A stretch of DNA of 64,000 nt from Siphonodentalium dalli (taxonomy: Eukaryota; Mollusca; Scaphopoda; Gadilida; Siphonodentaliidae), in NCBI GenBank assembly GCA_032622095.1, contig CP136061.1:84604324-84668323 (forward strand), given 5' to 3'. The notes below the pieces were generated by a model. It was given only the letters and a program-made list of their open reading frames with translations. It had not been told where the DNA came from and searched no databases. Below are positions 1 to 64,000 of this stretch, one piece after another. Numbering within the stretch: the first letter of the stretch is position 1; the number at the start of each line of letters is the position of its first letter. The position numbers and the translations under genes were made by a program.

Positions 1-75
1 GACAGACCGAAGATATTTCAGGCTGTTGAAGCTTTATTTGACCGGTTTTGGTCGGTTTGTTGGGTAAAGGGTTAA
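1..75. mobile_element. Right end of a TTAA-flanked MITE (family b)
   Basis: The window opens inside a repeat whose last bases are TTGGGTAAAGGG followed by TTAA. The same ~75-bp end closes the complete copies at 31090-31526 and 59222-61778. The other end of those copies begins TTAA-CCCTTTACCCAAC, so the termini are inverted and sit on TTAA, the target used by piggyBac-type transposons. Only this end lies in the window. Confidence 0.7.
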
Positions 76-465
76 ATTAGTCTCTGCCGGTAAGCATAAT
101 AGTTAGATGAACGTCAGAGGTGTTGGTGGTTCGATGGTCTAAGCAGGGGTGAGTCTGTATCTCTTAGACACGAGTAGTTATTCCAAGAGGTAGGGTATCA
201 TGCGGCCAAATAAGGTCTGAGATATCATGATACCCTTTTCTATGACGTGTATCATACTATTGTTTACTATAGGATGAAACAGATTTGATCATCCCTCGAC
301 TATACAATGGTTACTAACATGCTACCAGTTGTAACCAATTAAGAATATGATCTTGTAAATTATGCTTGTAAGTTCTTATAATATGATAAAACGACGTTAA
401 ACTCTCAATCAATAAATCAATCGATGGATGTCTAGTCTATAGTGATGTGAAATTAGTTGCCCATT
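76..465. other. No gene seen; AT-rich spacer
   Basis: No long ORF, known domain or repeat family was recognised here. Confidence 0.4.
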
Positions 466-1273
466 CAGTTGTGTCTGGATTCTGGCCATAGGAAACAAAT
501 GACGTTTTGACGTCATGACGCCGTAACTGCCCTCCTTTTGGTTACAAATGAAACTGATCTAATATGAACCTATGCAGAACATATTCATAACAACTTACTG
601 TTTATAAATAAATAAATACTTCAGTTGTCCATTGCCACATATCAGAAGTTGTGAGGTAGCAAATTCGTTTCATTACTGATTCCGCGATTTTGTGAAACCA
701 CTGCTGGAAGTCACTTGATTTTTTCACGAAAAAGTTGTCTTGCTAAAAATTTCACTTCACGGAATACTGTAAATTATGTGTGATGTCAAAAGTACGTATG
801 CCCGCCTGTTACCTATACATGACCCGAGCTCGGCACTAGCATGGTCGTTATTATTTATATCTCCCACGTATTGTGCTTACTTATAAAGACCCCACTTGCG
901 CGCCCGAGCTCGGGTCGTGTATAGGTAACAGGTGGGCGCGCGTACTTGTGACGTCACACATAAATTACATTATACCGTGAAGGAGAAATTTTTATTCACA
1001 CAACAATTTCGTGGAAAAATAACGTGACTTCCGGCAGTGGTTTCACAAAATCGCGGATTCAGCAATGAAACAAATTTAATACTTCACAACTTCCGATATG
1101 TGGCAATGGACAACTGATGTATTTATTTATTTATAAACAGTAAGTTGTTATGAATACGTCCTGCAAAGGTTAATATTAGATCAGTTTCATTTGTTAGCTA
1201 AATGAAGGCAGTTATGGCGTCGTGACGTCAAAACGTCATTTCATCTCTGCGGGCCAGAATTCAGACATGACTG
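466..1273. mobile_element. Foldback element with ~370-bp inverted arms
   Basis: Bases 466-833 and 902-1273 are imperfect inverted copies of each other, separated by a ~68-bp loop. The inner ends carry the palindrome CCCGAGCTCGG. The arms contain TGACGTCA (CRE-like) octamers. There is no coding potential. It is either a foldback/MITE element or a decayed inverted duplication; no target duplication could be fixed. Confidence 0.75.
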
Positions 1274-1864
1274 GACGCGTTGTGTAGTCTTCGCTAAATC
1301 GCAGCGACGTACATTGTAGTCTATAGCATTCACTATATACATTACAATATAGAGGCTTTTATTATCAAAGGCCGATAGGCTATATTAAGGCATTATGTAC
1401 TTATCGAAGTCCACTGGCATCCAAAACAATCTACACTAACAATCAAGCATTCGCGTCGCTGACATGCGTATATATAGGCCTAATATATATGCATATAGTT
1501 CCATGACTATTTGCACGATCCTTTGCATTGTCCGTCTTCTTACTATTATGTCGGGGTCGTTCTATATATGCCTTGCATATTATCATATTATACATTTAAC
1601 CTTGACAGTTACAATCACTGGGGAAAGGAAGTTCATCCCAGATCAGGGAACACATCAAACTATAACTATACCATCGTATGTACTATCGGACATTTGTTTT
1701 TTTTTATCTTGATCTACAGTGCATTAGATGTCGCCACAAGTGTTAAATTTATGCCATGACGTCACGGATACTCATAACTACCCATGCAGTTTTTTATTCT
1801 TTCACAATGGCGACATTTTGGTGCTAAATTTTTACGATGTAAACATCCTGTGGCCAAGAAACAT
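1274..1864. other. No gene supported
   Basis: Two overlapping ~80-codon ORFs lie here, but they have low-complexity composition, overlap each other and show no domain. Nothing else is seen. Confidence 0.4.
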
Positions 1865-2405
1865 TTAAAGGTGGATTATCTCTTTGTAAACATGTATTAT
1901 ATAGTTACCGGGGTATAAAATATTAGATCTGAATCGAAGACTCCTGTCCGGAAATGCTTCTATTGATTAATATTGATTTTATTTCAAATATTTTCTGGTT
2001 AAAAAAAGGTGTGGTTTAGCTAACGAACAATAGTAGTTACTGTTAACAGAGACCAGAAATTTTATTGCGTAATTTTGTCATAAATAAATGTTAATTATAC
2101 CCATTGTCGCTTATAACTATGGAATATAACAATACAACCAAGCAATCTGGGACATTTGACGTTCGGAACGTAGCCATAGGAACAGCCTAATGCTCTCTAT
2201 TGCTATATGGTATCACCCGAATGGTCTAAAAATAGACAAATAAAGTGTCCCAATTAATCGTCTCATTTCATAATAAAATATTCGAAATAAAATCAATATT
2301 AATTGATAGAAGGCTTTCCGGACAGGAGTCTTTGGTTCATATTTATTATTTTATACCCACACAACTATTTCAAATTTGTTATTTAAAGAGATAATCCATC
2401 TTTAA
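1865..2405. mobile_element. Foldback MITE on TTAA (family AGNTGGATTATCTC)
   Basis: The ends are TTAA-AGGTGGATTATCTC and GAGATAATCCATCT-TTAA. The inverted arms extend inward ~130 bp and include the shared block GACTCCTGTCCGGAAA. There is no ORF. An isolated right end of the same family is seen at 31523-31545, abutting another MITE. Confidence 0.8.
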
Positions 2406-3568
2406 GACACTTCAGGTATGGGGTATATTATTTGTGGATTCAGAATGAATTTTAATTTTAAAGATGGTCTAATCTCTTCTCTCCAAATTTTATATAGATT
2501 CCACAGGAATAAAATAATACTGTATTTTTCATTGATTTCGTGGTTTGGCCCCAACCACGAAATCAACATCAACAAAAAAACTGAGTAATCAGGGTTGGTA
2601 GAGTACTATGCATCGTCTAATCCCTTCTAATCGGTCTAGGCGGATATTTTACATATTAAATCGGAAGGTAGTTTACATAATTTGGAAATGCTGTTTCCTC
2701 ATTTATTGTTATATTAGGCTTTGCATCATTGGTTCATTCATTGGGTGATAAAATAAACACTTTGATAGCAATTTAAAACCAACAAATGATGCTTTAACTA
2801 CTATGCACGCTGGATTTCCATGGTGTTTCTCTAATTCATAGTTGATTTTTTTCCATGCAATTTAAGCATATATTTAACGGATATATGACCATTGAACCAT
2901 ATAGAGATAATTACATTTTTAGTTCTTATTAAACCTGATTATGCCATGTTTTATCTATTGTTATTTATAATTTATTTGGTACTTAATTGAATGAACTTTA
3001 ATTATTCAACAATAAGTTGGTTGTGCTTTGACAATGCTTAGTAACGACGGCAATAAATTCTGATCGTAATGCGATTTTCTATAAACCGAACAGAAGGCTG
3101 GTCTGAAGAGTGTGCGGTTTGGAGAGGTTTTCCTGTACAAGACATCATCTAATCCCTTTTTTTCTAGTTTGTATACTATAAACAATGGCCAATCAATAGA
3201 GCTCTTGATAAAGGCTAATGGTTACATGAAGACATTAAATAACTACCTCGCCAGCGTGTGAAATTAGGGGGGAGGTCAAGTGACCAAATTTGAATTGGGA
3301 TTTCCATGCAAATCTGCGGAGAAAAAGTTACAGAGTTGCACATACTTCTGAGTGTGATTTGATGTGGTATGGGAAACAACAGGTATTTATCTGGTGGGTC
3401 CACTCGTTCCATTATAACGTTGGTGCATTTATTTTTTGAATTTTGTATTGATTTTTCAAATGTAGGTCAAGTTCACTTGACCCCCCCCCCCCCCTTAAGC
3501 CAGTGCTTGCACTGATAGCATGATGTCCTTTACCTGGAGATCCATTTATTCAATATTGGCTACTCAAA
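2406..3568. other. No gene; spacer with a C14 homopolymer
   Basis: AT-rich sequence without a recognisable gene. A run of 14 C lies at 3481-3494. A ~20-bp stretch near 3220 (GGTTACATGAAGACATTAAA) recurs at 4491 at the start of the LINE fragment. Confidence 0.4.
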
Positions 3569-3570
3569 TA

Positions 3571-3783
3571 CAGTACTGCTCTAAATAATCGACTCCTTAA
3601 CGACAGCAGAATTATGGGTAACTTTTCAGGATTTAGTCGGAAATATGGCTTGTTGCCAGTCATCGGAAAGCTCTCCCCGAGAGCTTTCCGATGGATGGCA
3701 ACAAGCCATATTTCTGACTAAATCCTGAAAAGTTAGCCATAATTCTGCTGTCGTTAAGGAGTTGATTATTTAGAGCATTACTG
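3571..3783. mobile_element. Tc1/mariner-like foldback MITE, copy 1
   Basis: A near-perfect 213-bp inverted repeat flanked by TA. The termini are CAGTACTGCTCTAAATAATC and its inverse, and the centre is the AGAGCTTTCCGATG hairpin. CAGTA-type ends with TA duplication suggest a Tc1/mariner-derived MITE. Further copies are at 16615-16828 and 32416-33893. Confidence 0.8.
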
Positions 3784-3868
3784 TATGTCGAAAACCAGCT
3801 ATTGTTGGTACTGTTAATGTGGATCTCGAAATATGATACCTTGATCCACGAATTCACATCCCCACAAA

Positions 3869-3978
3869 TAGTCCAAGTCTTCTCTTACTAAAACCAGCTA
3901 AGATATTGAGATGGCGAGATGCTAACATCTCGCCATCCCAATATCTTAGGTGGTTTTAGTACGAGAAGACTTGGACTA
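3869..3978. mobile_element. Short TAGTCCAAGTC MITE with 8-bp target duplication
   Basis: The ends TAGTCCAAGTCTTCTC and GAGAAGACTTGGACTA fold into a hairpin of ~50-bp arms. CCCCACAA lies directly before (3860-3867) and after (3979-3986) the element, an apparent 8-bp target duplication as made by hAT or related transposases. A 907-bp relative is at 28710-29616. Confidence 0.75.
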
Positions 3979-3986
3979 CCCCACAA

Positions 3987-4439
3987 GATGAACTTTCTAT
4001 AAGAAACCACGAAAGAAAATTGATGCCGACGAAATCATAGCCATTCACAGTAGATATGAACATGGTGGGGAAATCATGTGGTTTCGAGTTGATGAGTATC
4101 GCGCATTCAAAATGGCCGAGGCGATTGAAAACGCGACCTGAAACGAGGAAAAAAAAGTTATAAACTATGATAAGATATATTACGTAGTATTTTGGCAGCT
4201 ACGAGCATATACTATACTATTTTTCAAACAAGCTGATACCTCATTTTGTGTCTAAACTCACAGTTGTTTGCTCTAACATTCTGACCAAAGTTGTCAGTCA
4301 ACAGATTTTCCTAGATATATGTACCTGGTTATTCCACGAATGTTTTAGAAAACTACTGGGTATTTCCCCAACAAATAAATTCGCAACTTTAAAAAAAAAA
4401 TAGACTAGCATATGCTCATAGCAGTCAAGATGCTGTTTT
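3987..4439. other. No gene; spacer
   Basis: AT-rich unique sequence; nothing recognised. Confidence 0.4.
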
Positions 4440-4477
4440 ATGTCAGTTCCTGAGATCATACATTATAAAGACTAATG

Positions 4478-6516
4478 GTTTCACAAGTGCAGGTTACATG
4501 AAGACATTAAATTATAAAGATCCAGAAACATTTCGATTACTATATGCCAGCATGGTCAGACCTATGCTATTTTGGAGTACTGCCATATAGTGTGGTGTCC
4601 ACATTTGAAATATCAGATCGATAAACTGGAGAAGGTTCAAAGGAAAGCGTCAAAGATGGTACGACAGTTTAAAGAATTATCATACAGAGAACGGTTAGTT
4701 AAACTCTATCTTATGAGCCTCAAATATCGCAGGTTCAGAGGTTATTTGATTTAGGTATACAAATTAATCAGAGGACATTACAACCTAGATATAGATAATT
4801 TATTTCAAAGAGGGTTGTATACAAAAACTCGTGAACATTCACTGAAAATACAGAAACAGAATGTGAACAAAAATATAAAGATATTCTCATTCACGCAACG
4901 CGTGATTAACGACTAGAACTCCCTGCCAGATATGATAGTATGATTAACGACTGGAACTCCCTGCCAGATATGATAGTATGATTAATGACTGGAACTCCCT
5001 GCCAGATATGATAGTATGATTAACGACTGGAACTCCCTGCCAGATATGATAGTATGATTAACGACTGGAACTCCACGCCAGATATGATAGTATGATTAAC
5101 GACTGGAACTCCCCGCCAGATATGATAGTATGATTAACGACTGGAACTCCCCGCCAGATATGATAGTATGATTAACGACTGGATGAACTCCCTGCCAGAT
5201 ATGATAGTATGATTAACGACTGGAACTCCCTGCCAGATATGATAGTATGATTAACGACTGGAACTCCCTGCCAGATATGATAGTATGATTAACGACTGGA
5301 ACTCCCCGCCAGATATGATAGTATGATTAACGACTGGAACTCCCTGCCAGATATGATAGTATGATTAACGACTGGAACTCCCTGCCAGATATGATAGTAT
5401 GATTAACGACTGGAACTCCCCGCCCGATATGATAGTATGATTAACGACTGGAACTCCCTGCCAGATATGATAGTATGATTAACGACTGGAACTCACTGCC
5501 AGATATGATAGTATGATTAACGACTGGAACTCCCCGCCAGATATGATAGTATGATTAACGACTGGAACTCCCCGCCAGATATGATAGTATGATTAACGAC
5601 TGGAACTCCCCGCCAGATATGATAGTATGATTAACGACTGGATGAACTCCCTGCCAGATATGATAGTATGATTAACGACTGGAACTCCCTGCCAGATATG
5701 ATAGTATGATTAACGACTGGATGAACTCCTTGCCAGATATGATAGTATGATTAACGACAGGAACTCCCTGTCAGATATGATAGTATGATTAACGACTGGA
5801 ACTCCCTGCCAGATATGATATTATGATTAACGACTGGAACTCCCCGCCAGATATGATAGTATGATTAACGACTGGATGAACTCCCTGCCAGATATGATAG
5901 TATGATTAACGACTGGAACTCCCTGCCAGATATGATAGTATGATTAACGACTGGAACTCCCTGCCAGATATGATATTATGATTAACGACTGGAACTCCCC
6001 GCCAGATATGATAGTATGATTAACGACTGGAACTCCCTGCCAGATATGATAGTATGATTAACGACTGGAACTCCCCGCCAGATATGATAGTATGATTAAC
6101 GACTGGAACTCCCCGCCAGATATGATAGTATGATTAACGACTGGATGAACTCCCTGCCAGATATGATAGTATGATTAACGACTGGAACTCCCTGCCAGAT
6201 ATGATAGTATGATTAACGACTGGATGAACTCCCTGCCAGATATGATAGTATGATTAACGACTGGAACTCCCTGCCAGATATGATAGTATGATTAACGACT
6301 GGAACTCCCTGCCAGATATGATAGTAGAGGCAGTTGATCTATCTGAATTTAAAACTTATTTGGATTTGTTCTTCTACAGCAAGAAGTATCAATTTGAAGA
6401 CTCTTAATTATCTGGTTATCAGACGAGCTGCTATTTGTTAAATTGTCACTAAATATTATATAATTGTTACCGGGACGATAAAGACTTGCCCTGTAGATTG
6501 ATGATGATGATGATTA
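4478..6516 (+). pseudogene. 3' end of a CR1/L2-like non-LTR retrotransposon, broken
   Basis: Reading frames between 4515 and 4905 encode the C-terminal part of a LINE reverse-transcriptase protein: RPML(frameshift)EYC..VW, then IDKLEKVQRKASKMVRQF and YRERLVKLYLMSLKYRR, which are hallmarks of the region after the polymerase domain in CR1/L2-type elements. The frame is broken by a frameshift near 4570, a stop at 4752-4754 and a stop in the DWNSLPD motif. After the tandem array (4908-6327) the protein resumes (VEAVDLSEFKTYL...) and ends at a TAA at 6405-6407. A 3' tail of GATGAT repeats near 6499-6516 fits the microsatellite tail of this clade. The 5' part of the element, with the endonuclease and polymerase core, is absent. 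Confidence 0.85.
4908..6327 (+). repeat. 38-bp minisatellite inside the LINE coding region
   Basis: About 37 head-to-tail copies of a 38-bp unit (41 bp in copies with an extra ATG triplet in GGATGAAC). The unit carries the codons for INDWNSLPDM, a conserved LINE C-terminal motif. Because 38 is not a multiple of 3 the frame shifts from unit to unit, so this is DNA-level expansion and not a protein repeat. The sequence on each side continues the LINE ORF. Confidence 0.95.
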
Positions 6517-7005
6517 TGTTTTTGCACATTTGGAATGCGTGGTACTCACCAACTTCGAAACCACGTGATTCCCCACTGTGATGAATCAAGAAAAGCTTCT
6601 ATAAATTAATATAAATTTTAATCAGAATTTCTGATGACATTCTTGGACAGTTTAGGGGATATATTTAGATCAGAAATCCACATAAATATGGAGCATACCA
6701 AGAGAGAGCACTCTATTTTGCTAGCACCCTCAATCAAGGCAAATTGCAGAACAGCTAAAAGATTTAAATCAGATTACGATCGAAATAAACCATTTTATTA
6801 TGCCTTTATAGGCAAATAATATTCCCCATCTTCAGTTTTATCTGTAGTTTATTCACAAAATGGCTATTTGGTGTCTTGAAATTGGGACTTATTCAAATTA
6901 TTGAATAATTGAGTAATTGAGGCGCAGAAGAGATGTACCATCAAGCCAATAATAGAGAATAAAAACAAATCTTCCATAACTATGTATCAATGGGAACTAT
7001 CAAAT
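6517..7005. other. No confident gene; possible ORF relic
   Basis: A 61-codon ORF at 6634-6819 (+) ends with AKRFKSDYDRNKPF. A diverged match, [12 protein letters not shown], lies near 32357-32400, so this is probably a fragment of an old dispersed coding element. Its identity is unknown. Confidence 0.35.
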
Positions 7006-7880
7006 AACAAGACAGTCAATGACTGTAGGGTCGCTCACCAGACCACAAAGACTGATAAGACTGGGACTCTTGAGACCATAACAGTCAGAACTTTTCATAA
7101 TCACTTTAAAAGAAGTAGATCTAAATAGGATATGTGGCTAGAGAGGCTTCATGTATGTAGATTGGTGAATATCCACCTTGAAATTACCAACTATACACTA
7201 CTGATCAGCCCCCTCCTCCAGCTCAACAAGTCCCCTCCAGACTCCCAAAGTCTTAGGTTGGAATTTCTCAACCAACAACTCAAACTTTCTCAATTGTTTG
7301 AAATTTCCAATCTCACAAGCACGTTTTTATTAAACCATTTAGACATGTTTGAAGCCCAATTATCCATGGACCCAAAACACCATACATGTATGTCAAATTA
7401 ATCAGTCAGGTAGTTCCAAGGTAGATGATTTAATGAATTTGGTATTTCAATGATTTTATTAGACACAAAAGTGTTAACTCCCCATAGCCCCATGATTTCT
7501 TAACAGGTTGACCTCATGTTAACAAATCTGAATCTCAGTCACTAAAGGATTCTCCAACTATATGAAAGCTAAATAGTCCAACCTCTCTTGAGAAGACATT
7601 TTAAGAATTACTATAGAGACATATAGTTATGTTTCTGGTCCCACCCTATTTAACCTGGTGACCCCATCTGAATAAATTTGAATCCCAGACACCAAAAAAC
7701 CCTTCATACTTATTATCAGTAAAATAGACCTGATGGTCCTTGTGAAGGAAGCATATTAAGAGGGAAACTGTCCTTCGCTTGGCCCCTATGTGTAAGCCAA
7801 ATAGTCCAACCTCTCTTGAGAAGACATTTTAAGAATTACTATAGAGACATACAGTTATGTCCCTGGTCCCACCCTATTTA

Positions 7881-8618
7881 TAAGAAATGAACGGCGGTTT
7901 CAATGTGGTCATGGGATTTTGACCGCGAGAAAAATTCAGCCAACTGCATGAACCCCAAAGGGGTTCATGCGGAGTTTGCTGATTTTTTATCGCGGTCAAA
8001 ACCCATGACCACGTTGAATCAGCCATTTATTATTTATATTTATATACTTACGCTCTTTAAAACACTTCTCGAAATATGTCCGTTTTTTGTCAAAAACACT
8101 TTTTCAAATATCTCCGTTATTTCGTTTATAAAAATAATTTCCTATTTCTATATTTCGCTCTATATTTCGCTGTATTTTCCTATTTCGATTTTTCGTGCTA
8201 TTTCGCTGTATTTTCATATTTCACTTTTTCGTTGTATTTCATATTTCGATAATTCGCTATATTTGACATATTATGGGATATGGGATTATATGATAACCAA
8301 CATTCTGATAGTCAATCGAACATCTCGTGCCACCCGTGCTCGGCGATTAGATGCCACTAGCCATCCAATCGTGAACCTCGATTACATATTGTTTGGTATC
8401 AAATCCTTGGCATATTGGCTGACTAGATACTCAAGCAGTCGGTAATGTCCGACAATCCCCAGTGATTTCCGGGACCAATGTGTTCATAAACCTATGAACG
8501 ACATTGAAAGTGACGTCACGTTATGTTCATAGGTTTATGAACGCATTGAATAAGGGGGCGTGTCTACCGTAATGCTATGGGGAAATCGGAAAGAGATATC
8601 AGGTGTATGTAAATATAA
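7881..8618. mobile_element. Insert with foldback hairpin, nested in family A
   Basis: The family A sequence breaks at CCCTATTTA and resumes at ACCTGGTGACCCC. The insert holds a ~145-bp inverted repeat (7885-8030; arms contain ATGAACCCC/GGGGTTCAT and GACCGCG/CGCGGTC), a degenerate ATTTCGCT-rich tract (8090-8260) and a short palindrome around GTTCATAAACCTATGAAC (8490-8550). A 180-codon ORF across it is low-complexity and is not supported. Confidence 0.55.
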
Positions 8619-9079
8619 CCTGGTGACCCCATCTCAATATATTTGAATCCCAGACACCAAAGAACCCTTCATACTAAGTATCAGTAAAATAGACCTGATG
8701 GTCCTTGTGAAGGAAGCATATTAAGAGTGAAACTGTCCTTCGCTTGGCCCCTATTTGACCAGGTGACCCCATTAAAAAAAATCTGAATTGCAGTCAAACA
8801 AGAACATTCCATGCTAAATAAGCCAACTAGTTCTTGGCTCTTGCAAACATATTTTAAGAATTACTATGTGGTGAAATAGTTATGTCTGTGGCTCTGCCCT
8901 TTTTAAACTTTGTGATCACATTTTCACCCAAGGTAATTTCATACCAAATATAAGCAAATAGGCCATTTGATTCTTGCATAGAAGACATATCATGAATTAC
9001 TATGGAGAGAAAGAGTAATGTACTGGCCTTGCACCTGGTGACCCTGATAAATGTCCTGTTGGAAGATGTGAACAATACA

Positions 9080-9114
9080 TGAGAGAGAGAGAGATATATA
9101 TATATATATATATA
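9080..9114. repeat. GA/TA microsatellite
   Basis: A (GA)n tract runs into a (TA)n tract. A second TA tract is at 9380-9399. Both lie within the family A element. Confidence 0.85.
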
Positions 9115-10040
9115 CGAAATTTGGACCATAAAACGTCATTTCCGCAACAAAGGACTGACGTCACAATAGGCCAAACGCGGACCTAAAACGAAGAGAAATG
9201 TCGGAAGATTCAATCATCGTGCTGAATACGAGAAAAAGGAGGTCCTTGTACATGATACATCTGCCGAATGAACTATGAACATTATCGCCTGAAGAGTTGC
9301 CCAAGCAACGAAATGCATAGTGAGGTGTGTTCTACATAATATCATTGAAAATCTTCGGACTGTGTTTCTTTTCTGATTCATATATATATATATATATAAA
9401 TATTTTTTGGAGTTGTGTCCCTGGCCCTGCCCACATTTTACCCAGTGACCTCATTTGAACAATCTGAACTCCAGTCAACCAAGGATCCTTCATACCAAAT
9501 ATGAACCCATTTGGCCTGATGGTATTTGAGAAGATGTTTAAAAGAATCACTATGGAGGGAAAGAGTTATGGCCCTGGCTTCACAACTATTTGACCCAGTG
9601 ACCTAATTTGAACAAATCTGAATGTGAGTCACCTAGGGAATATCCACACCAAATATGAACCCATTCGGCCTTATAGTTCTGGAAAAGAAGTCGTTCTAAG
9701 AATTACTATGGAGGAAAGGAGTTATGGCCTTGGTTTCGAAACTATTTGACCCAGTGACCTCATTTGAACATATATGAATGAGAGTCACCTAGGGAACATC
9801 CACACCAAATATGAACCCATTTGGTGTTACGGTTCCAGAGGAGAAGATGTTCAAAAAATTGTTGACGGACGGACGGTAGAACGGACGGATGGACGGACGA
9901 GGAGTGATGACTATAGCTCCACCAGAGACTTCGTATCAGGTGAGCTAAAAAGTGTGGTAAGGCAGACAGTTAACTCATAGGTTAGCACATTTCCAGGATA
10001 GCTAACTCTTGAAAAACCTATGAAAACAACACTGTTTGCT

Positions 10041-10135
10041 GAAGTTGCCCCGGCACCATCAAATGAAGACATATTAAATAGGAAACGAACTGAAGCGGCA
10101 CCGTCAAATGAAGACATATTAAATAGGAAACAAAC
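10041..10135. repeat. Two-copy ~46-bp tandem repeat
   Basis: Two adjacent copies share ACATATTAAATAGGAAAC and CGGCACCRTCAAATGAAG. The surrounding 9955-10245 holds nothing else recognisable. Confidence 0.8.
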
Positions 10136-10249
10136 TTTATTTAACCATAACATATATAACAAATTAATCACATGTATGTGATACAAGCAAGTGGAGAGGC
10201 ACGTCCACAATTACAGGCCCACTTAATATTCGAACCCCCAATTCACATA

Positions 10250-10708
10250 TGTGACCTGCCATATCAAATCCAGTCGTAAGTCAGGATTTTTTACCCTGTG
10301 CCAATGCATTCTCTTATATATGCGAGTCGACCATAGGTCGCCTCGCATATATAAGAGAATGCATTGGCCTAACAATTTTTTTTACAATTTTAATAATTTT
10401 TTCTTGTATTCTTTAACAATTTTATAATTTCACCCATACAGAGCCCCAGACAAACATGAGCAGACAACACTCTTCTATATGCTTCTATATATGTGTGGGG
10501 CTCCCTGCAGGGTAATGGATGTTTTTTATTTTATGTCCTAAAAATTGTAAGAAACATTTATTTAAAAAAAATTCTAAAAAATTGTTAGGCCAATGCATTC
10601 TCTTATATATGCGAGGCGACCTATGGTCGACTCGCATATATAAGAGAATGCATTGGCACTGGGTAAAAAAATCCCGACTTACGACTGGATTTGATATGGC
10701 GGGTCACA
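10250..10708. mobile_element. TIR element with paired hairpin modules (family d), complete
   Basis: Flanked by TA. The termini TGTGACCYGCCATATCAAAT and its inverse continue for >50 bp. Just inside each end lies the ~70-bp hairpin module GCCAATGCATTCTC...GAGAATGCATTGGC with a GAGTCGACC/GGTCGCCTC loop. The centre holds CAGAGCCCCAGACAAAC and GTGTGGGGCTCCCTG. No ORF. Broken copies are at 15218-15573 and 38488-39400. Confidence 0.85.
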
Positions 10709-10764
10709 TATTATATACCATTTGAAAGAGTAAGTTCCAAAACATTGTATTTTGAACTTATTCG

Positions 10765-11060
10765 ATGTAATAAACTGTGAACATGTTGTTTTTATTGATA
10801 AACTGGCATCTGTTATGTGATAAGGTTTATGCACAAAGTCAATTATTTTCAATGTAAGGGGAATAACTCTATATATTTAGATATAGAGTTATTCCCCTTC
10901 CATTGAAAATACGTCTTTATGTTGAATTCTGGGAGTCAAAAGGGGGATATGATTTTATCATTTCAGCTATTTTCTATTACTCTTTGGGCATCTTACTTGA
11001 CACATAGTATTTTATGGCATAGATTGTTATTAAAACCGTAGATAAATAATTGGTGACTCG
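10765..11060. repeat. Dispersed repeat with GGGGAATAACTC hairpin, copy 1
   Basis: A ~300-bp block with a central hairpin (AGGGGAATAACTC / GAGTTATTCCCCTT) flanked by TTTTCAATG and CATTGAAAAT. A diverged second copy lies at 47945-48290. Termini are not defined. Confidence 0.65.
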
Positions 11061-11138
11061 AAAATTAAGTTGGCCTTTAAACTATACTAATGCCAGGGTT
11101 TAATTTTTTTGTATCACCTGACTCCTGACCAGGTTTTT

Positions 11139-13288
11139 TAATGAAAGTGTCAATGACACTGTAGCTCAACTTAGGTAGGGGAATAATTTAATGGTTGACA
11201 GTAAATGGAGGAATAGGAAAGGTGCTATTTGAAATGTCTAACCTGCGCCAAAGGATTTAGTGATGCCAAGAGTAAAATACAAGATGGCTGCTGGTGGCCA
11301 TTTTTTTTGGCCAATTGACCCGAAAAGGACTCGTTCCCATCTACGTATAATTGTTAACATCCATGACAAATTTTATGAAGATCTGACCAAAGCTACGACC
11401 TACAAATTTCATGATGATCAGACGAACAGTACGACCTGTAGACCGCGCCAATGGATTGAATTTTGAAATCCAAGATGGCCGCTGGCAGCCATGTTTTTTG
11501 GCCGAATGACCCCACAATGATTCGTTCCCATCTACATGTCAATGTCAACATTCATGACAAATTTCATAAAGATTAGACCAAAGGTATAACCTGTAGCCCG
11601 TGCCAAAGGATTTAGACATGCAAATAGTAAAATCCAAGATGGCTGCTGGCGGCCATGTTTTTTGGCCGAACGACTCCAAAATCACTCGTTCCCATCTACA
11701 TGTCAGTGTTAACATCCATGACAAATTTAATAAAGATCAGACCAAAGGTATGACCTGTAGCCCACGCCAAAGGATTTAGTCATGCAAAGAGTAAAATGCT
11801 GGTGGCCATGTTTTTTGACCTAATGACCCCAAAACGACTTGTTCCCATCTACATGTCATTGTTATAATTCATGACAAATTTCATGACCATCTGACCAAAG
11901 CTACGACCTGTAGCCCGCACCAAAGGATTTAGTCATACAAAGAGTAAAATCCAAGATGGCTGCTGGCGGCCATGTTTTTTGACCGAATGACCCCAAAACG
12001 ACTCGATTCCATCTACATGTCATTGTTATCATTCATGACAAATTTCATGATGATCAGACGAACAGTACGACCTGTAGCCCGCGCCAATGGATTGAATTTT
12101 GAAATCCAAGATGGCCGCCAGCGGCCATGTTTTTTGGCCGAATGACCCCACAATGATTCGTTCCCATCTACATGTCAATGTCAACGTTCATGACAAATTT
12201 TATAAAGATTAGACCAAAGGCAACGTATAGCCCGCGCCAAAGGATTTAGTCATGCAAAGAGTAAAATCCAAGATGGCTGCTGGCGGCCATGTTTTTTGGC
12301 CGAACGACTCCAAAATGACTCGTTCCCATCTACATGTCAGTGTTAACATCCATGACAAATTTCATAAACTTCCGACCAACACAACGACCTGTAGCCCGCG
12401 CCAAAGGATTTAGTCATGCAAAGAGTAAAATCCAAGATGGCTGCTGGCGGCCATGTTTTTTGGCCGAACGACACCAAAATCACTCGTTCCCATCTACATG
12501 TCATTATCAACATCAATGACAAATTTCATGATGATCAGGCGAACAGTACGATCTGTAGCCCGCGCCAATGGATTGAATCTTGAAATCCAAGATGGCTGCC
12601 AGCGGCCATGTTTTTTGGCCGAATGACCCCCAAATGACTCGTTCCCATCTACATGTCAATGTCAACATTCATGACAAATTTCATAAAGATCAGACCAAAG
12701 GTACGACCTGTTGCCCGGGCCAAAGGATTTAGTCATGCAAAGAGTAAAATCCAAGATGGCTGCTGGCGGCCATGTTTTTCGGCCGAACGACCCCAAAATC
12801 ACTCGTTCCGATCTACATGTCATTGTTAACATCCATGACAAATTTCATGATGTTCCGATCGAAGCTACGACCTGTAGCCCGCGCCAAAGGATTTAGTCAT
12901 GCAAAGAGTAAAATCCAAGATGGCTGCTGGCAGCCATGTTTATTGGCCAAACAACCCCAAAATCACTCGTTCCCATCTACATGTCATTATTAACATCAAT
13001 GACAAATTTCATGATGATCAGATGAACAGTACGACCTGTAGGCCGCGCCAATGGATTGAATCTTGAAATCCAAGATGGCTGCCAGCGGCCATGTTTTTTG
13101 GCCAAATGACCCCAAAATGACTCGTTCCCATCTACATGTCAATGTCAACATTCATGACAAATTTCATGAAGATCAGACCAAAGGTACAACCTGTAGCCCG
13201 CGCCAAAGGAAATTGTTGATGGAACCACGGACGACGGACGCCAAACCATGGCAATAGCTCAAACTTACAAAAGTAAGTTGAGCTAAAA
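11139..13288 (+). mobile_element. Pearl-like tandem-core element, family B, complete
   Basis: It starts with the hairpin AGTGTC-AAT-GACACT and AGCTCAACTT, and ends with AAGTTGAGCT (inverted). About twelve ~160-bp units carry AAATCCAAGATGGCTGC, GGCCATGTTTTTTGGCC and GACTCGTTCCCATCTACATG. Two unit subtypes occur, one with GGATTTAGTCATGCAAAGAG and one with GGATTGAATTTTG. A short GGACGACGGACG run precedes the 3' end. The short ORFs in the units are repeat artefacts. Confidence 0.85.
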
Positions 13289-13302
13289 ATGGTGCCGCGC
13301 AT

Positions 13303-13733
13303 TTGAATGAGGTCCCCAGGGGGTGAATTTAGTGATGCTACAATGCACAGCAGGCTAGCATCACAAAATTCATCCTCTGGGGACCTCATTCTGCAAGGCC
13401 TTATCTGCTATGGGAGACCTAAACTCAGATTTAAGTTCCCAGATGGTGAAGTGCACCCATTGGGCACCTCGATTATGCAATGTGTCGTCTGCCAATTTGG
13501 GGATATAGAGAAAATAAACTAAAAAAGAAACTTCTAAAGTACTTTCTGAAGAAGTTTCTAAAGAAACTAAAAAAACTTAATTAATTTGACAACAAAGATT
13601 CTTTCCAGAGAAGGTGATGCCTAAGCAGAAAGAGGTCCCGAGAGGGTGAACTTAGTGATGCTAGCCTGGGGTAGCTTCACTAAATTCACCCTCAGGGGAC
13701 CTCATTCTGCAAATATCTAGCACCATTTTGAGC
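13303..13733. mobile_element. Two-hairpin MITE (family e), left end worn
   Basis: Two hairpins with stem AATGAGGTCCCC...GGGGACCTCATT at 13307-13396 and 13629-13712 flank a middle section containing CCAATTTGGGGATATAGAG and AAGTTCCCAGATGG. The outer inverted end is recognisable only on the right. Confidence 0.75.
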
Positions 13734-14145
13734 CTACTTCTGCCTGACATTTTCAAAAGTGTGCCTGACAAAAGCGTGCCTGACAAAATTGTTAACTTTG
13801 AGAACAAATTTTAATTTCCATCATTGGCCAATATGGTGAAAAAAATTGAATTCATTTTTTTTTTGGTTGAAGCTTAGCGGCAAGGCAATAAACTTATTTT
13901 GCCGCTAGTGACAGAATAGTATTCAGGGGTACGTATGGCTACTGGTGCTAGTGACAGCATAAGATCATCGGATAATTTATATAGCCTGTTTGGTTATTTT
14001 GCCGCAAAAGGGAAATGTCCTGCATATTCGACCTAGAGTAAGACAATTTTCAATAAATCAATCAGGTAGGACGGTCAAAAGTAACTAATTAGTAAGGTTA
14101 ATCCATGATTTGGAGAGGAAGTACACACATGTATCTTAATTTACC
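13734..14145. other. No gene; spacer
   Basis: Contains a short three-fold GTGCCTGACAAAA repeat (13740-13800) and AT-rich sequence. Confidence 0.4.
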
Positions 14146-14361
14146 TTAACCCTTTCAGTGCCAAGTCCGATTTTTGTATCAACCCATATTTCCTTGATCA
14201 TTTTTCAAATTTATTGATTATAATAATTGTGATACATTGATGGAAAGAGCTCTTAGAGCTCTTTCCATCAATGTATCACATTATTATAATCAATAAATTA
14301 GAAAAATGATCAAGGAAATATGGGTTGATACAAAAATCGGACTTGGCACTGAAAGGGTTAA
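14146..14361. mobile_element. Near-perfect 216-bp foldback MITE on TTAA (family c)
   Basis: TTAA-CCCTTTCAGTGCCAAG runs inward ~100 bp to AAAGAGCTCTTAGAGCTCTTT and is then repeated in inverse almost without mismatch back to GGG-TTAA. CCC/GGG ends on TTAA suggest a piggyBac-type MITE. The same outer ends occur at 18511-18989 and 31563-31846. Confidence 0.9.
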
Positions 14362-14451
14362 ATTACATAGTACACACAAATAAAAATTACACCAAATGTC
14401 GAAAAAAAGTTAAAATCCAAAGGCCCATGCATGAGTGCATAGGGTACGTTG

Positions 14452-14894
14452 CAAGCCTGGTTTAGTGTGTTTCTTTCATTTGCAGAATGAGGTCCCCAGA
14501 GGGTGAATTTAGTGATGCTAGCATCACCAAATTTACCTTCTGGGAACCTCATTCTGCATGGCCTCATCTGCTATGGGAGACATAGACTCAGATTGAAGTT
14601 CCCCAATAGTGAATATTGCGAAGTACACCCATTGGGAACCTCAATTTTGCAATGTGTTGTCTGCCAATTTGGGGATATAGAGAAACTAAACTAAAAAAGA
14701 AATAGAATCTATGTGAAGAAGTTTCTATTGAAATTTGATAAGGAAGAAACTTTCCAGAGAAAATGAGGCCTAAGCAGAATGAAGTCCCAGTGAGCAAACT
14801 TGGTGACACTAGCCCGCTATTAGAGATAGCGTCAATAAATTCACCGTCTGGGGACCTCATTCTGCAAATGACAGGCACACTAAACTCAGGCTTG
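14452..14894. mobile_element. Two-hairpin MITE (family e), complete
   Basis: Outer inverted ends CAAGCCTGGTTTAGTGTG and CACACTAAACTCAGGCTTG. Hairpins with AATGAGGTCCCC stems lie at 14483-14557 and 14777-14867. The middle holds CCAATTTGGGGATATAGAG, as in the other copies. Confidence 0.85.
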
Positions 14895-15027
14895 TAGTGT
14901 TCAGGATAATCAGTGCGATTATGTCATTACAAAGCGCCTAGCTTTTGTATTGTCTAATTATAATCGCTCTTTCATTAAAAAACTGCAACAATGTAAAAAG
15001 AACCACAAAAACACAAAGCCATCTGGA

Positions 15028-15205
15028 TGTATAAAGTCATATGCAATAACAATGTTGTGTGTAAGCACCGTGTGTAATAACAACACTGCAATAACAGCGC
15101 CATGTGCTATAACAAGCACCGTGTGTAATAACAAAACACTGCAATAACAGCGCCATGTGCTATAACAGCACCATGTGTAATAACAACGATGTGTGCAATA
15201 ATGAC
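15028..15205. repeat. Degenerate tandem repeat (GTGTGTAATAACA / GCCATGTGCTATAACA)
   Basis: Alternating copies of GTGTGTAATAACAA and CAATAACAGCGCCATGTG make a ~60-bp higher-order repeat. Confidence 0.75.
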
Positions 15206-15217
15206 TATTTAGATATA

Positions 15218-15573
15218 TGTGACCCGCCATATCAAATTCAGTTGTAAGTCGGGATTTTTTTTACCCTGTGCCAATACATTCTCTTATATATGAGAGTCGA
15301 CCATAGGTCGCCGCGCATATATAAGAGAATGCATTGGCCTAACAATTTTTTATCATTTTTAAAAAATAAATGTTTCTTACAATTTTTAGGACGTAAAATA
15401 AAAAACATCCATTACCCTGCAGGGAGCCCCACACATATATAGAAGAGTGTCGTCTGCTCATGTTTGTCTGGGGCTCTGTATGGGTGAAATTATAAAATTG
15501 TTAAAGAATACAAGAATTGTTTTTTTAAATTGTAAAAAATTGTTAGGCCAATGCATTCTCTTATATATGCGAG
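15218..15573. mobile_element. Family d TIR element, right end truncated
   Basis: Begins TA-TGTGACCCGCCATATC and carries the left hairpin module and the GGGGCTC centre. It stops after half of the right hairpin (GCGAGTC). Confidence 0.8.
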
Positions 15574-15615
15574 TCTCCCACATCATTTAGGTTCATTTTG
15601 AAGAACAAATTACAG

Positions 15616-16240
15616 ATCAAGTCTGAGTTTAGTGTGCCTGTCCTTTGCAGAATGAGGTCCCCAGAGGGTGAATTTAGTGACACTATCCCACATAGCGGGC
15701 TAGCATCACTAAATTCACCATCTGGGGACCTCATTCTGCTCAGGCCTCATTTTCTGTGTAAAGTTTCTTTATTATCAAATTTCTATAAAAACGTTTTCAC
15801 ATAGATTCTATTTCTTTTTTACTTTAGTTTCTCTATATCCCCAAATTGGCAGACGACACATTGCATAATCGAGGTTCCCAATGGGTGTACATCAAAATAT
15901 TCACCATCTGGGAACTTCAATCTGGGTCTATGTTTCCCATAGCAGATGAGGCCATGAAGAATGAGGTCCCAGGAGGGTGAATTTGATGATGCTAGCCAGT
16001 TGTGTGGCAGGTTCCGGTACCGGTACCAGTACCTATTGACAACCCTGGTCCCCAGAGGGTGAATTTAGTGATGCTACCCCGCATAGTGGGCTAGCATCAC
16101 CAAATTCACCCTCTGGGGACCTCATTCTGCTGAGGTGTAAGCAGAATGAGGTCCCCAGAGAGTGAATTTGGGCTAGTATCACTAAATTCACCCTCTGGGG
16201 ACCTCATTCTGCAAATGACAGGCACACTAAACTCAGTTTG
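15616..16240. mobile_element. Two-hairpin MITE (family e) enlarged by extra hairpins
   Basis: Outer ends GTCTGAGTTTAGTGTGCCTG and the inverse at 16216-16240. It has AATGAGGTCCCC hairpins at both ends plus an interposed third and fourth partial hairpin around 15957-16130, and a GGTACCGGTACC tract near 16018. It looks like one element inserted into, or recombined with, another. Confidence 0.7.
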
Positions 16241-16614
16241 CTCACATGTGCTTGTGTTTGTGTATGAACATACTTGAGTTAACTATTGTATGTGTGAATT
16301 ATTGCTTATGGATCTGTAGCGTTTCGATTAAATATGCATTGAACGGACGTATGCTTCCATCTCAGTCTTAGTAAACATAAACTCAGATTCATACGGAGTC
16401 TATCGTATTCCCGCCAACTTTTCATTTCTCGGAAGTCTTGCAGTATTCCCCCGAATTACGTCACAATGCGCTACGTTAATCATTTCGATTGGACTCCTTT
16501 ATCTTGGTGCTGCTAATAGTTATTTCTGATTGGCGCTACCGACGTGGAATCCCAAGGTTGAGAAATGAAAACTCTGAAAAAAGGTCATCAGACCCACTAT
16601 ATTATATGAAGGTA
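16241..16614. other. No gene; spacer
   Basis: Unique sequence without recognised features. Confidence 0.4.
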
Positions 16615-16828
16615 CAATAATGCTCTAAATAATCGACCCCTTTAACCACAGCAGAATTATGGGTAAATTTTCAGGATTTAGTCGGAAATATAGCTTGTTG
16701 CCATTCATTGGAAAGCTCTCAGTGAGAGCTTTCCGATGAATGGCAACAAGCCATATTTCCGACTAAATCCTGAAAAGTTACCCATAATACTGCTGTGGTT
16801 AAGGAGTCGATTATTTAGAGCATTACTG
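16615..16828. mobile_element. Tc1/mariner-like foldback MITE, copy 2
   Basis: Same as 3571-3783: CTCTAAATAATCGACYCCTT ends and a perfect central hairpin at GAGAGCTTTCCGATGAATGG. The right flanking TA has become CA. Confidence 0.8.
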
Positions 16829-16930
16829 CAAGTAGTTTACTCCAGACTGCTTCCAGCTGTTCTTTTCATCTTCCCGACAAGTCTCGAGCTGTTGAAGGTG
16901 ATAAACAGGCACACACACATCAGTTATGAT

Positions 16931-17172
16931 CAAGCCTTGAAATAGGGTGTCTGTCATTTGCAGAATGAGGTCCCCAGAGGGTGAATTTAGTGATGCTACC
17001 CCCGCATAGTGGGCTAGCATCACCAAATTCACCCTCTGGGGACCTCATTCTGCTTACTCCTCAGCAGAATGAGGTCCCCAGAGGGTGAATTTGGTGATGC
17101 TAGCCCGCTATGCACTAAATTCACCCTCTGGGGACCTCATTCTGCAAATGACAGACACCCTATTTCAAGGCT
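16931..17172. mobile_element. Family e MITE, short form (no middle section)
   Basis: Outer ends CAAGCCTTGAAATAGGGTG and the inverse. Two AATGAGGTCCCC hairpins sit back to back (16962-17052 and 17064-17145), separated by only ~10 bp. Confidence 0.8.
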
Positions 17173-17316
17173 TAGTTTTTGAATTGTCTCATGATTCATT
17201 GATTATTTTATACCCCAGAATCTATATAAAACTAGCTACTATCTTCCAACACTTTCTATACCAAAGCAGCATTGTTCAGATAATAACTTCAACAAATGAC
17301 AGTTTGTTGAACTTAT

Positions 17317-18425
17317 TGTAACGGAGTTACGTTTTCTAATTTGGGATTTTCTCAGGCGAAATTCGTGCTACTTTCGTTTTCGTAAATATTCTCTTTCTTT
17401 TCCAAAACCACCCACTTTATTGGGCTTAATTCACGTAATTACCAATTCTCTCATATTAACTCCTTTACATTACTTCGATTCATTGCTATTTCAATTGCTA
17501 TTGATTATATGTTTCAATGTAATTCATATTTATCCATGCGTAAATTCAGTGTTTGTTCCGCTAGGCAGCCATTTTCCTTGTTTACTGTACGCACATGGAT
17601 GCAACGAGGTACGCCTACGTCATACTTCGTTGTCAAGCTATGACGTGTGCAGTAGTCCCAACGGCAGTCAGCAACTCTCTGAGACTCCGGGCTCGCCGGT
17701 GACCCCTTGGGTCACGTACGACCCCCTAGTCCGTTGGTTGTCAGGCTGTTGACCCCATAGGTGGTCACTGGGTATAAAAGGACCCGCCCAACCGTCAAGG
17801 GGTCACTTTTTGAAACAGACCACTCTCTGGCGCATAACCCGTATACAGCCTTTGTCGACACTTAGTGCACAATTTAGGCGCTTATCGTTACCGGAATAGG
17901 AACTTTGATGACTATGTTGGCCATTCACGTCTCATGACGTAATTCTACGTTGGCCGAACTAATTAGTCTTACCTGACGCTTCGATTTACAGCATTTTAGT
18001 CTTACCTGGGACTTCGACTTCGGCATTTTGGCACGGTGTTTACGCTACAGTGGCATTTAGTCACCACCTGTACAGGCGGTGCGTTTTACTTACTTGGGAA
18101 TTAATCGACAGTCATCCCTTTGCTAGCTGACGTCTATTGGGATTCCCAACTTCGGAATTTAACCCATTTTAGGCCAGATTCTGGACTCTCCCTGTTAACA
18201 TAGCTTTGGGCTGCTGTACTTATGCATGGGAATACAACCACTGAATCGGCGCATTATAGACTATATGCTTGCATGTTGAATACAATGATATTCTTCAATT
18301 AAATAATTATTTTATACGCTATTCTTATTATTCAACGTATAATCCTGTGATGATTGTAGGAATTGACCACTCTACCACACATGTATTTCGGGTTTGAACA
18401 CTAAACCCGACCCTACAACATTACA
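17317..18425 (+). mobile_element. Solo LTR of a Ty3/Gypsy-type retrotransposon
   Basis: Starts TGTAACGGAG and ends CAACATTACA, so the terminal TGTAA/TTACA are inverted, as in LTRs. The 4-bp TTAT occurs immediately before (17313-17316) and after (18426-18429). A TATA box (17773-17780) fits an LTR promoter. No gag/pol ORF adjoins it, so the 1109-bp unit looks like a solo LTR left by recombination. Ty3/Gypsy is inferred from the TGTAACG start and the short target duplication, not from coding sequence. Confidence 0.65.
17773..17780 (+). promoter_or_regulatory. TATA box of the solo LTR
   Basis: GGTATAAAAGGACC lies in a locally GC-rich stretch, with direct GGGTCAC/GGTCACT motifs on both sides. The expected transcription start would fall near 17805-17815. 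Confidence 0.5.
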
Positions 18426-18510
18426 TTATTATCTAAACATTTCGCTCAATAAATGGGGCTTATTCTGTACTTTTAAATTTTTGTATTTATCTGTCGTCTA
18501 TTTCATCACC

Positions 18511-18989
18511 TTAACCCTTTCAGTGCCAGGTTCGATTTTAGTATCAACCCATATAACCTGTGCCAATACATTCTCTTATATATGCGAGTCGACCATAGGT
18601 CGCCTCGCATATATAAGAGAATGCATTGGCCTAATAATTTTTCATCATTTGTTATTATTTTTTACAATTTTAATAATTGTTTCTCATATTCTTTAACAGA
18701 CGTATTTTGTAGGTTTAGTGCCAGGGAATCTTACATTTTTCATGGGCATCAAAATTATTACTATGAATACTTGGTGATAGTTTTGAGTTATAACATGCCC
18801 CTAAGGTTTTAACCAGTTTGTTTTTAAATTCGCTATGGCATGTTTAAGCATACCCAACAAAAATTCAACAACAAAAAAACAAACAAAATCGAAAATAAAA
18901 AACAAACAAATTTGTTATTTTTTTTTTAGGGATTTTACAGACTGTAAATTAGGGCCGATGAGATCGGCCCCTGGCACTGAAAGGGTTAA
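18511..18989. mobile_element. Family c TTAA MITE carrying the hairpin module
   Basis: Outer ends TTAA-CCCTTTCAGTGCCAG and CTGGCACTGAAAGGG-TTAA match the 216-bp foldback at 14146. Inside the left end is the GCCAATGCATTCTC-type hairpin module (18558-18631) otherwise found in families b and d. Confidence 0.8.
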
Positions 18990-19262
18990 ATCCCTCCAAC
19001 AAAAAATGGACCATTCTGATGTACACTGTTTGACTGACTGGGAGAATCCAATTAGTATATAAAGGGTTAATTTGGCTGTCCAAAATGTCCATAGTCTTGA
19101 GTTGAAGGTGACAGACGGAAACATGATCGGTTTACAATCAGACTGTTTTGTTGATTGAAGTGGGTGCTATTAGAACTCCGGAAACTCATCCCTCTTCCCG
19201 CTACATTTTTCGGCTCCCCGAAATGTGAGATACACTATTTCAATGCTTGCATGGTACACACA
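18990..19262 (-). other. 3' flank / probable 3' UTR of TPRA1
   Basis: Follows the TPRA1 stop codon. A ~45-bp block at 19115-19160 (ATCAGACTGTTTTGTTGAT) is a diverged copy of coding sequence in exon 10 (19325-19370). No AATAAA on the minus strand was found close by. Confidence 0.4.
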
Positions 19263-19509
19263 TCACATGGGTATTTGGAAATAGTGATCGCTGTTTAGAC
19301 TGTCAGACACATTTCCGTCGTTCACTGATCGGTTTATGATCAGACTGTTTTGTTGATCGAAGTGTGTACTGTTATAACTGCCTGTATTTTGCGAGTCATC
19401 AAGTTCAGTTTTTCCGTACGGCGTCTGATATGGCATGCTGACAGTGTCCTCTTCTGGCAACTCATCTGTCTGATGCTTATACGAGAACAAAATACTTGGC
19501 TGCGATTTC
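19263..19509 (-). CDS. TPRA1: TPRA1 exon 10 (C-terminal cytoplasmic tail)
   Basis: Acceptor GTGTTTCAG|G; encodes [16 protein letters not shown]..., a serine/asparagine-rich tail with SYNSTHFD, ending at TGA (19263-19265). Vertebrate TPRA1 has PKILFSYKCQVDE and SYSSTQFD at the same place. Confidence 0.92.
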
Positions 19510-22500
19510 CTGAAACACAGAAGGAGAAATTATGTTTACCTGAATTTACTGTGTCTGACATTTGCAGAATGAGGTCCCCAGAGGGTGAATTTAGCGTCTA
19601 TCCTGTACAGTGGGCTAACATCACCAAATTCACCATCTGAGCACCTCATTCTGCTTAGGCACATCTTCTGGGAAGTCTCTATAGTCTCAAATTAACGTTG
19701 TTTTTAGTTGCTTTTTCCCTTCTGTTCAGTTTCTATATCCTCTAATTTGGTGATGCTATCCCACTGTGCGGAATAGCATAACTAAATTCACCCTCTGGGG
19801 ATCTCATTCTGCAAAGGTGAGACACATTAATTTCAGGCTTAATACTATATGGTAGATTTTTATCACAGCTGCATGTTATATGTTATTAAATTGGTTTCAC
19901 CTTACCTGAAGAAATCTCTAAGAAATGTACCATACACCAAATGGTCAAAGAGGGTGAAATAGATTAAATTACCTGAAGAAATCTCAAAGAAATGTACCGT
20001 ACACCAACGGGTCAAACAGCATGAAATAGATTAAATTACCTGAAAAAATCTCTAAGAAATGTACCGTACACCAACGGGTCAAACAGCATGAAATAGATTA
20101 AATTACCTGAAGAAATCTCTAAGAAATGTACCGTACACCAAATGGTCAAACAGCGTGAAATAGATTAAATTAACTGAAGAAACTATCAGAAATGTACCGT
20201 ACACCAAATGGTTAAAGAGGGTGATATAGATTAAATTAACTGAAGAAATCTCTAAGAAATGTACCGTACACCAAAGGGTCAAACAGCATGAAATAGATTA
20301 AATTACCTGAAGAAATCTATCAGAAATGTATCGTACACCAACGGGTCAAACAGCGTGAAATAGATTAAATTAACTGAAGAAATCTCTAAGAAATGTACCG
20401 TACACCAAATGGTCAAACAGCGTGAAATAGATTAAATTACCTGAAGAAATCTATCAGAAATGTACCGTACACCAAAGGGTCAAACAGAGTGAAATAGATT
20501 AAATTAACTGAAGAAATCTCTAAGAAATGTACCGTACACCAAATGGTCAAACAGCGTGAAATAGATTAAATTAACTGAAGAAATCTCTAAGAAATGTATC
20601 ATACACCAAATGGTTAAAGAGGGTGAAATAGATTAAATTACCTGAAGAAATCTCTAAGAAATGTACCGTACACCAACGGGTCAAACAGTGTGAAATAGAT
20701 GTAAGTTGTTACATCAACCATACTGAAAAAAGAAGAAAGTAATAATTTTAGTTCTTCACTAAATAGATTTAGGCAGGTAGACCACAAACAAAGAATTTAT
20801 TTTTTAATTTTAAAACTAAATAATTTTAATTCACATGTCAGTAAACATTAAGTTTAAATAATAAAATAACAGATTCCCATTACAGTGCACAACCCTAACC
20901 CCTAACACTAATCCTAAACCTATTGACCAAAAAATGTAGGAATAAAAGCTCGGACAAAATTAGGCATGTTGCGAAACTTTTCAAAGACGAAAAAGGGATA
21001 ACTCCACCAAATAATGTCCAACAGACATCATAATCGCAGGTGCACAGGTTCCTATGGTGGTTAATGTCTGTGCCAAGTGTCACGGAAAATGATTAAAAAA
21101 CGACTGAGAAAAACACCGGACATTTTTGTCCGCAGATGGACAAGCTGATTCCAGTATGGTTATTGTTATAACAATAACCATCTCAAAGACAAATAGGATC
21201 CGGCCTTTGTTGAAATGCTGGTGTTTGTTTATACACATTCCTGGCAATTTCTATATCTCACAATTACAAATAACAAAAGTTATAATTGTCTCAAACTGCA
21301 CATGCCTTCCTTGGGTCTGCACGTATATTAAATTTTATCAGGATTTCCATCCTGCAGGTTTATTTGGCTCCACACGTTTATTTGGAAACAGTAGAGTATG
21401 CGATGTGGGTACTAACCAATGTCCGTCTTTCTCATTAAAGTAAATAAATGCGCTCCCGACGGCCTGCACAAGATTCAGCAACGACAACAGTAAGGCATAG
21501 TAGTAAAAGGCTTTCTTCGCTGAAAGAATAAAGAGTAGAACATTAATCATAGACTCAATCACAAGAATAAAGAGTAGAACATTAATCATAGACTCAATCA
21601 CAAGAATAAAGAGTAGAACATTAATCATAGACTCAATCACAAGAATAAAGAGTAGAACATTAATCATAGACTCAATCACAAGAATAAAGAGAACATTAAT
21701 CATAGACTCAATCACAAGAATAAAGAGTAGAACATTAATCATAGACTCAATCACAAGAATAAAGAGAACATTAATCATAGACTCAATCACAAGAATAAAG
21801 AGTAGAACATTAATCATAGACTCAATCACAAGAATAAAGAGTAGAACATTAATCATAGACTCAATCACAAGAATAAAGAGTAGGACATTAATCATAGACT
21901 CAATCACAAGAATAAAGAGTAGAACATTAATCATAGACTCAATCACAAGAATAAAGAGTAGAACATTAATCATAGACTCAATCACAAGAATAAAGAGTAG
22001 AACATTAATCATAGACTCAATCACAAGAATAAAGAGAACATTAATCATAGACTCAATCACAAGAATAAAGAGTAGAACATTAATCATAGACTCAATCACA
22101 AGAATAAAGAGTAGAACATTTATCATAGACTCAATCACAAGAATAAAGAGTAGAACATTAATCATAGACTCAATCACAAGAATAAAGAGAACATTAATCA
22201 TAGACTCAATCACAAGAATAAAGAGTAGAACATTAATCATAGACTCAATCACAAGAATAAAGAGAACATTAATCATAGACTCAATCACAAGAATAAAGAG
22301 TAGAACATTAATCATAGACTCAATCACAAGAATAAAGAGTAGAACATTAATCATAGACTCAATCACAAGAATAAAGAGAACATTAATCATAGACTCAATC
22401 ACAAGAATAAAGAGTAGAACATTAATCATAGACTCAATCACAAGAATAAAGAGTAGAACATTAATCATAGACTCAATCACAAGAATAAAGAGTAGAACAT

Positions 22501-25500
22501 TAATCATAGACTCAATCACAAGAATAAAGAGTAGAACATTAATCATAGACTCAATCACAAGAATAAAGAGTAGAACATTAATCATAGACTCAATCACAAG
22601 AATAAAGAGTAGAACATTAATCATAGACTCAATCACAAGAATAAAGAGTAGAACATTAATCATAGACTCAATCACAAGAATAAAGAGTAGAACATTAATC
22701 ATAGACTCAATCACAAGAATAAAGAGTAGAACATTTATCATAGACTCAATCACAAGAATAAAGAGTAGAACATTAATCATAGACTCAATCACAAGAATAA
22801 AGAGAACATTAATCATAGACTCAATCACAAGAATAAAGAGTAGAACATTAATCATAGACTCAATCACAAGAATAAAGAGAACATTAATCATAGACTCAAT
22901 CACAAGAATAAAGAGTAGAACATTAATCATAGACTCAATCACAAGAATAAAGAGTAGAACATTAATCATAGACTCAATCACAAGAATAAAGAGTAGAACA
23001 TTAATCATAGACTCAATCACAAGAATAAAGAGAACATTAATCATAGACTCAATCACAAGAATAAAGAGTAGAACATTAATCATAGACTCAATCACAAGAA
23101 TAAAGAGAACATTGATTATATATTGGTGGTGAGGGTTAATTATTATATATTTGAGTTCGATAACATGTGTCTATGGATTTGGTGGTGAGGGTTAATTATT
23201 ATATATTTGAGATGGATAGAATGTGTCTATGGATTTGGTGGCGAGGGTTAATTATTATATATTTGAGTTGGATAGCATGTGTCTATGGATTTGGTGGTGT
23301 GGGTTAATTATTATATATTTGAGATGGATAGAATGTGTCTATGGATTTGGTGGTGAGGGTTAATTATTATATATTTGAGTTGGATAGCATGTGTCTATGG
23401 ATTTGGTGGTGAGGGTTAATTATTATATATTTGAGTTGGATAACATGTGTCTATGGATTTGGTGGTGAGGGTTAATTATTATATATTTGAGTTCGATAAC
23501 ATGTGTCTATGGATTTGGTGGTGAGGGTTAATTATTATATATTTGAGTTCGATAACATGTGTCTATGGATTTGGTGGTGAGGGTTAATTATTATATATTT
23601 GAGTTCGATAACATGTGTCTATGGATTTGGTGGTGAGGGTTAATTATTATATATTTGAGTTCGATAACATGTGTCTATGGATTTGGTGGTGAGGGTTAAT
23701 TATTATATATTTGAGTTCGATAACATGTGTCTATGGATTTGGTGGTGAGGGTTAATTATTATATATTTGAGTTCGATAACATGTGTCTATGGATTTGGTG
23801 GTGAGGGTTAATTATTATATATTTGAGTTCGATAACATGTGTCTATGGATTTGGTGGTGAGGGTTAATTATTATATATTTGAGTTCGATAACATGTGTCT
23901 ATGGATTTGGTGGTGAGGGTTAATTATTATATATTTGAGTTCGATAACATGTGTCTATGGATTTGGTGGTGAGGGTTAATTATTATATATTTGAGTTCGA
24001 TAACATGTGTCTATGGATTTGGTGGTGAGGGTTAATTATTATATATTTGAGTTCGATAACATGTGTCTATGGATTTGGTGGTGAGGGTTAATTATTATAT
24101 ATTTGAGTTCGATAACATGTGTCTATGGATTTGGTGGTGAGGGTTAATCTATCTATTATATATTTTGAAAGATCTGTGTGTTTGTGTGTGTGTGTGTTTG
24201 TGTGTTTGAAATCGATGGAATCGAAAACGACTAAGCCAATTTCGATGAAACTTGGTATTTGGATGTGTTTTCGGCCGGAGACGAACATAGGCATATTTAT
24301 TTGTCCGTGCGAGGTCAACTTTTCACGTGCGGAGGTCAAATCTATTTTTAAGCCGTTTTTGCGCTAATATATTTCAGTTCGGTGCTCACAAATCGATTCG
24401 ATATAGCGCGAATAATAAATTGCCAGTCATATAATTTGCACGGTTAGAATCTGTGTGGCTTCATCTTTCCAACGATATATAATATGTATGTATCCGTTTT
24501 AGTTATCTGCCTCAATTATTAGGTACAAGTGGTACGATGCTTTTATCAGGATAAAATCAATGCGTAATTTCTATGACGTCGTCAGAGGTCATAAAGTTAG
24601 ATTACGTTAACTCTCACCCTGCCGATGCATTTGACTGTGTCGCGTTAACTCATCACCGGCCGAGGTATCCGCAAATGACATTGGGCTATATATCTCGGAA
24701 ACGGGTGTAGCTATCGACTTGAAATTTGGTATGTGAATGTATCTTGCCCCGGATACGAATTTTATCGGGTCGCCGAGCACGTGCGCGCATGCGCAGACCA
24801 GATCTAGGAAACGGGTGGAGCAATCGACTTGAAATTTGGTTTTTGAATAGCCCGGACGAAGTCGGGTCACCTTCTAGTACTATATATTTTGAGACTTCGT
24901 ATATATGTGTGTGTGTGTGTGTGTACTTCATAGAATCCAAAACGCGTGTAAAGATTGAGCTCAAACTTCCTATGTAAGTGTCAAATCCCACCGACACGAC
25001 CGTGGTCGTGGTTTAGAGAAGCTCAGAGCACCCGTTCTCCAATCTCAAATCACCGCAAAGGCACGGCGGGGGTTAATCAAGTGATTATTTAATGAGCGTT
25101 TGTTTTTGACGCATCTCTATAAAGAGCGTCTGTTTCCCATTCAACGTTATTCGCATCTGCAGAGTTATACGGGAACGCAAACGTTATCGCTCGAAATTTA
25201 TTCCCTGTGAGCACGGATGGCGCGCTTTGTTTTTACCGAAATCATCCCAGATAATCACGAATATAGCATCAGATTTCTCCCCAGATATACCGTTATAAAG
25301 CTACTGGAATCTGCCAATCTACGGGAAATTCCAGGGAATGCCGATTGAGCTCAAACTTGCTACCTACGGGAAGTGTCATATATATGAGTGTGTCCATTAT
25401 AGACTCTAACCGATTGATCTCAAACTTGCTAAATAAGAAAATAGCCCCCAAGCCGTAAATATCAACAACAACGATATTACTAAATACACGTTTTCGGCAA

Positions 25501-28500
25501 TGTGAGAGTTTTCGGGGAGCCGTGATGCCAACAACAACGACCCGAAGACAGATTTCCCGACGGGAAGCGTTTGTTTTAAATTCAATGCAATGTTATCGTA
25601 GAGAGCTTTCGCGAAACAAAGAATGCGTTGTCTGTCGTTCCTAGGAAGGGGGGATTTCTACAGGTAAATTTTTCCGCCAGAAACAAAAAAATTAATTAAA
25701 ACAATTTACAATTTAATTAAAACAATTTAAAATTAAAAAAAATTAACAATAAAAAAACAATTCAGAAACAAAATATATTAAATTTAAAAAACATTAAATT
25801 CATATTCAAAAATAAAAAACAAAAATAAATAAAAACAAAATAATTACAAAAATGTCATGTTTCTGAAACAAAGCCATGGGACGAATGCCGCCAGTGGCGG
25901 GCTAACCTGCTAGTTATTATATATTTGAGTTGGATAGCATGTGTCTATGGATTTGGTGGTGAGGGTTAATTATTATATATTTGAGTTCGATAACATGTGT
26001 CTATGGAATTGGTGGTGAGGGTTAATTATTATATATTTGAGATGGATAGAATGTGTCTATGGATTTGGTGGTGAGGGTTAATTATTATATATTTGAGTTC
26101 GATAGAATGTGTCTATGGATTTGGTGGTGAGGGTTAATTATTTTATAAGCTGATCATTGGAAAGATACAATGTTTGTAAAAAGCAGAAATGTAAAAAAAA
26201 CAGGTAGGCCTGCTGAAGCTGTGTCAGTACAAGATGGTAAAAATTACGTAGAATTACTCCCATTTGATCACATGGATAAGTACAAACTGTATACACCGTC
26301 AGCATGCCCATTCCTGAGGATAAGCCCAGGGTATGATTTTCGCTCCCAAACAATCATGGGTTGTCCTCGTAGATAAGTTCACCCTCATTTTTAGAACAGA
26401 GGGCGAGTATACATTGAATGTCAGGTTATCAACTATCAACTTTGAATGAAGATGTCAAAAATTCATGCACAAAAATAGCATTTATGTAGTTAATTTCCAT
26501 TGCAAACTCATTAATACTACCTGCCCCATTGTGTTTCACAAAATGCTGTATCACAACATATAAGATGATCTTTGTGTCTTATTTAAAATAATTACATGTA
26601 CATGTACTCTTAACATAATAAAAAAAATTTTGTATTATTTTCAACAACAAAAATGTGATCGCGTCGGATACTCTCAGGTGCCAAATAATAGTGTCAGCAC
26701 GATTATTAATTTTGGAGAAAATTCCCAAACGATCACTATTATTTGGAATTGAGACATAGAGTGAAATTGCCATCACTATTATTAATTTCAGCCTAAATCC
26801 CCACACATCACTATTATTAGGCCATTAGGATTATTAGGCACCTGAGAGTAGCATGTGTCTACTGATGAACAGCGGATGGTTGATCAGGACATCGAAATTG
26901 ATTTATACCCTACATGGCATTATGTGTACCCTACGTGGTATTATGTGTACCCTACATGGCATTATGTGTACCCTACCTGGTATTATGTGTACCCTACATG
27001 GTATTATGTGTACCCTACATAGTCTTGGTACACATAAAAAAGTGCACAGGAGACACACTGTCTAAAAGGGACCTAGCCTGTAGCTAAGTTGTTTATAATT
27101 GTATGTTCAATCTGTAATTGATTAATTGTGCTATTGCACAGATACTATACTGCCCTAAGTGAACGTTCAGACGACCACGATTCAATCGTAAGTGGAAAGC
27201 ATGTGTCTATGGATTTGGTGGTGAGGGTTAATTATTTTATATTTGAGTTGGATATCATGTGTCTATGGTTTTTGGTGGTGAGGGTTAATTATTATCTAAG
27301 CTGATCATTTGAAAGATACAAACAATGTCTGTAAAAAGCAGAAATGTATAACATTATGTAGAATTACTCCCCTTTGATCACTTGGATAACTACATAAATC
27401 ATGTTTTTGTGGGATGGATGCAAAGTGTTATTTATTTCTAAACCAATCAACTGATTCCAAAAACTTATACAGGTGATGGGTGTGGATGGGATGGACTGAT
27501 GAACGGCAGATGGTTGATCCGGACATCAAAATGATTTATATTCTACATGGTATTATGTGTATCCTAAGTGGTATTATGTGTACCCTACATGCTATTAAGT
27601 GTACCCTACATGGTCTGGGTACACATAAAAAGCACACAGGCGACACACTGTCCAACAAGGACCTACATGTAGCCTGTAGCTAAGTTGTTTATAATTGTAT
27701 GTTCAATCTGTAATTGATTAATTGTGCTATTGCACAGATACTATACTGCCCTAAGTGAACGTTCAGACGACCACGATTCAATTGTAACTGGAAAGATTTC
27801 CATCGTAGGAAGTAACCGATAGTTGGACTGCGCATGCTCAAGTCAAAATCGCAAGTAAAAAAATAATATCAAGCACTGTTTGATTTTAGATGCGAAATCG
27901 TGGCGTATCATTGGTTACCTCCAATCGCAGTCGTGTGTACATAAAAATCATGGCTGGAAAGATCGCAGGGTAGTCAATCACATGCTTTACGAACAACCTA
28001 AGATATTATCATGTACGATGGCAATTGTGTAACAAACTATCTACGATCTTGTCAGGCCCGATTCCTCAACTTGCGATTGTATCGTGGTCGTCTGAACATG
28101 CACTAAGTAATTGACCCAGTAACTGGGATTATTATGCGTCTATAACTGCAGTCAAACCGTAACTAGACCGTGACTGCAGTTGATGGTTCCATGATGGTGC
28201 TGTGGCACCGCGATAGAATGCGGTAAAGAAATCCCAGCTATATTCCTTGACTGTCGATACACTTCAGCTAACTGCTGAATTTTGGCGAATTTCATTTCTA
28301 TGACATATACCAGCATATACTGGTATAAGTTTGCGGACCCCAGTTCAACAAGTCATTTACATAGGGCACTACAGTATAGACCAAAGTGTGCACTTATATT
28401 AATCTTCACAATTGTGGGTGTACATTTGGTGGGAAGGGTGAATTTCATTTCTATGACATATACAGGTATATATAGATATGCTGGAGCAGCAATTGTACTG

Positions 28501-31500
28501 GAAATTACCATTTCATACAGTTGACAATTACATGCGTTTTAACCACAAAATCATGTTGTTTTGCAATTTATAACTGCGTTTAAAGTCTAAACGAAATGCG
28601 GTTTAATTGGGGCCATCCAAATTTGTATAGGTGCCAAATTGGGTACCATGTTTGAAAAACATATCTCAATCCATGCGAATGATTAATCATGATGGCACAT
28701 GATCGTCAATAGTCCAAGTCTTCTCGTACTAAAACTAGCTAAGATTTTGGGATGGAGAGATGCTAGTATTTAGTCCGAGATCGCGCGCATAGCCTTCTTA
28801 TGACACGAGTTAAGCGTTAATGACCCGCTCAAATAAAACCACAATTATATGAAATAAAATATCACAATTGCGACAATAAAAGATATTTTCCGCAGAAGAC
28901 ATGCTATTTGATCTGAACCCCACATCAGTTGTGAATTGAAAGCGGTAATTTAATGCGAAAAGAGACATTTACCGCAATGATTAAATTTTTTTAAAAGTAT
29001 GCGAACTCAGTTGACCTCGCGAACTGTGTTCGGCATTTTCCGTTGAAAATATTCTGTAGATTTTCGACTGACAACGCAAATTACGATGAATTCTCCATTG
29101 TAATCGTAATTATGTGTGTCAATAAATAAAAAATAAATAGATTAATTAAACATTGAAGATATAAATGTAATACATTAAATAAATTACGGGGAATTACAAC
29201 CCTCTCAAAGTTTAAAACAGTGTAAACACAACGAGCATTAGAATAAATAATATGGTGCTACATTTCCCACATTTGGTGGACTTCAGCGAAATTAAGATAT
29301 ATACTAAGCGAACAGAGCAATATACTGCTCTTGTTAAGCACACAAAAAATCAAACAAAATTTGTATAAATTTTTAACCTTAAGTTTGAAAAGTCCCACTA
29401 AAACGGAAGAACTATATTTCGAAACTGTGTGATTCGGTATATAGCATCATGTATTGCTTTGTTAGGTAAATCGAGTAAAATACACCACAGATTCCCGCCA
29501 CAGATCCTGGGCGTAACTCGTGTCATAAGAAGGCTATGCGCGCGATCTCGGACTAAATACTAGCATCTCTCCATCCCAAAATCTTAGCTAGTTTTAGTAC
29601 GAGAAGACTTGGACTAGATTGTAATGAAGGAGCATGTCAATGTCATTCAGAAAGGCAAACTTGTGGCACTATTAAAGAAAGTAAGCTGGCCCAAAAGGTT
29701 ACACAACAAATTTTATCCTGAGACTGTTTGTTTGCTGCATTATTACTGCAGAAATTTGACTGCGTACTGGGATGAGCAATCCCAGTTTCCACCAAAACAG
29801 GGAAAAGGAGCATTTGGTACCGTCAAATTTAACTATAATTGTTAAAGTGATGTGAAACACTCCAGTAGGGTGATCAAACAGCGTCCTGAATCGAGATGTA
29901 AATATTTACAATTGAGCGTAGTTCAGACAGTGTTTTCTATGGAGTGGTATGGTCAATTTCTTTGAAATTTTCTGCGTTTGTTATAGAATGCTACATTCCC
30001 CAGGTTTGTATAGCGCCTGAGTACTAACTTATCAATTTCACGCACCCGAACAAGTCCATAATATTCTTTAAATATAACTATAATAGTTGTATTGAGGATG
30101 TGCCTGACCTGTATACAAGGTGGACTCTTCCATTCAGTTATAAAAGTATCCTGGGTGTTCAGGACAAATAAGTGTAGAAGGATTCCTATTTATCAGAGGG
30201 AAATGTTCAGATAATAAGATTTTTGAACGTAATATTATCAGAACATATTCTAATGGATAACTAATCGTCAATGAAACAAACAAACTGGTTGGTTGCTTAT
30301 TATGTAAATGTGTGTAATGATGTCGTATGATTTTTCTATATATCGTGAAACTGAATTTCTGCCATGGTTCACTAAATAGGGGTTAAAATCACATGACTTC
30401 TGGTCACTTATTGCCATCGAATTGATATCCCATCTCGAAGCAATTGACCGACCAAAGTGATTGCCAAAGTGTGGAATTGGCAATGGACCAATGGAAAAAA
30501 TATGAAATTGGCTAATTCGGGACAGACCTCAGGATCTACAGTATGCGCAGACAGCTAACGATTAATAAGATCCATACTGACCTGGTAGCTGTACTCGATG
30601 ACGGACAAAGGTCCATGGCAGGATGAATATCAGTGAATATGTCTGAAATAAAACATGTAACTATGAGGATGAATACCAGCGAATATGTCTGCAATAACAC
30701 TATTTATGATATGCTTACCTACAAAATAGGGAAAAATTACCAAAACGTAGATCGTATTATGTATCTCTTTGAAGCTCACTGAAATACAATTTTTTTATTT
30801 CATTATAGCTTTCATTATTTCACTGTAGCTCGATGAATGAGTCGAATGACGTCATGATTTTTTCCTTGAGAGGGGTTTGCTACCTCTTAGCTGATTGGTG
30901 TCAGAAATTTGAGTCAACAATACACGATGGTGCTTTCTGTGTATTGTTCCCCGAACACATTGGACACATAAAAAGTTGTACTTAAAGCGCTATTCCAAGT
31001 TTCCTTCGACGTAAACCAGCTAGTGAAATTGGTAGAAACTATACTGATTTATGTCAAAGCATTCTCACTTTACCTGTTTATAATGGACTTTAACCCTTTA
31101 CCCAACAGAACGGCCCTGTGCCAATGCATTCTCTTATATATGCGAGTCGACCATATACCATAGGTCGCCTCGCATATATAAGAGAATGCATCGGCTTAAC
31201 ACATATTAAAAACGATAAAATTTTCAAAGAATGTAGAAAAATATTATATAAAAATTGTTAATAAATGTAAGAAAAAATTATAAAGTTGTTAAAGAATTTT
31301 TTAGGCCAATGCATTCTCTTATATATGCGAGGCGACCTATGGTCGACTCGCATATATAAGAGAATGCATTGGCACAGGGCATAACTGTAACCATCACAAT
31401 GTGGTCAATGAACCGGTTCCAATGATATCCATATTTGTATGGTGTTATTGAGACAGACCGAAGATATTTTAGGCTGTTGAAGCTTTATTTGGGCGTTTTT

Positions 31501-34500
31501 GGCCGTTTTGTTGGGTAAAGGGTTAAAGAGATAATCCATCTTTAAATGTGTTAATTTTATAAGTTAACCCTTTGAGTGCCAGGTCAATTTTTGTATCAAC
31601 ACATATACCCTGTGCCAATGCATTCTCTTATATATGCGAGTCGACCATAGGTCGCCTCGCATATATAAGAGAATGCATTGGCCTAACAATTTTTTACAAT
31701 TTTAATAATTTTTTCTTGTATTCTTTAACAATTTTATAATTTCACCCATACAGAGCCCCAGACAAACATGAGCAGACGACACTCTTCTATAATATGCTTC
31801 TATATACATTGTATGTGTGGGGCTCCCTGCAGGATTAAAGGGTTAAATTACCCGCCTATCTAAAATCACCTATGATGATAATGAAATATTACAATTTTGA
31901 AAGTAACCTGGTTCAGAATAGTTCTGGCTTGTATTCCATTAGAGGTATACAATAATATGTATTCAATGGCTGTGATTCAGTTGAATTCAGTTTGACTCTC
32001 GTCAATGGGTGTGGAATAATATACAATACACGATTCAGCTCGGATACTCACTAGGAAGAAGAATATGGAGCTGGACAGCCAGAATATCATGCCGCCGTGC
32101 GCGAATATATCGAAGCTTTCTGTCTCATTGTGTGACGTTTGTATGTGGAACTTTGGATCTGGATACCGAAACTCCAATGCACCCTAGGAACAAAAATATC
32201 AGAATTCATCAAAAACCAAAGCTATAATTAAATTATACAGGATTATGGTCTCAGAACAGGCTATGAAATGGGAGGGGAGATATGGTGTATAACCCGTTCC
32301 ATATTATGGGTGGTTCGTGGCGTATCCCCCAGGAATCTTCTTAGTATCCGAGGAAAATTATAGACCAGCTAAGAGATTTACTGCGAATTATGATAGAAAA
32401 AAAAACCACCTTATACAGTAATGCTCTAAATAATCGACTCCTTAATAGAGATGGGCGGTTGTGAAATTTTGCCTCGGTTTCGGTTTCGGTTGTGGAAAAA
32501 GAGTTGAGTCTCGGTTTCGGTTTCTATTAATAAAAATTACTAATGTGAACAAAATCTAATTATGCTTCATTATATTACAAAGAAAACACACCAATTGTAT
32601 CACCATAACTTGTGAGGTACATGTCCTTTTATAATATTAAATTATGTATCATATTGTTACTATTACATGTATATTGTTAATGTCCATGTCGAGTGGCAGT
32701 GCTAGAATGCAAGTGAGTCTGTGTATTGTGTATGACTGCAATTCAGCATCATATGATCATAAGTGTGAAATAATATAATGATCATTTATATTGGCATAAA
32801 ACTAAATTACTAATGTGTGTGACTAGATATATGTGTATAGTTATGATTTGAAAAATAAAATTGGAAATAAACAACAAAATGAAAATAAAACATGACTAGA
32901 ATCTCTCAATCACATTATCTGGCTATATGCCCATTACCATATTTAGGGAACATAATATTGTACACACTATACAGTATACATGCATCCAATACAAGTCACC
33001 TGAATGAGTGCTATTTCTCAACAGTTTACCGACAAACGGTATAATTCATTCCGGCTCCGATTCCGGCATAACATTTTTAATCAACGGCGCACAAATATAT
33101 TTGACGATTTAACATCCAAACAGTGATAAAAACTAATAGGGAATGCGGGTAACAATCATTGATACCTTTTGATATCGTATCCTCGTTATCAAATTCACCT
33201 TTCAGAGTATTTGTACGGCCTTAATGATTAAAATAACATGAGAAATAAACTGACTTGTGTTGTGTTTACTAGTAAATACTACAGCGAAAATAGGTGTACA
33301 CGGAAGCAACGTAATTAATTCGTCGCGCGATTTCACCATGCGAACTCCTTTCTGCATATATTACAGGCGGCACACTTAGATTTCTTATCTTTCTTTGAAA
33401 AATATTTCCACACAGGACTCGTTTGTTCGTCGTGTTCTGCCATGATTACAGGAAGTTGTGACAACCGAAACAACGGGTTTTCCCAACTTACCACGGTTGT
33501 CATTTCCGGTTTTTCCCGACAACCGAAACCGAACTGATTCCACGGTTAACCGCCCATCTCTACTCCTTAACCACAGTAGAATTATGGGTAACTTTTCAGG
33601 ATTTAGTCGGAAATATGGCTTGTTGCCATTCATCGGAAAGCTCTCCCCAAGAGCTTTCAGATGAATGGCAACAAGCCATATTTCCGACTAAATCCTGAAA
33701 AGTTGTATTTCTGAAGTAACGATTTCAGTGAGTGTGGTGTGTTATCGAACAGTTTCAACGCACGTAGTCGGCGATGTGGTGGATACACGGAATAAGGTGA
33801 TGCGGGCACAGGTGGAACTCTCGGGGAGAGCTTTCAGATGAATGGCAACAAGCCATATTTCCGACTAAATCCTGAAAAGTTACCCATAATTCCGACCTGA
33901 TATAGCTGACAATTATTGATTAAAAATTATTTGAATTATCATATTGGATAAGATGTGTTTATGGAATGAGTGGACAGGGTTAATATTTTCTAAGCCAATT
34001 ATAAACCAAATGTTATTAAAAAATCCACAGAGGTCAGTGATATGAAATATAAACTCAATTGGATAAAAAATAAAATATAGTTTAGTTATCAAATCAGATA
34101 GGAAATAAGTGTGGTGAAGGGTTAATTTCCAAGGGGATAAACAGATTGACACAAATAAGTTAAAATGTTCTTAACAAGACAGTCAATGACTGTGGGGTCG
34201 TTCACCAGACTGTAAAGACTGAGAAGACTGGGACTCTGAAGACTACAATAGTCTGTATGTTGTTTTATCACATAATTTGGCCATAAAAGCAGTTTCATAA
34301 TTATCGGTAATAGACACGTTTAATATCAGCGCGTGTGATGACGTCACGGCGTTCTTCAAATCACTTGCGATCGCTGTAGTTTATGATTGTTGTTTTCGAT
34401 GAATATTTCGCGTTGCTTCTGGTTTATTTGATCATGTGATAAAAGGTATCTCACACTCGTCCTATTTTATACGTAATTTATCAACCTCGTCCTCTAAATT

Positions 34501-37500
34501 CTATTTGAGCCTCGGTAAACCTCGGCTCAAATCGAATTTAGTGAACTCGGTTGATAAATTCCGTATAAAATAGAAACTCATGTGAGATCCTCTATATAAC
34601 ATAATTTATTTTTCAAAATTTTAATTGAAAAAAAAAATTTGAGCAAGGAGTAAAATTTACTGGGTTTTTTTTTATTTAAATTTTTTTTTTGGGGTTAAAT
34701 TTAGCAAAAGGAGTTAAATCTAAAAACTTAAATCTAAAAATAGTTTTTTTTTTAAAGATATTGACCCTGCCCTATCTTTTTTAAAGATATTGACCCCATT
34801 TGAACAAATCTGAACCCCAGTAAACCAAAGACCCTTCATACCAAATATGAATTCATTCGGCCTGATGCCACTTGAGAAGAAGTCGTTTTAAGAATTACTA
34901 TGGAGGGAAAGAGTTATGGCCCTGGCTTCGGAACTAATTGACCCAGTGACCTCATTTGAACAAATCTGAATACCAGTCACCTAGGGAAAATCCACACCAA
35001 TTATGAACCCATTCGGTCCTATGGATCTGGAGAAGATGTTCAAAGAATTGTTGATGGACGGACGACGAGTGATGACTTTTGCTCCACAGGAGACTTCGTC
35101 TCAGGTGAGCTAAAAAAGATGTCACCGGTCTTAGAAACAAAATCCATGCAAGTAAAGGTGGATTATTATCATTATAAACCTGGAGATAGAATCTGAGAAT
35201 TTAAATTAAAATATCACAAAAGCATAAAATTGGTGACCAGGGTTAATACATGTAACCCATTAAATGATGGAACTGTACCCAGTATGTCACTTGAATGTAT
35301 CATAGATACAATGCTAATATTTCAAATGTGTTGATAAACAAATACCACAGCTGGCACACACAATTACAGTAATCTCCCTGCTGCCCACTAGCAGAAAGAA
35401 TTATAATTTATTGTTTATTTAATCTGAGAGACCAAGTGTATGGTGATTGATGGGCCAATTCTATATTGCCCAGATAATGGATCATTTTCAATTAATCTCA
35501 AGATGTCTGTATTTAAAATGGATCAAATAGATTTTGATGGCATGCATTTATGTAGCTTAAAATAATATGCCAGGCGGGCTAGCATCAGGGTATAATGAGT
35601 TCAACTGGATAGTGGTGGTTAAGATTATAATATTGGAACAGCCAAGCCTGAATCTAGTGTCTGACATTTGCAGAATGAGGTCCCTAAAGGGTGAATTTAG
35701 TGACGCAATCCTGCAATGTGGGCTAGCATCATCAAATTCACCCTCTGGGGACCTCATTCTGCTTAGGCCCTCAACTGCTATGGGAGACATAGAAACAGAC
35801 TGATGTCCTCCAGTTAAAGTTGGTGATGTGCACCCATTGGGCACCTCAATTATCCATTTTATCTTCTGCAAATTTGGGGGATATAGAAACTAAACAGAAG
35901 TGAAAAGGTAAGTATAAATGTCAAATTAAGACCCTATATACTTCCCTGAAGATGAGGCATAAGGAGACTGAGGTCCCTGGAGAGTGTATTTGACAATGCT
36001 AGCATAATGTGCAGGGCAGCATCACTAAATTCACCCACTGGGGACCACATTCTGCAAATGTCAGACACACAGGCATTTTGTTTTGATTTGATATTAATGA
36101 CACACATGGGACATGACTGTGAAGCAGTTGTTTACTGTTCACAACTGTCTGCCAGATAACATCTCATTATGACTGTGTTATTAACTCTCTCTGTCTAGAG
36201 CTAATACCACTGGCTGAATCTGCTGGTGGAAGAGGTGAGATGGGTGGGGTACTGTTAGTTGGTGGTCTGGGTCATGAGGGGGGAGGGTGATGGAAAGGGA
36301 CAGTTTCCATGCTATCATTCAAGATTTTTATAACCCTGCGGATGTTACAATGGTGTTTGTTTTTCTAAAAAAAATTTCTTCTGGACAGTGTGTGCAGGGG
36401 CGGGGCAGAGTGGGGGGTATATGTGGGGGGGACTTTTTTTTTTTAATTGAGCAAGGATTTCAATTTAAAAATATAGAGTTATGTCCCTGGCCCGGCCCCT
36501 ATTTGACGCAGTGACCCCATTTGAACAAATCTGAAACCAGTCACCCAAGGACCCTCCATACCAAATAGTAGCTGAATCGGCCCAATGGTTCTAAACAAGA
36601 AGTCGTTCTAAGAATTACCATGGAGGAATAGAGTTATGGCCCTGGTTTCGCAACTATCTGACTTGGAGACCTCATTTTAACAAATCTGATTAACAGTTAC
36701 CTAGGGAACATCCACAAAAATATGAATCCATTCGGTCCTATGGAACTTTAGAAGAAGATGTTCAAAGAATTGTTCACGGACGGACGGATGGATGGATGGA
36801 TGGACGTACAACGGACGAGGAGTGATGACTATAGCTCCACCGGAGACTTCGTCTCAGGTGAGCTAAAAAGGATGTGACTGTTAAAAATCCATGCAGTAAT
36901 TCCATTACCTATACGTCCAAGGATCTGGTAATGCCAGAATTGTTATTAACACTCCAGCTCAGCCCAAATATTAACAATACGCGGGCGAGCAGCTACTCAT
37001 TAGCTATTAACAATATGCAGGCGAGCAGCTATTCAATAGATATTAGGGAGTGTAGGGGTTTAGTGAAATCTAGTTCTGACAGTTTATTGTGGCATACATG
37101 TAAGCTTGAAAATGTAATTTTCTTTTGCCGCTTTCGAAATAATCTGACCGATGGCCAATTTGGCCACTGAGAGCATGAACCCGGACTATACTGTATATAC
37201 ATGTAGTACACTATTCTAGTAGTTACCTGTGTGACTGAATAAACTAAAGCTACGAATGACGTGACTAACAGGACTCTCCTTATGCTTGTTTTACTGTCTA
37301 AATGACCTGAAAAAAATCAATGTTTGTAAATAATATAAAAGTCTGTATAACGTCACCACTAAAGGGTCCCATGTTACTCGCAGAGTTATTAAAGGGACCC
37401 ATGTTACTCACAGAGTTATTAAAGGGACCCATGTTACTCACAGAGTTATTAAAGGGACACATGTTACTAGCAGAGTTATTAAAGAGACCCATGTTACTCA

Positions 37501-40500
37501 CAGAGTTATTAAAGGGACCCATGTTACTCACATAGTTATTAAAGGCCCCCATGTCACTCACAGAGTTATTAAAGGGACCCATGTTACTCACAGAGTTATT
37601 AAAGGGACACATGTTACTAGCAGAGTTATTAAAGAGACCCAAAGGGTAGATTTAATGACGCTACCCGCACAGCGAGCTACCATCACTAAATTAACCTTCT
37701 GAGGACCTCATTCTGCTTAGGCCTCATCTTCTCTGGAAAGTATCTTTATTATCAAATTAACCAGTTTTTTAGTTTCTTTAGAAGCCTCTTTAGATAGTTT
37801 ATTTTTTCTTTTTTAGTTTAGTTTTTCTATATCCCCAAATTGGCAGATATACAATGCATCAACTTGTATAGGTGCCCAATGGGTGCACACCACTATCTTC
37901 ACCATTTGGGAACTTAAACCTGAGTCTAGGTCCCATAGCAGTTGAGGTCATAAAGAATGAGGTCCCCAGAGGATGAATTTGGTGATGCTAGTTGGCTGTG
38001 TAGGGTAGTGTCACTAAATTCACCCTCTGGGGACCTCATTCTTCAAATGTCTGGCACCTTATTTTCAGGCCTGTCTGTGAGTCCCTTTAAGCCTGAAGGT
38101 CATTCCACACAATATTAAGCCTGAAGGTCATTCCACACAATATTAAGCCTGAAGGTCATTCCACACGATATTAAGTCTGAAAGTCATTCCACACAATATA
38201 TTAAGAGACATGGCTCATGCATTGTTAGTCATTGTCACGATGGTTTATTTGGCTATTTGTCAGTCGTTATCAAAATTAGACGCAATTATTTCATATCGGT
38301 TTATGAAAAATGTGGAACATTGTCTTTATGAAGCGGAACCTTCCATGAATTCAAATCCAATAATTATCAAAACGAACGGCATAGGCAACAAATAATAAGC
38401 TAGATTACTGTATTTGTATCGATAAATGAAGTTGGAGTTGGTAAACTGGTAAGGCTCATTTGAACCTGAGAATTAGGTATATTTTTTTACCCTGTGCCAA
38501 TGCATTCTCTTATATATGCGAGTCGACCAGAGGTTGCCTCGCATATATAAGAGAATGCATTGGCTTAACAATTTTTTATCATGTTTTTTAAATAAATGTT
38601 TCTTACAATTTTTAGGACATAAAATAAAAAAACATCCATTACCCTGCAGGGAGCCCCACACATATATAGAAGCATATAGAAGAGTGTCGTCTGCTCATGT
38701 TTGTCTGGGGCTCTGTATGGGTGAAATTATAAAATTGTTAAAGAATACAAGAACAAATTAATATAAAAGGTCAGCAGACCACAGTGTCCCCCGACAACAT
38801 GGCAAGTCGATGCCGCTTTGTTAGAGAAATTATAAAAAAATGTTGAAATTTTCTAAGTCGAAAAGGGTTAATAACTCCATTTATTAGCTATATAGATGTT
38901 GCAAATCACCAACATGTTAGGAACAATATCCCAGAGTTTCAAATCTCTACATTTAAAACTGTAGGAGGAGTTGATTACACCATGAAGGTACCCAATCTCA
39001 TCCAAAAGGCAAAAATGTTCCAAATTTTCTAAGTCGAAAACCCCCCCAAAAATATGGAAAAAATGATATTTTTGATTAGCTATATAGATGTTGCAAATCA
39101 CCAACATGTTAGGAACAATATCCCAGAGGTTCAAATCTCTACGTTTAAAACTGTAGGAGGAGTTGATTACACCATGAAGGTACCCAATCTCGGACGCACG
39201 GACGGACGCACGGCTCGACGGACGCACGGACGGACGAGGGTCATTTCTATAGTCCTACGACGGAAACGTCGGGGGACAAAAATTGTAAAAAATTGTTAGG
39301 CCAATGCATTCTCTTATATATGCGAGGCAACCTATGGTCGACTCGCATATATAAGAGAATGCATTGGCACAGGGTAAAAAAATCCCGACTTACGACTGAA
39401 TTAGGTATACACATAATTTGTTAAGAGGTATCTCAAAACATACACACGCAGAAGATTTCTGAACAGACTCGTCACTGTAGTGCTGAAAATACATTATGTA
39501 TTCTGTTTCTTCTATTTTGTTGGTAAATTTGTAATTGTTTTGTTTGTGCCTATTCAGATATTTAAATAAGAGGTTGTTTAGACATTGACTAGTAGACCGT
39601 GGGAAAAAATCTAGACCTATCATCATTCTGAAACTGTTATGTAAAGTCGGGCATTATTCCAATTTTATAAGAATACAAATGGCAAAGAAATAGCATGGGG
39701 GATCGGTTATCGTGTTCTCAGATCTATTTATATGACTTCATTGTGTTTTTATCAGACAAATCATGTTCGTTGGAAGGGATTTCAGGTATTTATCGCCCTA
39801 TTTCAATGCCATGAAAATTAAAAAGTGAAGATTATTAGGTGTATTTTGGTTGTGTGCTCAATGTTATAAAATTCCCCGTTAGAACAGGTCAGAATGTCAA
39901 AAAGTTCCCAGGTTTTTAATGGGTGGAATATGATTTCTGCAGACGTAGCCAGAGTAGAGAATCGTGCCATGATCTAATGATAATCCACTAGACAGATTAA
40001 TAGCAGCAAGATTATTTTAATATTCTGTTTGTCATAATGTGGGTGTAAACAATTTCATGATGGAAGCTGCATTCTTAGGCCAATGTATTCTCTTATATAT
40101 GCGAGACTCCCTTTGGGAGACTTGCTTATATAAGAGAATGCATTGGCACATAGATTTCGCAAAATTTCAGGAAGCTCCAGTCATGGAAGGGTTAATAAGG
40201 GAGGTAACTCCAGTCATGGAAGGGTTAATAAGGGAGGTAACTACAGTCATGGAAGGATTAATAAGGGACATAACACCAGTCATGGAAAGGTTAATAAGGG
40301 AGGTAACTCCAGTCATGGAAGGGTTAATAAGGGAGGTAACTCCAGTCATGGAAGGGTTAATAAGGGAGGTAACTCCAGTCATGGAAGGGTATAGTCAATG
40401 AAAAAGAAAAAAAATTCTATCCGTTTAAAAATACATTGTAATTTGGTAACAAATATTTATATTAAGAAACACATTTTACTAATGTAAATTTGGAGTCAGT

Positions 40501-43500
40501 GGTTACATATAAGCCCAAAACTTACCGAAAGCAAGCCCAAACTTACCGAAAGCAAGCCCAAATATGACTACAGACAGCTCAGTTGCCAATAAAAAGAACC
40601 GCAATATCAACCACAGCAACTGAAATTAAAGTGTCAATTTAGCTCAATTTTGAAATGGGATAATGTCATACATTACAGTCAATATTAATGGAGCGATAGG
40701 GACAGAAAAATGTTGGTAGAAGGGCATGCCGATGTATTTAGTCGGTAAAGAGTAAAATCCAAAATGTTTTTAATCAAAACTTATTGAAATTTGTTAGCTC
40801 CCATCTAGTGGTGATTTTAAACAATTGCCTGCAAATTTTCAAAACAATTCTCCAATAAATGCAGGCTGCAGGGTGTGCCGATGGATCCAAATTTAAATGC
40901 CAAGATGATGGCTGGCGGCCATGTTTTTTGACAAATTTCCAAAACATTTCTCCAATAAATGCAGGGTGCGCCGATGGATTTACATTTGAAATCCAAGATG
41001 GCTATTGGTGGCCATTCTTTTTAATGAATTTCAGAAAAAAAATATGGATTCCTTCTAGAGATCACCCCAAAGAACCACATGAAGGTTGGGGATGATCGGA
41101 TGAGTGATGTGCCCTGCAGGGTGTGCAAAAGGATTTAGTCATGCCAAGAGTAAAATCCTAAATTCGGAAAATTATTATGGCTCCAATCTAGTGGTTACAC
41201 CGAAGATCCATAAATATTTGGTGACGATCGGATAAGTGATGTGGTCCAAAGTCATGCAAAGAGAAAAATCCAAGGTGGCTGTTCATCAAAAATCATTCAA
41301 ATTTGCTGACCCAATATGCATCAAAATTGATCAAATATACTACCCATGATCAAGAAAAATAAATGTTTGTCTACTATTTATATATTTCAATACTAAAGAA
41401 AAAAAATGAAAATTTCAAGGGCTGATTTGTATACAATGTCTCGGACAGTTATCAATATATTACATGTATGCAGGATGATATCCAGTGTTATTTTAGGATG
41501 TCGACCGGAGAAAAGATAGGAAGAGTATTGTTGATTTTCAGCATTCAGAGACGATTGAATACTGAATTGATATACAAATTTAATTTGGGGAAGGAGGGGT
41601 GAATGTGAGAATCTATTTAAAACTATAGTAATCCTTTCTATACTAAATGGATTCTCCAAATCAGTTAATGAAAGTGTCAATGACACTGTAGCTCAACTTG
41701 GGAAGGGAATAATTTCATGTGTTATACATGTAATCAATCGAGTGATTAAGAATGCGGAAAGTTGAAAGGTCTAAGTAATACTAGATTATCAACATGAAGA
41801 GATATACATGTATATAAAGTAAAATCCAAGATGGTTGCTGACAGGAGATGTTCTCACTTGTCCGGCAGGTATTGTTTCGGAGGTAGGTGTGATAATCCTC
41901 AACATGAAAGAGTTGCCGCTTATAGTCTGTATCTGCAGTTACTTAGGTTTTTAACTGTTTTACAGTTTTTTTATTTAAGCAACATTTGGGCTGATTTACC
42001 TTTACCGGTATTCCATTTGGGGACCATTTGAACAACAGTTGCACTTAACGATTTATTATACTGTGAACTAGCACATTATTATACTGAAATGTGTTGAAAT
42101 TTATATAATATAATACATTTATATAATATAATACATTTATATAATATAATACATTTATATAATATAATACATTTATATAATATAATACATTTATACAACA
42201 TTGAAGTTGAACAGGTTCGGCTTGTCCGGCAGATAATTTTGCAGTTTCTTATGCCAGCCTTCGACATGGTTTGTTGTTCTGGGACCGTCATTGTCGAAGT
42301 GATTCCACGTCTGTCTACCGTGGTCGCCTTCCACCCAGTAGGATGTGACATAGTCCGTGAATTTCTCGATGTCGTTACCCTGCTGGTGCATCTTCAAGTA
42401 CTTCGAACCAGGCGTCGCTGATATCACCTACCGGCAGGAATGGTAAAGCAGTTGCCCTTCGAATCAGCTTCTTCGTTTCACCCTCGTACGGAAGTTTGGC
42501 CGTTAATGTTGCATACTTGTAAATTGCCTGGCTGTAGTGGAAATAGCATCCTCGCATTATCACACCAGGAAATACTGTTCTGATGGCATTCTGTGCGCCG
42601 ATTTCGAAGTCCGTATAGCAGTATATTGGTGTTTGTGGTGTTGAAAATTCTGCTGCTTTCAGGCTGAGGAGTCGAAAAAATCTCTCATAGGTCGATTGCT
42701 TCTTGTCTGGTAGTAGGCCGTAGACGAGGGGGTGCATCTGGCCGTCGATAAACGCATGTATGGAATATAGCTGTTGGAATGTCTTCGGGCATTTGTCGAA
42801 TGTTCCATCGCAGAAGAACATCTGGGCGTTGGACAAGTGCTGCAGATTCTAGTCGGTGCTGAAGATGAGTAGTCTGTCAGTCGTACCATCGTCGATGATG
42901 TCCGCAAATCTGCAAAATAATAATATAATATATATATATGATATATACGAATTGTTTTGGTTTTTAATATATTCCATGTTTTATGATTGTTGAAATATAA
43001 TAAAGAGCGTTATCAATTATAATATAATACATACTAGATATTTCTTCCTGGTAGATAGCAGTGACTGGTCTGGATGTCTGTCGAACTAAGCTTTTGAGCT
43101 CAGCGATGATGGTTTCAGCAGCAACTTGGGCCTGGTCTGAGTCGTGGTTATGCTGGTCTTTGTATTATGTCACGATGTCGTTCTTGGTATTTACAGTAGC
43201 ACTGCATGTCCTTGAACTGCATGTCCAATGTACACTGTCGTTTCTTCTAGACTTAACACAGAACTTATAGTGGTTAAAGACGAGATATTTACCACCGCGA
43301 GCATTAGGAATGAAATTAATGTGTACTTGAACGTTTGCCATTTTGATATGATCTGTCTTTGTGAACCTCTGTAATTTATATGTTAGCATGATGATCTCTG
43401 GAAATAACTCACTTGAGATGTTTTCAGTGAAAAGAGTTCATATCGTGATATACAGTTATTGTCGGTAAGTTTGGGCTACACTTTGCTTAAACAAACACTG

Positions 43501-46500
43501 CTTGCGGTGATGCGATCACTAGTCACGCATTGTAAAAACAGACTATAACCTGCCGGCTCAGATGCATTCACACATCCCTGCCGGACAAGTGAGAATAAGC
43601 CGCTGACAGTTATGTTTTCCAACGAAATTCAAAAACATTTGATAGCTCCCATCTAGTAGATCAATATCAAGATTAATATGAAGTTTAGTGATGATCAGAT
43701 GAGGGAAGTGGACTGTAGGGTGTGCCGAAGGATTTAGTCATGCAAAGAGTAAAATCCAAGATGGCTGCCAGCGGACATGTTTTATGGCCGAATGACCCCC
43801 AAAATGACTTGTTCCCATCTACATTTCAATGTTAACAGCCATGACAAATTTCATGATGAACGACCAAAGGTATGACCTGTAGCCCGTACCAAATGATTTA
43901 TTCATGCAAAGAGTAAAATCCAAGAAGGCTGCCAGTGGCCATGTTTTATGGCCGAATGACCCCAAAGTGACTTGTTCCCATCTACATATCAATGTTGACA
44001 TCCATGACAAATTTCATGATGATCTGACCAAAGGTATGACCTGTAGCCCGTGCCAAAGGATTTAGTCATGCAAAGAGTAAAATCCAAGATTGCTTCTGGC
44101 GGCCATGTTTTTTAGCCGAATGACCCCAAAATGACTTCTTCCCATCTATATGACAAATTTCATGATGATCAGACAAACAGTACGGCCTGTAGCCCATGCT
44201 AATGAATTGAATTTTGAAATCCAAGATGGCTGCTGGCAGCCATGTTTTATTGCCGAATGACCCGAAAATGACTCGTTCCCATTTGCATGTCAATGTTAAC
44301 ATACATGACAAATTTCATGATGATCTGACCAAAGATACGACCTGTAGCCTGTGTCAAAGGATTTAGTCATACAAAGAGTAAAATCCAAGATGGCTACCGG
44401 AAGCCATGTTTTATGACCCCAAAATGACTCATTCCCATCTACAGTACATGTCAAAATTAACTTCTACGACAAATTTCATGATGACGAACACTCCGGCCTG
44501 CAGTCTGTGCTAATGGATTGAATTTTGAAATCCAAGATTGTCGCTGGTGGCCATATTTTTTTGCCGAATGACCCCAAAATTAATCGTTCCCATCTATATG
44601 TCAATGTCAACAGCCGTGACAAATTTCATAGTGATCCGACTAAAGGTATGAACTGTAGCCCGTAAAATCCAAGATGGCTGCTGGTGGCCATGTTTTTTGG
44701 CCGAATGACCCCCAAAATGACTCATTCCCATCTACATGTCAATATTAACATCCATGACAAATTTCATGATGATCAGACAAACAGTATGGCCTGTAGCCCG
44801 TGCTGATGGATAGAATTTTTAAATCCAAGATGGCTGCTGGCGGCCATGTTTTTTTCCCGAATGACCCCAAAATGACTCGTTCCCATCTACATGTCAATGT
44901 CAACAGCCATGACAAATTTCATAATGATCTGACCAAATGTACGACCTGCAGCTAGTGCCAAAGGATTTAGTCATGCAAAGAGTAAAATCCAAGATGGCTG
45001 CTGGTGGCCATGTTTTTTTGCCGAATGACCCCAACATGACTCATTCTCATCTACATGTCATTGTTAACATCCATGACAAATTTCATGATGATCCGATCAA
45101 AGGTATGACCTGTAGTCCGTGCCAAAGGATCTAGTCATGCAAAGAGTACGAGAGGCCGATCACGATCGGCAGATGTTAACCCATCCCTTGGCTATAAAAA
45201 TTTAATATGATCGGATAAATGAGAGTTTTGGTGTTCAATTATAGAGTATACTGTTATGTACTATTATAGACAAATGTACATAACACAAATTATTGGAATT
45301 TATGGGTCACTGGCATTTATATAAGAGAATGCACTGGTACAGAATCTGTAATGCTAAACCGCCACAGCCAGCAAACCCATGGGTTAAATGTGTAGGTGTG
45401 ACCTGGACATGGAATACTTGGGTTAAGAGAGTCCAATTTAAGTTTACAATAATAATGTGTCCTAGTATACAGATAAGCAACCTCACCACTGACCCATTAA
45501 TATCAATTATATAGCAGCACAGATGTCCATGTCTACTGTTAATAGCATGTGATGTTTATTGTTGAATCTTTATTTTAAATTAGATGCCATAGCCTTATGT
45601 ATCAGATTATTTGCACATTGGCATAAGTCCAAAGGCAATTGGTGAATTGGATTTAATGTTGCTCCAAACAGATTTACCAGTACATAACACAAGATTTTTG
45701 ACCGATTTAATCAAATTTGGTGTGGTGATTCGGGGTACCCTTGGCAGAGTTATATTAATGGTGTTAGTTTTTCAATTTTTTGTAACTTATTTAAAAAAAT
45801 TAAAGGGACACATTGGAAATCTTTTTATCATAATCATAAATATCTAAATGAAAACAAATGACAATGTCAATGACATTTTTTTTATTATTATTATAAAAGT
45901 TAAAAAAAAAAAAAAAAAAAAATCGATTCAATTTTTCAATTCTTTTTCGAAAAAGGGTCATAACTCCTTTAAAATTAATCGGATCAAACCCATATTCGAA
46001 CTCGATCTGTATTTTGGGCTGTGAAACTCACATACCAAATTTGGTTCCAATCAGATAAAAAATGTTTGAGTTATGGCAGAATGCGTGAATTATAAGTTGA
46101 AAAAGGGCCATAACTCTGTAACAAAATCTCGGATCAAACCCAAATTCGAACTCGATCTGTATTTTGGGCTGAGAAACCCATATACAAAATTTGGTTTCGA
46201 TCGGATAAAAAATGTTTGAGTTATCGCATTACTCGTAAAGTGTCTACAGACAGACAGACGGACAGACAGACGGACCAACGACGAGTGGTCAATCCGGGCA
46301 ACGACACTATGTTTACCATACTATGGTATGGGTAAACATAAAAATCCAAGATCGCTGCTGGCGGCCATGTTTTATGGCCGAACGACCTCAAAGTAAAGTT
46401 GAGCTAATAAGTGTACATCGGAATGGTCTATTATTATTCATTTGGAGGGATGCTATTGTGGTAAAAGCAGATGACAGATAAATACAAGACAGTCAATGAC

Positions 46501-49500
46501 TGTTGAGAAGCTCACCTGATTGTAAAGATTGAGAAGACTGGGACTCTGAAACCATAACAGTACTTGTCAAAATCACTTTAAAACAAGTAGCTAAGTGTCT
46601 ATATTGAGCAGTGGGGTGTCCACCTTGAAATTTTCAACTGCGTCTGATCCCCCACCCATATAGTCCATAGTCTGTTCCCTTCCAACTGAAGCAAACAGGT
46701 ACACTCCAAAGGTTGTAAAATTCCAACATGTGCAAAGGAATTTTACGAACTTTGGAGTGTACCTGTTTGCTTCAGTTGGGAGGGAACAGAGTATGAACTA
46801 TATGATTTCCCAATTGTTCCAAAGATCCAACTTGACATGCCCCCTTCTTTAATTTTAATCCCAACTTTTCATGGGCTCTATACACCAAACGCTATTCTTG
46901 ACTGGTCGATCAATTTGAACAAATCTGTAACCCAGTCACCCAACGACCCTCCATACAATATAGAAGCTAAATATGCCTAATGGCTTTTGAGCAGAAGAAC
47001 TTTTAAGAATTACTAAGGCAGAAGAGTTATGTCTGTGGTCTCACCCCTATTTGACCTCGTGACTCCATTTAAACATATCTGAATCCCAGTCACCAAGGAC
47101 TCTCTATAACAAATATAAGCTACATATGCAAAATGGTTCTTGTGAAGATGTTTTAAGAATAACTATTTAGGAAACGAGTTATGTCCCTGGCTCTATCCCT
47201 ATTTGACCCCATTTGAAAAAATTTGTATCCCAGTACACAGTGTCTTTGTTCTATACCGCCATTGCAAACGGCAAAATTTACTGAACAACCGCAGACTGAA
47301 ATGCACGAATCTGCACCATCAGATTAGGACACCGATGTAATCATGCGGCAGCGTTACTGTTTTTTATGCGATTGGCCCATATCGCACACGTGCAAGAGCT
47401 CATTGCCTACAGTGTGTTCTGATTCACCGAAATGAGTGTCGTATCACATGGGATGCTGCACCGTAAATGCCGTGTGGAGGGGCCTTTATCATGCAATGGT
47501 ATTGGTAGCAATGCCAATTATATTTTCACTGATAGTTTTTTGTGTCTGCTGTAAAATGTGCACACCACACGGTATGTGTGAGAACATTGTAGGGGAATGT
47601 TTGATGGGGGGAAATGTTGTGGGGGGGATGTTGTGGGGGGACTGAAGTACAAACCTTGTCAGCAACATCGCCTACATAGAGAGAGGCATTAACTGTCATG
47701 GCAACAACACACCTCAAAATACTGATCACAACAACAATCATAACCTGTAATTAAAATAGAAGATTCAAGATTTTATTAAAGAGAGACTGTATGCCAATTT
47801 CAATAAATTCCTGGTTATAACAACAATCTATTATCAATAGTATATAGAAGAATAATTAATCTGAATCGAAGATGTCTTTTGTAAATGTTAACTTAAAATC
47901 AAATTTAACAATTTAATATAAATTTACTTTAATATCCGGTGTATAAACCGTGAACATGTTGTTTTTGTTGAGTTATCGACGTGTTTTTGTCATTTAGATT
48001 GTAGTAAAAAGTTTATTATTTTCAATGGAGGGGGAATAACTCTGTATCTTAAAGATAGAGTTATTCCCCTTCCATTGAAATTGCATCTTTAGTTTGAATT
48101 CTGTTTCATTCTGGGAGCCAAAATGTGGGGAATATCTCTCTGATTTCAGCTGTTTTCTATTTCCCTATCGGCATCTTCTGAGACACAGATGTTTCAAATG
48201 GTGATTAATTATAGTATTTTAATCATATGTTATGGCCTAGATTGTTATTAAAACCGTATATTTGAGTCACCATAAAAAAAAAAAATCGAAAATTAAGTGG
48301 GTCTTTACCAAACCATAAAAGCAGCAAATATATGTCTGTCTGTGGACTTTAGTTTCACTTACCAAACCATAAAAAGCAGCAAATATATGGCTGTTTGTGG
48401 ACTTTAGTTTGCCAAACGCAGTTCTTCCATTCCACATGAGAAAGCAGAGAAACAAGACATTTGGAATAAGAATAATAAGATCCCATATCCGTACTCTGAA
48501 AGAAAAGAAAACGTATACAGCTGTCGCCCGCGGTTGAGACAAATAGTGTGTCTGACATTTGCAGAATGAGGTCCCCAGCAGGTGAAATTAGTGATGCTAT
48601 CCTGCACAGTGGGCTAGCATCACCAAATTCACCTCACTCTGCTTAGACCTCATCTTCTGGGAAGTACCTCCAGTCTCAAATTAACATTGTTTTTAGTTAC
48701 TTTTACCCTTCTTGGAAGTTTCTATATCCCCTATAGTTTTGCAGAAGATTAAATGCATAATCGAGGTGACAACTTCAGCTGGGGAACTTCAATCTGACCC
48801 AAGGTCTCCCGTAGCAGTTGAGGCCTAAGCAGAATGAGGTTCCCAGGGGCTGCATTTGGTGATGCTTGCCCACTGTCTGGGATAGCAGCTCTAAATTCAC
48901 CCACTGGGAACCTCATTCTGCAAATGACAGACACTACATGTATTTGCAGGCTTGTTGTCGGAATGACACCCGAGAACCTTCATATGATATTCTGGTGGAG
49001 AGCGGATGTTATCCAATAACACATTCTCTGTCATTTAAACAGTTCAATGTTACATCTGTGTGTTCTTTCACAAGGAGTTTCTGTAATTTTTATATTCGTC
49101 ATAGGATTTCTGTTTGAAATAATTTACGGTCAAGACTTTGCATTTTGCTACATGCAACTATTGTTTAGTTACCGTCATTTTTGGAACATATGAAGTTAAG
49201 TAATGCAAATACTGTAAATCCATGCAATGTAGATCAATAAGTAATAGAAGTATGTTATCCTCATTTGCAATTTAGCAAAAACAAGATAGTCAATAACTGT
49301 TGAGTCGATCACCTGACAAAATAATACCTTCATTTCCGGTAACCTGCCCACCCGTTCGCTGGACCACATGCCGTAAACTTCACTTTATTCTTCCAGTTTC
49401 TAGTAGTTTAAGTTGCTGATTTTAATATAATGAGTCATTAGCCTAATTAACTTGCAAATTCATGCTCACAAAACACACCAAACCGGGGTTAGAGGGCTAA

Positions 49501-52500
49501 CAAGCATCCAAAAATGGGATAACTTCAAAACTTTAACCCAAAATAAACAAATTATTTTCGACTTTTGGGTTTGGGATATGTTTATTAACCCAATTTGATA
49601 TGTTTAGGGGTGTTGATCAATAGAAATGAAATGTCTTTGGACATTTATGACAATTGATTGTTTCATAGAAATTCTCAATAATCTGTAGTTAAATTTTCTG
49701 ATAGTTAGGCACTAAATCATGTAACCCCAGTATGAACATTTGATGATTTGTGGGAAGGGGCAGGGAGGAGAAGACTTTTTTAGCAGGTTGAACATTGTTC
49801 ACATACAGGGAACTCATGCTTTAACACAACATGTTATTACCGGATAGCTACTTAATTCTAGATACATGTACGAATTTATATCAAGAATCTATCATACCGG
49901 TATATAATAGTCCTGACATAATTTCTACTACTAGAATAAAGTCTATATCAGATTTATAGAGATATTGACTTGAATGTAGTATGAGCTGGTATATACAGTA
50001 CGTGTCATGTATCAGATTTATAGATGTACCGTCTTACAGACTTAGTATGAGCTGGTATATACACTGTTGCTTTATTCATTAGGTCATTAAGATTTAAATA
50101 TCTTATTTTTTAAATTCATTTGATAGTGTCATTATTTCAATTAGAAAATTTCCAAATTATCCTGATACAGTACATGTATCTATATTTCCCAATTGCATGG
50201 GCCCTGAACTCTTTCCCAAAAATCCCCAAAATTATCCCTGTCAGATACTCTAGAGTTGGCGTACTATGGTTCTGGTTTGGCGAAATTTGTGTCCAATGTG
50301 GGAAAGATGGTGGTGTGGTAAAAGCTTCCCTAAGACCAAGATTGAAGAGTCACTCCAATATGCGAGATTTGAACAAAGTGCTAGGCCATTAGATAAATAA
50401 AAACTAAAATAAAAGAATATAAAATACAGTGCCTTCCAAGTTCAGTACAAAATTATATCCATATAGACTATATACATATATGATGCATTGAGGGCCATAA
50501 ATGCCTTGTGTGTTATAGGAATTCAAAAATAAAATTTAACAAGCAGTCGCAGATGGCGGTATCCCCCTGCTGAAATGTGCAGTTAGGCCAAGTGCATTCT
50601 CAATAATGTTTGCGTTCTCAGTATGCGCTAAACAAGAGGTGGGATTTTGTCAAAAAGCCTGGCTTGCAAACTCATTTTAGATACTGGTCATGGGAACGAA
50701 TATACCAAAAATCTTTTAAATCCGTTGACATTTGTGGAAATTAGCCCTGTGACGTCGTCAATTTGCACCAAAAATAATAAACAAAGTCCAATAACTCTGC
50801 TGAAAATATCCGGCCGGACCTGGTTTGCGAACTCGTTCTAGATACTGGTCATGTGAATTCATATATCAAAAATCTTTTAAATCCGTTGACATTTGTGGAA
50901 ATGAGCCCTGTGACGTCGTCCATTTGCACACAAAAAAATAAACAAAGTCCAATAACTCTGCTGAAAATATCTGGCCGGGCCTGGTTTGCGAACTCATTCT
51001 AGATACTGTTCAAGTGAACTCATATACCAAATATCTTTGAAATCTATTGAGATTTGTGGAAATGAGCCATTTGACGTTGTCTATTTGCTATTTGGTAAAT
51101 TCGACAAAAATAATAAACAAAGTCCAATAACTCCGGTAAAAATATCCGGCCGGACCTGGCTTGCGAACTCATTCTAGGTAATGGTCAGGTGAACTCATAT
51201 ACCACAAATCTTTGAGAGTCCATTGACATTTGTTCAAGTTATGACTCTTACAAATTCGGGACAGATGGACGGACAGACGGAACGGAACGATGGACAGACG
51301 GACGGAACCCATTACTATATAAAAAAAATTTACCCCCTATTTTTTTGCCCTTTGTTAGCGAAAAACGAAGGTTCAGTTTTTAGGCCTAAAGACTGAGAAG
51401 ACTGGGACTCTGAAGACCCTTAACAGTTAGCACTTGTCAAAATCACTCAAAAACAAGTAATCCTAAACAGGGATGTAGCTCGAGGGCTGTGGGATGTTCA
51501 CCTTTAAATTATCAACTGCATATGGCCTACCACCCTCCCCCATAGCCCATATCCACCAAACCGCAGCAAACTGCCAAGTTCATACAATTCCTTGTGCACA
51601 TCCACCCTTATGTTAGAATTTTACAATTGATACATGTACCTTATTAAAGCTTTCCGATCTGTTGAAAAGTTCCAACCAGACATGCCTTTTTTTAATGGCC
51701 GACCTCATTTAAACATATTGGAATCTCGACTACCCATGGAACCTACACACCAAACACCATTTCTTGACAAGAGGAAACCATTTTAACAAATCTGTATCCC
51801 AGTCACCAAGGACCCTCCATGTTATATATAACATAAAAGGTCAGCAGACCACAGTGTCCCCGGACAACGTGGCAAGTCGATGCCGCTTTGTTAAAGAAAT
51901 TAAAAAAAATGTTGAAATGTTCTAAGTTGAAAGGGTTAATAATTCCGTAAAAAAATAATTTTCCAGTCAGCTATATACATGTTGCACATCTCCAATATGT
52001 AGGTAATAATACTCTGAAGTTTCAAATATCTACGATCAAAACTGTAGGAGGAGTTGATTACACCATGAAGGTACCCTCATGCAGAAAATTATAAAAAAAA
52101 AAGTCGAAAGGCCCATAACTCTGGGAAAAATCATTGGTTCAAATTCGAACTGACCTGTATTTTGATATCAATGACTCATAAAAAAACGGAATTTTCAATT
52201 TAACAGTCCAAACTTGAGTTATCATCAGGAAACCAAAGTAAAAACAAGAAAAATTGAATTTTCTAAGTCGAATAAAGTCCATAACTCTAGGAAAAATCAG
52301 CTTCGAACTCAACCTGTATCTTGATATGACTGATCCACATAAAAACGGAATTTGCAATTAAAAGATCAAACCTTGAGATATCATCCGGAAACCGAAAAAG
52401 TGAGAAATTTTCTAAGTAAAAAAAAAAGTTGAAAAAGGGAAATAACTCCATAAAAGAACATCGGATCAAACCCAAAATTGCAGAGGACCTGTGTGCTTGG

Positions 52501-55500
52501 TTGAGACACCTACATACCAAGTTTCAATCAAATCGGATGATCATTACTGGAGTTATAACTCTGGACGGACGCACAGACACACGGACGGACGGACTGAGCT
52601 GATTACAATAGTCCCCGAAAATAAATTTTACGGGGGACAAAAAATAGGCCTGATGCTTCTTGAGAAGAAGACATTTTAAAAAATACTATAGGGGGAAACG
52701 TGATGTCCCTGGCATTTCGCTCATATTTGACCCAGTGACCCAATTGCAACAAATCTGCATCCCAGTCACTTAGGGACCATCCACACCAAATATGAATCAA
52801 TTTTTACTTGAAGTTCTGGAAAAGATGTTGACAGACATGTAAAGCTGGGTCTACAGGGGGAATATGCACCTGGATTCAGCGATACAGACATGTACAGCTG
52901 TGTCTACATGGGAATATGTACCTGGATTCAGCGATGTAAAGCTGGGTCTACATGGGGAATATGTAATGGGATTCAGCGATACAGACATGTACAGCTGGGT
53001 CTACATGGGGAATATGTACCTGGATTCAGCGATGTAAAGCTGGGTCTACATGGGGAATATGTACCTGGATTCAGTGATACAGATATGTAAAGCTGGGTCT
53101 ACATGGGAATATGTAACTGGATTCAGCGATACAGACATGTAAAGCTGGGTCTACATGGGAATATGTACAGTACCTGGATTCAGTGATACAGACATGTAAA
53201 GCTGGGTCTATGTACATGGGGAATATGTACCTGGATTCAGCGATACAGAAATGTAAAGCTGATTCTACATGGGGAATATGTAACCGGATTCAACAATGTA
53301 AAGCTGAGTCTAAATGGGGAATATGTACCTGGATTCAGCGATACAGACATGATAAGCTGATTCTACATGGGAATATGTGACTGCATTCAGTAATGTAAAG
53401 CGGAGTCTAAATGGGGAATATGTACTACTCTAGTAGCTCATGGTGGTTTTGTATGCACTTGTATGTCCAGAGCAAAACTCTTCATGAATCCACTAATTGA
53501 AGGTACACGAACAATATTTGGTTGGTGACACATTTCCCATTGAGGGCGAAATGGGCCAAATGGCCACGCCCCTTTTTGCGCGAAGTACTACCACCCGCCG
53601 TGACTATATCTCCAGAACCGTTGGACATAGGGGGTCGTGTGACCACTCAAAATGTGCGGAATGGACACATTATGGGGGGTCAGTAATACATTTTCATATC
53701 CAAAAGTCAATGGTTTTTAAGATAATTGCCAAAAACCAAAAAAAATCAATTTTTAAGGGCCCAATTTTGGGGTTCAGCACTTTTATCTCAAAGCTGAGCC
53801 CCCAATTCGAATTTTATTGATCTATATCCATCGGTACCACATATAGGTATAATTTCTGTACCATTATCGGATGGGATTGACCTTCAAGGAGCTCTTGACC
53901 CTGAAAATCCACATTATGGGGGGTCAGTAATACATTTTCATGTCCAAAAGTCAATGGTTTTTAAGATAATTGCCAAAAACCGATTTCAGCATGTTACGCA
54001 CCACAAGTATACAATACCACCAAGGCCACAGCATGGCTTATTCTCACTTTGCCGACGAGCCTGGAAAAATATCGCCGACAAGGTGTGATCGTCGCGCCTA
54101 TAGTCTGTATTAATTAAATGACAGTTTTCCCGGCTCCCGTTTGCAATGTTGTTTTGGCATGCCGCTAAACGAGTTTCACACGAGTCGTCATCCGATGAGC
54201 GATTTTCATGTTCACTCAGTGAAATAGTAGTAAACTGTTATTCGTATTGAGCGATCGTATTGAGCTATAAAAACCCCATGTCTCTCCAAAGTTGATCATA
54301 TTCAATGTTCTATCTTCATCATGGCAAGTTCTCAAGTAAATGTATTCTTCATCGCCAATGATCGAGGCAAACACCTGGTCTTCAACGACTTCAAATTCCG
54401 CATCAAATCACGTCGATCCGAGAATGTCCACTGGGTGTGTTGTAAGAATGGCTGTGGTGCCACCATCAACACAAAGAACGAGATATTTAGTTCTTCAATG
54501 AGTCAACACAACCATCTAGCCAATTCTGACCAGGTACGACACATGCATTTTTTTTTCAAATTCTTATAAAGAGCATCCATTCTTCTCTAAACAAAACGTC
54601 AGACAATAAAGAGCGTTCTAATTTATAATAATATTTAACTGATATATCTATATTCAAAAAATAGACATCAAATCTAATTTTATTTCTTTTTAACAGGTTA
54701 TGGCTCTACCATCAGATGTACACGATACATGCATTCGTCGACAACAATATGTTGCCACTTGTGTATGGATTCCTGTCGAACAAGAATCAGGCGACATACA
54801 CCAGATTCTTCCAGACACTAAAACAAACGGCCAACGATTTCAACATCCAGCTTAATTCGACGTGCCATCGCCTTACCATTCGTCCCCGTCGACCAGTTGA
54901 GCGATGATTGGCTCAATGTACTAGAAGAATGGGAAGAATATATGGAAACAACAGACCGCCCAATCGACGACCGCGTGACAAAGTTTTCCGATTCTGTGAC
55001 TATGCAGTGGAATGAAGTTGACGAAGGCCGTACCATGTGGAATCACTATAATACAACCGGCACCCGGACCACAAACCACGTCGAATGGTGGCACAGAAAA
55101 CTTCAAGGTTATATAGCCTATACAGAATCGACTATACTTCAACTGACTGGTGGCGACAGAGTTCAACCACAGAGAAGAAAATATCGGGCGGTCAACGCGT
55201 CTCTTAGACATTTCAAGAGAATATTAAGGGAAAACGAGATCGACGTTGTAGAATACTTAGATTCAATCGCTAAATTAGTTCGCCATTGAGTTTTTTGTTA
55301 AAGTATTGTCGTGTATTTGTTATTTGTTTGTTATCTCCTTGGATGTATTTTATTAATTATTTTGCATCAATAAATAAATAAAACATGACAGATTAGTTCA
55401 TCACATCAACATTGAATCAGCACCAAAGGTTCCAAAACCCTCGTTCCCAAATTGACAAATCATTAATAACCTACAAAAAGAGAGGACAAACCATTAAAAC

Positions 55501-58500
55501 ACCAAAAGAAAAGAGGAATAGACTATAAGCGGCAAATGATTGAAGTAAGGGATTATTGACACCTCGTGCAGGTACCCCCGGAATCAATAGCCGTCGGCAA
55601 AGTGAGATGCTCCCCACAGCATATGTATGACACTTTTTAAAGAAGTATCCGAATTCTCTGATCGACTTACATGTGTAAGAGCACAATTGACCACACACAA
55701 TGGGATTAGCTGGAAATTGCTGCTGAGGATGTGTTGACCCCGACACACAACATGAGCTCTTCATGACTGAACATGCCTTGGAAACTGGTGTGCTTTACCA
55801 AAAATCAGGTAACAATTGTGCTCTAATCAACAGAAATGTACAGATTGAACAAAACAGGTTTTCAAAATTTGTTATCAACATTTAACAGCTGATCTGATTT
55901 AAGTGACCAAGCTATGAAACATGCTAAACACTTTTACTAAATGGAATGACCAGCTGTTTGCTTCATGCAGCAGCCACATGTTGCGATCCTAAAATGGGTA
56001 TTGCATCTGGGCATAGTAAAAACATGTTGTAATCAGATGAGAGATGACCATATATACCAGTATATATTTCAGAAGTAATCAATTCTTCACAAAAAGTTTT
56101 AGGAAATGATGGAATTAGTTTTGATTGGCCATGATAGTTGCAGCACTTGCAGGTTGGAGAAGATGAGGGTCTATAATTTCACTAACATAATTCTTCATAA
56201 TAGCTAATAGCCCTCATAACTTACCATTTTAAAGATATTTTCATTTTCAATACCACCCCAGGTTAAGTGGTCCTGCTAATTTTATATTATGCTGATGGGT
56301 ACTGCTGGATTGCTATGATGTTTGTAGGTCAAAGCGATTCTGTTAAGTACCATTTTACCTAAAGTTGGTTATTTTGGCATTGTTTGGCTAATCCGAGCAA
56401 TTTGTGCAAAAGTCAGTGTCTGTATGAAACATTCAAGAACATATATACTTCAAAATATTTAATGTGTACGCTGATGATTGGTAAACAACAGGAATAGTCA
56501 TCTCAATTATGGCCAGTTTGTAAAAACCAGCACCCATTATTGAAATATTTCACAATATACATGTTTTTTAATGTTTTCTACACATAGTGGCTTATCCTCG
56601 ATTTGTTCAGATCGCTTTGCTCTACCTGAATATCATACCAAATTTATTAGCATCACCACTAAACTTGGGATGAATACTACCAAATGAATATATTGTGATA
56701 TACTAGTATAGGGCAATGGAAAAATAATGGTTGAGTCTTTTCTAAATATAATTCTAGTAAAACCTACACAATACCGTCTTGGTCTGATAAGACTCAGAGT
56801 CATGTTTATTTAGGAGTATAGACATGAAGTCCACCAGTCTCATGAAAATTAAATGGGCTCTGCACTAGTAACATCTGGGCTCCTGGGACCCATTAATATT
56901 GACAAATGCAACACACAAAAAAATACATAGTAACTTTCCTCAAACATAGATTATAACCTGACAATCATAGTGTTAGAATCAGTGTACATGTATATGTAGG
57001 CATGACCATAGCATGTTTTTGAAATACTGCAGAGTGCAGACCATAAATTTCACTAGAATATACATGTAGTTACTGCATGTACATCACACACATAAGGCGA
57101 CTGACACACATACACGTACATGCATGGTTCACAATATTTGACATGTAAAGTATATATATATATCTCCTGTGCCTATAACATCAAACCAAACGGTTTACAG
57201 TACTTTTACTGACATTTTTGGAGTGGCACATATACATACATAAAAAATAAAAGTCAATTTAAAGGGATGAAATGAAAAATAAATTTGTGCAACTATAATG
57301 GAGATCTATATAGCATTACAACATCCATAAATCTACAAAATCTACAACATCCACAAAAACATCTGACTATCATAGTCATTGGTAATGTGATCATTTTTCC
57401 TTGATAAGTTGAAACATGAACGAGGATTTCATAGCATGGCTACCTGCTGATGCTTGTATTTTTCTTCTAACTCTCTCGAGCTCACAACGCAACAGGATTG
57501 CATTCGGAATTTCAAGCCCATAAAGCTAGACACTTTAGAATCAAGCTTGCCAAATAAATTTCCATGAACCTCACATGAACTCACTCAGTTGAACACAAGG
57601 AACGATTGTCAAGTTGGAAAATATTCTGTATTTATGGAAGCCCTATATTTTTAATGTGTGGATTTATTATAACTGGACATGTATTTGTTAGTTTTGAACA
57701 GGACAATATATTTTAATATTACTGCAACTGCAGGCATAGGCAATCATGCCAGGCTAGCCATTATTTGTTCTAAAATAATGTACGTGTTAGGGAAATTGTA
57801 GAACCTTTATACAAAATGGTGATGCAGCCAATCAAAATTGATGTGGGACTGATAAAGACACAACCTGCTCGACTACCGAATCATACTGATTGATCAAATT
57901 GTAGTAACTCAACATTTACTAAACCTACTTGTGGGCTGAGTATAATTCAATTCAACATTAGAATACCATAAAAACACCCTGTTCTCCCATAAGTTTAAAG
58001 AAAATAACACATTGAACTCATTTACAAGTATATTGCTAATGTGATATATGTCATTCCATTTATAACCATTTTGACAGCCATCTCACATCAAAGGCCATGA
58101 CATCTAGATAACAAAAGATGAACTTCATTCAAATTATATCACCAGGTAACCTTTTTGTAGGAGTTTTGGGTTACTGATCAAATACCCAATAATTAATGAT
58201 TTCCTCAACATCTTTGTTATTGGGAAAATGTCTGTTTTTCATTCTACGACCAATATATTCCATCCAAAAACCTTATTTTCAGGGTCAAGAGCTGCTTGAA
58301 GGTCAATCCCATGCGATAATGGTACAGAAAATATCCGAAATGATACCTGTATGTGGCACCGATGGATATAGGTCAATAAAATTCTAATTAGGGGCATAGC
58401 TTTGAGATAAAAGTGCTGAACCCCAAAATTGGGCCCTTAAAAATGGATTTTGTTTTGTTTTTGGCAATTATCTTCAAAACCATTGACTTTTGAATATGAA

Positions 58501-59012
58501 AATGTATTACTGATTTACTGACCCCCCATAATGTGTCCATTCCGCACATTTTGAGTGGTGACACGACCCCCTATGTCCAACGGTTCTGGAGATATAGTCA
58601 CGGCGGGTGGTAGTACTTCGCGCAAAAAGGGGCGTGGCCATTTGACCCATTTCGCCCTCAATGGGAAAAGTGTCACCAACCAAATATTGTTCGTGTACCT
58701 TCAATTAGTGGATTCATGAAGAGTTTTGCTCTGGACATACAAGTGCATACAAAACCACCATGAGCTACTAGAGTATACCTGGATTCAGCGATACAGACAT
58801 GTACCGTACATCTGGGTCTACATGGGAAATATGTACCTGGATTCAGCGATGTCTTCATACAGAATCCATTGACATGGTGGAGGTGTTGTAATGTCATGTA
58901 TTGGAATAACACTTCCATTTGGTTCATTGGCAAAAGTGTCCACAAGAATTTCTTGGCCAGCAGCAGCTGTTGAAGCCTCCTTGATTGACATATGAACAAT
59001 TGAACCAGTCAT
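19263..59012 (-). CDS. TPRA1: TPRA1 orthologue, seven-transmembrane protein, 10 exons, 391 aa
   Basis: Orphan GPCR-like membrane protein (TPRA1/GPR175, Tmemb_40 family); the vertebrate protein is reported to act in Hedgehog signalling. Exons, 5' to 3': 59012-58837, 48495-48363, 47744-47655, 40619-40547, 37306-37227, 32183-32052, 30642-30582, 21519-21417, 20722-20642, 19509-19263. The 1176 nt are divisible by 3 with no internal stop, every intron is GT-AG, and all split codons join sensibly. Predicted residues: 1-58 extracellular with sequon N32GS; TM1 63-80 ([15 protein letters not shown]); TM2 ~96-121; TM3 134-157; TM4 ~169-188; TM5 ~216-237; TM6 250-276; TM7 284-306; cytoplasmic tail with ILFSYK. 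The family member in humans is 373 aa. The start ATG at 59012 has a good AAAAATGA context; in-frame ATGs upstream to 59063 are possible alternatives. Introns total ~38.6 kb and are built of transposons and minisatellites. Confidence 0.93.
19540..19838. mobile_element. Family e two-hairpin MITE in TPRA1 intron 9
   Basis: Ends ACCTGAATTTACTGTGTCTG and AGACACATTAATTTCAGGCT are inverted. AATGAGGTCCCC and GGGGATCTCATT hairpin stems lie at each end. It sits just upstream of exon 10's acceptor. Confidence 0.75.
19900..20641 (-). repeat. 67-bp minisatellite made from exon 9 and its splice donor
   Basis: Eleven intronic units follow exon 9, which itself forms the twelfth. Each contains the last ~59 bp of exon 9 (codons for [18 protein letters not shown]), the donor AG|GTAATTTAAT and the restart of exon sequence. 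Units differ by a few substitutions (for example ACCAACGGGTC versus ACCAAATGGTC). Confidence 0.93.
20642..20722 (-). CDS. TPRA1: TPRA1 exon 9 (TM7)
   Basis: Acceptor CTTTTTTCAG|TATG; encodes [20 protein letters not shown] then FLRDFF; donor TTCAG|GTAATT. Matches VDATTFLYFSFF.PLIY..FLRGFF of the family. The 3' 59 bp and the donor are expanded into the adjacent 67-bp array. Confidence 0.9.
20723..21416 (-). other. TPRA1 intron 8
   Basis: No clear element. 20930-21130 has weak similarity in style to pearl-like cores (AAAGGGATAACTCC). A C/A-rich CCCTAACCCCTAAC tract lies near 20890. Confidence 0.4.
21417..21519 (-). CDS. TPRA1: TPRA1 exon 8 (TM6)
   Basis: Acceptor TTATTCTTTCAG|CG; encodes [20 protein letters not shown]; donor GACATTG|GTTAGT. 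The polypyrimidine tract of this acceptor is the first unit of the 39-bp minisatellite. Read-through of the array gives a spurious 585-codon ORF. Confidence 0.92.
21525..23112 (-). repeat. 39-bp minisatellite (about 41 units) abutting exon 8 acceptor
   Basis: On the plus strand the unit is AGAATAAAGAGTAGAACATT + AATCATAGACTCAATCACA; about a quarter of the units lack GTA (36 bp). Unit lengths are multiples of 3 and lack stops on the minus strand, giving a long artefactual ORF continuous with exon 8. The exon-proximal unit supplies the acceptor's pyrimidine tract. Confidence 0.95.
23113..24147. repeat. 56-bp minisatellite, left block (~18 units)
   Basis: The unit contains GGGTTAATTATTATATATTT, GAGTTCGATAACATGTGTC and TATGGATTTGGTGGTGA. 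Later units are almost identical, which suggests recent expansion. It continues at 25914-26145 after a Helitron insertion. Confidence 0.95.
24148..25913 (+). mobile_element. Non-autonomous Helitron
   Basis: Starts TCTATCTATTATATATTTTG and ends with CTAG. CCGCC-AGT-GGCGG forms a hairpin 10 bp before that CTAG end (25889-25901). It sits exactly between A and T of the 56-bp array (GGGTTAA^TTATTATATATT), so array sequence is continuous on removal and there is no target duplication, as expected of rolling-circle insertion. A GTGTGTTT microsatellite lies near the 5' end. The body has two diverged blocks with GAAACGGGTGKAGC and CGACTTGAAATTTGGT. No Rep/helicase ORF. Confidence 0.9.
25914..26145. repeat. 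56-bp minisatellite, right block (~4 units)
   Basis: Same units as 23113-24147, more diverged (GAGATGGATAGAATG variants). Two further worn units occur near 27200-27290. Confidence 0.9.
26669..26850. mobile_element. Short TA-flanked MITE (CTCTCAGGTGCC ends)
   Basis: TA-CTCTCAGGTGCC and GGCACCTGAGAG-TA are perfect inverted ends. The interior has several CACTATTATT repeats. About 178 bp, no ORF. Confidence 0.75.
26895..27025. repeat. ~21-bp tandem repeat (ATTATGTGTACCCTACATGG)
   Basis: About six units; the second copy of the duplication has three to four units at 27540-27625. Confidence 0.85.
27751..28109. mobile_element. TIR element (GTTCAGACGACCACGAT ends)
   Basis: Inverted ends ~38 bp long share GTTCAGACGACCACGAT and CAATYG, around a 280-bp non-coding centre. 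A truncated left end is present in the first duplicated block (~27155-27190). Superfamily not determined; no clean target duplication. Confidence 0.7.
28110..28709. other. No gene; intronic spacer
   Basis: GAATTTCATTTCTATGACAT occurs twice (28288 and 28440), about 150 bp apart. Nothing else recognised. Confidence 0.4.
28710..29616. mobile_element. 907-bp TIR element with ~103-bp perfect ends (TAGTCCAAGTC family)
   Basis: Bases 28710-28813 and 29514-29616 are inverted copies without obvious mismatch, starting TAGTCCAAGTCTTCTCGTAC. The flanks GATCGTCAA / GATTGTAA may be an imperfect 8-9-bp target duplication. The interior is AT-rich with no ORF. The short relative at 3869-3978 keeps only the outer ~50 bp. 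Confidence 0.85.
29617..30581. other. No confident gene; intronic spacer
   Basis: A 73-codon plus-strand ORF at 29624-29845 has mixed composition ([12 protein letters not shown]) but no family I recognise and no good splice context. Confidence 0.35.
30582..30642 (-). CDS. TPRA1: TPRA1 exon 7 (end of TM5)
   Basis: Acceptor TTTATTTCAG|ACA; encodes [20 protein letters not shown]; donor TACCAG|GTCAGT. The acceptor and first ~22 exon bases occur again 46 bp upstream. Confidence 0.9.
30655..30700 (-). repeat. Duplicate of exon 7 acceptor edge
   Basis: Minus strand TTATTGCAG|ACATATTCGC and GGTATTCATCC repeat the acceptor and first ~22 bases of exon 7 with three substitutions, 46 bp upstream. The first copy within the exon continues into the full coding sequence; this one does not. 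Confidence 0.8.
31090..31526. mobile_element. Family b TTAA MITE, complete (437 bp)
   Basis: TTAA-CCCTTTACCCAACAGAAC and GTTTTGTTGGGTAAAGGG-TTAA. Hairpin modules (GCCAATGCATTCTC stems) at 31112-31195 and 31302-31375; the first has a small loop duplication (CCATATACCATAGG). piggyBac-type target. Confidence 0.88.
31563..31846. mobile_element. Family c/b hybrid TTAA MITE, right half deleted
   Basis: Left end TTAA-CCCTTTGAGTGCCAGG (family c), then the shared hairpin module (31615-31684) and the GAGCCCCAGACAAAC / GGGGCTCCCTG centre of family d; the right half is lost, leaving GGATTAAAGGG-TTAA. Confidence 0.7.
32052..32183 (-). CDS. TPRA1: TPRA1 exon 6 (extracellular loop, TM5)
   Basis: Acceptor TTGTTCCTAG|GGT; encodes [10 protein letters not shown]...[18 protein letters not shown]; donor TTCCTA|GTGAGT. 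The LYPD and GHGG..FW motifs of the family are recognisable. In phase 0 at both ends. Confidence 0.93.
32184..32415. other. Intronic spacer with ORF relic
   Basis: Near 32357-32400 the frame [16 protein letters not shown] matches the relic at 6720-6800. Confidence 0.35.
32446..33562 (-). mobile_element. hAT transposon remnant, 1117 bp, exact 8-bp target duplication
   Basis: Terminal inverted repeats TAGAGATGGGCGGTT / AACCGCCCATCTCTA have the YAGNGRTGGGC form typical of hAT. CTCCTTAA is present immediately before (32438-32445) and after (33563-33570), and its removal restores the mariner-like MITE. The interior is mostly AT-rich; only the start of a transposase remains near the right end. Inner subterminal motifs include several CGGTTTCGGTT / AACCGAAACC copies, possible transposase-binding sites. 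Confidence 0.93.
33333..33443 (-). pseudogene. N-terminal BED zinc-finger fragment of a hAT transposase
   Basis: From the ATG at 33443 the frame reads [18 protein letters not shown] and then [12 protein letters not shown] before a stop (33333-33335). S-P-V-W-x-Y-F followed by K-C-x-x-C is the start of a BED-type zinc finger, found at the N-terminus of hAT transposases. The remaining ~600 residues are absent. A GTGAAA next to the stop could be an old splice donor. Confidence 0.75.
33894..34169. other. No gene; intronic spacer
   Basis: Worn similarity to the 56-bp minisatellite unit (GATGTGTTTATGGAATGAG...GGGTTAAT) near 33950-33985 and 34110-34125. Confidence 0.4.
34170..35117 (+). mobile_element. 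Pearl-like family A element with inserted hairpin
   Basis: Opens with the ACAGTC-AAT-GACTGT hairpin and GTTCACC, and ends GACGGACGACGAG...TCAGGTGAGCTAAAA. A ~145-bp hairpin (34447-34592; arms TCTCACACTCGTCC..TTGAGCC) and AT-rich filler interrupt its 5' half. Confidence 0.75.
35118..35640. other. No gene; intronic spacer
   Basis: Unique AT-rich sequence. Confidence 0.4.
35641..36075. mobile_element. Family e two-hairpin MITE
   Basis: Left end CAAGCCTGAATCTAGTGTCTG; hairpins at 35670-35762 and ~35967-36056; middle with GCAAATTTGGGGGATATAG. The right end is worn (CAGACACACAGGC). Confidence 0.8.
36076..36473. other. No gene; intronic spacer
   Basis: G-rich tract (GGGGGG) near 36280-36430; no element recognised. 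Confidence 0.4.
36474..36870 (+). mobile_element. Pearl-like family A element, 5'-truncated
   Basis: Begins in a core unit (TTATGTCCCTGGCCCGGCCC), has two units, a GGACGGATGGATGG run (36778-36812) and the end CAGGTGAGCTAAAA. Confidence 0.8.
36871..37226 (-). other. TPRA1 intron 5 proximal sequence
   Basis: Contains a two-copy ~46-bp tandem repeat at ~36966-37044 (TATTAACAATAYGC, GCGAGCAGCTA). No element otherwise. Confidence 0.45.
37227..37306 (-). CDS. TPRA1: TPRA1 exon 5 (cytoplasmic loop, TM4)
   Basis: Acceptor TTTTTTTCAG|GT; encodes [17 protein letters not shown] and VYSVTQ; donor ACACAG|GTAACT. Matches the GHLES.SSIKRVL...YSVTQ region of the family. Confidence 0.93.
37330..37640. repeat. 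30-bp minisatellite upstream of TPRA1 exon 5
   Basis: About nine units of GTTATTAAAGGGACCCATG + TTACTCACAGA. The first ~45 bp (AAGTCTGTATAACGTCACCA, CTAAAGGGTCCC) match a unit of the 69-bp array at 61860-62930, so both come from one repeat family. The ORFs on both strands are artefacts of the 30-bp period. Confidence 0.9.
37641..38072. mobile_element. Family e two-hairpin MITE, left end lost
   Basis: Hairpins at 37645-37714 and 37955-38044 and the middle CCAAATTGGCAGATATACA. The left terminus runs into the 30-bp array. Confidence 0.7.
38088..38202. repeat. 28-bp tandem repeat, four units
   Basis: Units of TTAAGCCTGAAGGTCATTCC + ACACAATA. Confidence 0.9.
38210..38395 (+). CDS. Possible small secreted peptide ORF (61 aa)
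   Basis: An ATG with fair context (GACATGG) opens an ORF starting [18 protein letters not shown], which has the look of a signal peptide, followed by a 43-residue polar segment with one Cys. It lies antisense inside TPRA1 intron 4 in non-repetitive sequence. There are no homology or splice clues; it may be chance. Confidence 0.2.
   Translation: MAHALLVIVTMVYLAICQSLSKLDAIISYRFMKNVEHCLYEAEPSMNSNPIIIKTNGIGNK
38488..39400. mobile_element. Family d TIR element split by a pearl-like element
   Basis: Left TACCCTGTGCC plus hairpin module (38496-38565) and GGGGCTC centre; right hairpin (39299-39367) and GGTAAAAAAATCCCGACTTA end. AATTAGGTAT occurs at both outer borders (38470, 39400). The outer left TIR is missing. 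Confidence 0.75.
38762..39282 (+). mobile_element. Pearl-like element, family D, copy 1
   Basis: Starts ATAAAAGGTCAGCAGACC (hairpin GGTC-AGCA-GACC) and GTGTCCCCCGACAAC; ends ACGTCGGGGGACAAAAA (inverted). Two core units of ~170 bp share AAAACTGTAGGAGGAGTTGA and TTGCAAATCACCAACATG; a GGACGCACGGACGG run precedes the end. Nested in a family d element. Confidence 0.8.
39401..40076. other. No gene; intronic spacer
   Basis: Unique AT-rich sequence. Confidence 0.4.
40078..40146. mobile_element. Solo hairpin module with a variant loop
   Basis: GCCAATGTATTCTCTTATAT...AGAGAATGCATTGGC stands alone, without any of the three outer TIR types. Its loop is GAGACTCCCTTTGGGAGACT instead of the usual GTCGACC/GGTCGCC. 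Confidence 0.8.
40172..40392. repeat. 33-bp minisatellite, seven units
   Basis: Unit GGAAGGGTTAATAAGGGAGG + TAACTCCAGTCAT; the period is a multiple of 3, so ORFs appear on both strands. Located ~150 bp from exon 4. Confidence 0.93.
40513..40546 (-). repeat. 21-bp duplications of the exon 4 donor edge
   Basis: On the minus strand TTTGGGCTTGCTTTCG|GTAAG occurs at the true exon end and again 21 nt downstream, with a third partial copy (TTTTGGGCTT). Use of the second donor would add seven in-frame residues. Confidence 0.88.
40547..40619 (-). CDS. TPRA1: TPRA1 exon 4 (TM3)
   Basis: Acceptor TTAATTTCAG|TTG; encodes [19 protein letters not shown]; donor TTTCG|GTAAGT. A second in-frame donor 21 nt downstream arises from duplication of the exon edge. 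Confidence 0.92.
40690..41330 (+). repeat. Diverged pearl-like family B units
   Basis: Four worn units with GTGCCGATGGAT, AAATCCAAGATGGCT and GGCCATGTTTTTTGAC. No ends recognised. The rest of 40620-41666 holds no gene. Confidence 0.6.
42094..42196. repeat. 18-bp AT minisatellite
   Basis: Five to six units of ATTTATATAATATAATAC at the 3' end of the MULE transposase relic. Confidence 0.92.
42191..43341 (-). pseudogene. MULE transposase with FLYWCH zinc finger, inactivated
   Basis: Starts [17 protein letters not shown] at 43341. The FLYWCH finger (YLVFNHYKF..., W-T-C, C-S-A-T) is cut by a TAA before its H-N-H ligands. An intron is likely (donor CTA|GTATGT near 43030; acceptor TTTTGCAG near 42909). 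The second exon reads [18 protein letters not shown] (first catalytic D region), LPLVYG-like [23 protein letters not shown] (second D), [11 protein letters not shown] (C-x-x-H) and TTNHVEGWH (candidate E). It has an in-frame TAG just before DGTFD and a frameshift near 42395 (LEDAPAG/NDIEKF). The C-terminus ends abruptly at FNFNVV before the AT minisatellite. Confidence 0.88.
45149..46338. mobile_element. Composite element F, copy 1 (CGAGAGGCC ... GGTAAACA)
   Basis: Splits the family B unit GCAAAGAGTA^AAATCCAAG. Left end CGAGAGGCCGATCACGATCG is a GCCGATC-AC-GATCGGC hairpin, then ATGTTAACCCAT. The right end is the hairpin TACCATACTATGGTA and ATGGGTAAACA, inverted to the left motif. TA flanks both sides. 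Its 3' half (45863-46338) is a family C pearl-like unit: AATGTC-AAT-GACATT hairpin, two ~150-bp cores (CATAACTCC, GAACTCGATCTGTATTTTGG) and a GACAGACAGACGG run. The left half differs from copy 2. Confidence 0.75.
46484..47265 (+). mobile_element. Pearl-like family A element with internal foldback
   Basis: Starts ACAGTC-AAT-GACTGT and GCTCACC; core units up to ~47240. An inserted hairpin with ~65-bp arms (46666-46803; AAGCAAACAGGTACACTCC / GGAGTGTACCTGTTTGCTT) interrupts it. The GGAC run and 3' end are missing. Confidence 0.7.
47266..47654. other. Intronic spacer
   Basis: Unique sequence of higher GC; a GGGGGGATGTTGTGGGGGGA repeat lies next to exon 3. Confidence 0.4.
47655..47744 (-). CDS. 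TPRA1: TPRA1 exon 3 (TM2 and loop)
   Basis: Thirty codons, acceptor TTACAG|GTT and donor GACAAG|GTTTGT. Encodes [14 protein letters not shown]...VADK, matching the RAVVSMTV...VADK region of vertebrate TPRA1. Confidence 0.92.
47945..48290. repeat. Dispersed repeat with GGGGAATAACTC hairpin, copy 2
   Basis: Diverged copy of 10765-11060: AAACCGTGAACATGTTGTTT start, GGGGGAATAACTC hairpin, and TAGATTGTTATTAAAACCGT near the end. It reaches to within ~20 bp of the duplicated exon 2 edge. Confidence 0.7.
48305..48362 (-). repeat. 54-bp duplicate of the exon 2 donor edge
   Basis: Minus strand ACTAAAGTCCACARACAG...TTTATGGTTTG|GTAARN occurs twice in tandem, at the exon end and again downstream with donor GTAAAG. 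The extra 54 nt are in frame and stop-free, so use of the second donor would insert 18 residues. Confidence 0.88.
48363..48495 (-). CDS. TPRA1: TPRA1 exon 2 (TM1, start of TM2)
   Basis: Acceptor TTTTCTTTCAG|A, then [18 protein letters not shown]; donor GGTTTG|GTAAGT. Highly conserved TM1 block of the family. The 3' edge, including the donor, is copied again at 48309-48362. Confidence 0.93.
48540..48953. mobile_element. Family e two-hairpin MITE in TPRA1 intron 1
   Basis: AATAGTGTGTCTGACATTTG left end, GACAGACACTACATG..GCAGGCTTG right end; hairpins at 48562-48642 and 48829-48923. Confidence 0.8.
48954..50540. other. No gene; intron 1 spacer
   Basis: Mostly unique AT-rich sequence. A partial family A start (AGATAGTCAATAACTGT) is at 49273. 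A duplicated stretch AGATTTATAGA...CTTAGTATGAGCTGGTATATACA occurs near 49940-50065. A 90-codon plus-strand ORF (50120-50392) has no recognised domain. Confidence 0.4.
50541..51345 (+). mobile_element. Pearl-like tandem-core element, family E
   Basis: Three and a half ~168-bp units with GTCCAATAACTCTGCTGAAA, ATCCGGCCGGACCTGG and GAACTCATTCTAGATACTG, then a GGACAGACGGAACGG run (51262-51308). The flanking inverted motif is not certain (TATCCCCCTG / TTACCCCCTA). Confidence 0.7.
51386..52842 (+). mobile_element. Pearl-like family A element split by a family D element
   Basis: AAAGACTGAGAAGACTGGGAC start; family A sequence breaks at ACCCTCCATG...AACA (51832) and resumes at TAGGCCTGATGCTTCTTGAG (52645). 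The 3' end is lost at the exon-1-derived array. Confidence 0.75.
51833..52643 (+). mobile_element. Pearl-like family D element, copy 2
   Basis: ATAAAAGGTCAGCAGACC and GTGTCCCCGGACAAC start; ACGGGGGACAAAAAA end. It has one D-type core (AAAACTGTAGGAGGAGTTGA) and then two cores of another type (CATAACTCTRGGAAAAATCA, CTGTATNTTGATAT), so core units are mixed; a GGACGGACGGACTG run is at 52563-52593. Confidence 0.8.
52838..53425 (-). repeat. 45-53-bp minisatellite made from the exon 1 donor edge, main block
   Basis: About twelve units; on the minus strand each contains ATCGCTGAATCCAG|GTACAT, the last 14 bases of exon 1 with its donor, then ATTCCCCATGTAGACCCAGC. The orientation is the same as the exon. 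The array was later split by the 53426-58775 element. Confidence 0.9.
54266..54273 (+). promoter_or_regulatory. TATA box of the MULE transposase gene
   Basis: GAGCTATAAAAACC lies 55 bp before the transposase ATG at 54321. Confidence 0.5.
54321..55289 (+). pseudogene. MULE transposase with FLYWCH finger, catalytic core deleted
   Basis: Exon 1 (54321-54532) encodes [20 protein letters not shown] and an intact-looking FLYWCH finger: W-V-C-C..C-G-A-T and H-N-H. An intron follows (CAG|GTACGA ... TTTAACAG, 54533-54697). After it the frame meets [19 protein letters not shown], but the DGTFD region is missing. A second deletion joins FNIQ to IRRAIALPF, removing the TDFE and C-x-x-H block. The C-terminal half ([14 protein letters not shown]) runs open to TGA at 55289. 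AATAAA signals follow at ~55368-55382. Two of the three acidic catalytic positions are absent, so it cannot be an active transposase. Confidence 0.88.
55623..58260. other. Interior of the long-TIR element; no recognised gene
   Basis: 2.6 kb of unique AT-rich sequence without the repeat families found elsewhere. On the minus strand 55764-55620 reads [19 protein letters not shown], then [15 protein letters not shown]; with the MULE removed it runs a further ~12 codons to a stop. It is cysteine-rich but unidentified. It could be captured host sequence or chance. Confidence 0.35.
58776..58836 (-). repeat. Exon-1-edge minisatellite, exon-proximal unit
   Basis: One unit between exon 1 and the long-TIR element; carries the second donor CAG|GTATAC, 58 nt past the true one (frame-shifting if used). 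Confidence 0.88.
58837..59012 (-). CDS. TPRA1: TPRA1 exon 1 (coding part, residues 1-58)
   Basis: Encodes the N-terminal ectodomain ending [12 protein letters not shown] and two bases of an Arg codon; donor CCAG|GTACAT. The family motif L-Y-E-D-I fits vertebrate TPRA1. The donor and preceding exon bases are repeated in tandem in the intron. The sequence just 5' (59030-59100) has a ~46-bp duplication (ATATTCATCAACTYGTTCAT). Confidence 0.88.
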
Positions 59013-59221
59013 TTTTAATTTAGTTCCCACAGCAGATATATTCATCAACTCGTTCATCAACATCAGAAGAAATCAGCAGTCATATTCATCAACTTGTTCA
59101 TGTGCCTTCCATACTTGGATAAATGTGGAAGAGAGGAATCTGAAATTATTCAATATTAAATTAACAATTTAACACGACACTTACCAGGTCTCACTTGTGT
59201 GCAAACCTGACTATAATATAG
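59013..59221 (-). other. TPRA1 5' flank
   Basis: ATTCATCAACTYGTTCATNA is duplicated at 59040 and 59085 (~46-bp repeat with GAAATCAGCAG). In-frame ATGs reach 59063 before a TGA. No TATA box or CpG cluster is evident, so a non-coding first exon further upstream cannot be excluded. Confidence 0.4.
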
Positions 59222-59383
59222 TTAACCCTTTACCCAACATAACGGCCCTGTGCCAATGCATTCTCTTATATATGCGAGTCGACCATAGGTCGCCTCGCAT
59301 ATAAGAGAATGCATTGGCTTAACACATATTAAAAATGATAAAATTGTCAAGGAATGTAGAAAAATATTATAAAAATTGTTAAA

Positions 59384-61477
59384 CGAGAGGCCAATCACGA
59401 TCGGCAGATGTTTAACCCATACCTTGGCGATAGCGACTAGTCATAATTGATAATTTGTCAAAGATATGATCACAGGAATTAATCCATATATCAGTACCCA
59501 ACTTGTAATCAAAAGCTCAAATAATTTGTCTTAAGGAAGGGTTAAAGTATTTGGGGTGGGGAGGAGTAGTTTTAAATCTCATAACTCTGTCCCTATTCAC
59601 CCAAGGACCTCTCACTGTGAGATCCAATGGTTTAGTGATTTCGGAGGACATGTTTAGGAGTTTAAGTTAACTCATTGGAAGCAAAAGTGATAAATCCCTA
59701 TCTTTAACACTTTTGACATGCCAGATATTCAAAATTTATTCACTTCTAAAGAGAAATTATAATTTGTTGACAAGCCAGACTGCTTAGAATGACATACATG
59801 TAGGGGATTCCATCTCATATTTAAATGGTACTTTAATTACCCCCCCCCCTTCTCCCCAGTTATTTCTTTATCAAACATGGACAGATATAAGATCAGATCT
59901 GACCTGTGTATTAAATAAGATTAAGTGTTTCATAACAGGGGTGTATGCATGGTTTTCAAAAATATATATAGTTTATACAATTCAAAAGTATTATCTATAT
60001 AATGTTATACAGACATAATATGATGAGGATGCTTGCCCCTATGACCACTAAATCGTTCATATAAAAGAAAGTAAGTTAGCCCTCAATTAAATGGTTTCAC
60101 ACATTACAATGTTTTACAAGTAGCTTGGACACTAAAAGCCACAACCTTCAATGTTAATCTTCTAAGTGCTCTGTGGCCCCTAAAATTCAATCAACCATGA
60201 AAATATGAACAAATGGGAAAATAAGGTTCCTGGAAACACTAACATCTACCATATTGATTTTCAAAACAAGTCATCACTTACAATAGTCATGTATATTTAT
60301 CTGCCTGATTCCCATTGCATAGATAAATCATATTGACCATCAGCTGTTATTTTAATTTCAAATTGAAAGCACATGTCTGAAGGGTTAATATATTTTTCAA
60401 AAATCAATTAATCAGTCAAAACCAAAATTGATATAAGTGAATAGTGTGCAAAGATACCCAACAGATATTAAGAGATATGAGGAAGTGTCCATGTACATTA
60501 TAGCATGTGTCTATGGAAACCTTGGAAAGGGTTAATTATTTTTGAAACAAATTAATGGAATTTAGAAGACACTAAGTCTTATATAGGTGAGTGGGGGCTC
60601 TTATCTCACCCTGTAATGCAATTTCAAGAATAGGATAAACAACAGTCTTATGCTGCCATAAATCAATTTGACAGTTAGTATAAACAAACAGCCAGCCACC
60701 AGTGTTGTTTATCTTGACCACCAGAGCTCTGTATAATATGTCATCACTCATTTCATAACAGATTTCACTTGGAATGACAACATCTATAAAATGTCCTCTC
60801 ATATACTCTGGATGTTCACATGGTAATTTATTGATATCATTATATTACATGAAACTATTGCAATAAAATCTTCATATTTTCAAAACAGGATATCACACCT
60901 AATTAATCGTATAAAACTAAAATAAAAGAAAGTGTCAATATTTTTTATTATTAAACTTTTTTTTTTATTGTTATTAAAGTTCAAACAAAATTTAATATTT
61001 GTATCTGTTTGTATATGCTAAATTTAGCAAGGAGCTAAATCTAAAAAAATCCAATTTAAAAAAAAAAATGTTTTTTCTCGAAAAAGGGTCATAACTCCTT
61101 TAAAATTAATCGGATCAAACCCATATTCGAACTCGATCTGTATTTTGGGCTGTGAAACTCACATACCAAATTTGGTTCCAATCAGATAAAAAATGTTTGA
61201 GTTATGGCAGAATGCGTGAATTCTAAGTTGAAAAAGGGCCATAACTCTGTAACAAAATCTCGGATCAAACCCAAATTCGAACTCGATCTGTATTTTGGGC
61301 TGAGAAACCCATATACAAAATTTGATTTCGATCGGATAGAAAATGTTTGAGTTATCGCATTACTCGTAAAGTGTCTACGGACAGACAGACGGACAGACGG
61401 ACAGACAGACGGACCAACGACGAGTGGTCAATCCGGGCAACGACACTATGTTTACCATACTATGGTATGGGTAAACA
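59384..61477. mobile_element. Composite element F, copy 2
   Basis: Same ends as copy 1: CGAGAGGCCAATCACGATCG then ATGTTTAACCCATACC; right hairpin TACCATACTATGGTA and ATGGGTAAACA. The 3' part (60935-61477) is the same family C pearl-like unit as in copy 1; the left 1.5 kb is different and includes a coding-like stretch on the minus strand. Confidence 0.75.
60598..60805 (-). CDS. Unidentified coding-like exon inside element F copy 2
   Basis: Minus frame reads EYMRGHFIDVVIPSEICYEM, then SDDILYRALVVKINNTGGWL and FVYTNCQIDLWQH, ending in a donor-like CAGG|GTGAGA near 60600. The composition looks like globular protein rather than repeat noise. An acceptor near 60806 (CATCCAG) is weak. I do not recognise the family. 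It may be a captured exon or a single exon of a real neighbouring gene. Confidence 0.3.
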
Positions 61478-61829
61478 TAAAAATGTAAGAAAAAATTATA
61501 AAATTGTTAAAGAATGTAAGAAAAATGGTAAAAAGTGTTAAAAAAAAGATTTTTTTAGGCCAATGCATTCTCTTATATATGCGAGGCGACATATGGTCGA
61601 CTCGCATATATAAGAGAATGCATTGGCACAGGGCATAACTGTAATCATCACAATGTGGTCAATGAACCGGTTCCATGCTATTCATATTTGTATGGTGTTA
61701 TTGAGACAGACCGAAGATATTTTAGGCTGTTGAAGCTTTATTTGGGCGGTTTTATCCTTCTGTTGGGTAAAGGGTTAATACTTGGCTTGAAGCTGACTAT
61801 GTCAAAATAGCTGTCGCAGAGGAGGAATA

Positions 61830-62935
61830 CTTAGTTAAAGTGGACTATTCCTCCTCAAAACAGATATTACAGTCTGTATAATTTCACCACGAAAGGGACC
61901 CTGGTAAATGTACAACAAATATTACAGTCTATATAATTTCACCACTACATGTAAATGGACCCAATGTACCCGCCGTGGGTAGATGTACAACAAATATTAC
62001 AGTCTGTATAATTTCACCACTAAAGGGACCCAATGTACCCACCATGGGTAGATGTACAACAAATATTACAGTCTGTATAATTTCACTACTAAAGGGACCC
62101 AATGTACTCACCGTGGGTAAATGTACAACAAATATTACAGTCTATATAATTTCACCACTAAAGGGACCCAATGTACCCACCATGGGTAGATGTACAACAA
62201 ATATTACAGTCTGTATAATTTCACCACTAAAGGGACCCAATGTACTCACCGTGGGTAAATGTACAACAAATATTACAGTCTGTATAATTTTACCACTAAA
62301 GTGACCCAATGTACTCGCCGTGGGTAAATGTACAACAAATATTACAGTCTGTATAATTTTACTACTTAAGGGACCCAATGTACTCACCGTGGGTAAATGT
62401 ACAACAAATATTACAGTCTATATAATTTCACCACTAAAGGGATCCAATGTACCCACCATGGGTAGATGTACAACAAATATTACAGTCTGTATAATTTCAC
62501 CACGAAAGGGACCCAATGTACTCACTGTGGGTAAATGTACAACAAATATTACAGTCTGTATAATTTCACCACTAAATGGACCCAATGTACTCACTATGGG
62601 TAGATGCACAACAAATATTACAGTCTGTATAATTTCACCACTAAAGGGACCCAATGTACTCACCGTGGGTAAATGTACAACAGATATTACAGCCCGTATA
62701 ATTTCACTACTAAAGGGACCCAATGTACTCGCCATGGGTAAATGTAAATGTGCAAAAAATATAAAAGTATGTATAAACATAACCACTAAAGGGACCCAAC
62801 ATACTCGCCATGGGTAAATGTAAATGTGCAAAAATATAAAAAATATATATAACCTCAACTCTAAAGGGACCCAACGTACTCGCAGCGGGTAAATGTACAA
62901 AAAAACATAAAAGTCTGCATACGGTAAGCTAACAT
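61830..62935. repeat. 69-bp minisatellite, main block (~15 units)
   Basis: Unit: GGGTAAATGTACAACAAATA, TTACAGTCTGTATAATTTCA, CCACTAAAGGGACCCAATGT, ACTCACCGT. 69 is divisible by 3, giving long stop-free frames on both strands that are not genes. It lies 5' of TPRA1; a related 30-bp array lies in intron 4. Confidence 0.94.
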
Positions 62936-62944
62936 CACCATTAA

Positions 62945-63929
62945 CAGGTCGGGCACACATCAAAAATGGTCTACGTAGCTCGTTTTGTCTACTGTAGCCT
63001 GATTGAGCTACGTTTTTAATGTGATTTACACACCTCCATCGATTTAATACTGCCATACCACGAAAGAAGCGCATTTCGAATTTTCGATCATTAGTTGTGT
63101 ACCACTATCACGTCTACAAAGAAGCAAATAACTCTACGACTCACCACGGCTTAGGCGCAATTAACGATGTTTTAGTTAAGACCTGTTTAATACCGTTAAA
63201 GTAGTGCGTTTCTCGAAAATATAAGATTTTGTCATAAAAACTAGGAAAATATCCATTTGTTTTTGCAGATTATTTCCTTTTGAAGTTCAAGAACGTTCAG
63301 TTTATGTGGCTTACCTGATTGGATAAATCGAACAGCTTCACTCAGAGACGACTATTTGTGAAATGTATTGCGAACGCCATTCAGAGAAGACAAGTACGGA
63401 GGCTCACTTCACAACCCTACTGTGAAATTTGGAAGCACCTCGTGTAACATTGCAGTTATACAAATTAATACGGTTGTCCATTTGTTGTTCCGTACATTCC
63501 AACAGATAGATTTTACATTGAAATCCTATTAAGAACGTACCATAAATCGCTGGCATAAACACAACCAATCAGATTATAGCTGTTTGCGAACACAATTGCG
63601 AACGGGACTTCCTGAAATTGGATGAAGATTTTCATTTGATCAACAGATTATGATGATTGTTTCTTACAGTTTCTCATGGTAAATTACCCAAAACAGATTG
63701 ATTTTTAATCGCTCAAAAGGTATTAAAGCTGTGGTGAGTCGTTGAGTTTTTTGCTTCTTTGTAGACGTGATATTGGTACACAACTAATGACTGAAAATTC
63801 GAAATGCGTTTCTTTCGTGGTACGTCAGTAATCGATGGAGGTGTGTAAATCACATTAAAAACATAGCTCCATCGGGCTACATTAGACAAAACGAGCTACG
63901 TAGACCGTTTTTGATGTGTGCCCGACCTG
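62945..63929. mobile_element. 985-bp foldback element in the 69-bp array
   Basis: Ends CAGGTCGGGCACACATCAAA and its inverse; arms ~200 bp (to ~63160 and from ~63730). ATTAA / ACTAA on the two sides may be a 5-bp target duplication. The array resumes at 63930. No ORF. Confidence 0.85.
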
Positions 63930-64000
63930 ACTAAAGGGACCCAATGCACTCGCAGCCGGGTAAATATACAAAATACATAAAAGTCTGTATATCCTCACCA
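63930..64000. repeat. 69-bp minisatellite, continuation at window end
   Basis: CTAAAGGGACCCAATGCACT and AAGTCTGTATATCCTCACCA continue the array beyond the window. Confidence 0.9.

Follow-up and report, generated by a model that had tools for sequence, protein, structure and literature searches.

Why are the edges of several exons of one gene repeated in tandem within the introns beside them? The gene is TPRA1, and the window in which it lies (the whole stretch of DNA that was analysed, 64 kb, at C1:84604324-84668323) belongs to a mollusc assembly of 2,226,750,531 bases in 9 contigs. Positions below are those of the window unless a contig is named.

TPRA1 and the copies at its splice borders

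The gene model of TPRA1 on the minus strand comprises 10 exons, with GT/AG at all nine introns and a single open frame, and the predicted protein has 408 amino acids counted from the first Met. The Pfam domain Tmemb_40 (PF10160) was found in this protein (E 2.9e-66). Its best 20 species-named matches were all from molluscs, at 54–66% identity, and most of them bear the name transmembrane protein adipocyte-associated 1 (TPRA1); in a tree of 33 proteins it fell within the molluscs, without a resolved position there. Alignment with 10 homologues revealed no insertion or gap at the nine exon junctions, the exception being Octopus, with one residue fewer at the exon 1/2 junction. An origin of the TPRA1 exons from the arrays described below was considered and rejected, as the exons are conserved coding sequence. 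Rfam searched at gathering scores gave no match in the 64-kb window. Pfam gave no match at E ≤0.01 to other genes in the three plus-strand frames of 1-14402 and the three minus-strand frames of 4501-18902 (translated with X at stops). The exons of the gene model are:

58837..59063, minus strand, exon 1, from the presumed start codon (border scoring used 59081 as the 5' limit)
48363..48495, minus strand, exon 2
47655..47744, minus strand, exon 3, without a border copy
40547..40619, minus strand, exon 4
37227..37306, minus strand, exon 5, without a border copy; 53 bp separate its acceptor from a 30-bp array upstream
32052..32183, minus strand, exon 6, without a border copy
30582..30642, minus strand, exon 7
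21417..21519, minus strand, exon 8
20642..20722, minus strand, exon 9
19263..19509, minus strand, exon 10, up to the stop codon

All 18 splice borders were scored in the same way, for a copy no more than 600 bp away that matches both sides of the border, with a threshold of 28. Tandem copies span five of the 18, namely the donors of exons 1, 2, 4 and 9 and the acceptor of exon 7; these five score 32–110, and the remaining 13 score 16 or less. At all five the copies are on the intron side, and the exon side stays below threshold. This confirmed the statement of the initial annotation that five exons (1, 2, 4, 7 and 9) have tandem copies of the exon edge together with the splice site. Its view that they arose independently holds as well, each unit being derived from its own exon, which makes five separate events. 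The scoring replaced two earlier ones, one blind to units under 40 bp (5/18 borders vs 29.6% of gene positions, score 16) and another that let long arrays reach far-off borders. The arrays, and the other repeats at exon edges, are:

58776..58850, minus strand, exon 1 donor edge and first intronic copy (functional GT after 58837; border of the copy after 58779)
53426..58775, plus strand, transposon of 5,350 bp bounded by long terminal inverted repeats, separating the first intronic copy of the exon 1 array from the second
52831..53425, minus strand, the 11 further copies belonging to the exon 1 donor array, ~53 bp each
48305..48410, minus strand, exon 2 tail and donor with one intronic copy, 54–55 bp apart, ~2 copies
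40511..40562, minus strand, exon 4 tail and donor, 21-bp unit in two identical copies and a partial third
30618..30699, minus strand, exon 7 acceptor and exon start with one upstream copy, 46 bp apart, 30/36 bases identical
21524..23107, minus strand, 39-bp minisatellite at exon 8, ~41 copies, stopping 4 nt before the exon and without exon sequence
19902..20700, minus strand, exon 9 donor array of 12 copies, the functional one among them; each 67-bp unit joins 59 bp from the exon tail to 8 bp from the intron
~19120..19175, minus strand, partial and diverged copy of the exon 10 interior in the 3' flank, with no splice border in it

Counted together, the exon 1 array consists of the functional edge and 12 copies in the intron, with a unit of ~53 bp. 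Past the two exon 4 copies a further TTTGGGCTT was found, which may be what slippage would leave or, alternatively, a third partial copy. The minisatellite that had been described as abutting the exon 8 acceptor does so, with the 4-nt gap given above; it does not span the border, and its last unit supplies the pyrimidine tract of exon 8. The reported exon 10 copy in the 3' flank is likewise present, but it repeats the exon interior and therefore has no place among copied splice borders.

According to the initial annotation, no pattern of exon-edge minisatellites had been described. This proved mistaken: the amphioxus "mirages", minisatellite-like duplications of exon-intron borders, are such a pattern, described in the available portions of PMC3087553 for Adh3 and the globins BflGb6 and BflGb9, and those of PMC3902484 extend the list by PGBD5 and name TnC. 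The published mirages found were from amphioxus, and no report of mirages in a mollusc was found among the matches listed in the literature search. The TPRA1 observation is thus confirmed, its kind is already known, and its host group is new as far as the literature was searched.

Age and decay of the copied sites

The transposon within the exon 1 array has 261 nt of terminal inverted repeats that are 99% complementary, a FLYWCH domain at 54264-54569 (E 6.9e-7) and a weak match to MULE at 54665-54907 (E 0.003, below Pfam's cut-off). On either side of it stands GTA, a 3-bp duplication of the bases that follow the AG in a copy. MULE elements usually make a target duplication of 8–10 bp, which the 3-bp GTA duplication would presumably not fit. 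When the flanks are joined with a single GTA, they form a unit that aligns to the remaining array (for example, 80 bases at 92.5%), and we conclude that the exon 1 array is older than the insertion. Because the transposon lies inside the array, 11 of the 12 intronic copies sit 5.4 kb further on. A second element, in TPRA1 intron 3 (42375-43437, minus strand), has matches to FLYWCH (E 2e-7) and MULE (E 1.2e-12).

It is exceedingly improbable that the copies are errors of assembly. Tandem arrays are prone to mis-assembly, the available part of PMC3087553 reports an amphioxus globin draft with an aberrantly assembled mirage, and the two exon 4 copies are identical; on the other side, the exon 9 units differ among themselves, as do the exon 7 copies, a transposon flanked by a 3-bp duplication of its own has split one array, like structures occur in other genes on another contig (see below), and the contigs seen span 190–301 Mb.

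If the original splice sites are used, the frame is open and the protein is collinear with its homologues. Of the intronic copies, 6/11 in the exon 9 array and 8/12 in the exon 1 array keep the GT (14/23 in total) and 9/23 have lost it, so the spare sites are not being kept; the idea in the initial annotation that selection retains them finds no support here. The lost donors mostly carry T for G at the first intron base (5/5 in the exon 9 array, 19905-20641; 3/4 in the exon 1 array, 52870-53381), a bias that could be due to chance or to selection against decoy donors.

The units of the exon 9 array were compared over ten units including the functional one, with units 20173 and 19905 excluded. 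Variable columns made up 12 of the 50 exon-derived and one of the 8 intron-derived ones (mean difference 0.083 vs 0.067), and an in-frame stop occurs in one of the units. Among the intron-derived columns, the variable one is the first base of the donor, where T stands for G in 4/10 (5/12 over all units); splice signals are thus not better kept than the remainder of the unit.

Selection for spare or regulatory splice sites would seem most at home at exons 4 and 2, where use of the copy's donor would extend the exon in frame, by 7 and 18 codons, respectively; the copy at exon 4 does not differ from the original, even at the donor. The residues matching these extensions are absent from all 10 aligned homologues. 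Against such selection, reading through into the copies of exon 9 or exon 1 meets a stop codon, GT is missing from the donor copies of these two arrays in the numbers given above, and the exon-derived bases of the exon 9 units are as variable as the intron-derived ones. We regard it as very unlikely to have maintained the copies. They look like products of neutral drift; use of the exon 2 and exon 4 copies as minor alternative donors is possible.

Border copies and the repeat background

The window is rich in repeats, with 77 rows of tandem repeats, and at the threshold of 28 27.7% of the positions within introns and 30.8% of those in the flanks have a local tandem copy; the same scoring gave 23% in the first 10-kb stretch of contig C1. 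With such coverage of the introns, 5/18 borders is ordinary and not above background (P 0.56 at 27%). A stricter null counted copies on one side only, chosen because exon-side copies would break the gene; its background at threshold 28 is 6.6–6.7%. When the border set was slid around the window, the intron-side-only test gave 5 observed vs 1.05–1.17 expected, with P 0.003–0.006 (~0.003–0.007 for an expectation of ~1.2), although these figures, being post hoc (TPRA1 was noticed because it looked striking), overstate the case. The mean was 1.17 with at least five matches in 0.64% of shifts at threshold 28, and 1.05 with 0.32% at threshold 32. At least four donors were matched in ~0.1% of shifts (P ~0.001, equally post hoc); TPRA1 has four of nine. 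At threshold 36 the TPRA1 borders drop to 3/18 vs ~1.0 expected (background 5.3–5.5%).

For comparison, the myosin head family (PF00063) was sampled in the same genome, with 85 genome matches, 30 of them taken as loci, plus 14 fetched stretches. Splice borders were picked by a simple scorer, which recovered 17/17 borders tried when run as a control on TPRA1 after three codons had been trimmed off the exon cores. Merging of paralogues by hand, guided by the identities among the matches listed, gave four groups, and others at ~80–87% entered the count separately. Also counted were three loci whose match contains stops (L011, L015 and L039) and several border picks with poor scores; borders no more than 620 bases from the end of a stretch were dropped, and an acceptor scoring 27 (L048) fell short of the threshold of 28 and was uncounted. 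Repeats are scarcer around the first set of myosin loci than around TPRA1 (any copy 7%, one-sided ~3% on each side).

Among 94 distinct myosin borders (49 donors and 45 acceptors), three had intron-side copies, vs 2.95 expected from their own introns. The first is a 67-bp copy across the donor of one exon in the gene at C4:288.89 Mb (L016) and in its partner at 291.68 Mb (L018), the exon being 99.5% identical between the two. The second is at another donor of the 288.89-Mb gene (L051), with the copy 205 bp on. The third is at an acceptor of the 291.68-Mb gene (L047, C4:291687900-291691100), upstream of which the exon start is copied 13 times, with acceptor-like sequence ahead of the outermost copy. 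All three belong to one closely related gene pair, and the other sampled myosin loci gave none at threshold, a hint that mirages cluster by gene. The 291.68-Mb gene has, in addition, a 59-bp array that leaves another donor unspanned and begins ~12 nt past it.

Border mirages are therefore not private to TPRA1, and a general attraction of tandem duplication to borders was not seen in this small sample of one family. The proposal that slippage or repair is targeted at exon borders, for which comparison with other genes had been named as the refuting test, finds no backing outside TPRA1, where 3/94 stand against 2.95, again from a small, one-family sample. An excess over background is thus absent from the myosin genes and present in TPRA1 itself (5 vs ~1.2), where it was found by looking.

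The arrays probably represent chance births of minisatellites across splice borders in a repeat-rich genome, of the mirage type, tolerated while the original site works. Short tandem duplications of ~20–70 bp, which are frequent in this genome and may stem from slippage or short-homology repair, would have happened to begin across splice borders. With the original border still working, the extra copies would land in the intron and be neutral there, and could then grow, shrink and decay as any minisatellite does; the sites in use would be the outermost ones (the first donor and the last acceptor). All five copies would lie on the intron side because the protein would have suffered from duplications on the exon side. 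The observed part of this reading consists of the structures with their one-sidedness, the open frame, the loss of GT, the presence of the array before the transposon and the near-background rate in other genes. Against chance stand the intron-side count in TPRA1 and its four matched donors out of nine, the difference between TPRA1 and the myosin sample (Fisher P 0.0026) and the two pooled (8/112 vs 4.12 expected, P 0.059).

Some of these numbers would also suit tandem duplication aimed at exon edges in some genes, for instance by transcription- or splicing-linked breaks near donors. TPRA1 has its surplus at borders and above all at donors, and the matches cluster by gene, in TPRA1 and one myosin pair; however, the 94 myosin borders are without excess, TPRA1 is ordinary by coverage, and it was chosen for its striking look. 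We consider aimed duplication unlikely. That tandem duplications arise preferentially at splice borders, above all at donors, in some of this mollusc's genes, perhaps because transcription or splicing exposes the DNA to breaks, appears quite doubtful. If it were true, mirages would be a recurrent, animal-wide class of mutation that feeds new splice sites and exon lengthening; a true border excess across the genome would make the mutation process itself new.

Relatives of the arrays and other repeats of the window

The TPRA1 arrays resemble the amphioxus mirages in that tandem copies span the exon-intron border (5/18; the exon 8 array only abuts its border and is not counted). In both, donors and acceptors are affected (four donors and one acceptor in TPRA1, and an acceptor also in myosin) and the splice dinucleotide persists in many but not all copies (GT in 14/23 here; AG/GT in amphioxus, as the available portions of PMC3087553 and PMC3902484 describe). 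The TPRA1 unit sizes lie within the 10–72 bp of the amphioxus Adh3 units, for which the available part of PMC3087553 also reports length instability and somatic change. The amphioxus mirages are described, besides, as leaving regular splicing undisturbed and as differing in copy number between haplotypes or somatically. The present case differs in its mollusc host, in having five borders affected in one gene, and in one array being split by a transposon; it is known here from one assembly. The mollusc and amphioxus arrays are a recurrence of the same kind and do not reflect common descent of the repeats.

Introns can be gained by tandem duplication of exon sequence containing AG/GT, as in the Rogers model and in cases from Drosophila and potato. 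The TPRA1 arrays are like the intron-gain model in that tandem duplication copies splice signals, as the available part of PMC2891723 sets out for that model. They give no sign of an intron gained at a new position: the copies sit within introns, and the protein is collinear with its homologues at the junctions. They resemble ordinary intronic minisatellites in that neither their unit sizes nor their copy numbers lie outside what the other arrays of the window show; they differ from these in that the terminal unit is a real exon edge.

The occurrence of mollusc mirages, several of them in TPRA1 and others in myosin genes, suggests that mirages may arise wherever minisatellites are frequent. 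They are natural tests of how the spliceosome chooses among near-identical borders, and raw material for new splice sites.

In intron 7, one 56-bp unit recurs in separate arrays at 23123-24148, 25914-26147 and ~27190-27300, the first of which adjoins the 39-bp exon 8 array. A palindrome of ~67 bp starting CCAATGCATTCTCTTATAT recurs across 10301-61626, for example at 31306-31372. Its arms number 26 in the window (with no more than two mismatches; none expected), as 12 pairs, 10 of them spaced 48 bp, and two single arms. It is a short hairpin element.
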